Source: Alternaria dauci (taxonomy: Eukaryota > Ascomycota > Dothideomycetes > Pleosporales > Pleosporaceae). From it: a DNA stretch of 64,000 nucleotides. The translations under genes and the position numbers were made by a program. This document shows, in pieces, positions 1-64,000 of this stretch. The stretch is taken from the NCBI RefSeq assembly GCF_042100115.1, contig NC_091272.1, positions 2,418,001 to 2,482,000 of the forward strand. Reading direction: 5' to 3'. Numbering within the stretch: position 1 is the first letter of the stretch; each line of letters starts with the position of its first letter. Below the pieces are notes generated by a model, which was not told the origin of the DNA, ran no database searches, and worked only from the letters and a program-made list of their open reading frames with translations.

Positions 1-994
1 CAATTTCTCGTCGTCTCGCCTGTCTGCTACGCCTAGGCCTCCAAGTGCTAACGGGCCGGAGTTGCAGGCAAGTTTCGCAATTAGCCAGGCTTGAGACGAT
101 TGGACCAATCACCGCAATTTCTTGTTCCCATACACGCTCGGCCACACATGGGAATAATTCACAACGCCCCTTTCATAGCGCTCATGTGATGTGTCCAATC
201 CAACTCCAATGCGTCGTATAACATTGGAAAATCAAGAGTAGGGACGTGTGAAGCATGAAAAATGAATAGCTCTAGCTGCATCACCGAAACTAGTCGCTAC
301 CTGCTTGTCACCAGGGATGGACTGTGGACAGGTAACACGACGATCGAAGTTAGGCACTCTCTTGGCGTACGGAGGCCTGACGCTGTCGTGCACCAGTTCA
401 AGAGGGCTGTATGCTATGTGGCGCGTGTTACAGGGGTACAGTACGGAGTACAGACTGCGCCTCTCTATTCTACGATCGTGTTAGGGGCTACCGGTCGGCT
501 AGACACGCACTCTGAGACTTATGCACCGATAGATTGCCTACATTCTGTGGCTGATTTGCAAGTGTTCCTACCGCTTCTGTGTGAACGTGGATCTGCTGTC
601 AGGTTCTAGCCCTTGTATGAAGAAGAAGCAATCTTTCAGCGTGAAATCCTTCTAGAGTCTCTAGGCTCTGCAGGAGCTTCTACATTGGTCTCTTTGGGTT
701 ACTTACACCGACTAGCCTTGTCGTCCTGGCAGACCCTACTCCACGGCTTTTACATTTGCGCAGCAACTCCGGTCCCCAAGGCCCATTTGTGTTAACCCAC
801 ACAGCACCCCCCGTCGTCACACGCACTGTACGCCTAACCTCCAGTCTTCAGCTCTTTATAGACTCGCTTCTATGACCTGCAGGTCGATCAGGCAACCGAG
901 GAAGATTCTGATGGAATCACAATCAAACTTGGGTTTCGTTCTCCGTTACACTTCTTTCATACAACAACCTGTCCAGGGCCGAGTCCGTACCATC
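1..994. other. Window edge and upstream region, no gene recognised
   Basis: Short open frames occur (for example 262-609 on the plus strand), but none shows a recognisable domain, a signal peptide or a convincing splice pattern. The last 120 bp before 995 probably hold the promoter and 5' UTR of the next gene. Confidence 0.5.
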
Positions 995-3120
995 ATGAGC
1001 ACTCGCTATCGTCTCGGACGCATCGATGAAGAGACAAAGTCCATTTCACAATATCAGGCCGTATGCGAACGACTCCAGGACTACCGCCAGCTTCTCTGGC
1101 TTGCATGCGCTACGACCTCGCTGCTGACCACGAGGCATCTGTTGATTGAGAGGAATCTGCACTACCCCTTGCAACTGTTCATATGCCAAATTGCGGCGAC
1201 GGCTGTTGTTGCTTCCTTCTTACATCCATGGAGATCGGACGTCCAGGAAGCCAGCGGGCAAGAACAACGAAGCAAACGATCGGTTCAAGGTGCGCTCTTA
1301 GTGGTCGCGTCAAACGGCCTGCAAGCAGTATCGGCATTCTGCACAGTACAGGCCGTCCTGCATACTTCAAATTTGCCACTCCTCTGCATGATCACAGTAA
1401 GTCACCTCAAGCCAAATTCAAGAATATGTTACGCTGACTTTACCAGACCATCGCCTTCTTCGCCGAAAGCTTAGTACTCTACGTATTCAACTACACCTCT
1501 CGCTCAAATGCCGAACTTCTGTCTCTGGGCTTGCTTCTTCCAGCTTGTGCTGGGACGTTGTTCATGGAATACAGGCTGATGGTACCAAGCTTGATCGCAT
1601 CCATTTTGGCAATGCTCCTCATTGGCGCTGCTAGTGCACTGAGGAAGCTGGTTGCTAAACACTACCCGGGAGACCATGCTACTCGAAGCACGAATGCGAT
1701 TTGGCTAGTTGGTATGGGCAGCCTGCTTGCGTTTGTCTGCACTGTCAGCAATTGGCCCGGTGAGCAATGGGATTCATTCGACATTGGTAGCCTACCTCTC
1801 CGCACCCTGAATGCTTTCTCGACAGCGGCAACATTCTTAGCTGGAGGCTCAATACTCTTTCCCCTAGACATGCAATCAGGAAGTCCACTACCTCGAAGCG
1901 GCTTTGCCGCAACACAACGCGTGCGCAGCGTAACGACGATCTTAGCCATAATGGCAATCACAGGTTGCTCCACGGTCCTCTCGTTGCGTCGCTCATACAC
2001 CAGTTGGCACCAACTGTCCTGTTTCCTTTTCGCAATCCTGTGTGTCTGTAGCAAAGACGTCTATGACACAGTCTGGAAGCAGGCCGTTCACCGCAATGGT
2101 TCTCGCGGAGGCTACGATCTCGTCTCGCGTTCACCCAGAGCAGAACAGGATGACGAGGAAGAGTGCGGGACAAAATCACAACGCAGTCTACGAGTAGGAT
2201 CACAAGGCAACAGTCTTCGCTCGTCATTGATCAGCTTGGCCCTGGTCATGCTGTGGACGGCATTCATAAGTTTCAACTTTGGACAACGACAATATCCCCG
2301 AATGGAGCCGCATCTGGATCTACAATACGAACCCATCGGCCCTCTCGAGGTTGTTATCAGCATGTACAAAGAGAGCACCGAGGATGTCGCGGCACTCATA
2401 GCGAAACTGGAGAGCATGTCGCAGATGTCAAAGGCTCTTGTCACGATTTACTTGAAGGATAGCGAGGCCGATGAAAGACAGATCAAGCAAGAAACGAACG
2501 CGCACGAAGTAATCAAGCTTCCAAACGTAGGGCGCGAGGCCGAAACGTACCTCAACCATATCGTCAACCGCTGGGACAGTCTCGCCGAGAGAACCGTGTT
2601 CCTCCAGGCTGATGTTCATAACCCACGAGAGTTCTACCCATTCTTCGAGCGATACTTCCGCGCGAACCAGACGGGTTTCCTCAATCTCGGCTGGGCAGGT
2701 ATACTTTGCAACAGCGACGACTGTGGGGACAAGCGCGGCTGGCAGGACGAAACCTCGCTGTTCCCGGATATACAGTCCCGAATCGACAACTCCCACCCTG
2801 AAAATGTCCTCCTCAGCTACAAGGGTCAATTCGTTGTCACCGCAGCACGTATCCGCGGCATCGACAAATCCATCTACGACGATCTATGGCAGCTCCTCGT
2901 CGACGAGAACAGCTGGGCACACCAGGAAAGCTACCTTCAGGGACGACCCGATTCGATGAGCCAGCCGTGGTTCGGATACACAACGGAGAGGATATGGAAT
3001 CTGCTGTTTCAGTGCTCAGACATGGACGTCGCATGGCGGTGTCCGACTCTGTTGAGCGGATGGAGACCTGGCGGTAGCATTGCCGACTGCCAGTGCTTTG
3101 ATTCGGAGCTGGTGGAGTAG
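995..3120 (+). CDS. Multi-pass membrane protein fused to a C-terminal DUF3431 domain
   Basis: Exons 995-1396 and 1447-3120, 691 aa; the intron has a GTAAGT donor and a CGCTGAC branch site. The first ~330 residues contain about ten hydrophobic segments resembling nucleotide-sugar/drug-metabolite-type transporters. A hydrophilic loop rich in acidic residues follows, then one more membrane segment. From about residue 421 to the end lies a fungal DUF3431 domain, recognised by the NVGREAETYLNHIV block, the FLQADVHNPREF block and several late cysteines. DUF3431 has no established biochemical role; a glycosyltransferase-like, lumen-facing function is only inference. An upstream in-frame ATG at 872 would add 41 residues. 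I prefer 995 because of its better Kozak context (A at -3) and because the sequence reads as a normal cytosolic N-terminus from there. The exact substrate is unknown. Confidence 0.8.
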
Positions 3121-3879
3121 GCGGGCAGGCATGAGTAACGGCCCACAGTGTTTGTTTTGTTTGTTGTGATACCCCTAGATGTCGAAAGGCGCAACGCGAT
3201 TTTCCGAAAGTTGTCACTTGTTGTTAATTATAGATGACGCGCAATAAGAACGAAGTAATAGCAGCTTTCCAGATTTGACGCACATCAAGATCGTTACCTC
3301 CGTCATGTCTCCGCACACGCACGCCAGCATGCTTTTTCTGCCAAGCCAGTGGAGGCAGCCTCGCGGTTGAGTCGGCAGATGGCCATCGCACCCAAAAATG
3401 CCAACCCGAAGCGTTTGAGGTTCTGATACACCAGCAAGCGGCGGATGCAGGAGGTTCGAAGCGCTACGCTGAAACACTTTGCGCTGGCGAGATCTCGCGC
3501 TTACCGTTTGACACGTGATACAGCATCCCCACTTTCAATGCTGACCCGGGTTCTGCAATCGATCCCTGCGCGCACAGCAGCGAGCGACCACTCACACATG
3601 ACTCGGCCGCATTGCACAGCCATGGCGTCGCGGACACTCTCCTTTCCCTCGAAACGTTCCATAAGATCGCTTGCGGCGACGTTTTATGCCCAGTTGAACA
3701 ATTTTTCACGTCTAATTAATCCGTCTTAAGCCCTGGACAGCCTACTGCAAACACCGTATAGCTCGCTTCCTATTGACCTGGTCCATCTGTCCAGATTGCA
3801 CGCCCGGACACTACCGGTAGACGATCACGCTCCTCCTATCTGGTGGAAACCCTGCCACCCTGCCACCCTGCACACGCAC
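3121..3879. other. Intergenic region, nothing recognised
   Basis: 3' flank of the DUF3431 gene and promoter of the next gene. Open frames on both strands lack any family similarity I can recognise. Confidence 0.5.
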
Positions 3880-4914
3880 ATGGCGACGGTTCAGCGAGTG
3901 AGCAACAAGCTCTCAATTTCCTCGAACCGAAGCTCAGATGGACTTTACAAGCATCGCCAGAGTATGCTTTTCCGGGAACTAGAGATTCTGCTCGAACTCA
4001 CACCGAGTACCTTCAGCTCGCCACTTCTGGCTCTCCCAAGAGAGATCCGCGCCCAAATCTTCAACTATGTGTTACCCGACACCAAAAGTCGTCCTGAACT
4101 TCACACTTGTCTATGGGGAGCGGAGATGTCCAACGGGGAACCCTGGAGGCACGACATTTTTGGGTATGGGTCCTCCGTAGCCAAAGCCTCCCGATTACGG
4201 CCCGAGCTCCTCCTCATTAACAAACAAATCCGCGAAGAGCTGCTTTGCACTTATTTTCGCCGCAGCAAGATTACATTGCACGCTGAACTGCGAAATACAC
4301 GGACCGACAACGACTATTTTGAGTTTTCACAGCACATCTTGCAATTGCCTATGCTGAAGCATGTAACGCATATACGCTTCTATATCGAATGGCACTACAC
4401 AACGCTGAAGAATGGGGGCCGAGATCGTATCATGAGAGACCAGGCACGTATGGCAAGCAACCTCCTTGCTGCCATGGACAAGATCGCCCTCTCGCTCCAA
4501 TCCATTGAAACCATCGAGTTGTCGGTCCTGTTTTTCTGGAAATTCCGAAGCGGCAAGATGTACAGCCTTTCCATGCAGGACCTCTTTGACCTCGAAGACG
4601 TCTTCAAGCGGTGTGCTGAGCTGCGGTGGCTTAGCCTACTTGGAGAAAACGACCTCCCAGGGAAGAAAAAGATTACCACCTCTACTTATCTCAGCCCGAC
4701 TTCGGCGGCGGCAACTTCTTCAGCAGGCGTGGGCTACAAAATGTCGACAGAAAAGAAGGGTACGGAGCAGAGTGGAGGCATGGAAATCTGCGTGAGCCGT
4801 GACTTGGAAGACGCAATGGAGGAGAGAAGGAAGAGTAGCGTCGACTTTTTCGGAAACTACGAAGTGACAGAGCCTTTACCGCAGCCTAGTTATCGACATG
4901 GTGCCATGATATAG
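3880..4914 (+). CDS. F-box-like (LPREIRxxIF motif) fungal protein
   Basis: Single exon, 344 aa from the ATG at 3880; a shorter start at 3964 gives 316 aa. The recognisable part is SPLLALPREIRAQIFNYVLP at about residues 49-68. It matches the degenerate F-box-like helix found at the N-terminus of a very large family of fungal proteins that carry no other known domain. Further blocks (LLINKQIREE, then an aliphatic stretch around LPMLKHVTHIRFYIEW) are typical of that family. The C-terminal 70 residues are polar, Ser/Lys/Glu rich and probably disordered. A role as a ubiquitin-ligase adaptor is possible but not shown by the sequence. Confidence 0.7.
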   Translation: MATVQRVSNKLSISSNRSSDGLYKHRQSMLFRELEILLELTPSTFSSPLLALPREIRAQIFNYVLPDTKSRPELHTCLWGAEMSNGEPWRHDIFGYGSSVAKASRLRPELLLINKQIREELLCTYFRRSKITLHAELRNTRTDNDYFEFSQHILQLPMLKHVTHIRFYIEWHYTTLKNGGRDRIMRDQARMASNLLAAMDKIALSLQSIETIELSVLFFWKFRSGKMYSLSMQDLFDLEDVFKRCAELRWLSLLGENDLPGKKKITTSTYLSPTSAAATSSAGVGYKMSTEKKGTEQSGGMEICVSRDLEDAMEERRKSSVDFFGNYEVTEPLPQPSYRHGAMI

Positions 4915-6190
4915 GGTGAAGACGACAGAAGAACTGGGTGAACATGCGGATGAGTGATAATCGGCCTTTTGTCATACAGTACGCGTCTGAACGGAAGTTG
5001 TCAGAAGCATAGATCACCTTATGGACGACATATCTGGGAGACGAACCGGGCCTCACATTGTCTACTTCGAACACAACGACTCCGCAAACCCCGTCATCTA
5101 CAACGCCTGATTCAACAGAACAGCGACCATACGCCGCACCTGTTTGACACAGACAGCACAGGAGCTGAGTGAGGCAGTTGTCATGGCTCTAAGAGTAACG
5201 CCAATCTGCTTCAACTTCAGCGTGCGTGGCGAGAAAGGATCCAGGTCACGGGTTCACCGACACTGCGTAGCGAATTAATACTGAATACGCTACACCCACC
5301 TAATGGGTATCATGTCCCGAGTTGTGGGGTGCAATCTGCGCTAAATTAAGCGGTTCGGCCGAGGATTGTGGAGGTTACTGCTAGGCAATAGCGGGGAAGA
5401 TGGAGAGAACGGAATTCCAGCGAAATCAGACTTCAGCAGAGAAGGTTGTTACAATCAAGTTGGAATGATAATAGCTCAATATTACCGCTCGGCACTCCTT
5501 TAATGTGTGTATTGTTCTCTAGACAGAAACGGGGGTGGTGCAGTGGAGATGGTGGTGAGTAGGGATTATGCGCGATTTGAGAACCTAGGCTCACGGTCAG
5601 TGGTAGTCTTCCGCCTCTTGGTTCCCCATTATCGTATTCACGAACAGGCTAGGCACAGTCAGGATGCAGCGGGGGTAAACAAGAACTCAATCAAAGAATC
5701 ATTACCTCACAACCTCTGCGATATAGGGCTTAGTCGACGCAACTCGCATTTTGCATTACCCCTTGCTATGTTGTGCCACGGATTTCACGACGACACCTCG
5801 GCTAGGTAGTCTTCGCAAAGCAAGCCAAGCGACGTGCGGCAAGCAGGTAGCAGCAGCCGCAGCCACTGACACTTTCCACTACGACCAGCTGCATCCAAAT
5901 CACATTTACTTAATATGGACTCTCGCAGCTGTCGCTTACCTATAATGCCCTTACTACGCCCTACGGATTCAGGTGTTTGACGCAATCCCGTACCTTATCT
6001 CCGAACACCAACGAGGATAAATTCTGCACATGCCAGAATTATTAGCTTGATAGCGTTCACGTTGTGAGTTTCCATGAACGAATTTCGAGTTGTCTTGTTG
6101 AGCTGAGCAGCGCATCCCCAGGCAGTTTTCTATAGCACCTGACGCAAATACCAGCTACCGAAGCCCCTAAAGTAGCTAAGAACTGAGGAG
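4915..6190. other. Intergenic region, nothing recognised
   Basis: About 1.3 kb separating the F-box-like gene from the MFS transporter. Only short, compositionally ordinary open frames; no repeat and no RNA gene seen. The last few hundred bases are presumably the transporter promoter. Confidence 0.5.
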
Positions 6191-7940
6191 ATGCCACAAT
6201 CAGAACCACCAAAATTGTTCCGCCACCCGACGAGAAGCGAAATCATCGACCAAGCAGCAGCCGAGGGTCATGATGCGGATATCCCAGGCAACCTTGGTTC
6301 CATACACCAAGTTCCTAGTCATACCTCAGGGAGGCATTCTTTAGATGAGAAGAAACACGAGTACACGACTGGGGAACAGGATGTTGAAAAAGGCAACAGA
6401 CCAGGCTCTCTCTACAATGCAGACGAACCGAACGCCGAAGAGGAGCCTGAGCGCGATCCAAATATTGTAGACTTTGACGGCCCCGATGATCCGGAGAATC
6501 CACTCAACTGGCCGGCATCGAAGAAATGGCAAATGGTTACACTGATTAGTGGTATCACATTTCTCACGCCCCTCGCAAGTTCACAGTTCGCGCCTGGCGT
6601 ACCAGAAGTTATGCGCGAATTTAACTCAACAAGCGATTTGCTAGAAGGCTTCATGGTGTCCGTATATGTCCTTGGGTTTGCTTTTGGGCCCTTGGTCATC
6701 GCCCCGCTGTCGGAAATGTATGGTCGGCTGCCATTGTATCACAGCTGTAACTTCCTGTTCATCGTCTTCACGATCGCAGCAGCTGTAGCAACAAACATGT
6801 CGCAGTTTGTCGTGTTCAGGTTTTTCATGGGCTGCTTTGGAGGAGCGCCTATGGTGCTTGGTGGAGGGACCATCGCAGATCTCATACGCAGGGAGCAACG
6901 AGGCACTGCGATGGCGGTCTGGTAACGCCAGCACACATTTGTCTTGGAGAGCGAGGCTAACTTTGACCAGGATGATGGGACCGACCATCGGGCCCTGTGT
7001 TGGACCGATTATTGGTGGCTTTTTGACGGCTGCGAAAGGCTGGCGGTGGAACTTTTGGTTCGTCGCTATAGTGGTAGGTCTATATCTGTCCTCTCTGAAA
7101 TCGAGTAGCTAAGACGGTTAGGGTGGTGCATTCTTTCTCATGTCACTCGTTCTGATGAGCGAGACATCTGGAATCATCATTCTACAACGGAAAGTCAAAC
7201 GACTGACAGCCGAAACTGGCAACACCAAGCTACGCTCAAAACTGGACAGTGATCTTACACCAAGCCAACTGTTCAAGTTTTCAATCGTTCGACCTGCCAA
7301 GATGCTATTTCGCTCCACCATCTGCTTCGCCATCTCACTCTACATCGCGATAACATATGCATATCTCTACATATTATTTACGACATTCACCGCCGTCTTC
7401 AGTGGTCAGTACGGCTGGCATGGCGGCATTGTTGGTCTCTCTTTCCTTGGGTTAGGCATTGGATCTCTTATCGGCCAATTCACATACATCCACTACGGCA
7501 ACAAGATAGTGCACAAGCACATCGCACGCGGCGACTTTCGTCCGGAACACAGGTTGTACATGATGTGCATCGGAGGCTTCTTCATTCCTTGCGGTCTGTT
7601 CATCTACGGCTGGAGTGTACAGTATCAGACTCACTTCATGGTGCCTATGTTTGCGACAGCCATCATCGGATTCGGCCTGCTGATAACATTCATGCCAGCG
7701 ACGACGTATCTGGTCGATGTGTTTACTATCCACGCCGCGAGTGCCATGGCAGCGAGCACGGTGCTGCGCAGTCTTGCAGCAGCATTCATTCCGCTGAGCA
7801 GTCAGACCATGTACGCACAAATGGGATACGGATGGGGCAACAGTATGTTAGGCTTCATTGCCACCCTACTCGTCCCAATACCGTTCCTGTTCATCAGGTA
7901 CGGAGAAAAGATACGGGCTAGGAGTACAGTCAAGCTCTGA
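6191..7940 (+). CDS. Major facilitator superfamily (DHA1-type) multidrug transporter
   Basis: Exons 6191-6921, 6971-7073 and 7122-7940, 550 aa. The N-terminal ~110 residues are a polar cytosolic tail, followed by the DPENPLNWPASKKW block that precedes TM1 in fungal DHA1 (Flu1/Mfs1-like) drug:H+ antiporters. Motif A is visible as PLSEMYGRLPLY after TM2, and the GPTIGPCVGPIIGGF stretch (antiporter motif C) spans the exon 1/exon 2 junction region. The usual ETYAP motif after TM6 is altered to ETSGI, but the following RKxxRLxxETGN pattern is intact. Twelve hydrophobic segments can be traced. Both introns (49 and 48 bp) are needed to keep the frame. It probably acts in the plasma membrane, exporting small toxic compounds; the substrate cannot be inferred. 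Confidence 0.88.
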
Positions 7941-8300
7941 AAGCGGAATTACACCGTGTACAGACTCCAATAGACTCATCACGCAATAGCAGACGAACTT
8001 CCTAGCATTGATCCTTGTAGTTGAAAATGCGATTCGTCGCGGTTCACGGCTCCAGGTACCTGACTCGTATAGGCTATACGACACCTCGGTGTCTACTCCG
8101 GCGCCCCACTCATGCTTTTCATGCTCACATTAGCAATCCAACGTCATAGGCATGCGTCTTGCCACAAACAGCAATCCGGTGGTAGTGAGGGATCGCCTTG
8201 TTATTGCTTAAACAACCACTCTGGAGTAGTACCTAGGTATACAAATATGACGGCATGACGCGACTTGCATTACTGCAAGAACAGAAAAAATTGCCTCGTT
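7941..8300. other. Intergenic/promoter region with a TACCTAGGTA palindrome
   Basis: 360 bp between the MFS gene and the oxidoreductase gene. It contains one exact TACCTAGGTA palindrome at 8230-8239, 61 bp upstream of the next start codon. Nothing else recognised. Confidence 0.5.
8230..8239. repeat. TACCTAGGTA palindromic 10-mer, copy 1
   Basis: Exact 10-bp palindrome lying just upstream of the oxidoreductase start codon. Identical copies occur at 16900 and 31550, also outside genes. Function unknown; it could be a transcription-factor site or a dispersed motif. Confidence 0.6.
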
Positions 8301-9503
8301 ATGGCGTCCTCGCTCCCCGAATCTAACATCTCTCTGACATATACACAACCTTCTTCCCAACCACACCTTACGCATACACCCATACCTACGCCAGGTCCAC
8401 AGGAGGTGCTGGTCAAGATCAAAGCCGCGGCTATTAGTAAGCGTTTTTTTTGTACGAGCTGCATGTGAGACGTACACTGACTTCGTACAAAGATCCAGTA
8501 GACATCCAACTATGGGGCAATCCCGTAGTCGGCTGGCTAGCAGGTAAAAAAGAGAAGGGAATAGGACGAGACTACTCGGGAGACATCGTTGCCGTGGGAG
8601 ATGAAGTTGAAGCCAGTGGTACATGGGAGGTTGGAGACGACGTTTTCGGATTGTGCAATCGACCTGTGAGTTAATAAAGCTTTGTGGCAGGCAGGCAGAA
8701 CCAAAGCTGAATCATGATAGATGGCAGAAGGGACATTCACCCAATACCTTTGTATCAACCCGACCTCGGAACCCATCGCAAAGAAACCTAGCACTCTGTC
8801 TTACCACGAAGCCGCCGCTATACCGCTCGTTGTCTTGACCGCGCTCGCCTGTCTCGATTGGCTCCCGTCTCCATCCAACTCTCCATCCCCCTCACAACGT
8901 CGCGTCATCGTATCAGGAGCAAGCGGCGGCGTAGGAATGTGGTGTGTGCAGCTAGCAAAGAAGCTGTATTCTTGCCATGTCATCGGCATCTGCTCGGGTC
9001 CCAATGCCGACTTCGTAAGAAAACTGGGCGCAGATGAGGTGATTGACTATCGCACGCAAGACGTGCCCAAATCTCTGCTTTCCAAGCGGCCCGCTGGTAC
9101 AAAGTACGATTTGTACATTGACTGTGTGGGCGGCACGGAGATGTTCGAGCACTGGAAGCAACTCCTTCACCCTTCTGGTGCGTACATAACCATCGTTGGG
9201 GACAAAACTTCAAGGACCGCAATGGGAGGGCCGTTGACATACTTCACATACCCATCGCAGGTTATACGCCATATTCGGGGCTATCTGTTTGGTCCGCGGT
9301 ATGCAAATGTCATCCTGTACGAGAAGAGCGAGTTGCTCGAGCAGGTGAGAGAGTTGGCGGAGAAGGGCGATGTGCAAGTAGTGGTCCAGGATGTCGTCAA
9401 GGGAGTTTTGACCGAAGAGAAACATGCCGAGGCATGGGAGACGACTAAGAACTACATGGTGGAAGGACGAGTCAGGGGTAAGATTGTTGTCGACATTGCC
9501 TAA
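8301..9503 (+). CDS. Medium-chain dehydrogenase/quinone oxidoreductase-like enzyme
   Basis: Exons 8301-8436, 8493-8665 and 8721-9503, 363 aa. The N-terminal half is a GroES-like fold ([20 protein letters not shown], then [11 protein letters not shown] and VGDDVFGL). The nucleotide-binding half has [17 protein letters not shown] at about residue 165 and the [13 protein letters not shown] block typical of the NADPH-dependent quinone oxidoreductase/RTN4IP1-like branch. No catalytic zinc ligand set is present, so a zinc-independent reductase is expected. Substrate unknown; alpha,beta-unsaturated carbonyls or quinones are typical for the branch. Intron 1 belongs to the shared intron family described separately. 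Confidence 0.85.
8437..8492 (+). other. Introner-like intron, copy A (56 bp)
   Basis: Intron 1 of the oxidoreductase gene. Its 3' half carries AGACGTACACTGACTTC, identical over 17 nt to the intron at 10072-10133 and close to those at 21082-21139 and 62859-62923. TTTGTACGA near the 5' side is the exact reverse complement of TCGTACAAA next to the acceptor, so the branch site CTGAC would sit in the loop of a 9-bp stem. Confidence 0.75.
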
Positions 9504-9681
9504 GGGATTGTATCACGACTGCATACGTGTACAGGTGTCGAAGGATATCGTACAAATTTCTCTTTCACTCTCTAGTTCTTGCAGTTGCTGAATATAGCAC
9601 AAACACGCATGCGTCTTTCCATCCCGCTTCCAATACGATGGTAAGCTGCTTATTATCACACGCGATAGTCTGGCTCGTCCT

Positions 9682-10781
9682 CTATCCACTCAAACTCTGC
9701 TGGAAGAAATCTACAAGTCTGTCAAACGGAATGAGGTCGACGCGGTCGTACAAGTCCGTATGGCTGGCGCCTGGAATCCAAACCAAGTCCTTCGGTTCTG
9801 CCGCAGCGTCATACGCATCTTGGCTAAACTCACGCGAATGTGAGATGTCGCCGGAGATGAACATGACTGGACGTGGAGAGATGGTGTCAAGGTCGCTAAG
9901 GGGATAAAAGTTCATAAACTTGGTCTGACTCGAGAGCGTAGGGTGGGTGGTGAGGTTTGGCGCAGAGCCTGCAGGTGTGAACTCGCCGCGAGATGTGCGG
10001 TAGAAGTCGTAGAACTCGCGTGAAATTTCATCGGTGTCGTTGGTGAGCACATGAGGAGTTCCGCCCGTATACTTTGAGGATGGAGATATGAAGTCAGTGT
10101 ACGTCTCATGCATTTCGTGCAGTCACAACTTACCTCCGTCTGTCCACCGCTAGCCTCGACCCAACGTTGCGCCGCCGCCGTTACAATGACCTGCTTGCGT
10201 TGCTCGATGCTCTGCGATCGCTGTAGCCCGTTACGGCTCACAGCGCCCATGTCGTACATGCTGGCCGTCGCGATAGCCTTGATGCGAGGATCGATCTTTG
10301 CTGCGCTGAGGACAAAGGAGCCACTACCGCAGATCCCGATGGCTCCAATACGCTCGCGATTGATGTAGGTTTGTAGACCCAGGTAATCGACTGCAGCACT
10401 GAAGCTCTCAGCGTAGACGTCTGGCAACACGGCGTTTCTTGGCTGACCATCGCTGCCTCCCCAGTAGGAGACATCGATGGATATAGCGACGAAACCTTGC
10501 TCTGCCATCTTGGTAGCGTACAGGTTTGCACTCTGTTCCTTTACAGCTCCCATTGGATGACCGACGACTATAGCGGACGCGTTGACGCTTCGATCGAGGT
10601 TGTCGGGTAGGAAAAGGTTACCCGCCACAGTCATCTGGTATTGACTTGGAAAGGTGATTGGATGGACTGTGACGTTGTCGCTGCGGTAGAAGTTGTTGGC
10701 TCCATAAGATAAGTTCTGTGCCGCCGCTGGCAGCATCTGGAGAGCAGCCATGAGGGCTAGCGATACGAATGTGACCGTCAT
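9682..10781 (-). CDS. Secreted alpha/beta hydrolase (dienelactone-hydrolase-like)
   Basis: Exons 10781-10134 and 10071-9682 on the minus strand, 345 aa. The ATG at 10781 gives a clean signal peptide (MTVTFVSLALMAALQMLPAA); an upstream in-frame ATG at 10877 would place a basic extension before it and is less likely. The fold signals are VVGHPMGAVKEQS (oxyanion region, about residue 72), the nucleophile elbow IGICGSGSF with Cys151 in place of the usual Ser, and a late ASHTDLYD block supplying the catalytic His. A Cys nucleophile is known in dienelactone hydrolases and in this fungal secreted family. The intron (10072-10133) is required to join GGQTE to YTGGTPHVL. Substrate unknown. Confidence 0.82.
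10072..10133 (-). other. Introner-like intron, copy B (62 bp)
   Basis: Intron of the alpha/beta hydrolase gene. It starts GTAAGTTGTGACT, nearly the same as copy C (GTAAGTTGTGCCT), and contains AGACGTACACTGACTTC, identical to copy A. The acceptor is TCAAAG. A closer AG would give a 29-bp intron, which is too short to splice and would insert foreign residues before a conserved block. Confidence 0.75.
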
Positions 10782-12356
10782 TTTCGAGGCGCTTCTTCTG
10801 CAGATTGTAACTTGGATTTGTTGTGGTGGATGTGGAAGCTTGGGTGTGTGATGATCTCTTGGGTTGCGAGATAGCATTCTTATAGGTTAAGAAGCTGGTC
10901 TTTACGAGTTTGCACTGCCATAGCTTGCGTCAGCTTCATTTGAGAGAAATCGATGTTGAACCAGGATGCGGCGGACGGATTCCTCCACATCTCTCTCGCC
11001 AAGACTGGGCATGCAAGGTGATGACATGGTCATAGTGTGCATTCCAAGAAGGCAAGTCCGCCAGCCTAGAGATGTAAAGTGAGCAATGATAGGGAAACTA
11101 TGCACTATGTAGTGCTACCTTCGGATCCAAATCAATAGCAGGAATAAGTGATAACCAGGGCATATGATTGATCACGTCACATCAAGATTAAGAGATGAAA
11201 AGGCTGATACAATTACCGTCCGGTGTCATATGTTTGCAGAGGAGAAGATTGCTGTTGCTTGTTGCATATTTCTCCCTTGATGAAGTAACGTCTTGGCCCG
11301 CTGCAACCAGCTGACAGTCTTAAGTCCACCCGACGCTAAAGCGCGATGGGTTTGGTGTGACTACCAAGGTTCTGGGTTTGACCGTCTACCATGATCTCAT
11401 ACTTGTACCATCATGCTTAAGAATGAGTATTGCGTAGTTGAATTTTTCGAGGAGAGATGCGAAGGAATGTTACCATGAATCTTCCCGCGCATGGTAGCAC
11501 GTCTTTAGGAAACTGAAAGTCTTTTGAGAATTTTTACTGGAGACAAACCTCAGTACCATTTTGCGCGACTCCCGAACCAGTGGATATCGACATACTTCTG
11601 AGTGATGTACAGATGCAGGTTCTCGCATAGCTCGAGGTCCAGGAACTAGGAGGCTTTGATTATCGTCCCAAAACGTTGCAATGGCAACATCCGGCGCACA
11701 GGCGTGAGCTACGTTGCTTTTTGTCATGCCACGGTGCCATATGAGGCACCTGACCATGCTCTGTCGGTCATGAAACTGCTTGAGCTCCTATTGATTGTGT
11801 TTTTTATCTTTCGTGGTGCTTTGGAATAGCCTTCAAATTGAGGGAAGCCATCGAAGAGGCACCCAGTTTTTTCTCTTCAGGATCGCTGGGTATCTATTTT
11901 GCGGTATGAGCGACAACTGCAACAAGTTTGCAAGCTGTCAAGTGTGTGCGAACCTGCTGACGATGAGTTCAGTAGTACCAGGAAAATACAGGGCAGGCAG
12001 TCAATCCTCCCTCTATAATGATACTCTACCCAGGCAACTACGGGCGTGTTTGATTTTCCCATAAGATGTGTGGATGTCAGCCCCAGACGGTTCTAGGAGC
12101 AGACTAACGCAGGTGCATGACCAACAGTGATGACGTTGGCTGCAGGGTCCATGCTTTGCCCCAGCCTCGTCGACATGGACCGCGGCCGCTATCTGGACGC
12201 CAGCCTCAACCACTACCAGAGCTCTCCACTCCCTACCCCAATCCCAATCATCCTACCCCAACTTCGAGTCCACATCGAAGTTCTTCCTGTCGTGTTTATC
12301 GCGCGACCACAACGCTACAGCACGTCTCTAGTCTCGTAGCTGCCTTCACCGCCACC
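10782..12356. other. Intergenic region, nothing recognised
   Basis: About 1.6 kb between two divergently oriented genes, the secreted hydrolase and the NPC2-like gene, and so holding both promoters. Short open frames (for example 11470-11757 minus) show no recognisable features. Pyrimidine-rich, CACC-rich sequence lies in the last 150 bp before 12357, typical of a fungal promoter/5' UTR. Confidence 0.5.
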
Positions 12357-13012
12357 ATGCAGCTCACCACGCTCTTGCTCGCCGCGCTAAGCGCCGTCTC
12401 TGTCTCTGCATCGCCCTCATGGATGGGTGGCGACCAGGTCACGATCAAGGAAGAGTACAAGGTCCCAGGCGACAACCCCTTGTATTTCTGCGGCGACCCA
12501 GCGGACGACCTTTTGAAGATTGAGAAGGTTGACCTGAGCCCCAACCCACCCAAGCCGTACGTGACTCCTGTTGGCATTTTGTGAACATTGCGCACCTACA
12601 TGTGTGGTAGCTCTGCAAGATTTGAGAGGTGTGAAGCCAGAAACTAACCTGCGTACAGTGGCGAGACGCTCAGCATCAAGGCCACAGGCAACTTCAAAGA
12701 GGAGGTCGGTGAGGGTTTCAAGATGCACTTGCAAGTCAAGTACGGCATCATCACACTCATCAACCAGAATGCCGACGGCTGCGAAACGATAAAGAAGGGC
12801 GATCTCGAGTGCCCGCTCAAGAAGGGCGAGATGAGCTTGACCAAGGACGTTGAGCTGCCCAGGGAGATCCCTCCGGTGCGTTTGAAGAGCTTTACAAGAT
12901 ACGAATGAATACTGACCATTAGCAGGGCCAGTACACCGTTCTCGCCGACGTCTTTACCAAGGAAGGTGACAAGATTACTTGCCTCACCGCTAAGATCGCC
13001 TTCCACCGGTAA
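12357..13012 (+). CDS. NPC2: NPC2-like phosphatidylglycerol/phosphatidylinositol transfer protein (ML domain)
   Basis: Exons 12357-12556, 12659-12875 and 12926-13012, 167 aa. The signal peptide is MQLTTLLLAALSAVSVSASP. The mature part is an ML (MD-2-related lipid-recognition) domain with the fungal hallmark block YKVPGDNPLYFCG, then DLSPNPPKPGETLSIKATG, and cysteines at about 45, in DGCETI, in LECPL and in ITCLT. Length and motifs match fungal PG/PI transfer protein, the NPC2 homologue that binds sterol or phospholipid in the vacuole lumen. The first intron is long for this window (102 bp). The start has a strong context (GCCACCATGC). Confidence 0.9.
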
Positions 13013-13508
13013 ATTGCCTCACCTTAGTTCGCCGCCACAAGACACGACGAGCAGCGATAGGATCTGATGTTCATACATGTAGGGGAGATACGGAGGATAG
13101 TAACAAGGGCAGTGGTAGCAAGATCAAGTTTGGACAGCCGAGAGTGCAAATGTCTGGGCCCCTCGCCGGGCTTGTGCAGGAGCGATTAAGGCGGAGGAAC
13201 GAGCTGTAACCCGATGTTGGCGAATTGTTCTCATGTCTTGAATCACGATACCAGTGCGATGTTGGTTTTACTGTTTTGCGTGTGGGTTTGGGTTTGGACG
13301 GAGGAATGGACTATGGCTTAATGTAGACACGACGGACATGGATACTCTCTGTGGCACGATTGGCTCTCTGACTGTTTTGTGATGGATGCCATATCTGCGC
13401 ACGTTGGATGTTATATGTACACAAAACTGCCCACGTCTCCAGAGCCATGCGTAGTGTACTCGACACACGCAACTCTCTCTATGCGCTGCCAGTTCCCGCG
13501 TTCAACCC
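13013..13508. other. Convergent intergenic gap
   Basis: About 500 bp between the 3' ends of the NPC2-like gene and the V-ATPase subunit F gene. It should hold both 3' UTRs and polyadenylation signals; nothing else recognised. Confidence 0.5.
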
Positions 13509-14049
13509 CTACTCTCCGAACAGCCTCCTCACCCTCTTCAGCACACTATCCTTCTCGGGGTCGTAGGGGTGGTCTTTGGATGGTATCTCGAGCAGGGAAG
13601 GGAACGCAGCCGTGTATGTCTCGACCCGGTTTCGTATCCTCTCGGCGATCTAGCAGCAGTTAGTCGTGTCTTCCGTTGCGTGTTCGAGGCAGGTGACACG
13701 TACATGCTGATTGATGAGCAGAATCGCGATATCCTTGCGCTCGGTGGTGAAGCGGTCGAAGGCTGCTTCGATGGCCGAGGTCTCGGTCTTTGCGTCGACG
13801 ACAAGGAAGTTCTTCTGGCTGTCTGGCGGTTGGGTAACGTGCTGTGATATGCGTCAATGTCCTGTTCGTGTTGCGCGTGGCAGCAGGCAATAGCTTACGC
13901 CTACACCTGCAAGCAGCATGCCCGTGCAAGTGTCCTGCGACTGGTTAGCGCTCCTGACCCGCCAGGTGCGGACATGTCGACAAGCACACCTCGTCGCCTA
14001 TGACGGCCAGGAACTGCCTGTCCTTGTACTGTGCCGCTGGTGCTGCCAT
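13509..14049 (-). CDS. VMA7: V-type proton ATPase subunit F
   Basis: Four exons on the minus strand: 14049-13990, 13934-13899, 13841-13704 and 13649-13509, 124 aa. The joined product reads through the diagnostic subunit F blocks: [20 protein letters not shown] at the N-terminus, the FLVVDAKTE segment, [19 protein letters not shown], then [19 protein letters not shown] and the final VRRLFGE. Length equals that of fungal Vma7. Subunit F sits in the central stalk of the V1 sector and couples ATP hydrolysis to rotation in vacuolar proton pumping. The first exons are very short (20 and 12 codons), which makes this gene easy to miss. It is divergent from the Nur1-like gene, with starts 293 bp apart. 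Confidence 0.9.
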
Positions 14050-14342
14050 TGCGATATATATCCCCGTGAGGCAGCGGTCGTGAGGTCGTCGGAGCTTGGC
14101 TGCTGAAGCTGGAGCTCCCGCGCGCCGTCGTCATGGGCGGGACCAGGGCCCTAGTCCGCGTTCGGCCAACTGTTTGTACCGCCGTTTCTTTCACCACTCG
14201 CTCTTTCCGACTCGTCGCGTCTTTTCTCAACACCGCCATGCCGACCTGAGTCTCACTACTACGCCACTCTCTCTCTTTGCCTCTCCTACACAACCCAGAA
14301 CGCGACCTCGGGGACTCTAATCGTAATACACCCGGCCGAACC
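14050..14342. promoter_or_regulatory. Divergent promoter between VMA7 and the Nur1-like gene
   Basis: Only 293 bp separate the two opposed start codons, so both core promoters and 5' UTRs must lie here. The Nur1-side half has pyrimidine-rich tracts (CTCTCTCTTT around 14270) as in many fungal promoters; no TATA box seen. Confidence 0.55.
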
Positions 14343-15803
14343 ATGCCTCCTATCGTGCGCCGCGCACCGCTCTCGGAACGCATAAAGGCCTACTTTGACC
14401 TGTCCGACTGGCTCATCTGGATATCCGAAGAGCTCAACAGCTCCGACTGGGAAGACTTTGCATCGGCCTATGCGCCCTACATTGGCTTCGGCGCAAACCT
14501 GCTCTTCGTTCTCGCCCAAGCCAACAGCGGCGCATCCACGGCCTCGGACGACGATGGTGTCTTCACCGAGGTGCAGGGCCCGGGCTGGATAAAGTGGATC
14601 ATGGGCTTGCTGGTGCTGGCGCTGGGTGTGGCTAGCTTTGGCAATGCGTGGCTGGTCTGGAGCAAGAAGAGGTACTACCGTCTCTTCGAGCAGAGCGTGG
14701 ATGTTGCGCCACAGACACCCAGTGCCAAGCGCGTCAGAGTCGATTCATCGCCTGCTGCAGCAAGCCCGATGCAGTTTGTAAGGAACCTGGTGCAGAACAA
14801 CGCGGCGAGTCGGGCGCATCCTGTCGAGGGCAGAGACGTCTGGGAGGTAGCGGTTTGGGACCCAAATCCGCTATGTCTGCAGTTGTTCAGCCTGTTCAGC
14901 CCGTTGCATGTGGTGCTCTACTACTTCAATCTTCCAGTTGCTCCGTTGGATCCGAGACCGAGTGTCAGGGTGACTACGACCATCTTGATCGGAGCAGCGC
15001 TTTCGCTGCAACTTTGGTGGCTTAGGAGCTCCTTTACGCAGCAGGCCAAGGACAACTCTCTGATCAGTCGCCAAGTGCTTCACGAGTATGACAGCAAGTT
15101 CGTCCACCCCGCATTACAGAAGCCGTGTCGCGACGTTGGTATCCAGACCATTTCAAAGAACCGAAGCCGTGACTCGAGTGTCGGCGTCAAGGGGAGCAGC
15201 CACGATCTCGCGAGCTCAGTCGTCACATATACGCCAACGACCATCGTCAACCGCCGCACTTTCCGCACAAACCCAAACGCTAGCTACGCTTCACAGTACG
15301 ACCCTGACGAGATGGCTTCTCCATCCATCACTCGCTCCTTGAAGCGTAGACCCTCCCTACACCAAGACCACGGCAGCTCACAGTATGCAAGCACATCCAC
15401 AGCAACAGGTCCTGACTTCTCCTCTCCTATTCGACCATCGCAAACACCCAACCCCTTCCGTCAAGCACCTACGATCCCTAGGACCAACACTAAGCCTGCT
15501 GACGGCGGCTACCTGGGCATAAACACTCATGCCGCCTCTCCTCTACGAAAGTCGTCAGGTCTAAACTTTATAAAGGATGGCGAGAGGAGTGCGAGCCGCG
15601 GGAGGGACAGTCTAGGTGGCGCTTTTGAGCGCAGGGCTAGTCCGAGTAAGCGGGATGTCAGCCCTCTGAAGCGGATCAGTCTTGGAAACCTGAATGCCGA
15701 GAGGGAGAGGGGAGAAAAGACTTTGGGCCAGACGGGTAGTCTGGGGAGGAGTACTCAGTATGGCAGTCTTGGTGTGGGACGAAGAGAAAGCGGACGGTAC
15801 TAA
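14343..15803 (+). CDS. Nur1/Mug154-type nuclear rim protein (DUF2418)
   Basis: Single exon, 486 aa from the ATG at 14343; the frame is open further upstream but without another ATG. The N-terminal part has the family block LSERIKAYFDLSDWLIWISE and a membrane pair around WIKWIMGLLVLALGVASFG. It continues with the conserved WEVAVWDPNPLCLQLFSLFS region and a second hydrophobic stretch (VTTTILIGAALSLQLWWL). The last ~220 residues are Ser/Arg/Pro-rich and disordered. In yeasts Nur1 and Mug154 belong to inner-nuclear-membrane complexes with Heh1/Lem2 that tether rDNA or heterochromatin; the same location is inferred here. Confidence 0.8.
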   Translation: MPPIVRRAPLSERIKAYFDLSDWLIWISEELNSSDWEDFASAYAPYIGFGANLLFVLAQANSGASTASDDDGVFTEVQGPGWIKWIMGLLVLALGVASFGNAWLVWSKKRYYRLFEQSVDVAPQTPSAKRVRVDSSPAAASPMQFVRNLVQNNAASRAHPVEGRDVWEVAVWDPNPLCLQLFSLFSPLHVVLYYFNLPVAPLDPRPSVRVTTTILIGAALSLQLWWLRSSFTQQAKDNSLISRQVLHEYDSKFVHPALQKPCRDVGIQTISKNRSRDSSVGVKGSSHDLASSVVTYTPTTIVNRRTFRTNPNASYASQYDPDEMASPSITRSLKRRPSLHQDHGSSQYASTSTATGPDFSSPIRPSQTPNPFRQAPTIPRTNTKPADGGYLGINTHAASPLRKSSGLNFIKDGERSASRGRDSLGGAFERRASPSKRDVSPLKRISLGNLNAERERGEKTLGQTGSLGRSTQYGSLGVGRRESGRY

Positions 15804-17156
15804 CAGTCATATCTCGGCGACAAACGAAAGCTGGCATATGGGAGCGCTCGTGTGATGGTGAGCCGTGAGTTTGCTAAATTCGTGTACACTATATTATATC
15901 AAATACCCCAATATATGCCACCATGATGGCGTTTTTCGATTACAGAATATCGACTGCGACTATGAGGTTTCTATTTCATCTCTTAGACTTCCTGAGTCTT
16001 GGTCCATGTTTGTTCACTGTCAACAAGTCATGCAGAATTTTGTAACAATGATTGCCATCGTTCCTCCTATCGACTAGACTTTGACTCCGCCATGTTACAC
16101 CACTTGATAGGAATATGTGTCCTGCATAAGTCGCGCAATCTCTTCTCTTTCACTTGCTCTTCAGCATGGAGCAACTGCCTCCTCTCTTGCTATACCATTA
16201 CTAATGTTCATTGTGTAAAACATGACTATTGCAATCGTGTTTAGAATGCAACCATCGTGCCAAGCTAGAAGATAAAATGCCTTGGATACAGGCCTGAAGA
16301 TGGGTCAGAGAGCATAAACAAATCGACTGTTGTCCTTCACTGTAGAGATTTCTTCGTATCACATGTTTCATATGCTCTCTAACAGATAAATATCCTATTA
16401 CTAAATGTCTGCTGCAAGCTCAAGAAGTGCATAATCAAAGTCCTAAAATCAAGCTTTTTGATTTCACATTCCGATACAGGAGATTCTGCATGACTGTGAC
16501 AACTGTTTCATCATTGTCTTTACATAGAATCTTCTCCTTTGCTAATTATTATTCTTCTTCTCATTCTTCGAGACATGTATCAAACAAGGCCCAAAGATGA
16601 ATCGAGAAAAAAAAAAAGAAAATGATACTGCAAAAGAAGAACACTTACCTTGTTCCGGCCGTCACAAGCATCGGCCCGTATAACGGTTGCTCCTTCTCGG
16701 TGCTTCCGAAAAAGCTTAGTATCCAAAAGTCTTGAGGGGATCCGGTCGCTGGTCGAGCGCCGTTACAACACGTCATAGGAGTGTTGAAGATGCGCGTCTC
16801 CCGATCACATAGACCTCGGACAGGCCGTGTCGCACCGGACCACGAAAAAAATAAATGATCTCAACAAGTCAAGTGTACGCGACTCAACAGTCTGCCACGT
16901 ACCTAGGTATACCGACATATGGAAATGTTAACACTCGACGTCATAGTGTTTCAAGTTTCATGTTTTCTTGAATCGTAGCTTTCATTTCGTACCAATAGAT
17001 ATTTACAGAAAAAAGTATCCTTATCACGGGTCTGGAAAACCCATGATCCTATTGACCAAACCATGTAGCATTGCTGGTGCCATCCTTCACAATCATCTTG
17101 CTCTCCCTGAGAGTCATGTCGATTTTTTTTCATGAGCAAGCCCCTTCATTCAGCGC
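15804..17156. other. AT-rich convergent intergenic region
   Basis: About 1.35 kb between the 3' ends of the Nur1-like gene and the trypsin gene. From roughly 15850 to 16650 it is visibly more AT-rich than its surroundings and holds an A-run near 16608. An exact TACCTAGGTA palindrome lies at 16900. No coding or RNA gene recognised; a decayed repeat is possible but I see no terminal repeats. Confidence 0.5.
16900..16909. repeat. TACCTAGGTA palindromic 10-mer, copy 2
   Basis: Exact match to the palindromes at 8230 and 31550, in the gap between two convergent genes, so a promoter role is not obvious for this copy. Confidence 0.6.
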
Positions 17157-17951
17157 TTAAACAGAGTTGATGAAAGAGAGAAGGGCGGAGGTGCGAGCGT
17201 ATACACCAGGGTAGTTGGGCTGAGCACAGCCGAAACCCCAGGAAACGACACCAATGAGGGTCCTGGCGCTGTTGACAAGGGGACCGCCAGAGTCACCCTG
17301 GCAAGAGTCACGACCGCCTGCAGCTACACCGGCGCAGATCATGTTGTTGGTAATGGAAGAAGTTCCGTAAGAGGTGCGGCACGAAGCGCGGGAGACGATT
17401 GGAACGGAGACCTTGTAGAGGACGGTGGGGGCGTTGTTGCCATTCTCAGTGCGATCACCCCATCCGGCAACGGTCGAAGTTGATCCAGCAGCAGGGTCGG
17501 ATCCGGCAGCAGGGAGGGTTGCGTAGCCAATGTTGCCGCCAGCAGAAATGGGAGAAGAGAGCTTCCAGACGGCAACATCAAAGTCCTCGCCCGTGGTACG
17601 GTAGCTGGGGTGGATAGTAATGGAAGACACGGCGGAGAGTACTCCACCGGAGTTAATGTTCAAGCTGCCAGCGCGGACACGGAGACCGCTGATTGCGCCA
17701 GTGGCTGTGCTGACGGAGCAGTGAGCAGCAGTGAGGACGGTAGTAGAGTCCAATAGAGAGCCACCGCAGAAGTGGGCTCCGCTGCGCTGAATGCTGACAA
17801 TGAAAGGGAACTCGCCCGCAGAGGCAGTGGTTCCACCAACAATGCTGTCAGCGGGAGCATCCTCAGGGAATGTGTAGTCGGGGTCCTGAGGAGTGGGAGC
17901 CGCAAGGACGAGCGCAGGAAGCGCGATTGCGAAGATGGATTGGAAACGCAT
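17157..17951 (-). CDS. Secreted trypsin-type serine protease (S1)
   Basis: Single exon, 264 aa. It has a signal peptide ([20 protein letters not shown]), a short acidic propeptide, then the activation site IVGG at residues 37-40. The catalytic triad is His77 in LTAAHC, Asp125 in DFDVAVW and Ser221 in GDSGGP. Asp215, six residues before the nucleophile, is the trypsin specificity determinant, so cleavage after Arg/Lys is expected. Six cysteines in trypsin positions are visible. Highly similar trypsins (such as SNP1 of Parastagonospora nodorum) are secreted by plant-associated Pleosporales during growth on plant cell walls; that family knowledge, not the sequence, suggests a role in saprotrophic or pathogenic nutrition. 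Confidence 0.93.
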
Positions 17952-19631
17952 GATGATTGTTTCGAGTAAATGAGGCTACGCGGAGCAGGATTGGACAGTG
18001 ATTGAAGTGAAGAGACAAGCGACTGACTGAGCTGGCTGATGATGAGAAGGAAGGACAGCCACTCTCTACTTATACTCAGGCTATGGTCCCCTGAGCATCA
18101 GAGCATCCATCCATAGCAACCTCTCGATTGTGTTGTCCGGAGATGCCAAGCATGATCGACTAGGTGTGTAGTATGTCCTTCCGGATTGGGTGTCCGCTAC
18201 GACTTGGCAAAGTCTTAACATGGAGTCCGCCAGTGTACCTTTGGCGCGTCAGTGGATGCTCGGCGACCCTGCCCATGTAGGCACGTTATCTGCGTGTAGT
18301 ATAAGCTTTCGAGCTAATTACCTTGCAGCGAATGCAAGAGAGCCTCAGAGAGGTAGCTGATCCAGCGGTTGCTCCCGTATACCAGGATCGAGGCCGGTTT
18401 TGCCTCACAGCTGCACTCTGCGGATCGGGTTTTCCGGATGGTTGCTTTTTCGCCCCTTACCTCGAGGTCTCACAGGGCTGTAGGCACAGCCACACCTTGA
18501 AACATGTTGTAAACAGGAACAGCTCCTTTGCGGTCTCATGCGACAATGACGTAGCTGCCCAAAGTGTACTTGGCTGTGTGTATTTCGCGGGTAGTAGCTA
18601 CAGCGACGCTGTTCCCTAAATAGCAGGAGGTTGTAACGGTTCTATTTCCTTGCCATAGTAAAGCCGAAGTCGCATCCTACTTCTTTTGCCATAGTCACGG
18701 ATCTCGCTGGAGCGTTGGAATCGCTAAAAAACTTATCTCTGTATCTGGGGCGGTCACATCTTCTCTCCTGAAGCGGCAAGTAGTTTTGCCACATATTGTG
18801 CGCATACCGACAGAAGCGCCGACCGTGATCCTGCAACTATCGACGTAGGCGAACCACGATGCAGGGTGTGTATATTACCCTACATGATCAACATGGGATG
18901 TGATTTGTGGGTTGGACGAATAGCGTGTTCGTGCTGGCTCAGTTGTGCCTAGTACGTCGGAGGACAAAAGGAAGGAGAATTGACCTGCCACGGCGGACAA
19001 GTCCGCGTGGGCTGCTAGCAAAACACTCGCGCACTCGACCCCGGCATATGTGATTGCGAGCTCGGAGATGGCGAGCCTAAGGACTGTCGCATTCTCGTGT
19101 TCGTTGGCTGTCGCCGGCTCTGGGCCAGAAAAGGCAGGAGATGTTAGGTCGATGGGGGAGCTATCGAAAGACTGGAGCGGTAACATCTTGGCGGTGCGCG
19201 CGTGAGCCGACTAAGTGCCGGAGTCAGTATCGATCTTCGTAACGGCGCTGGAACCTGTGCATAGTACAGGCCTGGTATGGAGATCGCACGTATTCTTGCT
19301 GGCGGCAGACGGCATGTGAAGTGGTTGAGAAGAGGAAGTGCGTCCAGCGCTTGCCTGCAGCCAACCTCGGTACCACGTCGATAACGCCATTGCCACACGT
19401 AAACATCTCTCGTCAACGTCTTGCTCATGCGCCGGCCAGTAAGGCTGGGCAACGCATGCAAGACACATTAGCGCAGTAGCTTCCTTCAACCTCATACAGG
19501 ATTTGCCGTCAGCCCAGGCTGCTTGGACTGTTGCCTTGCATAGATGCACGGCGTCCGTGGCGTAGCACCCTGCTACTAATACTCCCGGCAGCATCTCAGC
19601 CTTCTGTAGTACCTACCACTATCCAGAACGA
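17952..19631. other. Intergenic region with the trypsin promoter
   Basis: 1.7 kb between two divergent genes. The first ~250 bp are the trypsin promoter, with a TATA box and a CCCCT element around 18088-18092. The remainder, including open frames at 18323-18619 (+) and 19211-19594 (-), shows no recognisable domain. Confidence 0.5.
18069..18074 (-). promoter_or_regulatory. Probable TATA box of the trypsin gene
   Basis: TATAAG on the minus strand, 118 bp upstream of the start codon, at a plausible distance for a strongly inducible fungal secreted-enzyme promoter. Confidence 0.5.
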
Positions 19632-20205
19632 ATGCCAGCTGATTCGAAAGGCCGTCGCAACCTCTTGTGGGTATTTGGACTATTCATCTTGATCCTGATA
19701 TCAGTCCGCATCTACTCGTCACAAGACATGGACAGCCTTCCAGCCCCTTTCACCATCGAAATCAACGGCAGTCCGATCGCCAAGGTCGACGCCAACGCCG
19801 AAGACCGCACGCATGCCAAAACGGGAACAGAAGCAGCTGTTTTCGAGCTCAAAGACAGCCGTCTGCAATCCAATGGCCACATTCTCGGGCGGTCGCTGGT
19901 AGAAGATCGCAGCTACCTGCCAAAGCGAGTGTCGTGGTTCAAGGCAGACACTGATATGCCCGTGCGTCCAGTTACTGCAAGCCAGGATGGCGAGTCGTAC
20001 CAGCTGAAGTTTGGCAGTAAGTGCATTGCAGCGGCCGTTCTGTACTTATACTAAATATATGCAGGTGCTCCACTGATGGCTGAAGACGGCGGGGTTTTCG
20101 CAGATCTTATTGGCGGTCAGTATCCTTCACTTTGACCTTGAGCATGTACTGATAAGCCTAGATCATCCATCTACAGTGGTCGTCAAGTTGCAGTCCGAGT
20201 CCTGA
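19632..20205 (+). CDS. Small single-pass membrane or signal-anchored protein, unknown
   Basis: Exons 19632-20016, 20065-20115 and 20162-20205, 159 aa. A basic N-terminus (PADSKGRRN) precedes one hydrophobic segment (LLWVFGLFILILISVRIY, about residues 11-28), giving a type II membrane protein or uncleaved signal anchor. The lumenal part has no cysteines and no known domain. Three consistent splice junctions (GTAAGT/GCAG, GTCAGT/CTAG) with matching phase support a real gene. The fungal origin is clear from intron structure, but I do not recognise the family. Confidence 0.6.
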
Positions 20206-20391
20206 TCCGGTGTGAAGTGGTAGCATAGTCTGTGTATAGTAGCCACATGGTGATTTACATACAGAATGCTAGATAACCGGTATGAGTCATGTGTTATGGT
20301 TTGTAACAATGGCAAACACCCTGTTAACCTGATTGCAAAATCTTCGACGCCTTGACAAGTTTGTCATAGCTCATGGTACCTCCCTTGCCCG

Positions 20392-21721
20392 TTACCAATA
20401 GTTTACACCAAAGCGGACGACGCAGCCCAAATCTGCAACACCAAGACTTCTCAAAAGATCCGTGCAAAGGAGAGGCTTGGAATGCCCACCTGGCTCAACC
20501 CACTCTGACATCTGCCTCTGCTTTATTACCACATGCAGTGACGCTCCCGGAGATAGACCTGCATACAATACAACCTGTGTAATGCTCTGCTGCTTGATGT
20601 ATTTCACCCACGTGAAGCTAGTGTTGTTGATCAAGGTCGTAAGAAACTTGATGAGAGAGGCTTGAACCTCAAGCTGACCGGGTACGAAAGAGATGGTGTA
20701 GGCAGGAAATCGGTGACGGAACTTCAGGAGGGGGAGGATATCGATGTCTCTGATGCAGTCTTCCTTGACCCAAACACGGAGGGTACCAGCGGGGTCATAA
20801 TAGCTCTCGATACGTCTCCGAGTCTTGTCATCTATTTGTGAGGTCCGGCGGAGTACTGGAAAGAAGGCCTTGAAGTAACTCTCCAGCGCGAAGAGTGGGA
20901 ATCGGTGTGTAGATAGCCACAGGGGTCGAAATTCGGTACGAACGAGCGAACAAACCTGTGTCAACGCTATATAAGGAAGTGGCTTGACAACTGCTCGGAG
21001 GTCCTCGTCATGTGGTATTTGCTTTCGAAGTCTAGATCTCTTTGGCTTTCGGTGTGTCATTGGGAAGCAGCGATGGCTCCACTTTGGAGATACGAAGTCA
21101 GCGTATGTTTCACGTGTATCTCGCATAGGCACAACTTACCTCTGCTGCCATCCCATATATGCGATTTCGGAGTTCTGGCTACAGTCAGTACATCCCCAAT
21201 TCAAATCTGTACGGCAGTGACCAACCCCCTGGTAGATCCATAAATCTAAACACCTGCTCTTGATCTGCTGCCCATGTTTCCACAGGATCCTTGACCACCT
21301 CTGGCATTACTGGATCATCAACGGTGGTAGATTTTGTCTTCTGGCGTTTGGTCCGAGGCTCTAAACTACTACCCCCGGTGGCTCGCTTCGTGCCTGCACT
21401 CTTGCCTGCGGCTTTGCTGTCTACAGCCTGTACAGTCTTGGCGTGGCCTTTGAGGGTCCTACATCCAGCATGTTAGCCACTGTGATAGAAGCATAAGTGG
21501 TGACTCAAAAATACTTACATGATCAGTATGAAGGTCGTACTTGCCGGTGAAAAGTTAACGGATGGTGGGCTGATGCAGGAGAGGTCTTGTGGAAGCGAGG
21601 CCGATGTTTTGGGGTGCAAGGGCGTAGTACGTATGGTCCCTGAACCCAAATGGAAGGAGCGGTAAACGCGCGGTTGGCTTTTAGGAGCCCCACGGCTGTT
21701 GCCTGATTGCATCTGATTCAC
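20392..21721 (-). CDS. F-box-like (LPGELRNRIY motif) fungal protein
   Basis: Minus strand exons 21721-21519, 21458-21226, 21174-21140 and 21081-20392, 386 aa. The N-terminal ~120 residues are basic and Ser/Thr-rich and look disordered, with a nuclear-signal-like RTKRQKTK. The diagnostic FMDLPGELRNRIYGMA block appears only after splicing the second and third exons, which strongly supports the model. It continues with LTQVCSLVRTEFRPLW, the second hallmark of this fungal F-box-like group. The third exon is only 35 nt. Intron 3 belongs to the shared intron family. Function unknown; an adaptor in protein turnover is the family guess. Confidence 0.7.
21082..21139 (-). other. Introner-like intron, copy C (58 bp)
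   Basis: Intron 3 of the F-box-like gene. It begins GTAAGTTGTGCCT like copy B and shares the branch-site region (TACGCTGACTTCGTA) with copies A and B. GAGATAC at the 5' side is the exact reverse complement of GTATCTC near the acceptor, enclosing the branch site in a 7-bp stem-loop as in copy A. Confidence 0.72.
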
Positions 21722-22024
21722 TCTGTAAGGCTACCTTGTGTGTTTTAGAGCGATTTTGTGCACACGTTTGCTCAGTCGGATATGCAACGAAGCTCATATA
21801 CGCCACTGCGACAATACGTAATCCGGAATTATCGCTCAAGAGGCTTTCATCTTGAAGTGTTCTGGACTTCCGTTGGCAAATACACAATGAATCATGGAAA
21901 AAATTCGCGAGCGGTGCTTTTGAGATGAGGTGGAGGGTTATGATTCACTACTATAGGAGAGCCAGCAAACGCCTTGCACGTGCTCTTTTTGGGAGAGGAT
22001 GAGAACATGTTCCCTTCCATTCAA
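21722..22024. other. Short intergenic gap
   Basis: 303 bp between the 5' end of the F-box-like gene and the 3' end of VPS36; presumably promoter plus 3' UTR. Nothing else seen. Confidence 0.5.
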
Positions 22025-23912
22025 CTACGCATTGGTAATGACTTCGGGCATCTTGACCAGCCAGTTCTCCCAGAATCTGAAACCATCGATGCCTTGCTCG
22101 CGGCACAGTGCGCCCGCTTCTTCAGCCATCTCCAGCTCTTCGGTCGCAACACCGACGCTCCAACCAAACCTCTCCGCCGTCTCTTGAGCCGTGACACCCC
22201 TACCAAATGCTTGCCAATCCCAGGTGACTTCCATGCTTGGTGGCGTTTGATGCAGTGTCTTTAGCCAGGCTAACAGACTTGCGATGGTCTTTTCATCAGT
22301 GCGATCGCGTCCCTGAACAACGAGGAGCCCGCTTTTGAACTTGCGGAGACGCACAGGAAGCTTCAGTGTATCCCACATTCGAGCTGCCTTCTCAAAGTCC
22401 GCCGGGCTAACAAGCTCAACGCCACCTCTTGCACGGTTGAAAACAGCCCACAAGTCTACCAAGGTCATGATACCGCCCTCTCTTTTGAGTATGCCGCGGG
22501 TGTCGTCCGTAAGCCATTCTGCCAAGTTCCTTGATAGTTCTGATACGTATAGCGACTCGGACCCAGAACCCGTACCGAGCATGTCCTTGGTCGTTACCAG
22601 ACCGAGCGCGGAAGCGGATTGGGACGCCAGCGTATTGGCTTCCGAGCTACCGTTGGTACCTAGATTGGCCTGCGATGCAAACTGTTCCGCCAGAGCTATA
22701 ATCTCCTTTGCGGAAGTCATCAGCGCATCGAGGTCCTCGAATGCGCTGCCTATCATGGCCTCATTGTTCTGTCTTTGCTCCAAGCCTCGTCGCTCCAGCC
22801 CTGCAATGCCGACTACACGAGGTCGGTCGACCTCTGTCGATGAACCGTCCGACGTAGCGGTATAGTTGTCGTCAAAAGTACCTGAAGACGGCCGTGGCTT
22901 GGGGATCGGCGGGGCGCTTTGGAGTAGCCATTTGCGCTGAACTAAAGCATTCTTTAGGCGCTCGTAGAATATCGGCCCTCCACCTGCACGGAATGATATC
23001 TTGATGCATTCGACAGATTCAGACTGCAAAGGTGACGACAAGACCGGTCCAGGTGACTGTGGCCTGTCGAAATCTTGGAGCGAATCCAATCTCTTATCCA
23101 TAGCCGTTGTTAAAGATGCGCCGCATATCTCGCAATTGAGCAAAGAAGGATGGTTCTGATAGGTGCACCTGGGACATGACGACGTTGCCCCACTGCTTGC
23201 AGGGGCAGGAGCGCTACTTTTGGTGTCTTTGGGCGGCGGGCCGGGCGCTGGTCTATTTGAGATTGCTGCTATGGCTGCTTTAACTACATGCACTGTAGGC
23301 GGCTTGATTCCGCATGCAAGACAGGGCGGTATGGGTGTGCGTGAGGCCAGCGCGGGATCGAAATTGGATGGCACTGGGTTCGAGAAGGAACAGATGGGAC
23401 AGACCCACGTCGCACTCGCTGGAGGTGGCGGCGCAGGGCTGCTGTGCCGTGGCGGAGTTGACGACGACGATGACGAGACTCGTGGATTCGGGGAAATAGG
23501 CGCGGCGCGCGACAGCTGCTTCAGGGGCTTGGGATACAGCGTAATCTTGGGCGACGACTTGAGGAAGCCAGCCTGTCTACGGTCAGCGTCGCGTGCTCGT
23601 CGTCTGCACGTGTGCCGGTGCCTACATAGAACTCTGGTTTCTCGACATCCTTGAGGAAGATGGCGACGGAATTCTTGCGCGGCTCGCTATGATCGACGTA
23701 GCAGACACGGTGTGAAGTCAAGTATGACTGACCATTCTGGTACTGGGGTATCTTGAACTTCCTACGCGGTTGGTTAGCAGCGGATAGCAGCTCTTGTGGA
23801 CAGGCGCGTACCCCTCATAGAGCCCGACGGCGTCTTGGACGAAAAGGAGCGTCTCCTCCGGCAGAAGCGACGGGCGCAGTGCGGTAGTGAGGTCGAGCTG
23901 ATGCAAGAACAT
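22025..23912 (-). CDS. VPS36: ESCRT-II subunit Vps36 with two inserted NZF zinc fingers
   Basis: Exons 23912-23812, 23761-23626 and 23572-22025, 594 aa. The N-terminus (LRPSLLPEETLLFVQDAVGLYEG then QNGQSYLTSHRVCYVD) is the first half of the split GLUE domain that binds phosphoinositides. Two Cys4 NZF fingers are inserted: the first at about residues 136-166 (CPIC ... CLAC), the second at about 212-230 (CPRC ... CEIC). The second GLUE half (ISFRAGGGPIFYERLKNAL) follows. The C-terminal ~250 residues are the Vps36/EAP30 winged-helix module ending in FRFWENWLVK. It sorts ubiquitinated membrane cargo into multivesicular bodies at the endosome. The two-finger insertion is the yeast arrangement, lost in animals. 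It is divergent from the Thp3-like gene. Confidence 0.9.
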
Positions 23913-24402
23913 TCAGACCACCTGCAAGTAGAGATATATGAGGTGTAGCCATCGCATTGGGACGAGTCGACGATGCCCGATTCCGCATGCATTCACCAAG
24001 CCGAGCCATCGTCATTGGCCAGAAGCTAGCATGCTTACGGTTAGCACAGCGCTAGCCATCGCCAAGGACAGCGCAACGCAAATCAGTCGAGCGGGCCGTC
24101 GCTTCACCCTCACCTCCACACCGCGACACAATAGACCCGTCCCGCGCACGCCATCTCTCGCACATCTCTCTTCTCTACTTGCACCTACTCACCCAACAGC
24201 CACCTCGTATCTTCGCTTTCTCTGCCTTGCTTGTCTGCTCATGTCTTTGCCCTCGACTACCATAGCGTGGTCCCGGCCAATGCAATCACCTGCCTATAAC
24301 ACAGTCAATCCACGCACCACCCTCCAAGCCGCGCCCGCGCCTGTCAGTCTTCACACTCATACTAGAGAACCAGCCCACGCTCACACACGGCAGCAGTCAG
24401 CC
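23913..24402. promoter_or_regulatory. Divergent promoter between VPS36 and the Thp3-like gene
   Basis: 490 bp between two opposed start codons. The plus-strand half is rich in CACC/CTC tracts (24200-24400). It is also open in the Thp3 frame with an ATG at 23938, only 26 bp from the VPS36 start, but I treat that stretch as promoter and 5' UTR. Confidence 0.55.
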
Positions 24403-25871
24403 ATGGCTCCCGAAGCACCCAAGAAGAAGGTCGAGTGGCCTCCTGCTGTCCGCGAGTACGTGAGGCGTGCCTTCGATCCGCAGAACGCCATCCCAGGCAT
24501 CTCGCAAGCAGACATGCAGGCACGCCTGAAGACAACCATCGGCTGGTTTGCTGAGCGCAACTCGCACGATACGGTTCATTGGCCCACATTTCCTCTTCCT
24601 CAGGAGCTTCTCCTCGAGGAGCGACGGGCGGCGGCCATGGGAATGCCTACTACTGCCGTTGCCAACGGCATGCACCCTGCATACATGAATGGCTCAGCCA
24701 CACATACTAACCAATCTCCAACCCAAACAAAAAAGCGCAATGCTCACGAAGCTGAGGAGTCGCAAGTCGAACAAACGCAAGCCAATGTCCCACCATGGCG
24801 CAAAACTAACCTAGCATCTCGCATGACCTTTGCCGACGGACACAACGACAACAAGCGCCAGAAGAAGAACGCCCTCGCGGATGCCGCAAGTAAGTTTGAC
24901 CAGGCTGAGCTTGACAAGCGACGACAGCGCTTTCAGCTCGGCCACAATGGTACCAAGACGACTCCCCCCTGGGGCTCGCCACGGAAGGACGAAGACGACA
25001 TGCCTACCGGACCTGTCGTTGGAACCAACGAGAATCTCGAGAAGAGCTACTTCCGCCTTACCGCTCCGCCCAAGGCCGAAACCGTTCGACCGCTCCACGT
25101 GCTCAAGAAGACGTTGGCTATGCTAGTGGAAAAGTGGAAAGCGGACAAGAACTACAACTACATCTGTAACCAATTCAAGTCGCTCCGTCAGGATCTCACT
25201 GTCCAACACATCAAGAACGCCTTTACTGTCAAGGTGTACGAGATTCACGCGCGGATATCACTAGAGAAGGGGGATTTGGGTGAGTATAACCAGTGCCAGA
25301 CGCAGCTGAAGGCACTGTATGCGCTGAATTTGGGAGGCAACCCGGCCGAATTCAAGGCATATCGCATTCTCTACTTCGTATATACGTGCAATAAGACCGA
25401 CATGAACGACATGTTGGCAGAATTAACCCTCGCAGACAAATCGCACGAATGGATCAAGCATGCTCTTGACGTTCGATCTTCGCTGGCTCTTGGCAACTAC
25501 CATAAGTTCTTCAGATTGTATCTCGAAGCCCAGAACATGGGCGCTTATCTCATGGACATGTTCGTCGAGCGTGAGCGCCTCAATGCTCTAGCTAATATGT
25601 CCAGAGGGTATGTATACACACTTTGCTCTGCGCAGGTCACAGACTAACAAGCTGCAGATACGTAAATGTCACACTCCGTTTCCTCACTGACGAACTTGGT
25701 TTCGACAACGATGAGATATGCCGTGAATTTCTCGAAACGCACGGTGCGCAAAACATCATTGAAGATAAAGGCGATTGCCAGTATCGCGTCAGGATCAGAG
25801 AAGCCGCATCACATTTCGAAAGTCTCCGTGCTGCCGCATTCAGCAAAGTAGACATCAAGGGCCAAATATGA
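24403..25871 (+). CDS. THP3: SAC3/GANP-domain protein, Thp3/LENG8-like
   Basis: Exons 24403-25607 and 25658-25871, 472 aa; the intron has a GTATGT donor and an ACTAAC branch site. The first ~200 residues are low-complexity with a KRQKK basic patch. The SAC3/GANP (PCI-like) domain begins near VRPLHVLKKTLAMLVEKWK and runs through ICNQFKSLRQDLTVQHIKN, the LGEYNQCQTQLKALY helix and FKAYRILYFVYT, to the winged-helix part after the intron (LTDELGFDNDEICREFLE). Length is nearly that of yeast Thp3, which works with Csn12 in transcription elongation and mRNA maturation. A nuclear role in mRNP formation is inferred. The chosen ATG follows CAGCC and begins the conserved MAPEAPKKKVEWPP segment. Confidence 0.85.
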
Positions 25872-27267
25872 GTCGACCCAGGAGCAAGCAGCATCTTCCT
25901 TTCATCTTCTCCCGTATCTTATTACGATTTGGAACTCTCAATTGCACTAATCCTCCACGATACCCTGCGCCACATGGCACGTCACTTGTGTCTGGAGCCA
26001 CGATCCCCCGGTATTTATCGCTGTTTGTCTCGATGTCAGTAGACGGAAGGCGGGGCACCCGCTTGATGCGTTGGATGCGCAGAATCTTCTAGTCTTTTTG
26101 TTCTCATACATGCAACGTCTCAGATGTTGGTCATGACTAGCCAAAGTGGGTTCATTTGAGCTTTTGGTACGTCATGGATATGGACGGGAAAGCGGATCGG
26201 AAAACAAAATGGGGTAGAGTGGAGTTGGTCTAGATGGCCATGTAGGATTCGAGCTGGCTACTCGGCAGTGGTGGTCCCTGTGTCTCAGAGCATTCGGCTC
26301 GGGTGTGTCCGGCTGCTTGCGCAGTGGGCACGACCGGCATCACGGCAGCATGCCCCGCGGGTCTAGGAAGGTTGAACAATAAAGTGGCCATAGCATCGAT
26401 GGTGAGGTTTTGGCTGCTGCGTTTTCGATCGTCCACTGTTTGGGCTCTGGCTGAGTGTGTTGTTGTAAGAATGCTAGTCCGGGCGCCTTGGACTGAGCCA
26501 ATGGGACGACGGAAAAGGACATGGAAGGTTTGATTGGGTAGGGCACAGTTGGTCAGCGGCGGTTGGCGCTAGTAAAGTTCCACTTTCAGGAAGGCAGGCG
26601 TTTGTGTAGTCGTCAATGCATTGGTTCATGGAGTTTGTGTTGAGCATGTGAAGCGCGGTGTGAAATTGTACGGGATGGCTGCACAGAAAGTCGTTTGGGT
26701 GGGAAATGTTTTATTCGGGCCGCATCAAGCATCAACCATGGTGAGAAGATTTGAACAAGACGATCCGTGATAGATGGGAGGAGAGTGTTACGTTTAGGTT
26801 TGCATGTGGAAATGACGGCATGGTCAATGTAGGCGTTAGCATGGTCTTGTAGCGGGGCTTGCGATTGGCCACGAGGGCATGAAGGCAGCGCGGAAGTTGG
26901 GGGGCTGCGGGTGACAGACGCGAACAGTTGGTGGACCTGCAGCTAGGCGTTTGGCAGGCAGGCTGAAGCTCCACCTGGTCGAGCATATTTGAGTCTTGGT
27001 AGGCATTTGCACATTCCGGGCCAGAGTTTTGGTGCTTTCACACATGAACAAAGGGGGAGCGCATCTGCCGCCTTGCTTTGCCCGCACCTCGTTTGTTCCG
27101 AGGCGTGCCAGGAGCGTCGCCGCCCAAAAGTGTCATCCGAGAAGAGGGCCACAGTGGTGTCAAGGAAGCAATTGCCAAGTGGTGTGCAGTAGCTGGGATC
27201 CCTCGCAGCGCGACAAGCACCCACTCATTTCTTGTTCCCTGTAGCGACTGCGCCTCTCGCAGTACCG

Positions 27268-27302
<35 letters not shown>

Positions 27303-27561
27303 CAAGTATCGCCGCGCGCACACCCAAGTAGCCTCACCATCGTCTCTCGCGGGCCAGTCCACGTTTTGAACTCAACTTCAATCCGCTGCGTACTCGCCCC
27401 CGCACGCACACACGCCGCATTCCCGGTCGACAGTCATAGTAGCAACACACCCCCGAGCGGCCACACGTTCAACCCTCATCCTCGTCCTCGTCGTCCTCAG
27501 TCTTCCTGGCCACTCGCCCCACCCCGACGTTCGCTGCGCAAAGTCGCTTTCACTCTGCACG
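25872..27561. other. Long intergenic/upstream region of BEM1
   Basis: 1.7 kb with no recognisable gene. It holds the Thp3 3' UTR at the left. At the right is a GC-rich presumed promoter/5' UTR of BEM1, with a (GAC)11 run and many CCC/CGC tracts. Confidence 0.5.
27268..27300. repeat. (GAC)11 trinucleotide microsatellite
   Basis: Eleven perfect GAC units, about 260 bp upstream of the BEM1 start codon, probably in its promoter or 5' UTR. Likely to be length-variable between strains. Confidence 0.9.
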
Positions 27562-29771
27562 ATGAAGGTACGTTGGTTTGCTTTTGCCGCCACTCAGGCC
27601 GCTGCGCCGGTCGAGTCACGCTCGGCATACGTACGTGCTAACGGTGTTGCTTTAGTTCCGCAGGAGTATGAAGAGCGAGAAGGACAACCGCCCGCACCAC
27701 ATTTCAATTCCCCCCAAGGACGCTATAGCCATTGTCCCGCCAAAAAAGGTACGTACTGTAGATCACCGTCGGGGCCCAAGCACCCCACTTCTGCTTCTTC
27801 GACACGGCGTGAGCGCATCAGGACGGGGCAGTCGTTCGCTCGTCGACGCACCCACGCGCATTGCGTGAGCGCCTGCAGGCAGGCGGCATACCTGCGCGCC
27901 CGAGTCTCTCCAACACTGCACAGCGCTCCATGCCGCCATATAATGATGCGCGCGCCCCCGGCACCCGCTTCCCGATGGGGCAGATGAGCGCGAAGCTAAC
28001 AGTCATCTCATTTCAGGTCATAAAAGCGCTCTACGACTACAAGCCCGCCGACCCCAGCCCAACCTCTGGCTTCCTGGCCTTCTCACAGGGCGACTTTCTG
28101 CACGTCGTCGGCCGCGAAGACGACAGCGAGTGGTACGAGGCCTGCAATCCGCTGCACGGCACCCGCGGACTGGTACCCGTTTCCTACTTTGAGGGTGTCG
28201 GCAAGACTGTGCGCGACAGCGGTGGCTCTGCGCCGCGCGCCTCCACACCGCAACAACAGCAACAACAGCCCCACGACTCGGGCTACCAAGAACGCATCAC
28301 GAGCCCCCAACCCTCGGCTCACGACATCATGACTCAGCAGATGCGCATGTCGCGCGGAGGAGGCCGTGGCGCCATGGTCTACGGCATCGTCATCTACGAC
28401 TTCAAGGCAGAGCGGCCAGACGAGCTCGAGGCCAAGGAGGGCGAGGCCATCATTGTCATCGCGCAGTCCAACCCCGAGTGGTTCGTTGCAAAGCCGATAA
28501 CGCGACTCGGCGGTCCTGGCCTCATACCCGTATCTTTCATCGAGATCCGCGACATGACGACGGGCCAGGCAGTCCCCGACACACAGGCAGCAGTCACGGC
28601 CGCGGGCGTGCCCAAGGTCGAAGAGTGGAAAAAGATGGCGGCAGACTACAAGAACGGCAGCATACCGCTTGGGAAGCTCGAGACAAATTCCGGACAGTCG
28701 CTGCAACAGGGCATGGAGCGCATGAGCATCAAGAGCAACGGTGGACACAACAAGGCTGGTTCAGTAAGTCGCCTGACGCCGGGCGTGCCCATCTCGGCTG
28801 ACAATATACAGGTCTCGCACTCGCGCAACGGTTCCGTTGCGCAATCACGAAACCAATACCGCACATCCGACAACTTGCTCGCGCCCATCAAGGCATGCGT
28901 GCCACGCTACTGCTTCGCCGACGACATTTTCTGGTTCATCATCGAGTGCCAGATGGAGGATGGCCGACACTGGGAGTTGCAGCGCCTGTACCAGGACTTC
29001 TACGACCTGCAAATACAACTGATAGCGACATATCCAGTCGAGGCAGGTACAAGTGGCTCAGGCGAGCGAACACTGCCCTTCATGCCTGGGCCTGTCACCT
29101 ACGTAACCGACAACATTTCCAACGGACGCCGCGCCAACCTCGACGAATACATCAAGAACCTCCTCAAGCTAGGACCACACATCACCCAAGGTCACCTCGT
29201 CAAAGGTTTCTTCGCGCCAAGACAGGGCGACTACGAGATAGATCCCGATATTGTTGCTGCTGAAGAGTATCGTCTATCGCAACAATCACACCAGTCATCG
29301 AACCCATCGCAAGGAACAAGCAGACAATCATCTGCAGATCAATTGCAGGCCACCACGCCTGTCACACCCTACTCAACTGGCTCCAACTACCCCTCCCACC
29401 AGCGCGGCCAGTCAACAGCCTCACAGGCATACTCTTCAAACCTCAACCCACCGCCCATGATCCACAACCACTCTTCCACCTCCACAGCCACTAGCACAGG
29501 CACATCCTCTGCCCTCAAGATTAAAGTTTGGTTCGAAGAAGACAATTGCGTCGTCATCCGTATGCCTATTTCGCTCAAGTTCATCGACCTCTACAATAAG
29601 CTTGTTGAGAGAAGGAAAATGGAGCGCCCCGGAGAAGAAGAGGAAGAGTTGATTGTCGAATACAAGGATGAACAGGACAACTATTTTTATCCCATTGAGA
29701 ATGACGAGGATCTCCAGATCGCGGTCGAGAGGAATCCCAAGTTGACGCTCAGTGTTACGACGAGGCGGTAA
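27562..29771 (+). CDS. BEM1: Bem1-type polarity scaffold (SH3-SH3-PX-PB1)
   Basis: Exons 27562-27567 (only Met-Lys), 27656-27748 and 28017-29771, 617 aa. Domains in order are: SH3-1 at about 34-94 (ALYDYKPADP ... GLVPVSYFEGV), SH3-2 at about 152-212 (IVIYDFKAERPDELEAKEGE ... GLIPVSFIEI), PX at about 325-440 (WELQRLYQDFYDLQIQLI, RRANLDEYIKNLL) and PB1 at about 532-617 (LKIKVWFEEDNCVVIRMP, IENDEDLQIAVERNPKL). This is the Bem1/Scd2 architecture, which holds Cdc42, its GEF and PAK kinase together at sites of polar growth. A GTAAGT...CTGAC...CAG unit at 28764-28811 (48 nt, no stop) is probably a further intron; if spliced the protein is 601 aa. The two-codon first exon is inferred from splice sites and is the least certain part. 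Confidence 0.9.
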
Positions 29772-30631
29772 CGATTGAGTAACGATACAGGCTATCTTCA
29801 TCCCACTCTACCTGATTTCACTTCGCTTCTATTCATCGCGCTTTTCTTCTTCTTTTATGGGAACTTTGTTCTCCTCGTGGCTATTGCGGCTACTTTCTCT
29901 ATTCCCCACTTTTGGCGTTGCAAAAGGATTCATAGCTTCCGAGAGCGGTCTGACTGGCGTTGTTGGGCGTTCAGCGGAGCAATGAGTGCATGACGGCAGG
30001 CGGGTTCTTTTTCTTGGTTTGCGCTCGAGTTGGATCTACTACAGGATGTTTGAATATGTTGCAACGAGCTGTTGGGTGCTTGAATATGTCGGGGAGGATT
30101 CTTGATGATACACAATGGGGTTGAATATAGGGGATGGGGAGGGGAGAGTGACGCGGGAGTATGGCGGGAAAGTGAGTGGAGGGTAGGCAAAATGAGAGAC
30201 ATTTTGTGTGCATTTGACTTTTTACTCGTCCAGGCCTTGCCTCCCATTGACATACTCTCTGTATGTGTAAAGTCGGCATCTAAATCTCTCAAATGTCTCT
30301 ACAAAGTTCTATAGCGGTGTGTTTTCAAGCACAAACATTTTGTGTGACCGACTCGGGTGTATACTCGTATCTTTGGCTGAACAATAGTAAGCGCAACGCT
30401 AGATGTGTCAGGTATTTTCGAACGTACCTATTACCAAACCGACGTCTATGCAAATGCAAACGCAAACGAGAGATACACTTCGAGCCGGAGATGACTTTTC
30501 TTCCATGATTAATCTACTTCACAATGTCCTTTCACGTTGCGTCTGTTCCCCCATTCATCCATATCATGCTTTGGAACCATGACCAAAACGCTAGATGCTT
30601 CTTTACTGTTACATACACTTATGCACACCGT
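29772..30631. other. Convergent intergenic region
   Basis: 860 bp between the 3' ends of BEM1 and the EthD gene. T-rich 3' UTR-like sequence at the left; nothing else recognised. Confidence 0.5.
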
Positions 30632-31003
30632 TTACGGCCACGAAACGCTCCCATCCGTCCCAACAACCACCGTCCTCGGCGCATGTGCCATGAACAAATG
30701 CTCGTCCGCTTCAATCTTTGCCTTTGCCGCCGGCTGACCAATAATATTCAGAAACGTCAGCGCATGCGCCTGGTCTCTAAATTCCATGGTCGCCATGCTA
30801 TTCCAATCCACCGGATAACTGGCATTTACAAAAGCGGGATTCCCGCCAAAGTAGTGTCGCGTGTGTACGACGGGGAAGTTTGGGCCCGTGAGCGATTTGA
30901 CGAGGGGAATGTGCACGTTGTCGTAGTGGCTCGCGTATTCGGTCAGGTTGAGGCTGGGAAGCATGGTACCGAAGACGATTGCGGTGAAGTAGGGTAGCAC
31001 CAT
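30632..31003 (-). CDS. EthD-domain protein
   Basis: Single exon, 123 aa. It begins MVLPYFTAIVFGTMLPSL. A YASHYDNVHIPLVKSLTGPN block gives the Y-x3-H...P-L pattern of the EthD/ferredoxin-like dimeric alpha/beta-barrel family, followed by MATMEFRDQAHALTFLN. EthD proteins act as small cofactor-free enzymes or accessory proteins, first described next to ethyl tert-butyl ether degradation genes; in fungi related folds serve as decarboxylases or cyclases in secondary metabolism. No partner pathway genes are adjacent here, so the substrate remains open. Confidence 0.75.
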   Translation of the reverse strand: MVLPYFTAIVFGTMLPSLNLTEYASHYDNVHIPLVKSLTGPNFPVVHTRHYFGGNPAFVNASYPVDWNSMATMEFRDQAHALTFLNIIGQPAAKAKIEADEHLFMAHAPRTVVVGTDGSVSWP

Positions 31004-31900
31004 TTTGGACGAGTTTACCAGATTACCACTTTGGGAGAAATTGGTACCGAGGAGTCGGAAATGCAGTCAAGGTAAGTGTGTTTAGATATGCTGGTCAGAG
31101 TGTGGTTAAAAGGATGAGAAATTGATGCTGTCCAAGGCTGGTACATTCTCATATACCTAGATATGCATTCTAGACTCTCGTTTGCTGTCCCGGAAGGGAC
31201 GAATTCAATTGAATGGCCTGTTGGTTCTAACTGCCACAAGCGTGCAGCGTATAACTAGTGGGCCTAGGTTGCCGTGGCTACGTCGCTTTGGGGATGGATC
31301 GCGAAGCGAGGACTTTTATCACGAGGGTCATCTTACTCGTGTATACCGGTTGCGATTGGTGGAATCGCGTGATTTAATCAGGCACGCACAGGCCGAGAAT
31401 TCGTGTAGAGGTTCTTTGTTCTAGTAATCATGGTCTTTCAGTCTACGTGGAAAAGTGTTCCGACATGTTGCGGTTGGAAGAATGCCCCTGCCCGAAGGAG
31501 CGACCCACCAATCACGACATAGGCCATTGACCACAAGCAAGTATGACCATACCTAGGTAGGACCCTGAAAGCTAATTCACCTGTCCGATCCGTCACAGTT
31601 GTCAACCCAATTTTGGTTCAATTTACTGTTTCTCCTTCCCAAAAGCGGAAACAGTTTTGACAAAGGCGGTTGCGACTGGAATAACGACAGATGCTTTGCC
31701 AATCGTGATTTATGACAAACCAATCCAGAGCCGAGCCTCTTTAGTAGAAATTGCTGATCTAGTCAGCACAACTAGCAGCAGGAATCCGGTGTCTAAGCTT
31801 GACCCGCGACTCACCAAAATCGTATAACAAGGGCTTTCAAACCACGCTTCTAGCTTTGGACCATCCACCTTCGAGTTACTTGGTACTTGCTCAACCGGAC
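31004..31900. other. Intergenic region, left edge of the accessory island
   Basis: About 900 bp without a recognisable gene. It holds an exact TACCTAGGTA palindrome at 31550 and a near copy (TACCTAGATA) near 31155. Confidence 0.5.
31550..31559. repeat. TACCTAGGTA palindromic 10-mer, copy 3
   Basis: Third exact copy in the window, again intergenic. Confidence 0.6.
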
Positions 31901-33319
31901 TTACAAGTTCCCTCTCATCCAAGAATGCCCAAGTAACTCCTTCGCGGTCCACCGATCCTCAGGCCTCCACTGCAACATGCACCTCACAAACTGCAAGAAT
32001 TCTGCTTTCTTTTCCCCGTCTAGATTATCTTCCGAACTCTCTAACGTCAAGCCTTGCGGTATGCCTATCTCGGCTATCCAATTCCCTGATAGAACTTCGG
32101 TTAGCTCCAGACGATACTCTGGGAGCGTAGTCTCACCTTCACCATCGAAGAATTCTTTACTCCGCGTTCCTCTCTCTCTCTAGCATATTTAACGGCGGTG
32201 GACCGAGCATCGCGACTAATTCCGCGAGGTGAGCTCTAGTCAGATATCGCTTCTCGGTCGGATCGATGCCGTAAAAGAGGTGTTTATCTTCATATAGGTC
32301 CCAAATCTGTGCACCTCAGTCAATGTCTGATTTCGCCTCAGGTTTGAGTCGGTGCATACCATTGCTCCCACGTTCCAGATATCAGCTGAATAACCCCATT
32401 CAGTCTTCAGCATAACCTCTGGACATCGGTAGACATCTGGTTGCGCCTCATGGATCTGAGGTTTATCGCCGCGAACTGCAGAGCCGAAGTCTCCAAGGAC
32501 AACACGACCATACTCTTTCGGCAGTCCAAACTAGCGTGTTGCGTAGATTGGCTTGCCGTCTACGATTTTTCGAGGCGAGGGAGATGTCATCTCGGCGTCA
32601 ACAAAAGCTTCTAAGATGCCCTGATCCTCGATTTCTATGAGGATGTTGTCGGCTTTTATGTCTACATTCTTGTCAACAGAAGTGCGGAAAGACATGTATT
32701 CGGCCATACCTGTATGTATGATCTTGGCTTCTGTGTGGAGGTAATCGAGTGCGAGGAACACTTGCGACAACCCAGCTTTTAGCAGCTCGTCCGTGAAGCG
32801 GTGCGCGGGGTTTCTGCTCAAGAGATCCTTGAAACTATCCCACATTGGTTTCTAGACAATACATCGATGATCGCCACCTTGTCGGGGAATTGTGATCAAG
32901 TCGAGGGCTGTCCGGACGTGATTGTATCCCGGATGCAAAGCATTGCCTTTGCTTAAGATATTGTACATGTTGTACTCATCCTCGTCCATTCCATCTCTTG
33001 TGAAAGCTCTCAACGTCGTATAGGCATGGCGGCTGGTTTACTGTTAGTATAGATAGCATAATTGCCGAATGCTAACTTGCTGTAGATCACGAGCCAGCCA
33101 AACAGTTGACGTAACATCGAAACCAAGTTTGCCTACTACTTGGTACTTTGACGTGAAGACATCTTCTATGTTGACAGGATAGTAGAGGCCCCTGTGGAAC
33201 TGCTCAAGTTGTTCTTCCTCAAACAATACCGCGTCGCTGACGACTTCGAAACCAGATGTCGGAAACTTGAGTTGGGGCCATGGTTGCCTTCGAAAGAGCG
33301 ACTTCACGAGCTTCAACAT
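31901..33319 (-). pseudogene. SRPK-like serine/threonine kinase pseudogene
   Basis: Reading from 33319 down, the product starts MLKLVKSLFRRQPWPQLKFP and continues into FHRGLYYPVNIEDVF and SKYQVVGKLG, the N-terminus of the fungal SR-protein-kinase-like family. Introns are visible near 33080 and 32700-32650; the second joins IIHT to DIKADNIL. A further intron interrupts the region after ADIWNVGAM. The DFG (VLGDFGSAV) and APE-equivalent (VYRCPEVML) blocks are present. It is broken by TAG codons at 32852-32854 and 32531-32533, both where Gln (CAG) would fit, and by a frame change in a CT/GA run at 32170-32181. The glycine loop has Asp for Gly (LGFDVTS), and the ATP-binding Lys appears to be Arg. 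So it is non-functional and partly RIP-like. The C-terminus ends GHSWMRGNL. It lies beside a transposon. Confidence 0.8.
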
Positions 33320-33455
33320 ATACAAACCTGCAAAGAGCGTGTCCTAATAGCTCTTGGCAGGTTTGGGACAATTTTTTTTCCCGTAGCAGGTGATGGCGGT
33401 TGGTGTTTAGATTGGGATGGCGGATAGATGAGGTAAGATAAAAGGCATGGGCTTA

Positions 33456-33500
33456 CAGTGCCCGTGCACCAGATGAGCACCATCGCCAGTTGAGCACCCC
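33456..33500 (+). repeat. Left terminal inverted repeat (45 bp)
   Basis: Begins CAGTGCCCGTGCACC and ends GAGCACCCC. All 45 bases match the reverse complement of 35508-35552; the match stops at the next base. TA (33454-33455) lies immediately outside. Confidence 0.95.
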
Positions 33501-33609
33501 TAATAACTTAATATAGTTAATAAGATAAGGTTATAGAGCTACTATAAATTATAATAAAATTACGTAAAGTTAGGATTATACTATATATAGGCCTATAAAA
33601 GTTTTAGCT

Positions 33610-35474
33610 TATTTAGAATTTTTTTTAGAGGGCGTTATTGGTCGTTGCTATTGACTACGCGGTGGAGCAGCTTGTGCAACCCTTGCGGCTCCTAACACAG
33701 CTAGAGTAACACTACCACGCTTTTGACGCTTTGTAGCTAGCTTATAAGGTTCTAAAGCTTTGCGCTTACCTAATTGGGGCAATTGTATAGCTTTGGCAGC
33801 GTCGCGGAGGCTTCTACGATGCTCTCTTTTAACTTTCTCTATAGCCTTCTACTTTCTAGTCTCCTCCTAACCCTTCTCCCGCTTAACACGGGCTGCTTTT
33901 TGAAGTTGAAGCTGGCAATCGCGAGCTGCCTTCTTGATCTCGGCTTGCTTGGCTTTTTGAAGCTTTTTAAGCTTGGCTTGTTATTGTTGTTGAAGCTTGT
34001 TATCCTGAACTCGTTTGACGCTTGTTAGTGACTACTAGACAGCTCCTCTATAATACTTAGGATGATCCTTAAGCTGTAGAGTATAGGATTTAGTTTCCCG
34101 CCTCTTCTTAATAGCTAGGGACTGCCTAAGGCCTTTGAGCTCGCCGTGGAGGAGTGTATTTTGAGCTGCAAGGTAGTGTAAACTTCGTTAAAGCTTCTTG
34201 ACGCCCTTGCTGCTCTGATCCCTCACCTCTTGACGTACAATTGACTTTAACTTAAGCTAATCCTCCGCGGAGAGTACAGAGCTTGAACTAGCTTCTAAAT
34301 CTGACCCCTCCTTAGTAAACTTGTTGAGTACAACCGCTAGGTTAGGTGGGTGTATACTAGTTGCTTTAAAGGACCTCTTAATGAGGGGAGGTTTAAAAAC
34401 CTTTGTCTAGGACCTCTAGAAGAGCGGGAAGAAGTCTCCTTTAGTTATATTGAGTATCCCTTAGCTATCTTAAAGGTATTAAGTTAACTTAGTTGAGTAA
34501 GCGTTTGCTAGAGGTTTGAACATCACCACATTAAGTGGTTGAAGCGTATGGGTAGCGTGAGGTGGGTATACAGCTAATAGGATCTTGTGGTCGTTGCAAT
34601 ACTCAATAAACTCCATGGTTACATGGGATCCATAGCCGTCAAGGAGTAGTAATCGATACCTGGTTAAAGCATGCCGCCTGGTTTCTCTTTTAAACACCTC
34701 CTTAAGCTAATGCAACCTAATATTGTTGTTGCTCTAGCCAGAGGGTGATGACGTAGTAAATACTAAGTGGTTTCCTGCTTGTACAGCATTAACCTAGCTT
34801 GTTTGTATAGCTCCGTTGGCTGCCTTAAAGATGAGAGAAGGACTTAATACGCTGCTATCCGAACAAATACAAGCCACAACGGTGATCTACTCACTTAAGC
34901 CATCCTTAAGCGGTTGGCGTACCCCCTTTTTGTCCTAACGTGCCTTAGAGAAGATACGCTTTATTCTGCTAATCCTTCTAAGTTGAAACCCCTTTTCGTC
35001 CATATTGAATATATGGGAGGGTTGGACGTTGTAATCCTCTATCTTTTTAACTAGAAGCTTAAAATACAAGCTATACTTAGCTCCTGAATTGGCGTTGCAA
35101 CGAAGTTTGCTTATCCCCTTGCTGTGGGCAGAGATGAGATGGTTAGGGTGCCGGCGGATGAACTGGGAAACCCAGCTTTCTGAAACCAGCTTTCTAGCTA
35201 AATCTGAAGTAAAGCGTTATATTATTTTATGCGTAGGTGGCAAACGTCGTTCAGTAAGCGTATTAATGTATCGTATAAGCTCCTTCTCGTGTTGTAGATA
35301 GAGGGAGAGGTTACGTACGCCATAGGCCTCAGTTTCGCCGCGGTGTCGTCTTATCAACGTTATTCGTGCTACACTATGCTTTTTCGCGATTGCTTGGTAC
35401 GAGAATTTATCTCCTAGTTCTCGCGATTTGATTTCTGCAATCGCTTCTTGAATCGGGTCTATATTGGTTGAGTT
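33610..35474 (-). pseudogene. Degenerate pogo/Fot1 transposase
   Basis: Minus strand, starting near 35474. The N-terminal segment (DPIQEAIAEIKSRELGDKFS, then a HTH ending ITLIRRHR) is a psq-type helix-turn-helix. A CENP-B-type HTH with WVSQFIRRHPN follows, then NMDEKGF (first catalytic Asp). LLLLDGYGSHVT near 34650 carries the second Asp. TLQPLNVVMF shows Asn where the third Asp normally stands. The C-terminus is a basic coiled-coil-like region (AQNTLLHGELKGLRQSL and beyond). Several in-frame stops interrupt it: TAA at 35217-35219 in place of Gln, and two TAG near 34400-34425 where Trp would fit. All are C-to-T or G-to-A changes in CpA context, as produced by repeat-induced point mutation. 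It cannot make active transposase. Confidence 0.85.
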
Positions 35475-35507
35475 ATGACGCGTTGAAGTTTTGTTGTTGT
35501 GGTGGTG

Positions 35508-35552
35508 GGGGTGCTCAACTGGCGATGGTGCTCATCTGGTGCACGGGCACTG
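35508..35552 (-). repeat. Right terminal inverted repeat (45 bp)
   Basis: Exact reverse complement of 33456-33500; followed by TA at 35553-35554. Confidence 0.95.
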
Positions 35553-35554
35553 TA

Positions 35555-35781
35555 GTAGAGTGCCTGTGCGCTCAATGACCTCGGGAGCCAGTTCACTACC
35601 CCACCATCAAAACACACGTATCATCACAACTTCAACACGACATGTCTACACCAATACAGACCCTGTTGAGGCTGCAATTAAAGTGATCGGATCGTGCGAA
35701 GTCGGCGCATATTTACTCTCTTACTGCGTAATCGCGAAACCGTTTGGTCTAAGTCGCGCAACGCTATCGCGATGGCTCTGA
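35555..35781 (+). pseudogene. 5' fragment of a second, related pogo-type transposon
   Basis: Directly after the TA that closes the first element, the plus strand reads a diverged version of the same terminal repeat (AGTGCCTGTGCGCTCAATGA ... GCCAGTTC). After that comes a sequence homologous to the first element's transposase start. The peptide NTDPVEAAIKVIGSCEVGAY ... IAKPFGLSRATLSRW corresponds to the psq-type helix-turn-helix. It stops at TGA 35779-35781, and no DDE domain follows. The two elements therefore lie head to head. Confidence 0.7.
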
Positions 35782-36510
35782 GCACAGACCACGTACCTCT
35801 CTTTGGCACAGCACCACGTTGCCCATCTTTTCAAGACTCTCAATAGCAATTTGTCTGGTGAGATGTAAAGACATTAATATCGTGCTCTGAGCACATCGAT
35901 AATTTAGGAATCTTCTTATTCTATAGCTTTCATTCGAGTCTGCGTACCCTAGGTATCGTTGTTCGTTTGCATTTTTGTATCTTCTTTCTCTAGCATATCA
36001 TCATGTCTCGCTTTTTCAGCTCCTCCGAGAGGGCTCTCGCCAAATGACTCGGCTTCGACAGGAACAAGCTTCCCGCGCATTGAATGAATACGTCCGAGAT
36101 TTTTGCCGCCCCTGGAGGTGCTGCGGAATCCTGAACTGCTTCATCTGAACAGATGACATGTTAATGGTGTTATCGATAGCGTCCTGCTCTTTCGCTGAAA
36201 TGCACTGAGCTTCACCAGGTGAATTTGTCTTGTCCGTACCCTAGTTGGAGCTTCGAAGCGCTTTTTTATTCATACTATGTTGTTGGTTTATGTACATAAG
36301 TGAAAACAAAGGAGCGTAGACATCGTTGTGTAAAGCAAACTCCTCCTAAACTGCCTCCATGATAGACCTAAATGAGTGTAGTATAATCCCAAAGCGGTAC
36401 AAACATTGTGTCTTGCAACTTATTATCTGCATCTGTGAACTTCCATCTCTTCTCTATGAAGTCCACGCCATGTATAAGACTGGAACCGAAGTTAGAGCCC
36501 GCCAGGAAGT
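35782..36510. other. Intergenic region with a possible decayed gene relic
   Basis: No intact gene. From ATG 36003 the plus strand reads a protein-like frame (MSRFFSSSERALAK ...) interrupted by five stops in about 70 codons, three of them TGA at positions where TGG would be a one-step G-to-A change. No family recognised. Confidence 0.4.
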
Positions 36511-37165
36511 ACAGGTGCAATAATGGAGACCACAGGTGCAAGAGGGGAGACCACAGGTGCAACAGCGGAGACCACAGGGGAGACCACAGGTGCAACAGCG
36601 GAGACGACAGGTGCAACAGGGGAGACCACAGGTGCAACAGCGGAGACCACAGGTGCAACAGGGGAGACCACAGGTGCAACAGCGGAGACGACAGGTGCAA
36701 CAGCGGAGACCACAGGTGCAACAACGGAGACCACAGGGGAGACCACAGGTACAACAGCGGAGACCACAGGTGCAACAGCGGAGACCACAGGGGAGACCAC
36801 AGGTACAACAGCGGAGACCACAGGTGCAACAGCGGAGACCACAGGTGCAACAGCGGAGACCACAGGGGAGACCACAGGTATAACAGCGGAGACAACACCG
36901 GAGACGACAGGTGCAACAGCGGAGACCACAGGGGAGACCACAGGTACAACAGCGGAGACAACAGGGGAGACCACAGGTACAACAGCGGAGACAACAGGGG
37001 AGACCACAGGTACAACACCGGAGACAACACCGGAGACGACAGGTGCAACACCGGAGACCACAGGGGAGACCACAGGTGGAAGGGAAGTGACCACAGGTGG
37101 CAGACCGGAGATCACAGGTGGAAGAGAAGTGACCGCAGTTGGAAGGGGAGTGACCACAGGTGGAA
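36511..37165. repeat. Minisatellite of 21-bp and 12-bp units (GGAGACCACAGG...)
   Basis: About 30 tandem units built from GGAGACCACAGG followed by TGCAACAGC or TACAACAGC (21 bp), or unit-truncated to 12 bp. Since both lengths are multiples of three and the units lack stops, several frames on both strands remain open for over 200 codons. The plus frame from 36523 reads ETTGATA/ETTG repeats. Minus frames read PVVSAVA or LLHLWSP repeats. No frame has a signal peptide or a non-repetitive domain I recognise, so I annotate a repeat, not a gene. The right end (37075-37160) has diverged units (GGTGGAAGGGAAGTGACCACA). Confidence 0.85.
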
Positions 37166-37333
37166 CGGTTGGATTGACACAGCGGATTCCACTAAGTCTG
37201 ATCCTTGAGCCCTATCACCAATTTCAAATTAGCATTATCCACCAAAAGTGCAAACTAAGAAGTCGTGCAAGAAAGAGTGTGATTAGGACTTGAAATGGAC
37301 TAATCGTGTGAGGAGGCCAAGGGTAGAAGGGGG

Positions 37334-37591
37334 TCAACCTACGACTGTAGAGGTAGTAGAGCAGCATCTCACTGTGCCGCCACAAGGGGCACCCAGAAAC
37401 TGAACCGTGCCGAGGAGATTTCCGAGGATAGAGTTGATGAGGTTGAATATTCCGGGGGCCACGCACACCTGCCTGAAGGTTCCAGCAGGGCATTGTGCAA
37501 CTACCTGTCTCGGTTCAAGTCCACCTGTAGTAGGTACTGCCGAAACAGTGAGAGCTACGGAGACGACGGAAAGGATAGTCGACGGCTTCAT
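37334..37591 (-). CDS. Small secreted cysteine-rich protein
   Basis: Single-exon reading, 85 aa. The signal peptide is MKPSTILSVVSVALTVSAVP, followed by a possible processing site after LEPR. The mature part has Cys34, 43, 70, 76 and 77 with a hydrophobic middle (IFNLINSILGNLLGTVQFLG) and a terminal CGGTVRCC. The pattern recalls a truncated hydrophobin or a small effector-like protein, but it has five, not eight, cysteines. A GTAGGT donor lies just before the stop, and splicing to an acceptor near 37262 could extend the C-terminus. A TATA box is found 131 bp upstream. Position beside a minisatellite and transposons in a gene-poor stretch fits an accessory, lineage-specific gene. Confidence 0.6.
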   Translation of the reverse strand: MKPSTILSVVSVALTVSAVPTTGGLEPRQVVAQCPAGTFRQVCVAPGIFNLINSILGNLLGTVQFLGAPCGGTVRCCSTTSTVVG

Positions 37592-39287
37592 CTTGGGGTT
37601 AAGATGAAGAGAAGGTTTGAGGTTGTGAGTGATGATAGGATGATGACAAGACAGGTGCTCAGTAGTTGTGATGTTTTGTGTTGTTGTGATGAATGTAGCT
37701 AGGGACGAAGGGTGGTAGGTCTTATATAGACATTCCAGCGTGCTAGATTGAAGTAGCCACTTGATATTCTGTGTCGTCTGCTCTTGGCATTTGTCACTTT
37801 GATGTCTGCTCCAGCTGCACTAGCCATAGCTGATCTCATCTCAGCCCGTCTAGATACAAGAAGCCCCTCTGGGACCTAAACCTACCAAGAACTCACTATC
37901 TTTTCTGGCTTACGTAGGGGAAAGAACCAACCCTGGTGTGTGATTGATCTGCAAAAACATAACGGCAGACCCGCTGTCACCCAAAGTCACTTCTTCCAGG
38001 GCCTCCGGTGGCAATACATCTCTCAAAACGAGAGAATCCACAAACAAAAGGATGCTGTGGTAACACCCTCATTCGATGCAACAATTGCTGCAATTAAGTG
38101 CATCTGCAGTTTCCAGTTTCTGCACAGAGCTTGATTTTGGTAGGTACTGTTGCTTAATGGACCTGAAGGCGTTGGTGGGAGCCACAACACAGTAGTGACC
38201 CAGACGAAGCAGACCCAGTGAATCAACATCAAAGCCATACAATCCAACCATTCCCCAAAACACAACCCAACGATCATTTCCACACAACAGGCCTCCACCA
38301 AGAGATCCAAAGACAACTCTACACACTCGTGGAGAGTGTTCGTGACACGACCAGACCGCTAGCTCCTAACAAAAGTAAAAGGTACTTAGGAAAAGTGTAC
38401 CACGGTACATTAGGCGAGAGGGGACCTCGCGTAAGACAAAGATTACGTAGCTCTAGAATCAGGTGTTATCGCGCTGTAGACATGAATATTGAGCCACTGA
38501 CGACAAGCTACCAAAAGTGCCTTCAGTAGCATTGTCCACCTAAGATCGTAGAGACATAGGTTCCCCTCTAGATGTGACTCTACCTCTCTATGAGTATGAC
38601 TGCTCAGCTATCTCTTTTGCATTACGTTCTATTTTATTATAGCAAAATGCTAGGCACGGGCGGAGTAAGACTCAAATGAGAGAATTCACAAGTAAAAGGA
38701 TGCGGAGTAGGACAACACCACGGAAATGAGCATGGTCGAAACTTTGAGGCCTTGGCAACAACTGTAGGTCACAGCTCTGTAATTGCTTTTCTGTGCATAC
38801 ACCTGTCTGTTGTGAATAAGTTAGACTTGTGGCTGTTGTGCATCGGCTGGCGGTTTCCGACGGTATCGAAACGATGTGTACATAGATGGTTGTCACTGCT
38901 TCGCGACCGTAAGATGCGTGACTTGTGTGACCTTGCCACCAGGTCAATCGTGAGAAGTGTGGTAGGTGAGGCTGAGAAACGCGCCGGGTCGATAGTGTTC
39001 CAACTCTTCTCATGTTCAAACTTTAATTGTCTACCTCGAGCAGCGAGACCTCCACCTCCACCGTTCACTATGCTGGCTTTCGCCTCTCAAATTCCATGCC
39101 AAAAATCTCTTCCATCGCTTGCCCGCATGCTTCAGTACACGCACCAGCGTTTTACCACTAGAACACAGGGTCAGACGATATAGCGCAAGAAGAAGCAAAC
39201 ATAAGCGTACCTTGTTCATCACCACCAGAAGGCCTGATTCTCTAGACGGTTCTCGACGTCGCTCCCGCCGGACCCAGAAAACCGGAA
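37592..39287. other. Gene-poor stretch of the accessory island
   Basis: About 1.7 kb with no recognisable gene. Two short stretches resemble each other: 38031-38056 and 38679-38704 (GAGAGAATYCACAA..AAAAGGATGC, about 23 of 26 bases), suggesting remnants of a dispersed repeat. Confidence 0.45.
37722..37728 (-). promoter_or_regulatory. Probable TATA box of the small secreted protein gene
   Basis: TATATAA on the minus strand, about 131 bp upstream of the start codon. Confidence 0.5.
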
Positions 39288-39905
39288 TCAAAACAAAGCC
39301 TTGCGCTCAATTATTGCCGAAAAAGGAAGTGACCTTCCGCGAACTATCATCCTTGGATGTATTGACTGCATTGCCGTCGCTCGTGGCGCCTCTGGTACCT
39401 TGCTCTTTGCTGGTCTTGACGTTTTCATATGGCTTTTCTTCGCAGATGGTGATGTCTTCTTAGGACCTTGAGTCGGCGATGCAGGCGCAATAGGCTTACT
39501 GCGCTTGCTCTGTGGCTCGCCCTCTGCGGTGCTGCTAATCGCATTCACATCGTCGCCCTCTCGCTTGATGGCTTTTGACTCTGACCTCGCTTGCGCAGAC
39601 GTCCCTAGTCCAGGCAATGACGCGCTACCTTCGGTACTTTCCAAGCGATCTGTCGTAGCACGCGTCTCATCGTCGTGCTCGACTCTAACCGTGTCTTGAT
39701 CGAAGATGACAGGCACACGATCGTGTCTAGAATGGGAAGAGGTCTGTTGTATGCTATTAGTGGGGTGTATATAATAGAGCGATTTAATGCATCGTTCTTG
39801 TGACGAAGTGTTCAGCGCATTGTTTGCAAGATCGAAAGCGCGATGATCGGCTACGTCACGCTGTGGTGAGGTTAAGCCCCGAACGGCAATACACGCGACG
39901 GGCAC
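39288..39905 (-). CDS. Hypothetical low-complexity frame, possibly an exon
   Basis: Minus-strand frame open for 205 codons without an ATG near its start. The downstream part is rich in Ser, Lys, Pro and acidic residues (GEPQSKRSKPIAPASPTQGP, KKTSPSAKKSHMKTSRPAKS), like a disordered nuclear protein. A CTAG acceptor near 39727 could open an exon there, but I could not find a convincing first exon. No family recognised; a spurious frame is quite possible. Confidence 0.25.
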   Translation of the reverse strand: MPVACIAVRGLTSPQRDVADHRAFDLANNALNTSSQERCIKSLYYIHPTNSIQQTSSHSRHDRVPVIFDQDTVRVEHDDETRATTDRLESTEGSASLPGLGTSAQARSESKAIKREGDDVNAISSTAEGEPQSKRSKPIAPASPTQGPKKTSPSAKKSHMKTSRPAKSKVPEAPRATAMQSIHPRMIVRGRSLPFSAIIERKALF

Positions 39906-41829
39906 TAAAAGTTCATTCCGTCATGCACTCGATCCACCACCCGCCAAATGCCACCTCCCACACCGTTTTGCCCTTTCCTCTGTCACTTGGTCCGTCTTTC
40001 GCATGTCCAAGCATCGGCGTTTCCGATGCATCTTCTTTTGCTTTTGTGGTGATGTATGCGCACAACCGTTGACGACATCCTTATCGACAACAGTCCCATG
40101 GGCGGGCAACCCCTGATGGTGTTTCGTCGTCACCTGCGCAAGTACAACTCCAGCAATTCGTTATGATTTTATCCTGGCTCGCTTGACCTCATCAGGCTGA
40201 AACAATATCGTACCAAGCCTCTCATGATCCACAGGTAGCGAGGGATTGCGCCACTCGTGGTGAGCCTGCGGCTCAAATAATCGTATTCATTGTGGAATAT
40301 AGGTAATATCTTACCGAATTTAACATCCTTATCGACATTGATCCCATGAGATGCCCTATGAACTCATATTCGACCAACTGTCAGGCCGGAAAAGAAAGTG
40401 CAGCCAAGTGTAGCTGAAGTTTCGTCCAGCTAACACCTTGGGTTGTAGCGAAGCCAGCGTCACAAGTCGGAAAATCGGACAGGTTTGGCTAGTCTCCTGG
40501 GGGATGGTTGTGCGCGGTGTGCACGGCTGAGATCTTACATAGTCTTAGGTCGGTGTCGTAATTGCTGGCTTGCTGGACGAACTGGGCGAGTATGTCAGCT
40601 ATCAAGGCGCACGTCATTGTAGGGAAGCCTGGCTCGCGTCCTCGAAATTGTCTTGACTGACAAATCGGTCGCCGCTCTCTCCTCTTCGGATCTAGCATGC
40701 TCTGCGACATGGAACGACCCTCACGAGCTTGTGCTGGGGATTTCCAGTGGGCGACCACGCGACCTACAACAGACTTTTCAACATCATCACGCGTACCAAG
40801 TCGTTCTATAGGGTGATATCACGCAAGACGTGCAAGTAGGAAAGAGCCCGGCTCCACGAAGCCTTGATCAGACATCCAGACCGTTCGAAGAACCGATTGA
40901 AATCTGGTTGGTCTCTGCAACATCGCTGTGAGCCACTCTCAGCTGACACATCTTGGTAAATTTGATCGCCTTGCTAGCCGGCCATAACCTCCTCCTCAGC
41001 TCAGCTTCGACGGTGTTAGTCACATGCGCCTGTTCTTGATCTGGCAAGTCAATGCAGCCCCGTTACAGGACACTGATGGCGTACACCTTCCACTGAGATC
41101 ACGAAATCGCATGGTACGCAAGCAAAATTGCAGTCATAGGCACCAGCTCGTCCTTTGAACCGACTTACGCAGGCGGTGTCCTCGACTCCAGCCGACCGTC
41201 CGCAACCATCACCACCCTGAGCGGAGGTGATATGCCATGGTGCGATAGCGAAGACCACAAGCACTAAGCGGTTGGGAATGGATACCTCTAGAGCCCTCCC
41301 AGTAACGCATTCCACACCTCGTCGGACTACTAGTACTATTATGACAGCCAACTTCCACCAGTGCTAGACTCACGCATCTTGTATACTGTATTTGCGGGCA
41401 CAATAGAGTAAATTCTCATCCATGTAGTCTAGCATTAATCGATCTTCGTTAGTAAAAGCAGAAAACACAATGCTTAGTACCTGTAAGGGGCTGGGCTCAG
41501 GGAGCTATCGCACAGGTATACTAGAGTTGTATTCGACGGAGATGTGAGCTACGGACTGCTAGGGTGCTGAAGGTTAATCGGTGGGGGAGAGATACGCAAG
41601 GTCTTTGGTAGTGGCCATGTTTTTCCAGTATCGATTGAACAGCTGGCTATTCAAGTAGTCGCTTAAATACTATCTGCTGCGTGCAAGTGGTTCGTGAAAA
41701 CATCGACTTTCGTTGTCGCGCATGTTCGCAAATCTCAGACCCCCAGTTAACAACCCTGAACTTCCTACCAAGAAGGACAATCCGATCCTTAGCTCGAGTG
41801 AACATGTCTCAGCATATCAAGAAACTGGG
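39906..41829. other. Gene-poor stretch of the accessory island
   Basis: About 1.9 kb without a supported gene. One minus-strand frame at 41049-41351 reads as a cysteine-rich, possibly secreted peptide but lacks an ATG. Confidence 0.45.
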
Positions 41830-43644
41830 TTACGCATCCGCGCAGATCATTTCGGCCGCTTTCTCGGCGAAAGCGTAGACGGCAGTCAAGATGTTCCCTC
41901 GTGGTATGATTGGCAACACACTCGCATCGCAGATCCGCACATTCTTCGTTCCGTATACTCTTAGCCGTTCATCAACCACGCCTCCTAGCTCTTCTTTCAT
42001 CAGCGAACATGTGCCGCATGGGTGGTAGTTCGTTGCTGAATTGATTGGGAGGATTCCTTTCGCATCCTCGAGTGATAAAACCGGGTGCGGAAAGCTTCGA
42101 GGAAACCGGTTTCCATTCGGCTTCAGCATGGCGGCAAAGGTAGGCTGCTGGAAGAGTCTCTCGATAAGCCGCAAGTGGCGAGCCAGTATCTCCGTATCAA
42201 GAGGATGAGAAAGGTAGTTGAACTTGATTTCTGGCTGCCGTGAAGGATCAGACGGGATATGACAGCTTCCACGCGAAAAAGGGTGGGCCAACATGGCAAC
42301 AACAGTTACATAGTTGCCATCGACAACAGAGGGCGTGCCTTTGGGAAGTGATTCAGCGTCTCTATGACGCTGTAAGCGCAGCATGAAGCTAGTGGCCGTC
42401 GCTTCACTGGGGCTTTCAACCGCTTTTTGGATGATGCAAAACTGGGCTTTTAGGCTCGGGTTACTCTCTTTTTCTAGCCAATGCTCAACTTTTTCAATGA
42501 GCTCCTGCGTCTCAGACGATGTTTCCAGCATCTGCAGTGGCGTAAAGGCAAAACTGTATGCTGCCCCTTCCGATAATCGACCGGTATGACTCGTTTCATA
42601 TTCCAATAATACAGCCTTCTGTAACTCGGGATCTCGCAGTACTTCATCACGAGTAGGGACGTCGTCTTGAGTTTCGCATGACAGGCCGCAATTCAGGTGA
42701 TCTTGCAAGTTCTCACCGACTCCTGGAAGCTCGTACAGAACCGGGATATTCGCGGCTGCGAGGACTTTGCTGGATCCGATACCTGATCGTTCTAAAATGG
42801 CGGGAGACTCAAACGCTCCCGCGCAGAGAATGACCTCTCGACCACCGACAAAACACCCCTCCCCTTTGAATGTGTAGTGAACACCTCTAGCATAGAGTCT
42901 TTTATCAGCGATGAACCCCTCGTCAAAGTCAATCTTGTCCACCTTGACGCCAGCCATCAATGTAACGTTGCCACGCTTCAAGGCGGGTTCTAGGAATGCA
43001 GTGCCTGCATGGCTTCGCTCGCCTTTTGAAGCATCGATCGCATTCGCGACAGTGACGGCTCCGGCAGCGCTCTCGGTAAACCTTGAAGTATTTGTCGAAT
43101 GACCGAGCTTTTCAAAAGCTTTTATCCACTGAGATTGAAGGAGATCCATGGTGCGCGGAAATGACGTCTGCACGCAATCGACATCGTCGTTGACTCTAGG
43201 CCCGAACTCTTCTGCTTGCCATCGACTGTAACAGTCTCTCATGCCCTGTGAGCTCCACTCTTCTCTTCCCGGACCCGACAGAAGCTCTTCCGCAATACGA
43301 TCATGCCACTCATGGTTTGGAAAAACCACACTGTGACTGTTAATCGCACTGCTACCACCCACCAACTTCCCTCTCGGGTGCTTTACTCTCCTGTTGTTCA
43401 ACCCCGGCTCCGGCGCGGACAAATATTGCCAATCATAAGCAGGGTCCGACATCAGCGTCGTCGATAGACCTGGAGTTTGGACTTTGGGATCATCGCGAAT
43501 ATGTTCTCCCGCTTCCAGAATAAGAATTCGATGATCGGGTAGCTGCTGTGAGAGACGTGATGCGATCAGACATGAGGCTGATCCGGCTCCGACCAGGATG
43601 AAGTCGTAGACCTCAGCATTCGTATGAATACTTCTGCCCGGCAT
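41830..43644 (-). CDS. GMC (glucose-methanol-choline) oxidoreductase
   Basis: Single exon, 604 aa from the ATG at 43644; the frame upstream has only non-ATG codons. The FAD-binding motif is FILVGAGSAS at about residues 15-24, with Ser in place of the last Gly of GxGxxG. GMC signature 1 is RGKLVGGSSAIN (about 90), signature 2 is GAFESPAILERSGIG (about 290). The catalytic pair is His541 in NYHPCGTCSL and Asn584 in PRGNILTA, the His/Asn combination found in many aryl-alcohol and choline-type members. No signal peptide, so intracellular (or peroxisomal) oxidation of an alcohol is expected. The next gene on the same strand is another flavoprotein. Confidence 0.9.
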   Translation of the reverse strand: MPGRSIHTNAEVYDFILVGAGSASCLIASRLSQQLPDHRILILEAGEHIRDDPKVQTPGLSTTLMSDPAYDWQYLSAPEPGLNNRRVKHPRGKLVGGSSAINSHSVVFPNHEWHDRIAEELLSGPGREEWSSQGMRDCYSRWQAEEFGPRVNDDVDCVQTSFPRTMDLLQSQWIKAFEKLGHSTNTSRFTESAAGAVTVANAIDASKGERSHAGTAFLEPALKRGNVTLMAGVKVDKIDFDEGFIADKRLYARGVHYTFKGEGCFVGGREVILCAGAFESPAILERSGIGSSKVLAAANIPVLYELPGVGENLQDHLNCGLSCETQDDVPTRDEVLRDPELQKAVLLEYETSHTGRLSEGAAYSFAFTPLQMLETSSETQELIEKVEHWLEKESNPSLKAQFCIIQKAVESPSEATATSFMLRLQRHRDAESLPKGTPSVVDGNYVTVVAMLAHPFSRGSCHIPSDPSRQPEIKFNYLSHPLDTEILARHLRLIERLFQQPTFAAMLKPNGNRFPRSFPHPVLSLEDAKGILPINSATNYHPCGTCSLMKEELGGVVDERLRVYGTKNVRICDASVLPIIPRGNILTAVYAFAEKAAEMICADA

Positions 43645-44196
43645 TGTTGAAATAAAGGTGTTGAATGTTGCGGGATGGAAAGCTTGACGCTGCGCAGCCT
43701 TTAAGGCTACCAAGCAATGAGGCTAAGCAGAACGCTACAGGGGTAGCGGCAGATAAGCAATACAGCATACTAGCGAATTTAGGTAGGTGTAAGTGACCAT
43801 CAGCGAGTCCCGTGTGCGCCTGATTCTTGTGGCGTCCATTCAAGAGGAACTTGAGCGCTAGCACCGCTGCAGCAGCAGTGGCGCTTATGCAATACTCGTT
43901 AGTATAGAAAATATTAGCATTGAACACGATGTCTGCCTTCTTCTGTGTTGGGGGGCGCTGTATCCATGGTTTTTTTCACGACTTCTTAATAAAGATAGGT
44001 GGACGCTTGCAAACGATTCCAGACTGCCGAACAGAGGCAGACGCAATGAGGGGGATGATTTTGACAGCTTGTGAGGACGTTACCGCAAAGCTCAGTGTTT
44101 TGGTTGATTGGAATATAGGTGTCCAGTATCCATTGGCGGCATTATGCATATGAAGGGTTCGCATTTCGGTCAAATATATACAAGACAAGCTGCAAT
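43645..44196. other. Gap between two same-strand flavoprotein genes
   Basis: About 550 bp, presumably the GMC promoter and the downstream part of the neighbouring gene. No other feature seen. Confidence 0.5.
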
Positions 44197-45846
44197 CTAG
44201 ATAGTCTCTCCATAGGGCGCCCCCTCGAGTTTAAAGCCACCTGGCTGCAACTTTTGAAAGACAGCAGTGGGATCGTATATCTTCGCAATTGACTTGAGCT
44301 TTTGCAGTTTCTCGTTCCCGTAGCTCGGAATTACGTTCTGATACGGTCCAGCATAGTTGAGGTAGATGTATTCGGTGTACACATCCCGGTTCTTCGCCTC
44401 AACCTTGGCAGCATTCATGAATTCCAATGCAGCCTGGTTTAGCTGATTGTCTTTAGACGCGTCATCCCAAACCATGTAAAGTAGCGTGTGCATCAACGGG
44501 CCATCAGTGGGAGAGAGGCCGAGTGCGTTACCACCCTTCTTACTCATTTGTTTCATAGCCGGCACGGTGAAGGCCTGGAAAGTCAAAGAACCTTGGTCGG
44601 CTAGAGGGCCTACGTCTGTTTGATGGCGTGATTGTAGCCAGCTCATGAAGTCGCGATCGAGCTTGTACGTAGCTGCCCAGAACGCGTAGCGGTGACCACC
44701 GGGCATCTGGCTGGTGAGCATAACAGTGTCGTTTGCCAATGTTCTGTTTAGAGTACTTGCTCGAACTGAGGGAATATCAAGGTATTTCTTGAGAATGGCT
44801 GGTGGATTGGCCTCGTCAACTGGCTCGAGGTACTCCAATTGGATTTGTCCGGCCGCGGTGCCGGCCGTCATAGCGAACGATAAAATTTGAGCCGATTTGG
44901 GATCTTCAGTGGCGCCTTCAACCATTGACGCGAAGGCATCGATAAGCGCCGGATAATTAGGTGACATATGGACACGAGTTCCACCCCACATGAGCCCCTG
45001 AGGAATTGTCTCCAGCTCGAACCTAGTAACAACGCCAAAGTTGTTGCCTCCTCCGCGAAGAGCCCAGTATAAATCGGGGAATACGGTCGGTGTAACTTTC
45101 AAAATGATGCCTGACGCAGTGACGATCTCGTAGGACGCGACATTGTCACAGGCATATCCGTAGATACTGGACTGGTGCGCAATGCCACCGCCCAGAACAA
45201 GGCCAAGGCCCACATCTGATGCGCGTCCACCGATGACAGCAAGGTTATACTCTCCAAGCTTTGCATAGACAGCTCCCCATCTGTTTCCGGGCCCGATAAA
45301 AGCAGTCTTTTTGTTGCTGGAAAGGGTAATCTCGTTCATCGCCTCCAAGGTGACAGTTATACCATCCTCGATGCTAGAGGCGCCAGGGAATGCGGTGTGT
45401 CCACCCCCCTTAACTGCGAAAGGACACTGAGTAAGACGAGAGACTAATATCATAGTCGATACGTCGATGGATTTCGAAGGTCTGAAGACGCAGGCTGGGT
45501 CGACTGAAGCTGCCTGCGATGACCAATATGCGCTTGTGAACGCATCATAGGAATCTGACCCGCTAGAAAGGATCTTGCTTCCGAATATGAGCTTTAGTGA
45601 GCTGCACTGTTCATTGAATGAGCTGGCATGGTCTAGCAGGGGGAGTAGCATATTTCTTACAGCCGTAGTACATGGACTAGAAAGCGAACGCTTCTCGTTC
45701 AATGCAACCAAGTCGGGGAGAGCGGAGATGTTGACACCGTTAGCAATAAGGGCTTCAGTGACGTTGAAGTCAGAAGGTTCAAAGGCGTTTTGTGCGGTCG
45801 CACATGCGGCAAGAGCTCCAAAGGAAGCAAAGAAAGAAGTCTTCAT
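44197..45846 (-). CDS. Secreted FAD-linked oxidase, berberine-bridge-enzyme type
   Basis: Single exon, 549 aa from the ATG at 45846. The signal peptide is MKTSFFASFGALAACATAQN. The FAD_binding_4 (PCMH) domain has the covalent-flavin histidine His150 in VKGGGHTAF, followed by the family blocks VIGGRASDVGLGLVLGGGI and YWALRGGGNNFGVVTRFELE. The C-terminal BBE motif is recognisable in VYTEYIYLNYAGPYQNVIPS and the closing KIYDPTAVFQKLQPGGF. Such enzymes oxidise sugars, alkaloids or polyketide intermediates; in fungi they are common in accessory and secondary-metabolite regions. No backbone synthase is nearby, so a cluster is not shown. Confidence 0.9.
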   Translation of the reverse strand: MKTSFFASFGALAACATAQNAFEPSDFNVTEALIANGVNISALPDLVALNEKRSLSSPCTTAVRNMLLPLLDHASSFNEQCSSLKLIFGSKILSSGSDSYDAFTSAYWSSQAASVDPACVFRPSKSIDVSTMILVSRLTQCPFAVKGGGHTAFPGASSIEDGITVTLEAMNEITLSSNKKTAFIGPGNRWGAVYAKLGEYNLAVIGGRASDVGLGLVLGGGIAHQSSIYGYACDNVASYEIVTASGIILKVTPTVFPDLYWALRGGGNNFGVVTRFELETIPQGLMWGGTRVHMSPNYPALIDAFASMVEGATEDPKSAQILSFAMTAGTAAGQIQLEYLEPVDEANPPAILKKYLDIPSVRASTLNRTLANDTVMLTSQMPGGHRYAFWAATYKLDRDFMSWLQSRHQTDVGPLADQGSLTFQAFTVPAMKQMSKKGGNALGLSPTDGPLMHTLLYMVWDDASKDNQLNQAALEFMNAAKVEAKNRDVYTEYIYLNYAGPYQNVIPSYGNEKLQKLKSIAKIYDPTAVFQKLQPGGFKLEGAPYGETI

Positions 45847-47115
45847 GCTGACTATGGCCAAGTTTTCGCTGATATAAAACTTGCAGCCTTGCAGGGCTAT
45901 TTATTCGATGTCGCAGAGACCCTGGCCAGCTGTATGATCTGGCAGACTAGCAAATCTCCTTCCTCTTTGCGACTCCAAGGGCGTCTGAAGGATCGTACGT
46001 CGCTGTCTAGAAGAGCCGCGACATGTATCCACCGCTTAGCTGCATACCGTGCCGCAGTTCGATTCTTCTTGGGAGGTCGGCTAAAACGAATGAGCATACT
46101 TCAATTTCGGCGCATTAGCTCAACAAGAGTCGGGTGCAGGTACGCGCACTCCGAACGCGTTCATGACGGTATATGAAGCATCCTGGACGCGTTCCGGACA
46201 GCCGATGAACTGCTCGCTCATGTTCATTCGTCCCATGGCTTTGCGCGATCCACACAGGCAGTGCGTTGAATAGGAGAGGAGGTTGTACGCATAGGCCGTT
46301 GCCACAAGAAGTTTCAGAGCGTATTTCGGAGTAATTGGGTTGCTTTCCGCACGCCAAGACGGCGCTAAATCCGTGCCGCGCACCTGCGTGTGCCTAGATG
46401 ACAATTGGACAACACCACGCGTAAGCCCTTCCATCTCTTTGCGAAGGGATTGCTCAACTCGACGACAACGACATCCGCAGGCGAGCTATACTGTCATCCG
46501 ACAGGATGGTTTTGTGCCTCACACGCAAGCGAAACAGTGGACACGCACGGCACAGCGGATCTGACAGATGCCCACGGGCGCGTTGCGCGAGCGATGGTCT
46601 CTCCAGGTACAGTTCTCACCTGGGAACTTTTTTGTTCTACTGTTGATCCCAATGGCTGATTCATGTTTCCTTGTCTAGGAACGTGTAGCTCCGGCGTCCG
46701 GGTACTAGGTTTCTATGTTTTCGAATTTCTCCAAGGCCGGTCAACGTTCAGCACTTAATAGCTCTGATGTGCATAACCTCAGCAATGCTTCCATCGTGAA
46801 ATGGAGTTCTCTGAGCGAAGAATATCGAGGTTGAAGTCAGATGCCGAAAACCATCGCCTCACCATGGCTGTGTTCAAACAATCAGCAACCGTGGATCCAA
46901 AACTGCAAATTGGGTGCGACCCCTTGATCAATGTGATCCCCTTTACTGGTAGATACGCAACCTGATAGTCGTGCTTACGCCGCATACTTGCATATACTGG
47001 AACCAAACTGGCGTCAGATAACTACTAGGCATCAGAACGCATTGTTCTGGACGATACTCTCCACTGTATAATTGCTGCTTCCAATTTGTTGCAACCCGAT
47101 ACCATCGCAGCGAAT
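45847..47115. other. Divergent intergenic region
   Basis: About 1.3 kb between the FAD oxidase and the PTH11-like gene; should hold both promoters. No gene recognised. Confidence 0.5.
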
Positions 47116-48471
47116 ATGTCGGCAAAAACAAACGGGTTTGCCCAAGGGACAGTCCTCAAGGTCGCTTACTCCATGCTTGGTTTGACAAGTTCCGTTGTCC
47201 TTATCAGAATCGTTCTCAACATCCTCAAACCAAGAAGGTTAACAGCTTCGGACTACTTTGTTTTCATCGCCTTCATTTTCCACGTTACCAAATGTGCCCT
47301 TTACGTTGCGTTATCGCCCTACATGCAGAGGGTGTACGCCGTCTCGAATGGGGAAATACAACCTTATCCAGAATTGCTACATGACAGGGTTTTGATGGCG
47401 AAGATGGTGTTCATCGCCTTCTGCATGTTTTGGGCCGTGTTGTGGTCGATCAAGTTGTCGTTACTCCTGCTCTATAGAAGACTACTGGTCGGGATTTCCC
47501 GACACTACACCATTGTGTGGTGGTGCATAGCTGGAATCTGCTTAGTCGTAAGTCACCTACAGCATCACAAACCTAGTCTTCGAAACAGTCGTGTATGGCG
47601 CAGCTGATATTTGGGACAGACTTTCGCTGGCAACTACTTCTTCTACTTTCAATCATGCGGCACTATACCTGGATTTTGGAATGGAGGATGTGTGAGTCTT
47701 TCTAAATACATAGTGTAGAGTAGAATGTCTACTAATCTAGCCGGACTACAGACTGGGACAGGTCCGCACAGCACACAGCTTAACAGCCTTTACTACTCCT
47801 TTTCAGCAGATACATCGAGAAACGTGATGAGTATGTCATGGCACTCTTTCTCTCAACCCAAGTACAATTTATTCACTGACGACTTATCTAGTCATGGCAC
47901 TTCCGATATGGCTCACATGGAATCTCCAGATGCCACGCAGCAAGAAGGTATCGATATTGTGTCTCTTTGCAACGGGTGTCATCTGTATCCTTTTCGCCTG
48001 TCTCCGAGTCACGCAGGTTGCGATCAACGCAGCAAAGCCTGAGGCCGTGGGTCAACCACTGGATCCCACTTGGCTTGCTATTTGGGGTATGGTAGAATGT
48101 TCCATCGGTATGTCAGATCTCCATAAGACCATTCATATCAACGCTAACTTCTATCAGCCGTCATCATTGGCTGCTGCCCTGCATTTGCCGTCCTCATCAA
48201 AGCTCTGCACTCGAAGACCTCGTACGACTCCCGCGGCTACCGGATGCAGATCAATAGTAACTCGGACAAGAATAAACGGAGTACATTGGTGCTCAAGACG
48301 ATTGGGAGTGGAACAGATCTGGATCGAGCTCTTGGCCTGGACACGACTGACCTACACTGGACCGGTGTGTATAGTAGTCAGGAAGAGGTGAAAGCGAGGC
48401 ATGACGGCATCCTGGTTTCGACCACAGTAACTCACGAACAGGACTCCATAGATGCTTCTAGAAGAGTATAG
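47116..48471 (+). CDS. PTH11-like seven-transmembrane (fungal rhodopsin-domain) receptor
   Basis: Exons 47116-47547, 47620-47691, 47752-47830, 47892-48107 and 48158-48471, 370 aa. Seven hydrophobic segments can be traced, with LKPRRLTASDYFVFIAFIF between TM1 and TM2. KLSLLLLYRRLLV is the typical cytosolic end of TM3. A cysteine pair in the extracellular loop (FQSCGTIPGFWNGGC) is followed by TQLNSLYYSFSADTSRNVMI and ALPIW, then TM5-7. Each block falls into frame only with the introns given, including a 72-bp first intron. There is no CFEM domain. The C-terminal tail (~90 residues) is polar and cytosolic. PTH11-related receptors sense surface and host cues in plant-associated fungi; ligand unknown. 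Confidence 0.78.
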
Positions 48472-49192
48472 TAGTATAGGTCTGCGCATGCGTCGCGTCC
48501 CAACCGCCCGATGCCGAGGTCACCCCATGCAATTCTGTGTGCCAATGCGCCCGGTCTGATCATGGCGGGCCTGAGGCTGTGTCGCTTCGTACATCGCATG
48601 CTTTGTGTACGAGGTAAATGCAGGGGGGGGGGGGCGCACCAACAGCCAATCGGAGGTAAGGAAATCACGCCACCCGAGAACGCGTGGTACTAATCACGAT
48701 ATCCTTCTTCAGCACCACGGCGCTCTGTAGCAGTCTTGTGATTGGTGTTCTGAGAGCCCATGTAGAGCTCTTGCAGTGTTCTGATCTGATCGTTGCTTTG
48801 CAGCATTCAACGGTGGAAACCCCAGCCACAGGTGGTTTCTAAATTTAGTCGACAGGAAGCACTTCGTCATCTCTTGGCAATACCTACCAGAACCCACTGG
48901 ACACAGTCATCATCCAGGGCACCCAACAATGATGGTAGCAGGGGTGAGACGAAGAATAGTCGGTTTGAGATTTGTGCCCAGCAGCGTTGAATGATATAGT
49001 TGGTCGCGCGGTTCCATCTTTCCCTCTCTCTCTCTCTATTTCTACCGTTTCCATTCACACTTCTCGGTCCTAATTTTTCCCTATCTTTTCTCTAACGCCA
49101 TATTGTTTCTTAGAGCTGCCGACGCCATCTACTATCGATTTTCCGCGGACAAATAGACCGGCCTTTTGGCGTGATCCCTGCACTTCCGCACG
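48472..49192. other. Promoter region of the chitin synthase gene
   Basis: About 720 bp. It includes a run of 12 G at 48623-48634 and, nearer the start codon, a pyrimidine-rich tract at about 49019-49090 (TTTCCCTCTCTCTCTCTCTA), a common element around fungal transcription starts. Confidence 0.5.
48623..48634 (+). repeat. Poly-G tract (12 nt)
   Basis: Uninterrupted G12, a likely length-variable and possibly misread homopolymer; 560 bp upstream of the chitin synthase. Confidence 0.8.
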
Positions 49193-52134
49193 ATGACATT
49201 TGAGAATGATATGCCAGACCTCGAACGGGGACATCAATTGCATGACTTGGGTCCCACATCAGATGTAAGTAGCCCTGATATTACAAACATGTAGTCTAAG
49301 AAAACAGATCGTGATTGCTAATAATCGAGGTCCAGTACCATCCGCTTCAATACCACCCTACCAGCGAACAAGAAGAGGCCGATCAACACCTGCTGAACGA
49401 CTCGCTTATTTCTACCAATGATTACTCGCGACGTGGGAATGCGACCCCATCATCGGTCTACAGCCTTACGGAGACCTACAGCGCAATACATCCTCCAACC
49501 ACCGCGGCACCAGCCTTTGCCAATGTGGAACAGAACAGAGCTTACGACACCGGTAAGAACTGCTCCTGTGCGAACGACATGCGAGATGAACGCCGATTTC
49601 TGACATTCAAATACAGGCAGCTATGTACAGTCCGAAGACGACTGGGTTCAGAGGCAACAGAATCTATCCACCACGGCACCAGGTATCGGCGTGAAACGTT
49701 CGAAGACTCGCAAAGTCAAGTTGATTCAAGGCTCCGTTCTCAGCATCGACTATCCTGTGCCCAGCGCAGTTCAAAACGCCATCGAACCTCGTTACCGCGA
49801 CGCAGAGGGAGCATACGATGAGGAGTTTACTCAAATGCGGTATACTGCAGCAACCGTAGATCCAGACGCATTCACACTATCCAATGGCTATAATCTACGC
49901 CCAAGAATGTACAATCGCCATACCGAGCTAATGATCGCAATCACATACTACAACGAGGATAAGGGGCTACTTGCTAGGACGCTTCATGGAACTATGAAGA
50001 ACATTCGGGATATTTGCAACCTGAAAAAATCCAAATTCTGGGACGTTGGCGGCCCCGCTTGGCAGAAGATTGTTGTCTGTCTCATTTTTGATGGCATCGA
50101 CAAGGTCGATCATGAAGTTTTTGACGTTCTCGCAACTATTGGAATTTACCAAGATGGAGTACTGAAAAAAGACGTCAACGGCAAACCCACGGTTGCGCAC
50201 ATCTTCGAATACACGAGTCAAATATCCGTTACCCCTGACCAACGGCTCATTCGACCTACCAGCGATGGGGGCGCTGCAAATTTACCGCCTGTACAATTCA
50301 TCTTCTGTCTTAAACAAAACAACAGCAAAAAGATCAACTCCCATCGCTGGCTCTTCAACGCCTTTGGCCGTATGCTAAATCCAGAGGTTGCAATCCTAAT
50401 CGACGCCGGCACCAAGCCAGGACCACGCTCCCTCCTTTCGCTATGGGAAGCCTTCTACAACGACAAGGATCTCGGAGGCGCATGCGGTGAGATCCATGCC
50501 ATGTTGGAAGGTGGCAAGGCGTTGCTCAATCCGCTTGTGGCGATCCAGAATTTCGAATACAAGATTTCGAATATTCTTGACAAGCCTCTGGAAAGCTCCT
50601 TCGGCTATGTTAGTGTGCTTCCAGGCGCGTTTTCAGCATACCGCTTCCGGGCTATAATGGGCCGCCCACTAGAACAATATTTTCATGGAGATCACACGCT
50701 ATCAAAGAAGCTGGGCAAGAAAGGCATTGATGGCATGAACATCTTCAAGAAAAACATGTTCTTGGCAGAAGACCGCATCCTGTGCTTCGAGTTGGTCGCA
50801 AAAGCAGGGGCGAAGTGGTATGTCTCACCCACGTCTTGTATAAAAAATCTATCTAACTTTGCACCCTCAAAGGCACCTCTCGTATGTTAAAGCATCTAAA
50901 GGCGAGACCGACGTCCCAGACTCAGCAGCCGAGTTTATTGGCCAACGCCGGCGATGGCTCAACGGATCCTTCGCTGCATCCCTCTACTCTATCATGCATT
51001 TTGGGAGACTTTATGGCTCAGGACACGGGATCATACGTCTCTTTTTCCTTCATATCCAGCTGATCTACAATATTGCCCAAACCATCTTCACCTGGTTCTC
51101 TCTCGCATCATATTACCTTACCACCACCGTCATCATGACTCTCGTCGGCACACCCGAGCCTTTGCTTGATTACCACGGCTGGCCGTTTGGCGACAAAGTA
51201 ACCCCGATCTTTAATCATATCATCGGATACATCTATGTGGCTTTCCTCATCTTGCAGTTCATCCTTGCGCTGGGTAACAGACCTAAAGGATCTCGCCATA
51301 GCTACCTGGCATCCTTCGTCGTCTTCGGCGTCATTCAGGGCTACATCCTCGTCCTGACCATTTATCTGGTCTATCGCGCCTTTAGCTCAAAGCCGATTGA
51401 CGAACAAATTTCCTTTGCTTCGGGCAAGGCATTCTTCGACAGCTTCTTCGGCGGCAGCACGGGCGTTGCAGGACTGATCCTCCTCGCAATAATAACCATC
51501 TATGGCTTGAACTTCGTCGCTTCGTTCATCTATCTCGACCCTTGGCACATGTTTCATTCTTTCCCACAATATTTGTTTCTCATGTCGACTTATATCAACA
51601 TACTGATGGTGTACGCATTTAATAATTGGCATGACGTTTCCTGGGGCACAAAAGGTTCCGATAAAGGCGACTCGTTGCCGTCTGCAAACATCATCAATGG
51701 CAAAGGAGACGTCATGGTTGAGGAAGTGGAGCGGGAGCAAGAAGATATCGACAGTCGCTTCGAGAAAGTTGTTCATAGGGCACTTAAACCGATAGCAAAG
51801 ACGGGTGACGATAAACCGGCGAAGAAGGATACCGATGATTCTTACCGGTCATTCCGTACTGGTTTGGTCTACTCGTGGCTGCTGTCGAACCTCGCGCTTT
51901 GTGTCATAGTCACGAGTGACGATTTTGCCACTATTGGCGTTGGTGTAAGTACCAGCGAAGATCTGAACATGCAATCTCACTAACATATGCCATTAGGAAG
52001 CTTCACAGACCCGTACGCCGATATACTTCCGCATTCTGTTGTACGCCACTGCGATTCTTTCCATCATCAGATTCATTGGCTTTTTGTGGTTCATCGGACG
52101 GACTAGTATTATCTGCTGCATCGCTAAGAGGTAG
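49193..52134 (+). CDS. Chitin synthase (class III-like)
   Basis: Exons 49193-49264, 49330-49552, 49617-50817, 50873-51944 and 51997-52134, 901 aa. The N-terminal ~140 residues are polar. The chitin synthase N-terminal and GT2 domains follow: [49 protein letters not shown], then [20 protein letters not shown] (the acceptor-site Asp) and the product-channel signature [21 protein letters not shown] cluster of membrane spans starts with [20 protein letters not shown]; more spans lie at the C-terminus, the last encoded by the final exon. Length and absence of a myosin motor or DEK extension fit classes I-III; the sequence reads most like class III, which is specific to filamentous fungi and works at hyphal tips. 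Class assignment is by impression. Confidence 0.92.
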
Positions 52135-52795
52135 TTGTGCGCTTGCAGAGCGGCGGGTGATCATATGCATAGTCTTCATTAATCTTCGTTAGTACTTTGG
52201 GCAGTTTTGTGTTATGACGGCTGGGCTATGTGGAGTAATTGATGACGTCACGGACCCTGATTGTACACAACGCATGGCATTTTATCTGGTAGTCGCAATC
52301 TTGCCGCGGAGTACACTTTGGACATGTGTTGAGCCCAAATTGTCATGATTAACCTAAGGCGGAAAAGATCAAAGCAGGGAAAACACGGGATGAACCAAAT
52401 GTGGTGGGGTTTGGAGATCATGATCGCTCCTGGCAGCATGGATCTGTCAGATCAACACGTTCACCTAAACATTGGAGAATTCCAACGCTGCAATGAAGCA
52501 AGCTCATACTGGCAAAAGTCAACACTTTGTTGCTTAGTGTTTAGCGCACGTTTTATTGAGCCGCAACGGTGTTCAAGTGTAGATTCTCAATCTAGCGGCG
52601 CGTGCCTTGGATCGCCGCTGATGCAGTGGCTTGCCGTCGCTAGTGCGTGCATGACGTAAAGGGCTATTGCGGCCCTATGCGCCTTTCTTGTTGTATGGAA
52701 GCGAATGTGCTGAAAGACCGCCCTCCTCTTTACAATCTTTGAACCTCTGGACCTCTATACCTACGCCCAACTGACGCTTTCCACTGAACGGCGAT
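52135..52795. other. Intergenic region, nothing recognised
   Basis: About 660 bp: chitin synthase 3' UTR and promoter of the DUF3292 gene. Confidence 0.5.
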
Positions 52796-54993
52796 ATGTC
52801 GACCGGAGGTGTGGTCTACAAAGACCTACTACCCATCCCAGATACGGATCCTACAGAGCATGAGGGGAAGTCGACTACGCTACGCAATGCGCCTACAGAG
52901 AGCCATGCGCTAGCTCTAGAGGCTGCCAAGTCAGCGCCCCCAGAAGAGAAGGGTGCAGCGCAAATAGCCCATGAAAATGAAGTCGTGGACCTGGGATGGA
53001 ACGAGCCAAAAGAACTCGTGGCGAAGCCACTTGTCGGGGGTTTGGGTAATGAAGATTTATGGCTGCTGGTCCGCCGATTCAACAAGGTGAGAGCATGTAC
53101 GAGCCTAACGTTATACTTTGATACTAATCTCGTGCAGCAAATGTACCATGTCAAGGAGATTCCAACAGCGCCCCCTGGAGGCCTGGACATGAACATTGCC
53201 GATGAGGAGGAATTTTCACCTGACAAGCTCCGTGCAAACATGGAAAGGTTGTATATGACCATCGTAAGCGTCTCTAGAGTCAGCTACGGATGTTTTTGAT
53301 TTAACCGTGTGTAGGGCATTGGTCTAATAGGATTTGGCAAGCACATTGTTCGCATTCGCTCATGGAGGGAGACACGCCGCACTGCCTGGTTCTGCTCCGC
53401 ATATTTTGCCGCCTGGTTTCTCGACATGATCATGCCACTGATAGCGGTAACATTAGTCACACTCATTGTATACCCACCGGCTCGAGAGACAATGTTTCCG
53501 CCAGCACCCATCGCCCTTGTTAGCTCCAAGGGAGGTGTACAGAAACCCAAGTCTGGAACTCTGGGCAGTACAGATAGTGCTACTGGGGCGCCTGAGAATC
53601 ACAAGGGTGAGGCTGTCGAGCAAGAGGCTTCGAATTTCGTCAACGGTTTCGCGACGATTGCGCTGTCGAGTGCGACTGGCAAGCACCCCCAGGGAGAGCC
53701 TCCCAGCAAAGATTCTCCCGATAGCAGTGTGCCGGACCCTACCAGAATCGCTATCAGCGCTGCAGATGCGAAGGACAAAGCTGCCGGCGTGAAATCCGAC
53801 GAGCACCACGACAAGACCAAGGTCCCGATGGAGACTGCCATGTGGACCAAAATGAGGCCTGTCATGCATGGAATCGCAGACGTCACTGATACATGGGAGC
53901 GATTTGCGAAGTAAGCAAGCAACTGCTAATATTCATCTTCAATCGCTAATGCCACCACAGCATGCTTGAACCGACCTCTCCATTTCCAAAAAACAAGTTT
54001 CATCTTCGACTTGCAGCCGTAGTGGCACCGCTCGTTCTTGTATCGCTGTTTGTAACCTCGTACATGTTCATGAAGGGTGTCACATTCGGTGTTGGCTTCG
54101 GCTTCTTCGGCGATCCTGTCATCCAGCGCGGTTTGGCACTCCTCAACAGAAAATTCCCCAATTGGCAGAAGCTACTTGAGCTCCGCAACACGCTACTCAA
54201 GGGCGTGCCAACTAACGCCCAACTGACCGTCACCCTCCTTAGAATTGGCGAAGCAAACAAGGCCCCACTCCCACCACCGCCTCATGTGGCACAACCGCCA
54301 CCAGAAAAGCCCGTACATGTCAACGAAGAGGAGTTGCGTGCCACAGGCGCCGATTGGCCGCTCAATGCAACACAAGAAGAGCTCGACGAAGCCATGGCAC
54401 ACGATCCTACCACCGCGCACGAGACAGGCGGCGAAGATATTGATAACGCCAAGGACAGTAAGCACGGCAAGAAGGGATCCAAGATTCTCAACTTCTTCCG
54501 TGGCACCGTCAAAGGTGGCGTTGAAACCACAATGACAGCCGACAAGGTCAAGGCCGCCACCGGTTCCACTCATGCCAAGAACAGACTGGGTGCGGTACCA
54601 CCCAAGGGAGTAGATCTGACATCCGGTCCTGTCGAGTTCAAAGCTCGCTATGACGGCAAGCGAGGTCATGTTTATATCACTACCAAATCAACAATCCCAT
54701 GCATCGCCTTTTCCACGGACAAAACAATCGAAAAGATTGGCAGCGCAGATAGAGAGGATCTGCATGCATCATGGAGTCTTCCTGTTGGCGAGATTATGGA
54801 AATCAAGAAGGTGGGCGGCTTTGGCTGGAAGGCAAAGTTGGTGGTTGGCTGGGCTATGGAGCGCGAGGTTGCTGATGGCTTGATCATTACTGACCGGCAG
54901 CTCAACGAATATCGTATCACAGCACTGCCGTTGAGAGATGAGCTATTCAATCGGCTGGTAGCGATGGGGGGTCAAAAATGGGAGTGCTGGTAG
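52796..54993 (+). CDS. DUF3292 fungal membrane protein
   Basis: Exons 52796-53086, 53138-53263, 53315-53910 and 53961-54993, 681 aa. The N-terminal ~140 residues are soluble with WNEPKELVAKPLVGGLGNED and the conserved FNKQMYHVKEIP block, formed across intron 1. Two membrane regions follow: FAAWFLDMIMPLIAVTLVTLIVYPP (about 170) and VVAPLVLVSLFVTSYMFMKG (about 365), then GFGFFGDPVIQRGLALLNRKFPNW. A polar, charged stretch separates these from a C-terminal PH/GRAM-like region (KRGHVYITTKSTIPCIAFST ... LITDRQLNEYRITALPLRDE). The family is restricted to fungi and has no established function; a role at a membrane contact or in lipid homeostasis is only inference. Confidence 0.8.
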
Positions 54994-55404
54994 TTATTTT
55001 AAACCCTTGCGTAGTGTCTGGAGGTTGAATATTGAAAGAAACGACTCAGTCGGTGCTTCTTCAGTGTCGCTGGTTCTGGATGTTATCCAACCACAAACGG
55101 ATCCGATTAGGGATTGATACGTACATATATAATAATTCTTCATTATGACCACTGGTGATTGTGACATGATGTGATTAAGGGCAACTGTTGCAATGACAAA
55201 GCCACATTGGCCAAGCATGAACATGTTTTTCTAACCATGAACCTCCTTACTCAAACGTCCTCTACAGCATAGATACCCATTGACTGTTCTCAAGAACTGC
55301 ACAAATTTCCCACGCTGATGTGGCCTCCCTTGCTTTCCATTTCACATTACTCTCCTTCCAATACTCCGAAACCATCCAAGACTTAGTGGATCGGGAAACA
55401 CACT
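54994..55404. other. Convergent intergenic gap
   Basis: About 410 bp between two 3' ends; AT-richer UTR-like sequence, nothing recognised. Confidence 0.5.
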
Positions 55405-57104
55405 CTACTCATTCATATCCATCTCGTCATCGCTATCCTCCTCTGTAGCCGCAGTGGCAGCATGTTTTTCATAGGAGTCACAAGCTTTGGCCTCGGCCAA
55501 TGCTAGCGCATGCTTCATCTGCAACTTACTACCGTTCGCCTTCAAGCCCTTGGCGCGGCACATCTTCTTGAAGTCGTTCTGACTGTACTCGTCATCCGCA
55601 TCCATAAGCGCCTGCACGAAAGTAGCCTTGTCCTCATTCCTCGGAACATCTAGACCGCGATCTTCGCAAATCTTCTTCAGATCGGGGACTGAGAGGTAGG
55701 ATCGTGGATCAGGGGTCTCGGAAGGCACCTTCTTGGTGTTGGTGCGAGTTAGAGGAACGTTCTTGTTTGTGATGGGCTTCTTGGTCTCTGGAGTTTTCTT
55801 CTGGTTCTTCAGCTGAGCATTGCGCTGGGCTTTATTATTGACGTTTTCCATAGCTCGAGCAGCACGGATCTGAGCCTGGGCAGCGCGGGTCATCGCGCGG
55901 CGAGCCTTCTCTGATTCTTTGTTAGCACGCTTGTTGGCGATATCCTCAGCCTTTTGAGCGTTCCGAAATCTGGCTTCGTCCTTGGCCTTAGCTTCAGCAG
56001 CTTCTAGGGCGTCCTGCTTGGCCTTCTCTTCGTTGCGGGTCTTCTCGCGGGTCATACGAAAGTTCTCCATTTCTGCACGACGGGCATCGGGATCGTCATC
56101 TACCTCTGTGGGAATACGAGCGGTACCTTCCATGATGGCGTTATAGCGCTCACGACAGGCGAGAGCAGAGAAGAGAGCGTCCCTATTAAGCCGGCGCATG
56201 TACTCGGAGACTTTGCGGAAGCGCCAGGCACGAATACGTTCAATTTCGTAGTTGACCTCGATGTCTGCAAGAGCATAAGCTTGAATAAGAAGTTCGTCCT
56301 AGAAGTCCGCGTTAGCTGAGTCACAAGATGGAAGTCAAGTCAGGAAGAACTTACATCGGCGTATTCCCATTCCTTGTAGCCTTCCTTCAGAAGAAAGTCG
56401 ACGTTGTCAGCCTGCGCAAGACGGATGCGCATGATGCGCGTAGAGATGGACTTCTGATCGTAGCGGATACGGCCATCCCTAGCAAGCTTATCGGCAATCT
56501 GGCGGTCACTGAAGCCTTTCTCACGCATCTGCATCATGAGTTCGTCATCAGAATCTAGCTCATGCGAGACACGCTTGTGATACGCTGGAAGACTCTCTCC
56601 TTTACGACGGTTGCGGCGACCGAAGGTACCAGGGACGCGGGAAGGCTGCTTGTAGAGGAAATCGTTATCTTCGTCTAGGATGAAGGCCTCTGCATTGTCG
56701 GTTTGAGCACCAATGATAGAACGTTGGAGGGGCTTTGGAGTCTTGGAAGAACTGCCAAGTCGGGCGCGCTTGCGCTTCTGACCATCGATGTTATCGTCAT
56801 ACTCTGGATCGTAGTCATCTGCCTCATCCTCGTCTTGAGAGATACCGAGATCGTCAAAGCCGTCGAGCTTGAAGTCGCCGTCGTCAGACTGTCTTAGGTC
56901 AGCTATGATCTGATAATCGAGTTCTTTGCTTACATCGTCAGCCGCTTGGGCAGCATCCTCAATGAGGTCGTCATCGTCGTTCAAGCCTTCCTCAAAATCG
57001 ATGTGGCCAAGCGGCTCGTCGTCTGTAAGATTGGGTCAGAAAGGGGCGTCGGCAAGGCAATCGCCAAGGTACTTACCGTCGAAAATGAGAGCGTTGTCAG
57101 TCAT
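55405..57104 (-). CDS. Nuclear protein with Myb/SANT-like and SAP-like regions
   Basis: Minus strand exons 57104-57077, 57022-56934, 56888-56355 and 56298-55405, 514 aa. The first ~120 residues are strongly acidic (DDDDLIEDAAQAADD and later). A basic QKRKRARLG follows, then a SANT/Myb-like helical block (SDDELMMQMREKGFSDRQIA then KSISTRIMRIRL). The middle is a long charged coiled-coil rich in Ala/Lys/Arg/Glu. The C-terminus has two SAP-like repeats (VPDLKKICEDRGLDVPRNED and QNDFKKMCRAKGLKANGSKL). This suggests a chromatin- or DNA-binding protein; I do not recognise a named orthologue. Intron 2 (56889-56933, 45 nt) is a multiple of three without a stop, so a retained form of 529 aa is possible. 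Confidence 0.72.
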
Positions 57105-58501
57105 GTCGTTGGTCGTAGTGCTGGGTTTCGCTGTGATATGTATAATGTTGGTGTTGTGAAATGGGTCACGGCGACTTGATTGCGACTGCGTATGATGAAG
57201 GGATGTCTTGTATCACCGCGTGGTAGTCTGTTAGGCTAACGAAAAACATGCGCGTCAGCAGGCCGTAGTCGCTGGAGGTAAAGGTAGGCAGCCAAATCGC
57301 AATTTTGTTTGGTCGATGGCTTCAATGAGACTAGCGTAGCTGTTGATAACTGACTTAAATGGTATTGACTTACTCCGGAATTGTTGGGGCGGTCAAGTGG
57401 GGTAGAAGAGAGACGGAGAAATCAAGTGAAATATCGTTTATACACCGAAGTTTTCGCCGGCAGCAACGGGATGTGCATGGTCTAAAATACCCCTCGTTGA
57501 ATAAATGTAAGAGGGAAAAGGTGGTGAACGTTCGGCTCTGGATTCTGGTAGCCGTTTTATTCGGGGCTTTGAAAAAATGCTGGCTGCCATTGTAAAGTTC
57601 CGTGAACTCCTGAAAGGTTAGATGTGATAGCTTGAGAATGAACAGGGAGCAAGCTGAAGCGAGAGATTGTCAGCGCCAATAGTCCTACCTTTCAAGCAAC
57701 ATCCATTATAAAAATTGCCTGTGACTGATATCTGTGTGTGGAATACTATTGGGCCGATGAGATGGGTGTAGCCTTAGTTCATGTAGAACACGGTATTTCT
57801 TATGAGGTAAAAGACGGTGTATTTGTCAGTTCGAAGAACAGCCTCTGCATATTAGGCCAGAATCGAAGAGCGTGTGGAAGATGACCAAAAATTGACGCTG
57901 CACGTTGTGATGAGCGAGAGAGAGAGGGGGAAGGGAATACATGTGTGCTGTCGGAATAATCCTAGCAGTATTGAGCGTAGAAATATGGAGTATCTGAGGT
58001 GCTCTGAATAAACGATGGCAATGTAGCAGAATGTCCAGCGTGAGCGGCAGAGACTTCGCTGAAGACGTGCCGTGTTGGGTTAGTGGGATAAAATGGCCAG
58101 AACTGGCAGCGTCTGAAGGCCGCAGAGAAAGGGGCGACAAATGAGTAGTTCTGGACCTGTGGGCGCTGCTTGGTTGCAACTGTAGTATCAGAGCTCGTGG
58201 TGGTTGTGAAGTTTAGGAGCTGGAGCGTCGGAGGCAGGGGGTGTGTCGCGCTTGTCGCCCCTCCAAGCGTGGCGCGAGCTCCAGAACGGCACCCCTGCCC
58301 CATGACGTAACGCCTGTAAACGCGGGACAACAATCAGGGCTTCTACCACGCCCACGACGCCATACTGAGCGCCGCCGAGCCTTGAAGATCGCCCCCAAGA
58401 GTCCCGCGTCAGATATAGGCTGAGATATTTATCTATCCTGCAAACTCCCTATTTCCAAAGCGCGACCTCTTGGTTTACCCAATCCCCGCCAAACACTCAC
58501 C
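57105..58501. other. Divergent intergenic region
   Basis: About 1.4 kb holding two promoters. A pyrimidine-rich stretch occurs shortly before 58502; nothing else recognised. Confidence 0.5.
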
Positions 58502-60071
58502 ATGGCATCCTATCTGGAGAAAATGCGCCGACAGTCAAAGCAGTTGTTCCCTCAAAACAAACAGAAACCTGGGGCGCCGCCTATAGAAGACCCTCCCAAA
58601 GTCTCGGAATCTGCCACACCCAAGGTAGAGGACGCCGCAGTCCCCAAGATCGAAGAACCCGCCGCCGGACCCAGCGGCCCCGTACCCTCCCCACCAGCAA
58701 CAACTGTCACCGATGCCGACGAGGAAGTAGGCACCGACCCCGTCCTTGATGCCGAAGACCAGAAATTTCTAGAGCGACTTGCCGCCATCGCTTCGGAGCC
58801 CGAGGGCGTTCCCCCGCCTCTCCCTCAGCGAACCGAAGTAGTCGATGGCAATGGCGAGAAGAAGGTTGGCAGAGATGCACAGACAGCGCTCCTAGACAAC
58901 GCAGACAAAGTGCCACTTCCCATGAGTCCGCCTGAGACTACTGCTGACGCTAGCGAAAAGGGCAAGGGGAAGGCTGCTGAAGGTGGGCTGGGCAGAAAGA
59001 AGAGCGTCATGTCCTACTTCCAGCTACCCAAATTTGGCAAGAAGGACGGCGAAAAGGCACCAAAGGACAAGAAGATAGTGGTCACAGAGAAGGACAGATC
59101 CCAGTTCGCAGACGACCTCCACTCTGCCGCCGAAGCCGCCAAAGCTGCCGAGCTTACCGATGCACAGAAACAGGACAAGGAGTTGACCGATATCCTGGAC
59201 CAACTCAACCTCTCAGCTGTCAACAACCGCGTCTTCAGCTTCAGCAAAGAGTCGGAAGAGCTTCTCAACAAGTTTACCCAGGTCCTCAAAGATCTCATCA
59301 ACGGAGTACCAACTGCCTACAACGACCTCGAGAAGCTCTTCACAGACTACGACAATCAGCTCAAGAAGATGTACGGCAATCTTCCTCCATTTCTACAAAA
59401 CCTGGTCAAGAGCTTGCCGGCCAAGCTTACGGCAACTCTCGGTCCAGAGTTGATGGCTGCGTCGGCGGAGAAGCCTGGCTTTGATGCACAGGCAGCTTCG
59501 GGATCCAGCAAGCCCCAGAGTAAGAGGTCTATGCTTCCTCAGGTGCCGAGTTTGAAGTCGCTGGTCTCTGCGCAAGGCGCAGTCGCGACGGCGCTGAGAA
59601 GTATTGTGAACTTCCTAAAGTTCAGGTTCCCTGCTTTGGCAACTGGAACCAACGTCATCATGAGTTTGGCAGTCTTCGGTACGTGTCTTTTGTCTGTGTC
59701 GTTCTTGAATTGAGCTAACCTAGTTAGTCCTGCTATTCGTGTTCTGGTACTGCCACAAGCGCGGTCGCGAGACCCGTCTCGAGAAGGAGCGCCTCGCTGC
59801 CGAAGAAGGACAGGTTGGGCGTATCAGCAGCGCTTCTTCCGTCAACGAGGACAACGACTCCATCTTTGGTGATCAGTCAAAGGCCAAGACAAGAGATAGC
59901 GGAAAGATAACGCCTGCTTCTCCGCCACAGGAGCCGCTTATCATAGGAGATAGCAAAGAGAAGGAAGAGCAATCTGCAGCGGTGGCTGATCTTCCCAGTG
60001 TGTCGCATCTTCCCGATCCAAAGTCGGGAGAGGTTCCCAAGACGGCCACTCCACCTCCTGACCACAAGTAG
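58502..60071 (+). CDS. Single-TM protein with a long polar N-terminus, unknown
   Basis: Exons 58502-59678 and 59728-60071, 506 aa. The first ~240 residues are Pro/Glu/Lys/Ala-rich and disordered. A helical region (LTDILDQLNLSAVNNRVFSF through FLQNLVKSLPAKL, about 225-315) is the best-ordered part and probably the conserved domain. One membrane segment, formed across the intron (VIMSLAVFGVLLFVFWYC), is followed by a basic HKRGRETRLEKERL and a polar tail. Topology suggests a tail-anchored-like or mid-anchored protein with both ends polar. I do not recognise the family; strong coding character and clean splicing make it a real gene. Confidence 0.68.
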
Positions 60072-60207
60072 TCTCTGCAACGCAGCAGCAGTGGAGACAA
60101 GGTAGTTTTTGGTTCAGATTGATATCCCCTGTGCGTATACCCTGGCTTAAAGTAATACATTAATTGAACAACACGTCACAATCAACCCTCGGACATGCCC
60201 CTACTCA

Positions 60208-61564
60208 CTAAGGCTTCCTTGCGTGTATTACCACAACCTCAAAATACGCATGTACTTTCCTCTCCTTCACTCCAGCCCTAAACTTGGCAAAGAAAACCTG
60301 AGCTTCTTCCACTGACCAGCCCATGACCTTCGTCAGCAAATACAATCCCCATCCCTCTGCTCCCTGGGTAATATGCAACAAATTCCATCTTCCCAGCTCC
60401 TTCATATGCGGATCTGCCGGCCATCCGTTGACAGGAACCTTGTACACTCTTTCCTCAACGTCGACAAATCCCGCATTACGGATATACGTCGACAGATTCC
60501 AAACTTCGTAAAATGATTTACCAAAACGCTCTGATGCTTCGTGGAAGAGGTTGCTCCACGTCGACAAGACGTGATCTTTCGTCAGTGTGCCATCGTCGGA
60601 TTTGAACTGGATGCTCATCTCCAGTTCGTGGAGGTAGCCGCCTGATTCGAGGTTGTTGTAGCATTGCGCGTAGAGTGCGGGCCAGTCGCCAATCGAGCCA
60701 TATAGGGAGCGGATGTTGATGAAGTCGAAGGGGTGCGAGTACGTCCATGGGAGGGTGACGTCATCGATTTCGAACTTGCAATTTGGAGGAGTGAACTGGG
60801 GCTGAATGGGAGAGAGGTCTACGCCGAGAATCTCAGCGCCAGGGTGTTCTGCAGATGGGGTTAGTCAGGTTGTCTGGGAGGGGTGTTTGTGAAATTGTCT
60901 CCAGTAAAGTAAGAAAGCGGAAGAGACGAACCATCGGCCATGTCCATACACCAAATGCCCGTGCCGCACCCGAGATCCAAGACCCTCTTCGGATCTTGGA
61001 CAGGCGCTAGATGTAGTTTCTGGTCGAGCAGCATAAGGAACATGTGGTGTGCAATATCCAGCTGGTCGTTCTGGACCTCGTCGTTGGGGCCCCAATAATC
61101 GTTTTCGCCCTCACGGTACTTGTGGTATCGGCGTCCATTCTCGAAGCGTCCCTTGTGGATAGACGATGCGATGGACGTTGTGTCACTAATAGCGTCATCG
61201 TCGCCTAGGGCCGAGTCTGTGTCATCTGTATTGTCCTGATAATGTCAGAAGATGCTTGATGCATTGCTGAGAAAATTCCTAATATACTTACGACTAAGAC
61301 AGTTGGATTCACGAGTTGAGCAGTTGGTGCAGGGCCTTCCACGGTTTCTGAAGGAAGTTTTATTGGGTCTATTGTTGCGACAGGTGCTTGTTCTGAATCC
61401 TCTGGCGCACCTGTCGAGGCAATAGGATCTGTCGATGGTGGAGCAGGTGCAACCGTTTCGGACTCGACGCCCGCGGAGCTGTTCCCAGACATGGGACTAT
61501 TGACTGCCGGTCCTACTGATCCGCCTTCTCTTTCCTTCTCTTTTCCTTTTTTAATGTCTGCCAT
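60208..61564 (-). CDS. SAM-dependent methyltransferase (LaeA/UMTA-like)
   Basis: Minus strand exons 61564-61292, 61235-60932 and 60848-60208, 405 aa. The first ~100 residues are low-complexity (Ser/Pro/Ala/Glu). SIASSIHKGRFENGRRYHKY and DEVQNDQLDIAHHMFLML are the typical lead-in of the fungal LaeA-like group. Motif I, VLDLGCGTGIW, is at about 176-186, followed across intron 2 by the acidic-loop block HPGAEILGVDLSPIQPQFTP. FDFINIRSLYGSIGDW, then a GWGLYLLTKVMGW stretch near the C-terminus complete the domain. The group includes regulators of secondary metabolism and velvet-complex partners as well as small-molecule methyltransferases; which applies here cannot be decided. The second intron (83 bp) uses a GTTCGT donor, weaker than the others. 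Confidence 0.82.
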
Positions 61565-62721
61565 TGTTGAGATTTGAGATCCGGCTCATCTTTGTGAATC
61601 GGGGCTGCGCGAGCAATGTTCTTTGTCGCGCCAGTGCTGCTGTACGGACTATCCGCGGCAATCAATGTCAAGGGTCAGCAGGCGCGACTGAGCCTCGATC
61701 GTGCAGCAACGGCCCGGAACGAACTGGGACGATCTTATAAGCGAGCGTATGTTTGATGCTCCAACGTCTTGCGATGACTCTCGGATGAGATTATTATACA
61801 GAAAGGAGTAGTCAAATCCAGAATGAGGGGTTTCAAAGTGAGAGGAATGCCCAGAGCGGCGGATAATACCACCAGCGAGAAACCGCCCGGGTGCAAGGAC
61901 AGCCGAAATGGCATTCTCCACAAGCTTAGAACAGAAGGGCTCTGACGCCCGAGATATTCTATCCACACATGTGTGAATGCAGGACAGAAAATGTGGCTGT
62001 GAGCCGAGATGGCGGGAGGCTCGTGCATGTTGGCCTTTCCGAGCTGCAGCACGGTTTTCGGACCGGGCATGTTTCCGCAGTGTGATCCGCTGCAGTGCAG
62101 TCTAGATGGGGGTATTCGAAGTCAATTTTGTGCTCACATGCAGTCCGTACAGATGTGCTTCCCGTCACGTCATCCGTTATGGGTGGACCGCGATAGAGCT
62201 TTGCTCTATGCACGACAAGGCTTTATCACTGCAGTGCAGCACTACGGGCGGTGATTCGCCAATTCGGCTGGTGCACTCGTTCAGCAAGGAAGCCCTGCAA
62301 AAGCAACAGCGCGACACTAGCGCAAGCAGCCCTAACGTGCCGTGGCGCTTGGAAACCACTCAGATTCTCACTACTCTTGATAAAGGGCGGACATGGGTTC
62401 TAGATGTCGTCGTGGCTTTTGCCAAAGCTGTCATTTGCCGGCGGGACGCGGCTAGATATCCGCAACTCGCGGCTCTGGCTACCATGCTGCTGCGTACTCC
62501 GCATCTTCTCTAGACAACCAGTCAATTGTTGACCGATCAATCTGACCAACCATTATCCAACATACAGGCCGCAGCGGCGCGCTCCCCGCTAGCTACATAG
62601 TGCACAAACGCCGCACGCACCTTCAGTGAGGGATACCCCACTTGTAGGAACGACTCTCATGAGACCTGTTCATCATCTGCGACCTTGAACCCTTGCCCTC
62701 TAGCTCCACTTGAGGCAAGCC
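61565..62721. other. Divergent intergenic region
   Basis: About 1.15 kb between the methyltransferase and P450 start codons. A plus-strand open frame at 62106-62513 has no recognisable features. Confidence 0.5.
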
Positions 62722-64000
62722 ATGGAGTCTATTTCGTCCGAATCAGCTCTCGACAATGTCTCACGGCGCCTGTACGCCATCGCGTTTGTCGCTGTGGCGT
62801 TCTTTGCTGTCGGCCGCATACGACAGTACTTGCGCTTGAGGCATTTCGCTGGACCCAGGTGAGATGTGTCCCTGTCCCGATTGCACGTGAGACATGGACT
62901 GACTTGGTACGCACACCTTTTAGGACGACAGGATTCTCTTGGCTGTGGCATTCCAGAGCTGTTATCGGCGGCCAATCCCCTAGGTACTACGGCGAAGTGT
63001 GTGAGAAGTACGGTGCGTGCCAGGAGTGTGGGATTGCTACATGGCCAGATGCTAATGCTCTTGCTTAGGGCCGATTGCCAGGATTGCACCCAACCACCTG
63101 ATAACTTCGGACCCTGACTTTTGGGCACGGATCAACGCGGTGCGTTCGCCTTATACAAGGTCAGCTTGGTACTACCACTGTGCTCGATTCGAGACGGGAA
63201 AGGATAATGTCTTTACGGACTGCGACAATGATAGCCATGATGCAAGGCGCAAGAAGATGACATCTGGGGTACGTGAATGATAACTTGAGTGATGAAGCTG
63301 CGCACCAGCTGCGATTACATGGTTGGGTTGGTGATTAGATTGCACACCATCTAACATGCTGCAGTACTCTGGTAAGGAGAATCCGACACTGGAGCCCTCA
63401 ATCGATCTTCATGTCAAAGAACTCGTGGACTTGGTGCACAAGTATGCGGTCTCAACAGCGTCAACGGAACAACCTAAACCGATGGATCTAGCCGAGAAGA
63501 TACCTTACTTCACGTTGGATGTTATCAGCCATGTTGGCCTAGGACAAGCATTCGGTGACCTGAAAGCCAACAAAGATCTTCAGAATTACCTAAAGTCGAG
63601 CGAAGAGGGTCTGAGAATTGGAAATACGGCCTTTGCAATGGGTATAGCCTGGCTCAGAGATACGCCTATCATCGGGCCTGCCATCAGTCCATCGGAACAG
63701 GACGCCACTGGCTTCGGTAACATGATGGCTCAAGCACGAAAGATAATCAACTCGAGGATGACAAGGTCGACTGACGACAAGTCCGATATGTTTGCGTCAT
63801 TCGTCCGCCATGGCCTCTCTGGAAACGATCTTTGTACGTGACCTGAAGGCTGTGATGTAAAATGTCTTAGCATCAGCTAACCAGTCATGCTTAGTCCAAG
63901 AGGTGTTTGAGCAGATTCTCGCTGGCTCTGACACTACGTCTGCTGCTATTCGGGCTATCTTGCTCTATGTCATGAGCCACCGGCGCGTGTATGCAAAGCT
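62722..64000 (+). CDS. Cytochrome P450 monooxygenase (5' part, truncated by window)
   Basis: Exons 62722-62858, 62924-63012, 63069-63268, 63365-63833 and 63895 to the window end. It starts with an N-terminal membrane anchor (LYAIAFVAVAFFAVGRI), then YGEVCEKYGPIARIAPNHLI, the usual beta-1 region. It continues through the B-C region with an RRKKMTSGYSGK block, and reaches the I-helix signature AGSDTTSAAIRAILLYVMSH. The PRTTGFSWLW and DPDFWARINAVRSPYTRSAWYYH segments resemble the pisatin-demethylase-like P450 group. The ExxR and heme-binding Cys region lie beyond the window. It is probably anchored in the ER; substrate unknown. Intron 1 is a member of the shared intron family. Confidence 0.88.
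62859..62923 (+). other. Introner-like intron, copy D (65 bp)
   Basis: Intron 1 of the P450 gene. Its core TGCACGTGAGACATGGACTG followed by ACTTGGTAC matches copy A (TGCATGTGAGACGTACACTG followed by ACTTCGTAC) at all but a few positions. The donor (GTGAGA) and the sequence near the acceptor differ, so this is the most diverged of the four. Confidence 0.65.

Follow-up and report, generated by a model that had tools for sequence, protein, structure and literature searches.

Introner-like elements (ILEs) have been described in Dothideomycetes (Collemare et al. 2015, PMC4457414) and are reported to fold stably (2012 review PMC3443670, summarising van der Burgt et al. 2012). In Alternaria alternata, introners are described as inserting directly and without transposon marks, and ascomycete introners are said in the same paper to be free of the transposon marks found in most other lineages (Gozashti et al. 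2022, PMC9860276). One example given there for A. alternata family 1 lies at positions 1639687-1639750 and is 64 bp long. We analyzed a 64,000-nucleotide stretch of DNA (the window), which corresponds to positions 2418001-2482000 of contig C1; the genome comprises 34,901,638 bases in 10 contigs. A preliminary description of this stretch had proposed that four of its introns form a candidate introner-like element family. The introns resemble the ILEs of Fulvia fulva, Dothistroma septosporum and Zymoseptoria tritici in that similar introns sit in many unrelated genes, with several families per species, and they share with Dothideomycete ILEs the recent gains, the decay towards ordinary introns and the multiple insertions in one gene (PMC4457414). 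They are also like the propagating stwintrons of Hypoxylaceae and Xylariaceae, which are similar introns that reach new positions in ascomycetes; stwintrons as described are nested twin introns, whereas the present copies are single canonical introns (PMC12403724). The closest described relative is A. alternata family 1. It comes from the same genus as judged by protein similarity, it likewise shows neither target-site duplications nor terminal inverted repeats, and its 64-bp example has the commonest length of our subfamily I, a likeness of span and not of sequence (PMC9860276). The family that we describe may be the one already catalogued in A. alternata; the two subfamilies and the comparison at the site of intron A are results of the present analysis.

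As to the proteins encoded in the window, its Bem1 was 95-96% identical to those of A. burnsii, A. alternata and A. tenuissima and 82-90% identical to those of the other named Pleosporaceae noted (Infectoriae-type Alternaria 82-86%; Bipolaris and Pyrenophora 87%), and six metagenome proteins matched it at 94-97%. For the protein of the gene that hosts intron B, the closest named matches were from Infectoriae-type Alternaria at 86-87% identity, and there was no A. alternata among the 120 matches listed. We take the source to be an Alternaria species close to section Alternaria.

The four introns, here copies A to D, were read directly from the sequence and lie at the positions and on the strands that had been claimed for them (Table 1). 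The similarities that had been pointed out between them were also found. Copies A and B have the exact run TGAGACGTACACTGACTTC in common, which is 19 bases long and not 17 as noted earlier; copies B and C share their first ten bases, GTAAGTTGTG, as well as TCTCC near the acceptor; and 24 of 29 aligned bases are identical between copies A and D. When copy A is removed, the open reading frame continues with AAAI joined directly to NPVD. The names given earlier to the host genes held for two of the four. Pfam supported an MDR oxidoreductase for copy A, although the protein was submitted one residue short at the second junction, and an alpha/beta hydrolase for copy B. The names P450 (copy D) and F-box-like (copy C) had been assigned by eye and received no Pfam support on partial fragments: nothing was found with the fragment of the copy C host, and neither of two fragments of the copy D host gave a match above the cut-off.

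Table 1. Family introns, a candidate decayed copy and host genes in the window
Feature	Position	Strand	Description
Copy A	8437..8492	+	family intron, 56 nt, shortened 3' tail, acceptor AAAG, phase 1; 50.4 bits
Copy B	10072..10133	-	subfamily I intron, 62 nt, phase 0; 51.4 bits
Copy C	21082..21139	-	subfamily I intron, 58 nt, acceptor AAAG; 46.6 bits
Copy D	62859..62923	+	subfamily II intron, 65 nt, near 5' end of host gene; 35.0 bits
Relic (candidate decayed copy)	62102..62168	-	weak; 16 bits, E 5e-4; may be an intron in the 5' UTR of a minus-strand gene (first ATG near 61564)
Host gene A	8301..9503	+	MDR oxidoreductase (Pfam), zinc-dependent
Intron 2 of host gene A	~8666-8720	+	outside the intron family; read through in relatives
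Host gene B	9682..10781	-	alpha/beta hydrolase, 345 aa, secreted-looking; copy B is the sole intron in the gene model

To see how far the four introns stand apart in the window, we used a sequence-only profile (R1) that was built from 38 copies. Copies A to D were the top four matches, with E values of 4e-15 to 5e-10; since all four were in the training set, their scores are high by construction, and it is the gap to the remaining matches that is informative. R1 returned 19 matches up to E 10 in the window, the fifth of which (62133-62153, minus strand, E 5e-4) falls in the relic listed in Table 1. Nothing else in the window came near the four. The intron at 1397-1446, considered as a further member, was rejected with an R1 score of 3.4 bits (E = 4). 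The core pattern, which was applied with up to 4 mismatches and without any profile, matched the window 4 times as compared to 27 matches in 100 shuffled windows (0.27 per window; the shuffles are approximate).

The family extended well beyond the window. Intron B as a DNA query found itself and five further places at 84-89% identity. We then searched the whole genome with patterns, using the same pattern read backwards as the control. The pattern GTGAGACGTACACTGAC gave 87 matches with up to 2 mismatches (control, 7). With up to 3 mismatches, a 28-base pattern matched 92 times (control, 0) and the 19-base core 295 times (control, 15). Patterns for the 5' halves of the subfamilies gave 17 matches (I, 33 bases) and 3 matches (II, 35 bases), both against 0 in the control. 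Chance is excluded by the counts of 295 versus 15 and 92 versus 0, and we estimate from the former, less its control, that the genome may hold about 280 recognisable copies. The large number of additional copies, far in excess of the reversed-pattern control, supports the family that the preliminary description had put forward as a candidate, and copies A to D almost certainly belong to this one dispersed family. An exact 19-mer was also found in viral contigs, at 2 loci with identical surroundings, and was taken as chance; a 22-mer gave 0.

The distribution of the copies was uneven. Contig C1 carried 37 of 92 copies where 18.6 were expected (P = 1e-5), and its stretch at 0.5-4.6 Mb was picked after the data had been inspected. 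Copies also clustered at short range: adjacent pairs numbered 5 at distances of up to 1 kb (0.39 expected) and 10 at up to 10 kb (3.8 expected), and there was no excess of adjacent copies at the 25 kb scale (P = 0.17). For closer study, 45 distinct loci were identified among the 96 that were fetched, and R1 gave 63 matches in them. The 66 hits analyzed consisted of the top 5 of the 19 window matches and 61 of these 63, the two left out (L001 and L007) being window introns B and A repeated. The hits that scored at least 30 bits are referred to as clear copies (n = 52; 25 of subfamily I and 27 of subfamily II).

The commonest length from donor to acceptor was 64 nt in subfamily I (17 of 29 hits; 17 of 25 clear copies) and 65 nt in subfamily II (11 of 37 hits; 11 of 27 clear copies). 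Three acceptors (A, C and L028) had been adjusted manually before the lengths were counted, which lowered the number of 65-nt hits from 13 to 11 of 37. The two subfamilies have a common middle around CTGAC and differ in their arms; most of the 45 loci were chosen because they matched the core pattern, which in part accounts for the conservation of the core. Old introns that are alike only at the branch site had been named earlier as an observation that would count against an introner family. Instead, we found that the whole intron is alike and that the similarity ends at the splice sites. The exon flanks of the 52 clear copies contained no more than 0.14 bit of information at any position except -1, which had 0.40 bit. 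A G at this position was present in 21 of 25 subfamily I copies versus 11 of 27 subfamily II copies (Fisher P = 0.0018). Since the flanks are nearly unshared, the mobile unit is the intron itself. Fifteen comparisons revealed no target-site duplication (lowest P 0.31; the two made at two bases were uninformative), and inspection by eye showed no terminal inverted repeats between the consensus ends.

The coding context of the copies was determined with a codon model that was trained on open reading frames drawn partly from the same loci. With the family boundaries held fixed, 48 of the 52 clear copies joined coding sequence in sense and in one frame (score of at least 5), and retention of the intron would cause a frame break or a stop in every one of these 48. 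The remaining 4 had a weak coding junction, and 12 of 14 weaker hits also passed the junction test. When the boundaries were searched more freely, 59 of 66 hits passed in sense as compared to 12 of 66 in antisense; at random places 323 of 2000 passed, and 1513 were without a usable GT..AG pair. Phases 0, 1 and 2 occurred 14, 14 and 20 times (P = 0.47), an evenness expected from insertion that is blind to the frame. The frames suggest that the family introns are removed by splicing in vivo. The most telling example was L032, a gene for a class II fructose-bisphosphate aldolase, in which two clear and three decayed family introns were present. With all five removed, two of the acceptors having been set from coding scores, a stretch of 300 residues was obtained, of which residues 1-297 matched a solved aldolase in a gapless alignment.

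We then compared the site of intron A in relatives by a search of 5.8 billion proteins. The query consisted of exons 1 and 2 of host gene A only, which restricted the candidates to short open frames. Among 43 homologous open frames, 37 ran straight through the position of intron A. Of these, 35 went on past the end of exon 2 into residues that begin with V, as happens when intron 2 is read through from its GT, indicating that the frames are unspliced at intron 2 and do not have intron A. Fifteen of the 37 were on contigs longer than 10 kb and are therefore DNA and not RNA. One of the frames without intron A, P0243, had 87% identity on a contig of 115,872 bp, whereas P0241 and P0242 (89% and 87% identity) were on contigs of ~1 kb and could be RNA that retains intron 2. 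In P0282, the residues MSQTLTSYKD precede PVDIQ. The window intron A, read through in the P0282 frame, gives 11 residues before PVDI, and 24 of the 66 family hits encode TLTSY. The most likely source of P0282 is a relative that has a family intron here, as suggested by about eight read-through residues; P0282 and P0241-P0243 are known from their translations alone. As for the other five frames, four start too near the site to tell and one starts downstream of it. Intron A thus appears not to be old, being absent at its exact position in most of the frames and apparently present in P0282, and it appears best explained as a lineage-restricted gain. At the site of intron B, P0001 (88% identity, on a 46,303-bp JGI contig) crossed without a gap. 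Genes in JGI metagenomes are called without introns, and the gain at site B is less firm than that at site A because it relies on such calls.

The median pairwise identity among the 52 clear copies was 0.73 in subfamily I and 0.71 in subfamily II, and most copies have decayed. The closest pair was 96.9% identical and lay on different contigs, which indicates that the spread went on until fairly recently; values of 99% and 98% have been reported for F. fulva and Z. tritici (PMC4457414). A stable fold, which is reported for the ILEs of the 2012 review (PMC3443670), was looked for here and none was found. The z-scores of seven sequences ranged from -1.2 to +0.9, RNAalifold gave zero pairs in an alignment without the 3' tails, and a possible stem GTACGAA/TTCGTAC around the branch site had no clear covariation beyond column composition. 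A conserved RNA fold was accordingly rejected, with neither shuffles, RNAalifold nor covariation in its support. We treat stable folding as a reported and not as a defining property of ILEs; if it is defining, the elements should be called introners and not ILEs.

Taken together, five or more unrelated genes carry introns that are alike from end to end, as seen in the 52 clear copies; the copies lie in sense within coding sequence, with transcription judged from the frames, and there was recent gain at site A and, less firmly, at site B. With a probability of roughly 0.85, copies A to D stem from an introner-like element, that is, from a short spliceosomal intron that multiplies. The element carries its own donor, branch site (CTGAC) and acceptor, so that an insertion can be spliced out and leave the protein unchanged. 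An excised intron would be reverse-spliced into another pre-mRNA, and the intron-bearing RNA would then enter DNA through reverse transcription and recombination, or through a related RNA-templated route. Such a spread through RNA, which has been proposed for fungal introners, is favored by the sense orientation of the copies in coding sequence, the missing target-site duplications, the non-local similarity and the abundance of reverse transcriptase domains, and we regard it as somewhat probable. The RVT_1 domain had 112 hits in the genome, 26 of them at the top score, and 19 of these 26 were in frames of 1391 residues. The excess on C1 and the clusters within genes are not predicted by the RNA route alone.

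Two other readings compete with the RNA route only and leave the introner itself in place. Intron DNA or cDNA could be captured at breaks or by template switching without any reverse splicing, which would account equally for the missing target-site duplications and fits the abundant reverse transcriptase domains. We consider this unlikely, since the precise placement at splice boundaries and the nearly constant sense orientation are not expected from break repair. It has been argued that most introners outside ascomycetes move as DNA transposons (Gozashti et al., PMC9860276), and the copies might accordingly be non-autonomous cut-and-paste DNA elements that carry splice sites by chance. Such elements should also have left neutral copies in intergenic DNA and in antisense, which is at odds with the 48 sense coding copies; moreover, the unit ends at the splice sites, no duplication was detected in the 15 comparisons and the consensus ends are not inverted repeats by eye. 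Movement as a DNA transposon is for these reasons rather improbable.

The remaining two readings would remove the need for a mobile element. Conservation is indeed particularly high at the donor, branch site and acceptor, as it would be in ordinary old introns that are alike through constrained splice motifs. Yet the common sequence covers the whole length of the intron, no other part of the window scores near copies A to D, and for intron A the reading is contradicted by the 37 of 43 open frames that are without it, so that we give it hardly any weight. Duplication of genes or segments, or else conversion between neighboring introns, might be suspected from copies A and B, which are ~1.6 kb apart and share 19 exact bases, and from the clustering of copies within 1 kb. 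Against it, the exon flanks are nearly unshared, 14 close pairs were no more alike than distant pairs (P = 0.78), which also gives no sign of local copying, and the most similar pair is on different contigs. As an account of the family it is extremely improbable. The earlier claim that gene duplication is ruled out thus stands for the family as a whole on the flank and pair tests; between copies A and B alone, a local exchange may have taken place.

Introners as a kind, and in Alternaria, are already in print; the present family adds a member and overturns nothing. The origin of new introns is an old question, and this family shows genes gaining introns. With about 280 estimated copies in an assembly of only 10 contigs, two subfamilies, copies of mixed ages and at least one site that differs between relatives, it offers a convenient test system for introner insertion in ascomycetes. 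A more speculative and quite improbable extension of spread through RNA is that the family behaves as a parasite at the RNA level. Its mobility would reside in a ~35-nt core around the branch site, with the two subfamilies having unlike arms and target preferences. If that were true, a noticeable share of Alternaria introns, the five of the aldolase gene included, could come from this family.

The genome was searched with a 28-base pattern at up to three mismatches, and contig C1, on which the window lies, was found to carry 37 of the 92 family matches, as against 18.6 expected. An interval of C1 from 0.5 to 4.6 Mb, which was picked post hoc with the data already seen, held 34 of the 92, while the last 2.4 Mb of the contig contained only three.

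Several family introns can occur in one gene. The class II fructose-bisphosphate aldolase gene carried three decayed copies and two clear ones (at least 30 bits in the family profile) over about 860 bp. In a GH35 beta-galactosidase gene (locus L055, 1480-1617), an exon only some 10 nt long lay between two family introns. Among the clear copies, G preceded the donor (position -1) in 21/25 of subfamily I versus 11/27 of subfamily II. The decayed copy in the window is possibly a 5'-UTR intron of the downstream ORF, which, judged by eye, looks like a LaeA-type methyltransferase. The Alt a 1-family protein looks clearly unlike the canonical allergen.

Features in the window and at fetched loci (L) of the searched genome (G000)
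Feature	Location	Strand	Remark
Class II fructose-bisphosphate aldolase gene	L032 (G000:C1:808509-811525), 1349-2209		five family introns
Alt a 1-family protein	L097 (G000:C4, about 936318-936671)		
Decayed family copy	window 62102-62168	-	~540 nt upstream of minus-strand ORF

Reverse transcriptase matches in the same genome numbered 112. Since 26 of the matches tied at the top score and 19 of these sat in an open frame of 1391 residues, the sequences suggest a recently active retroelement; many of the other copies contained stops.
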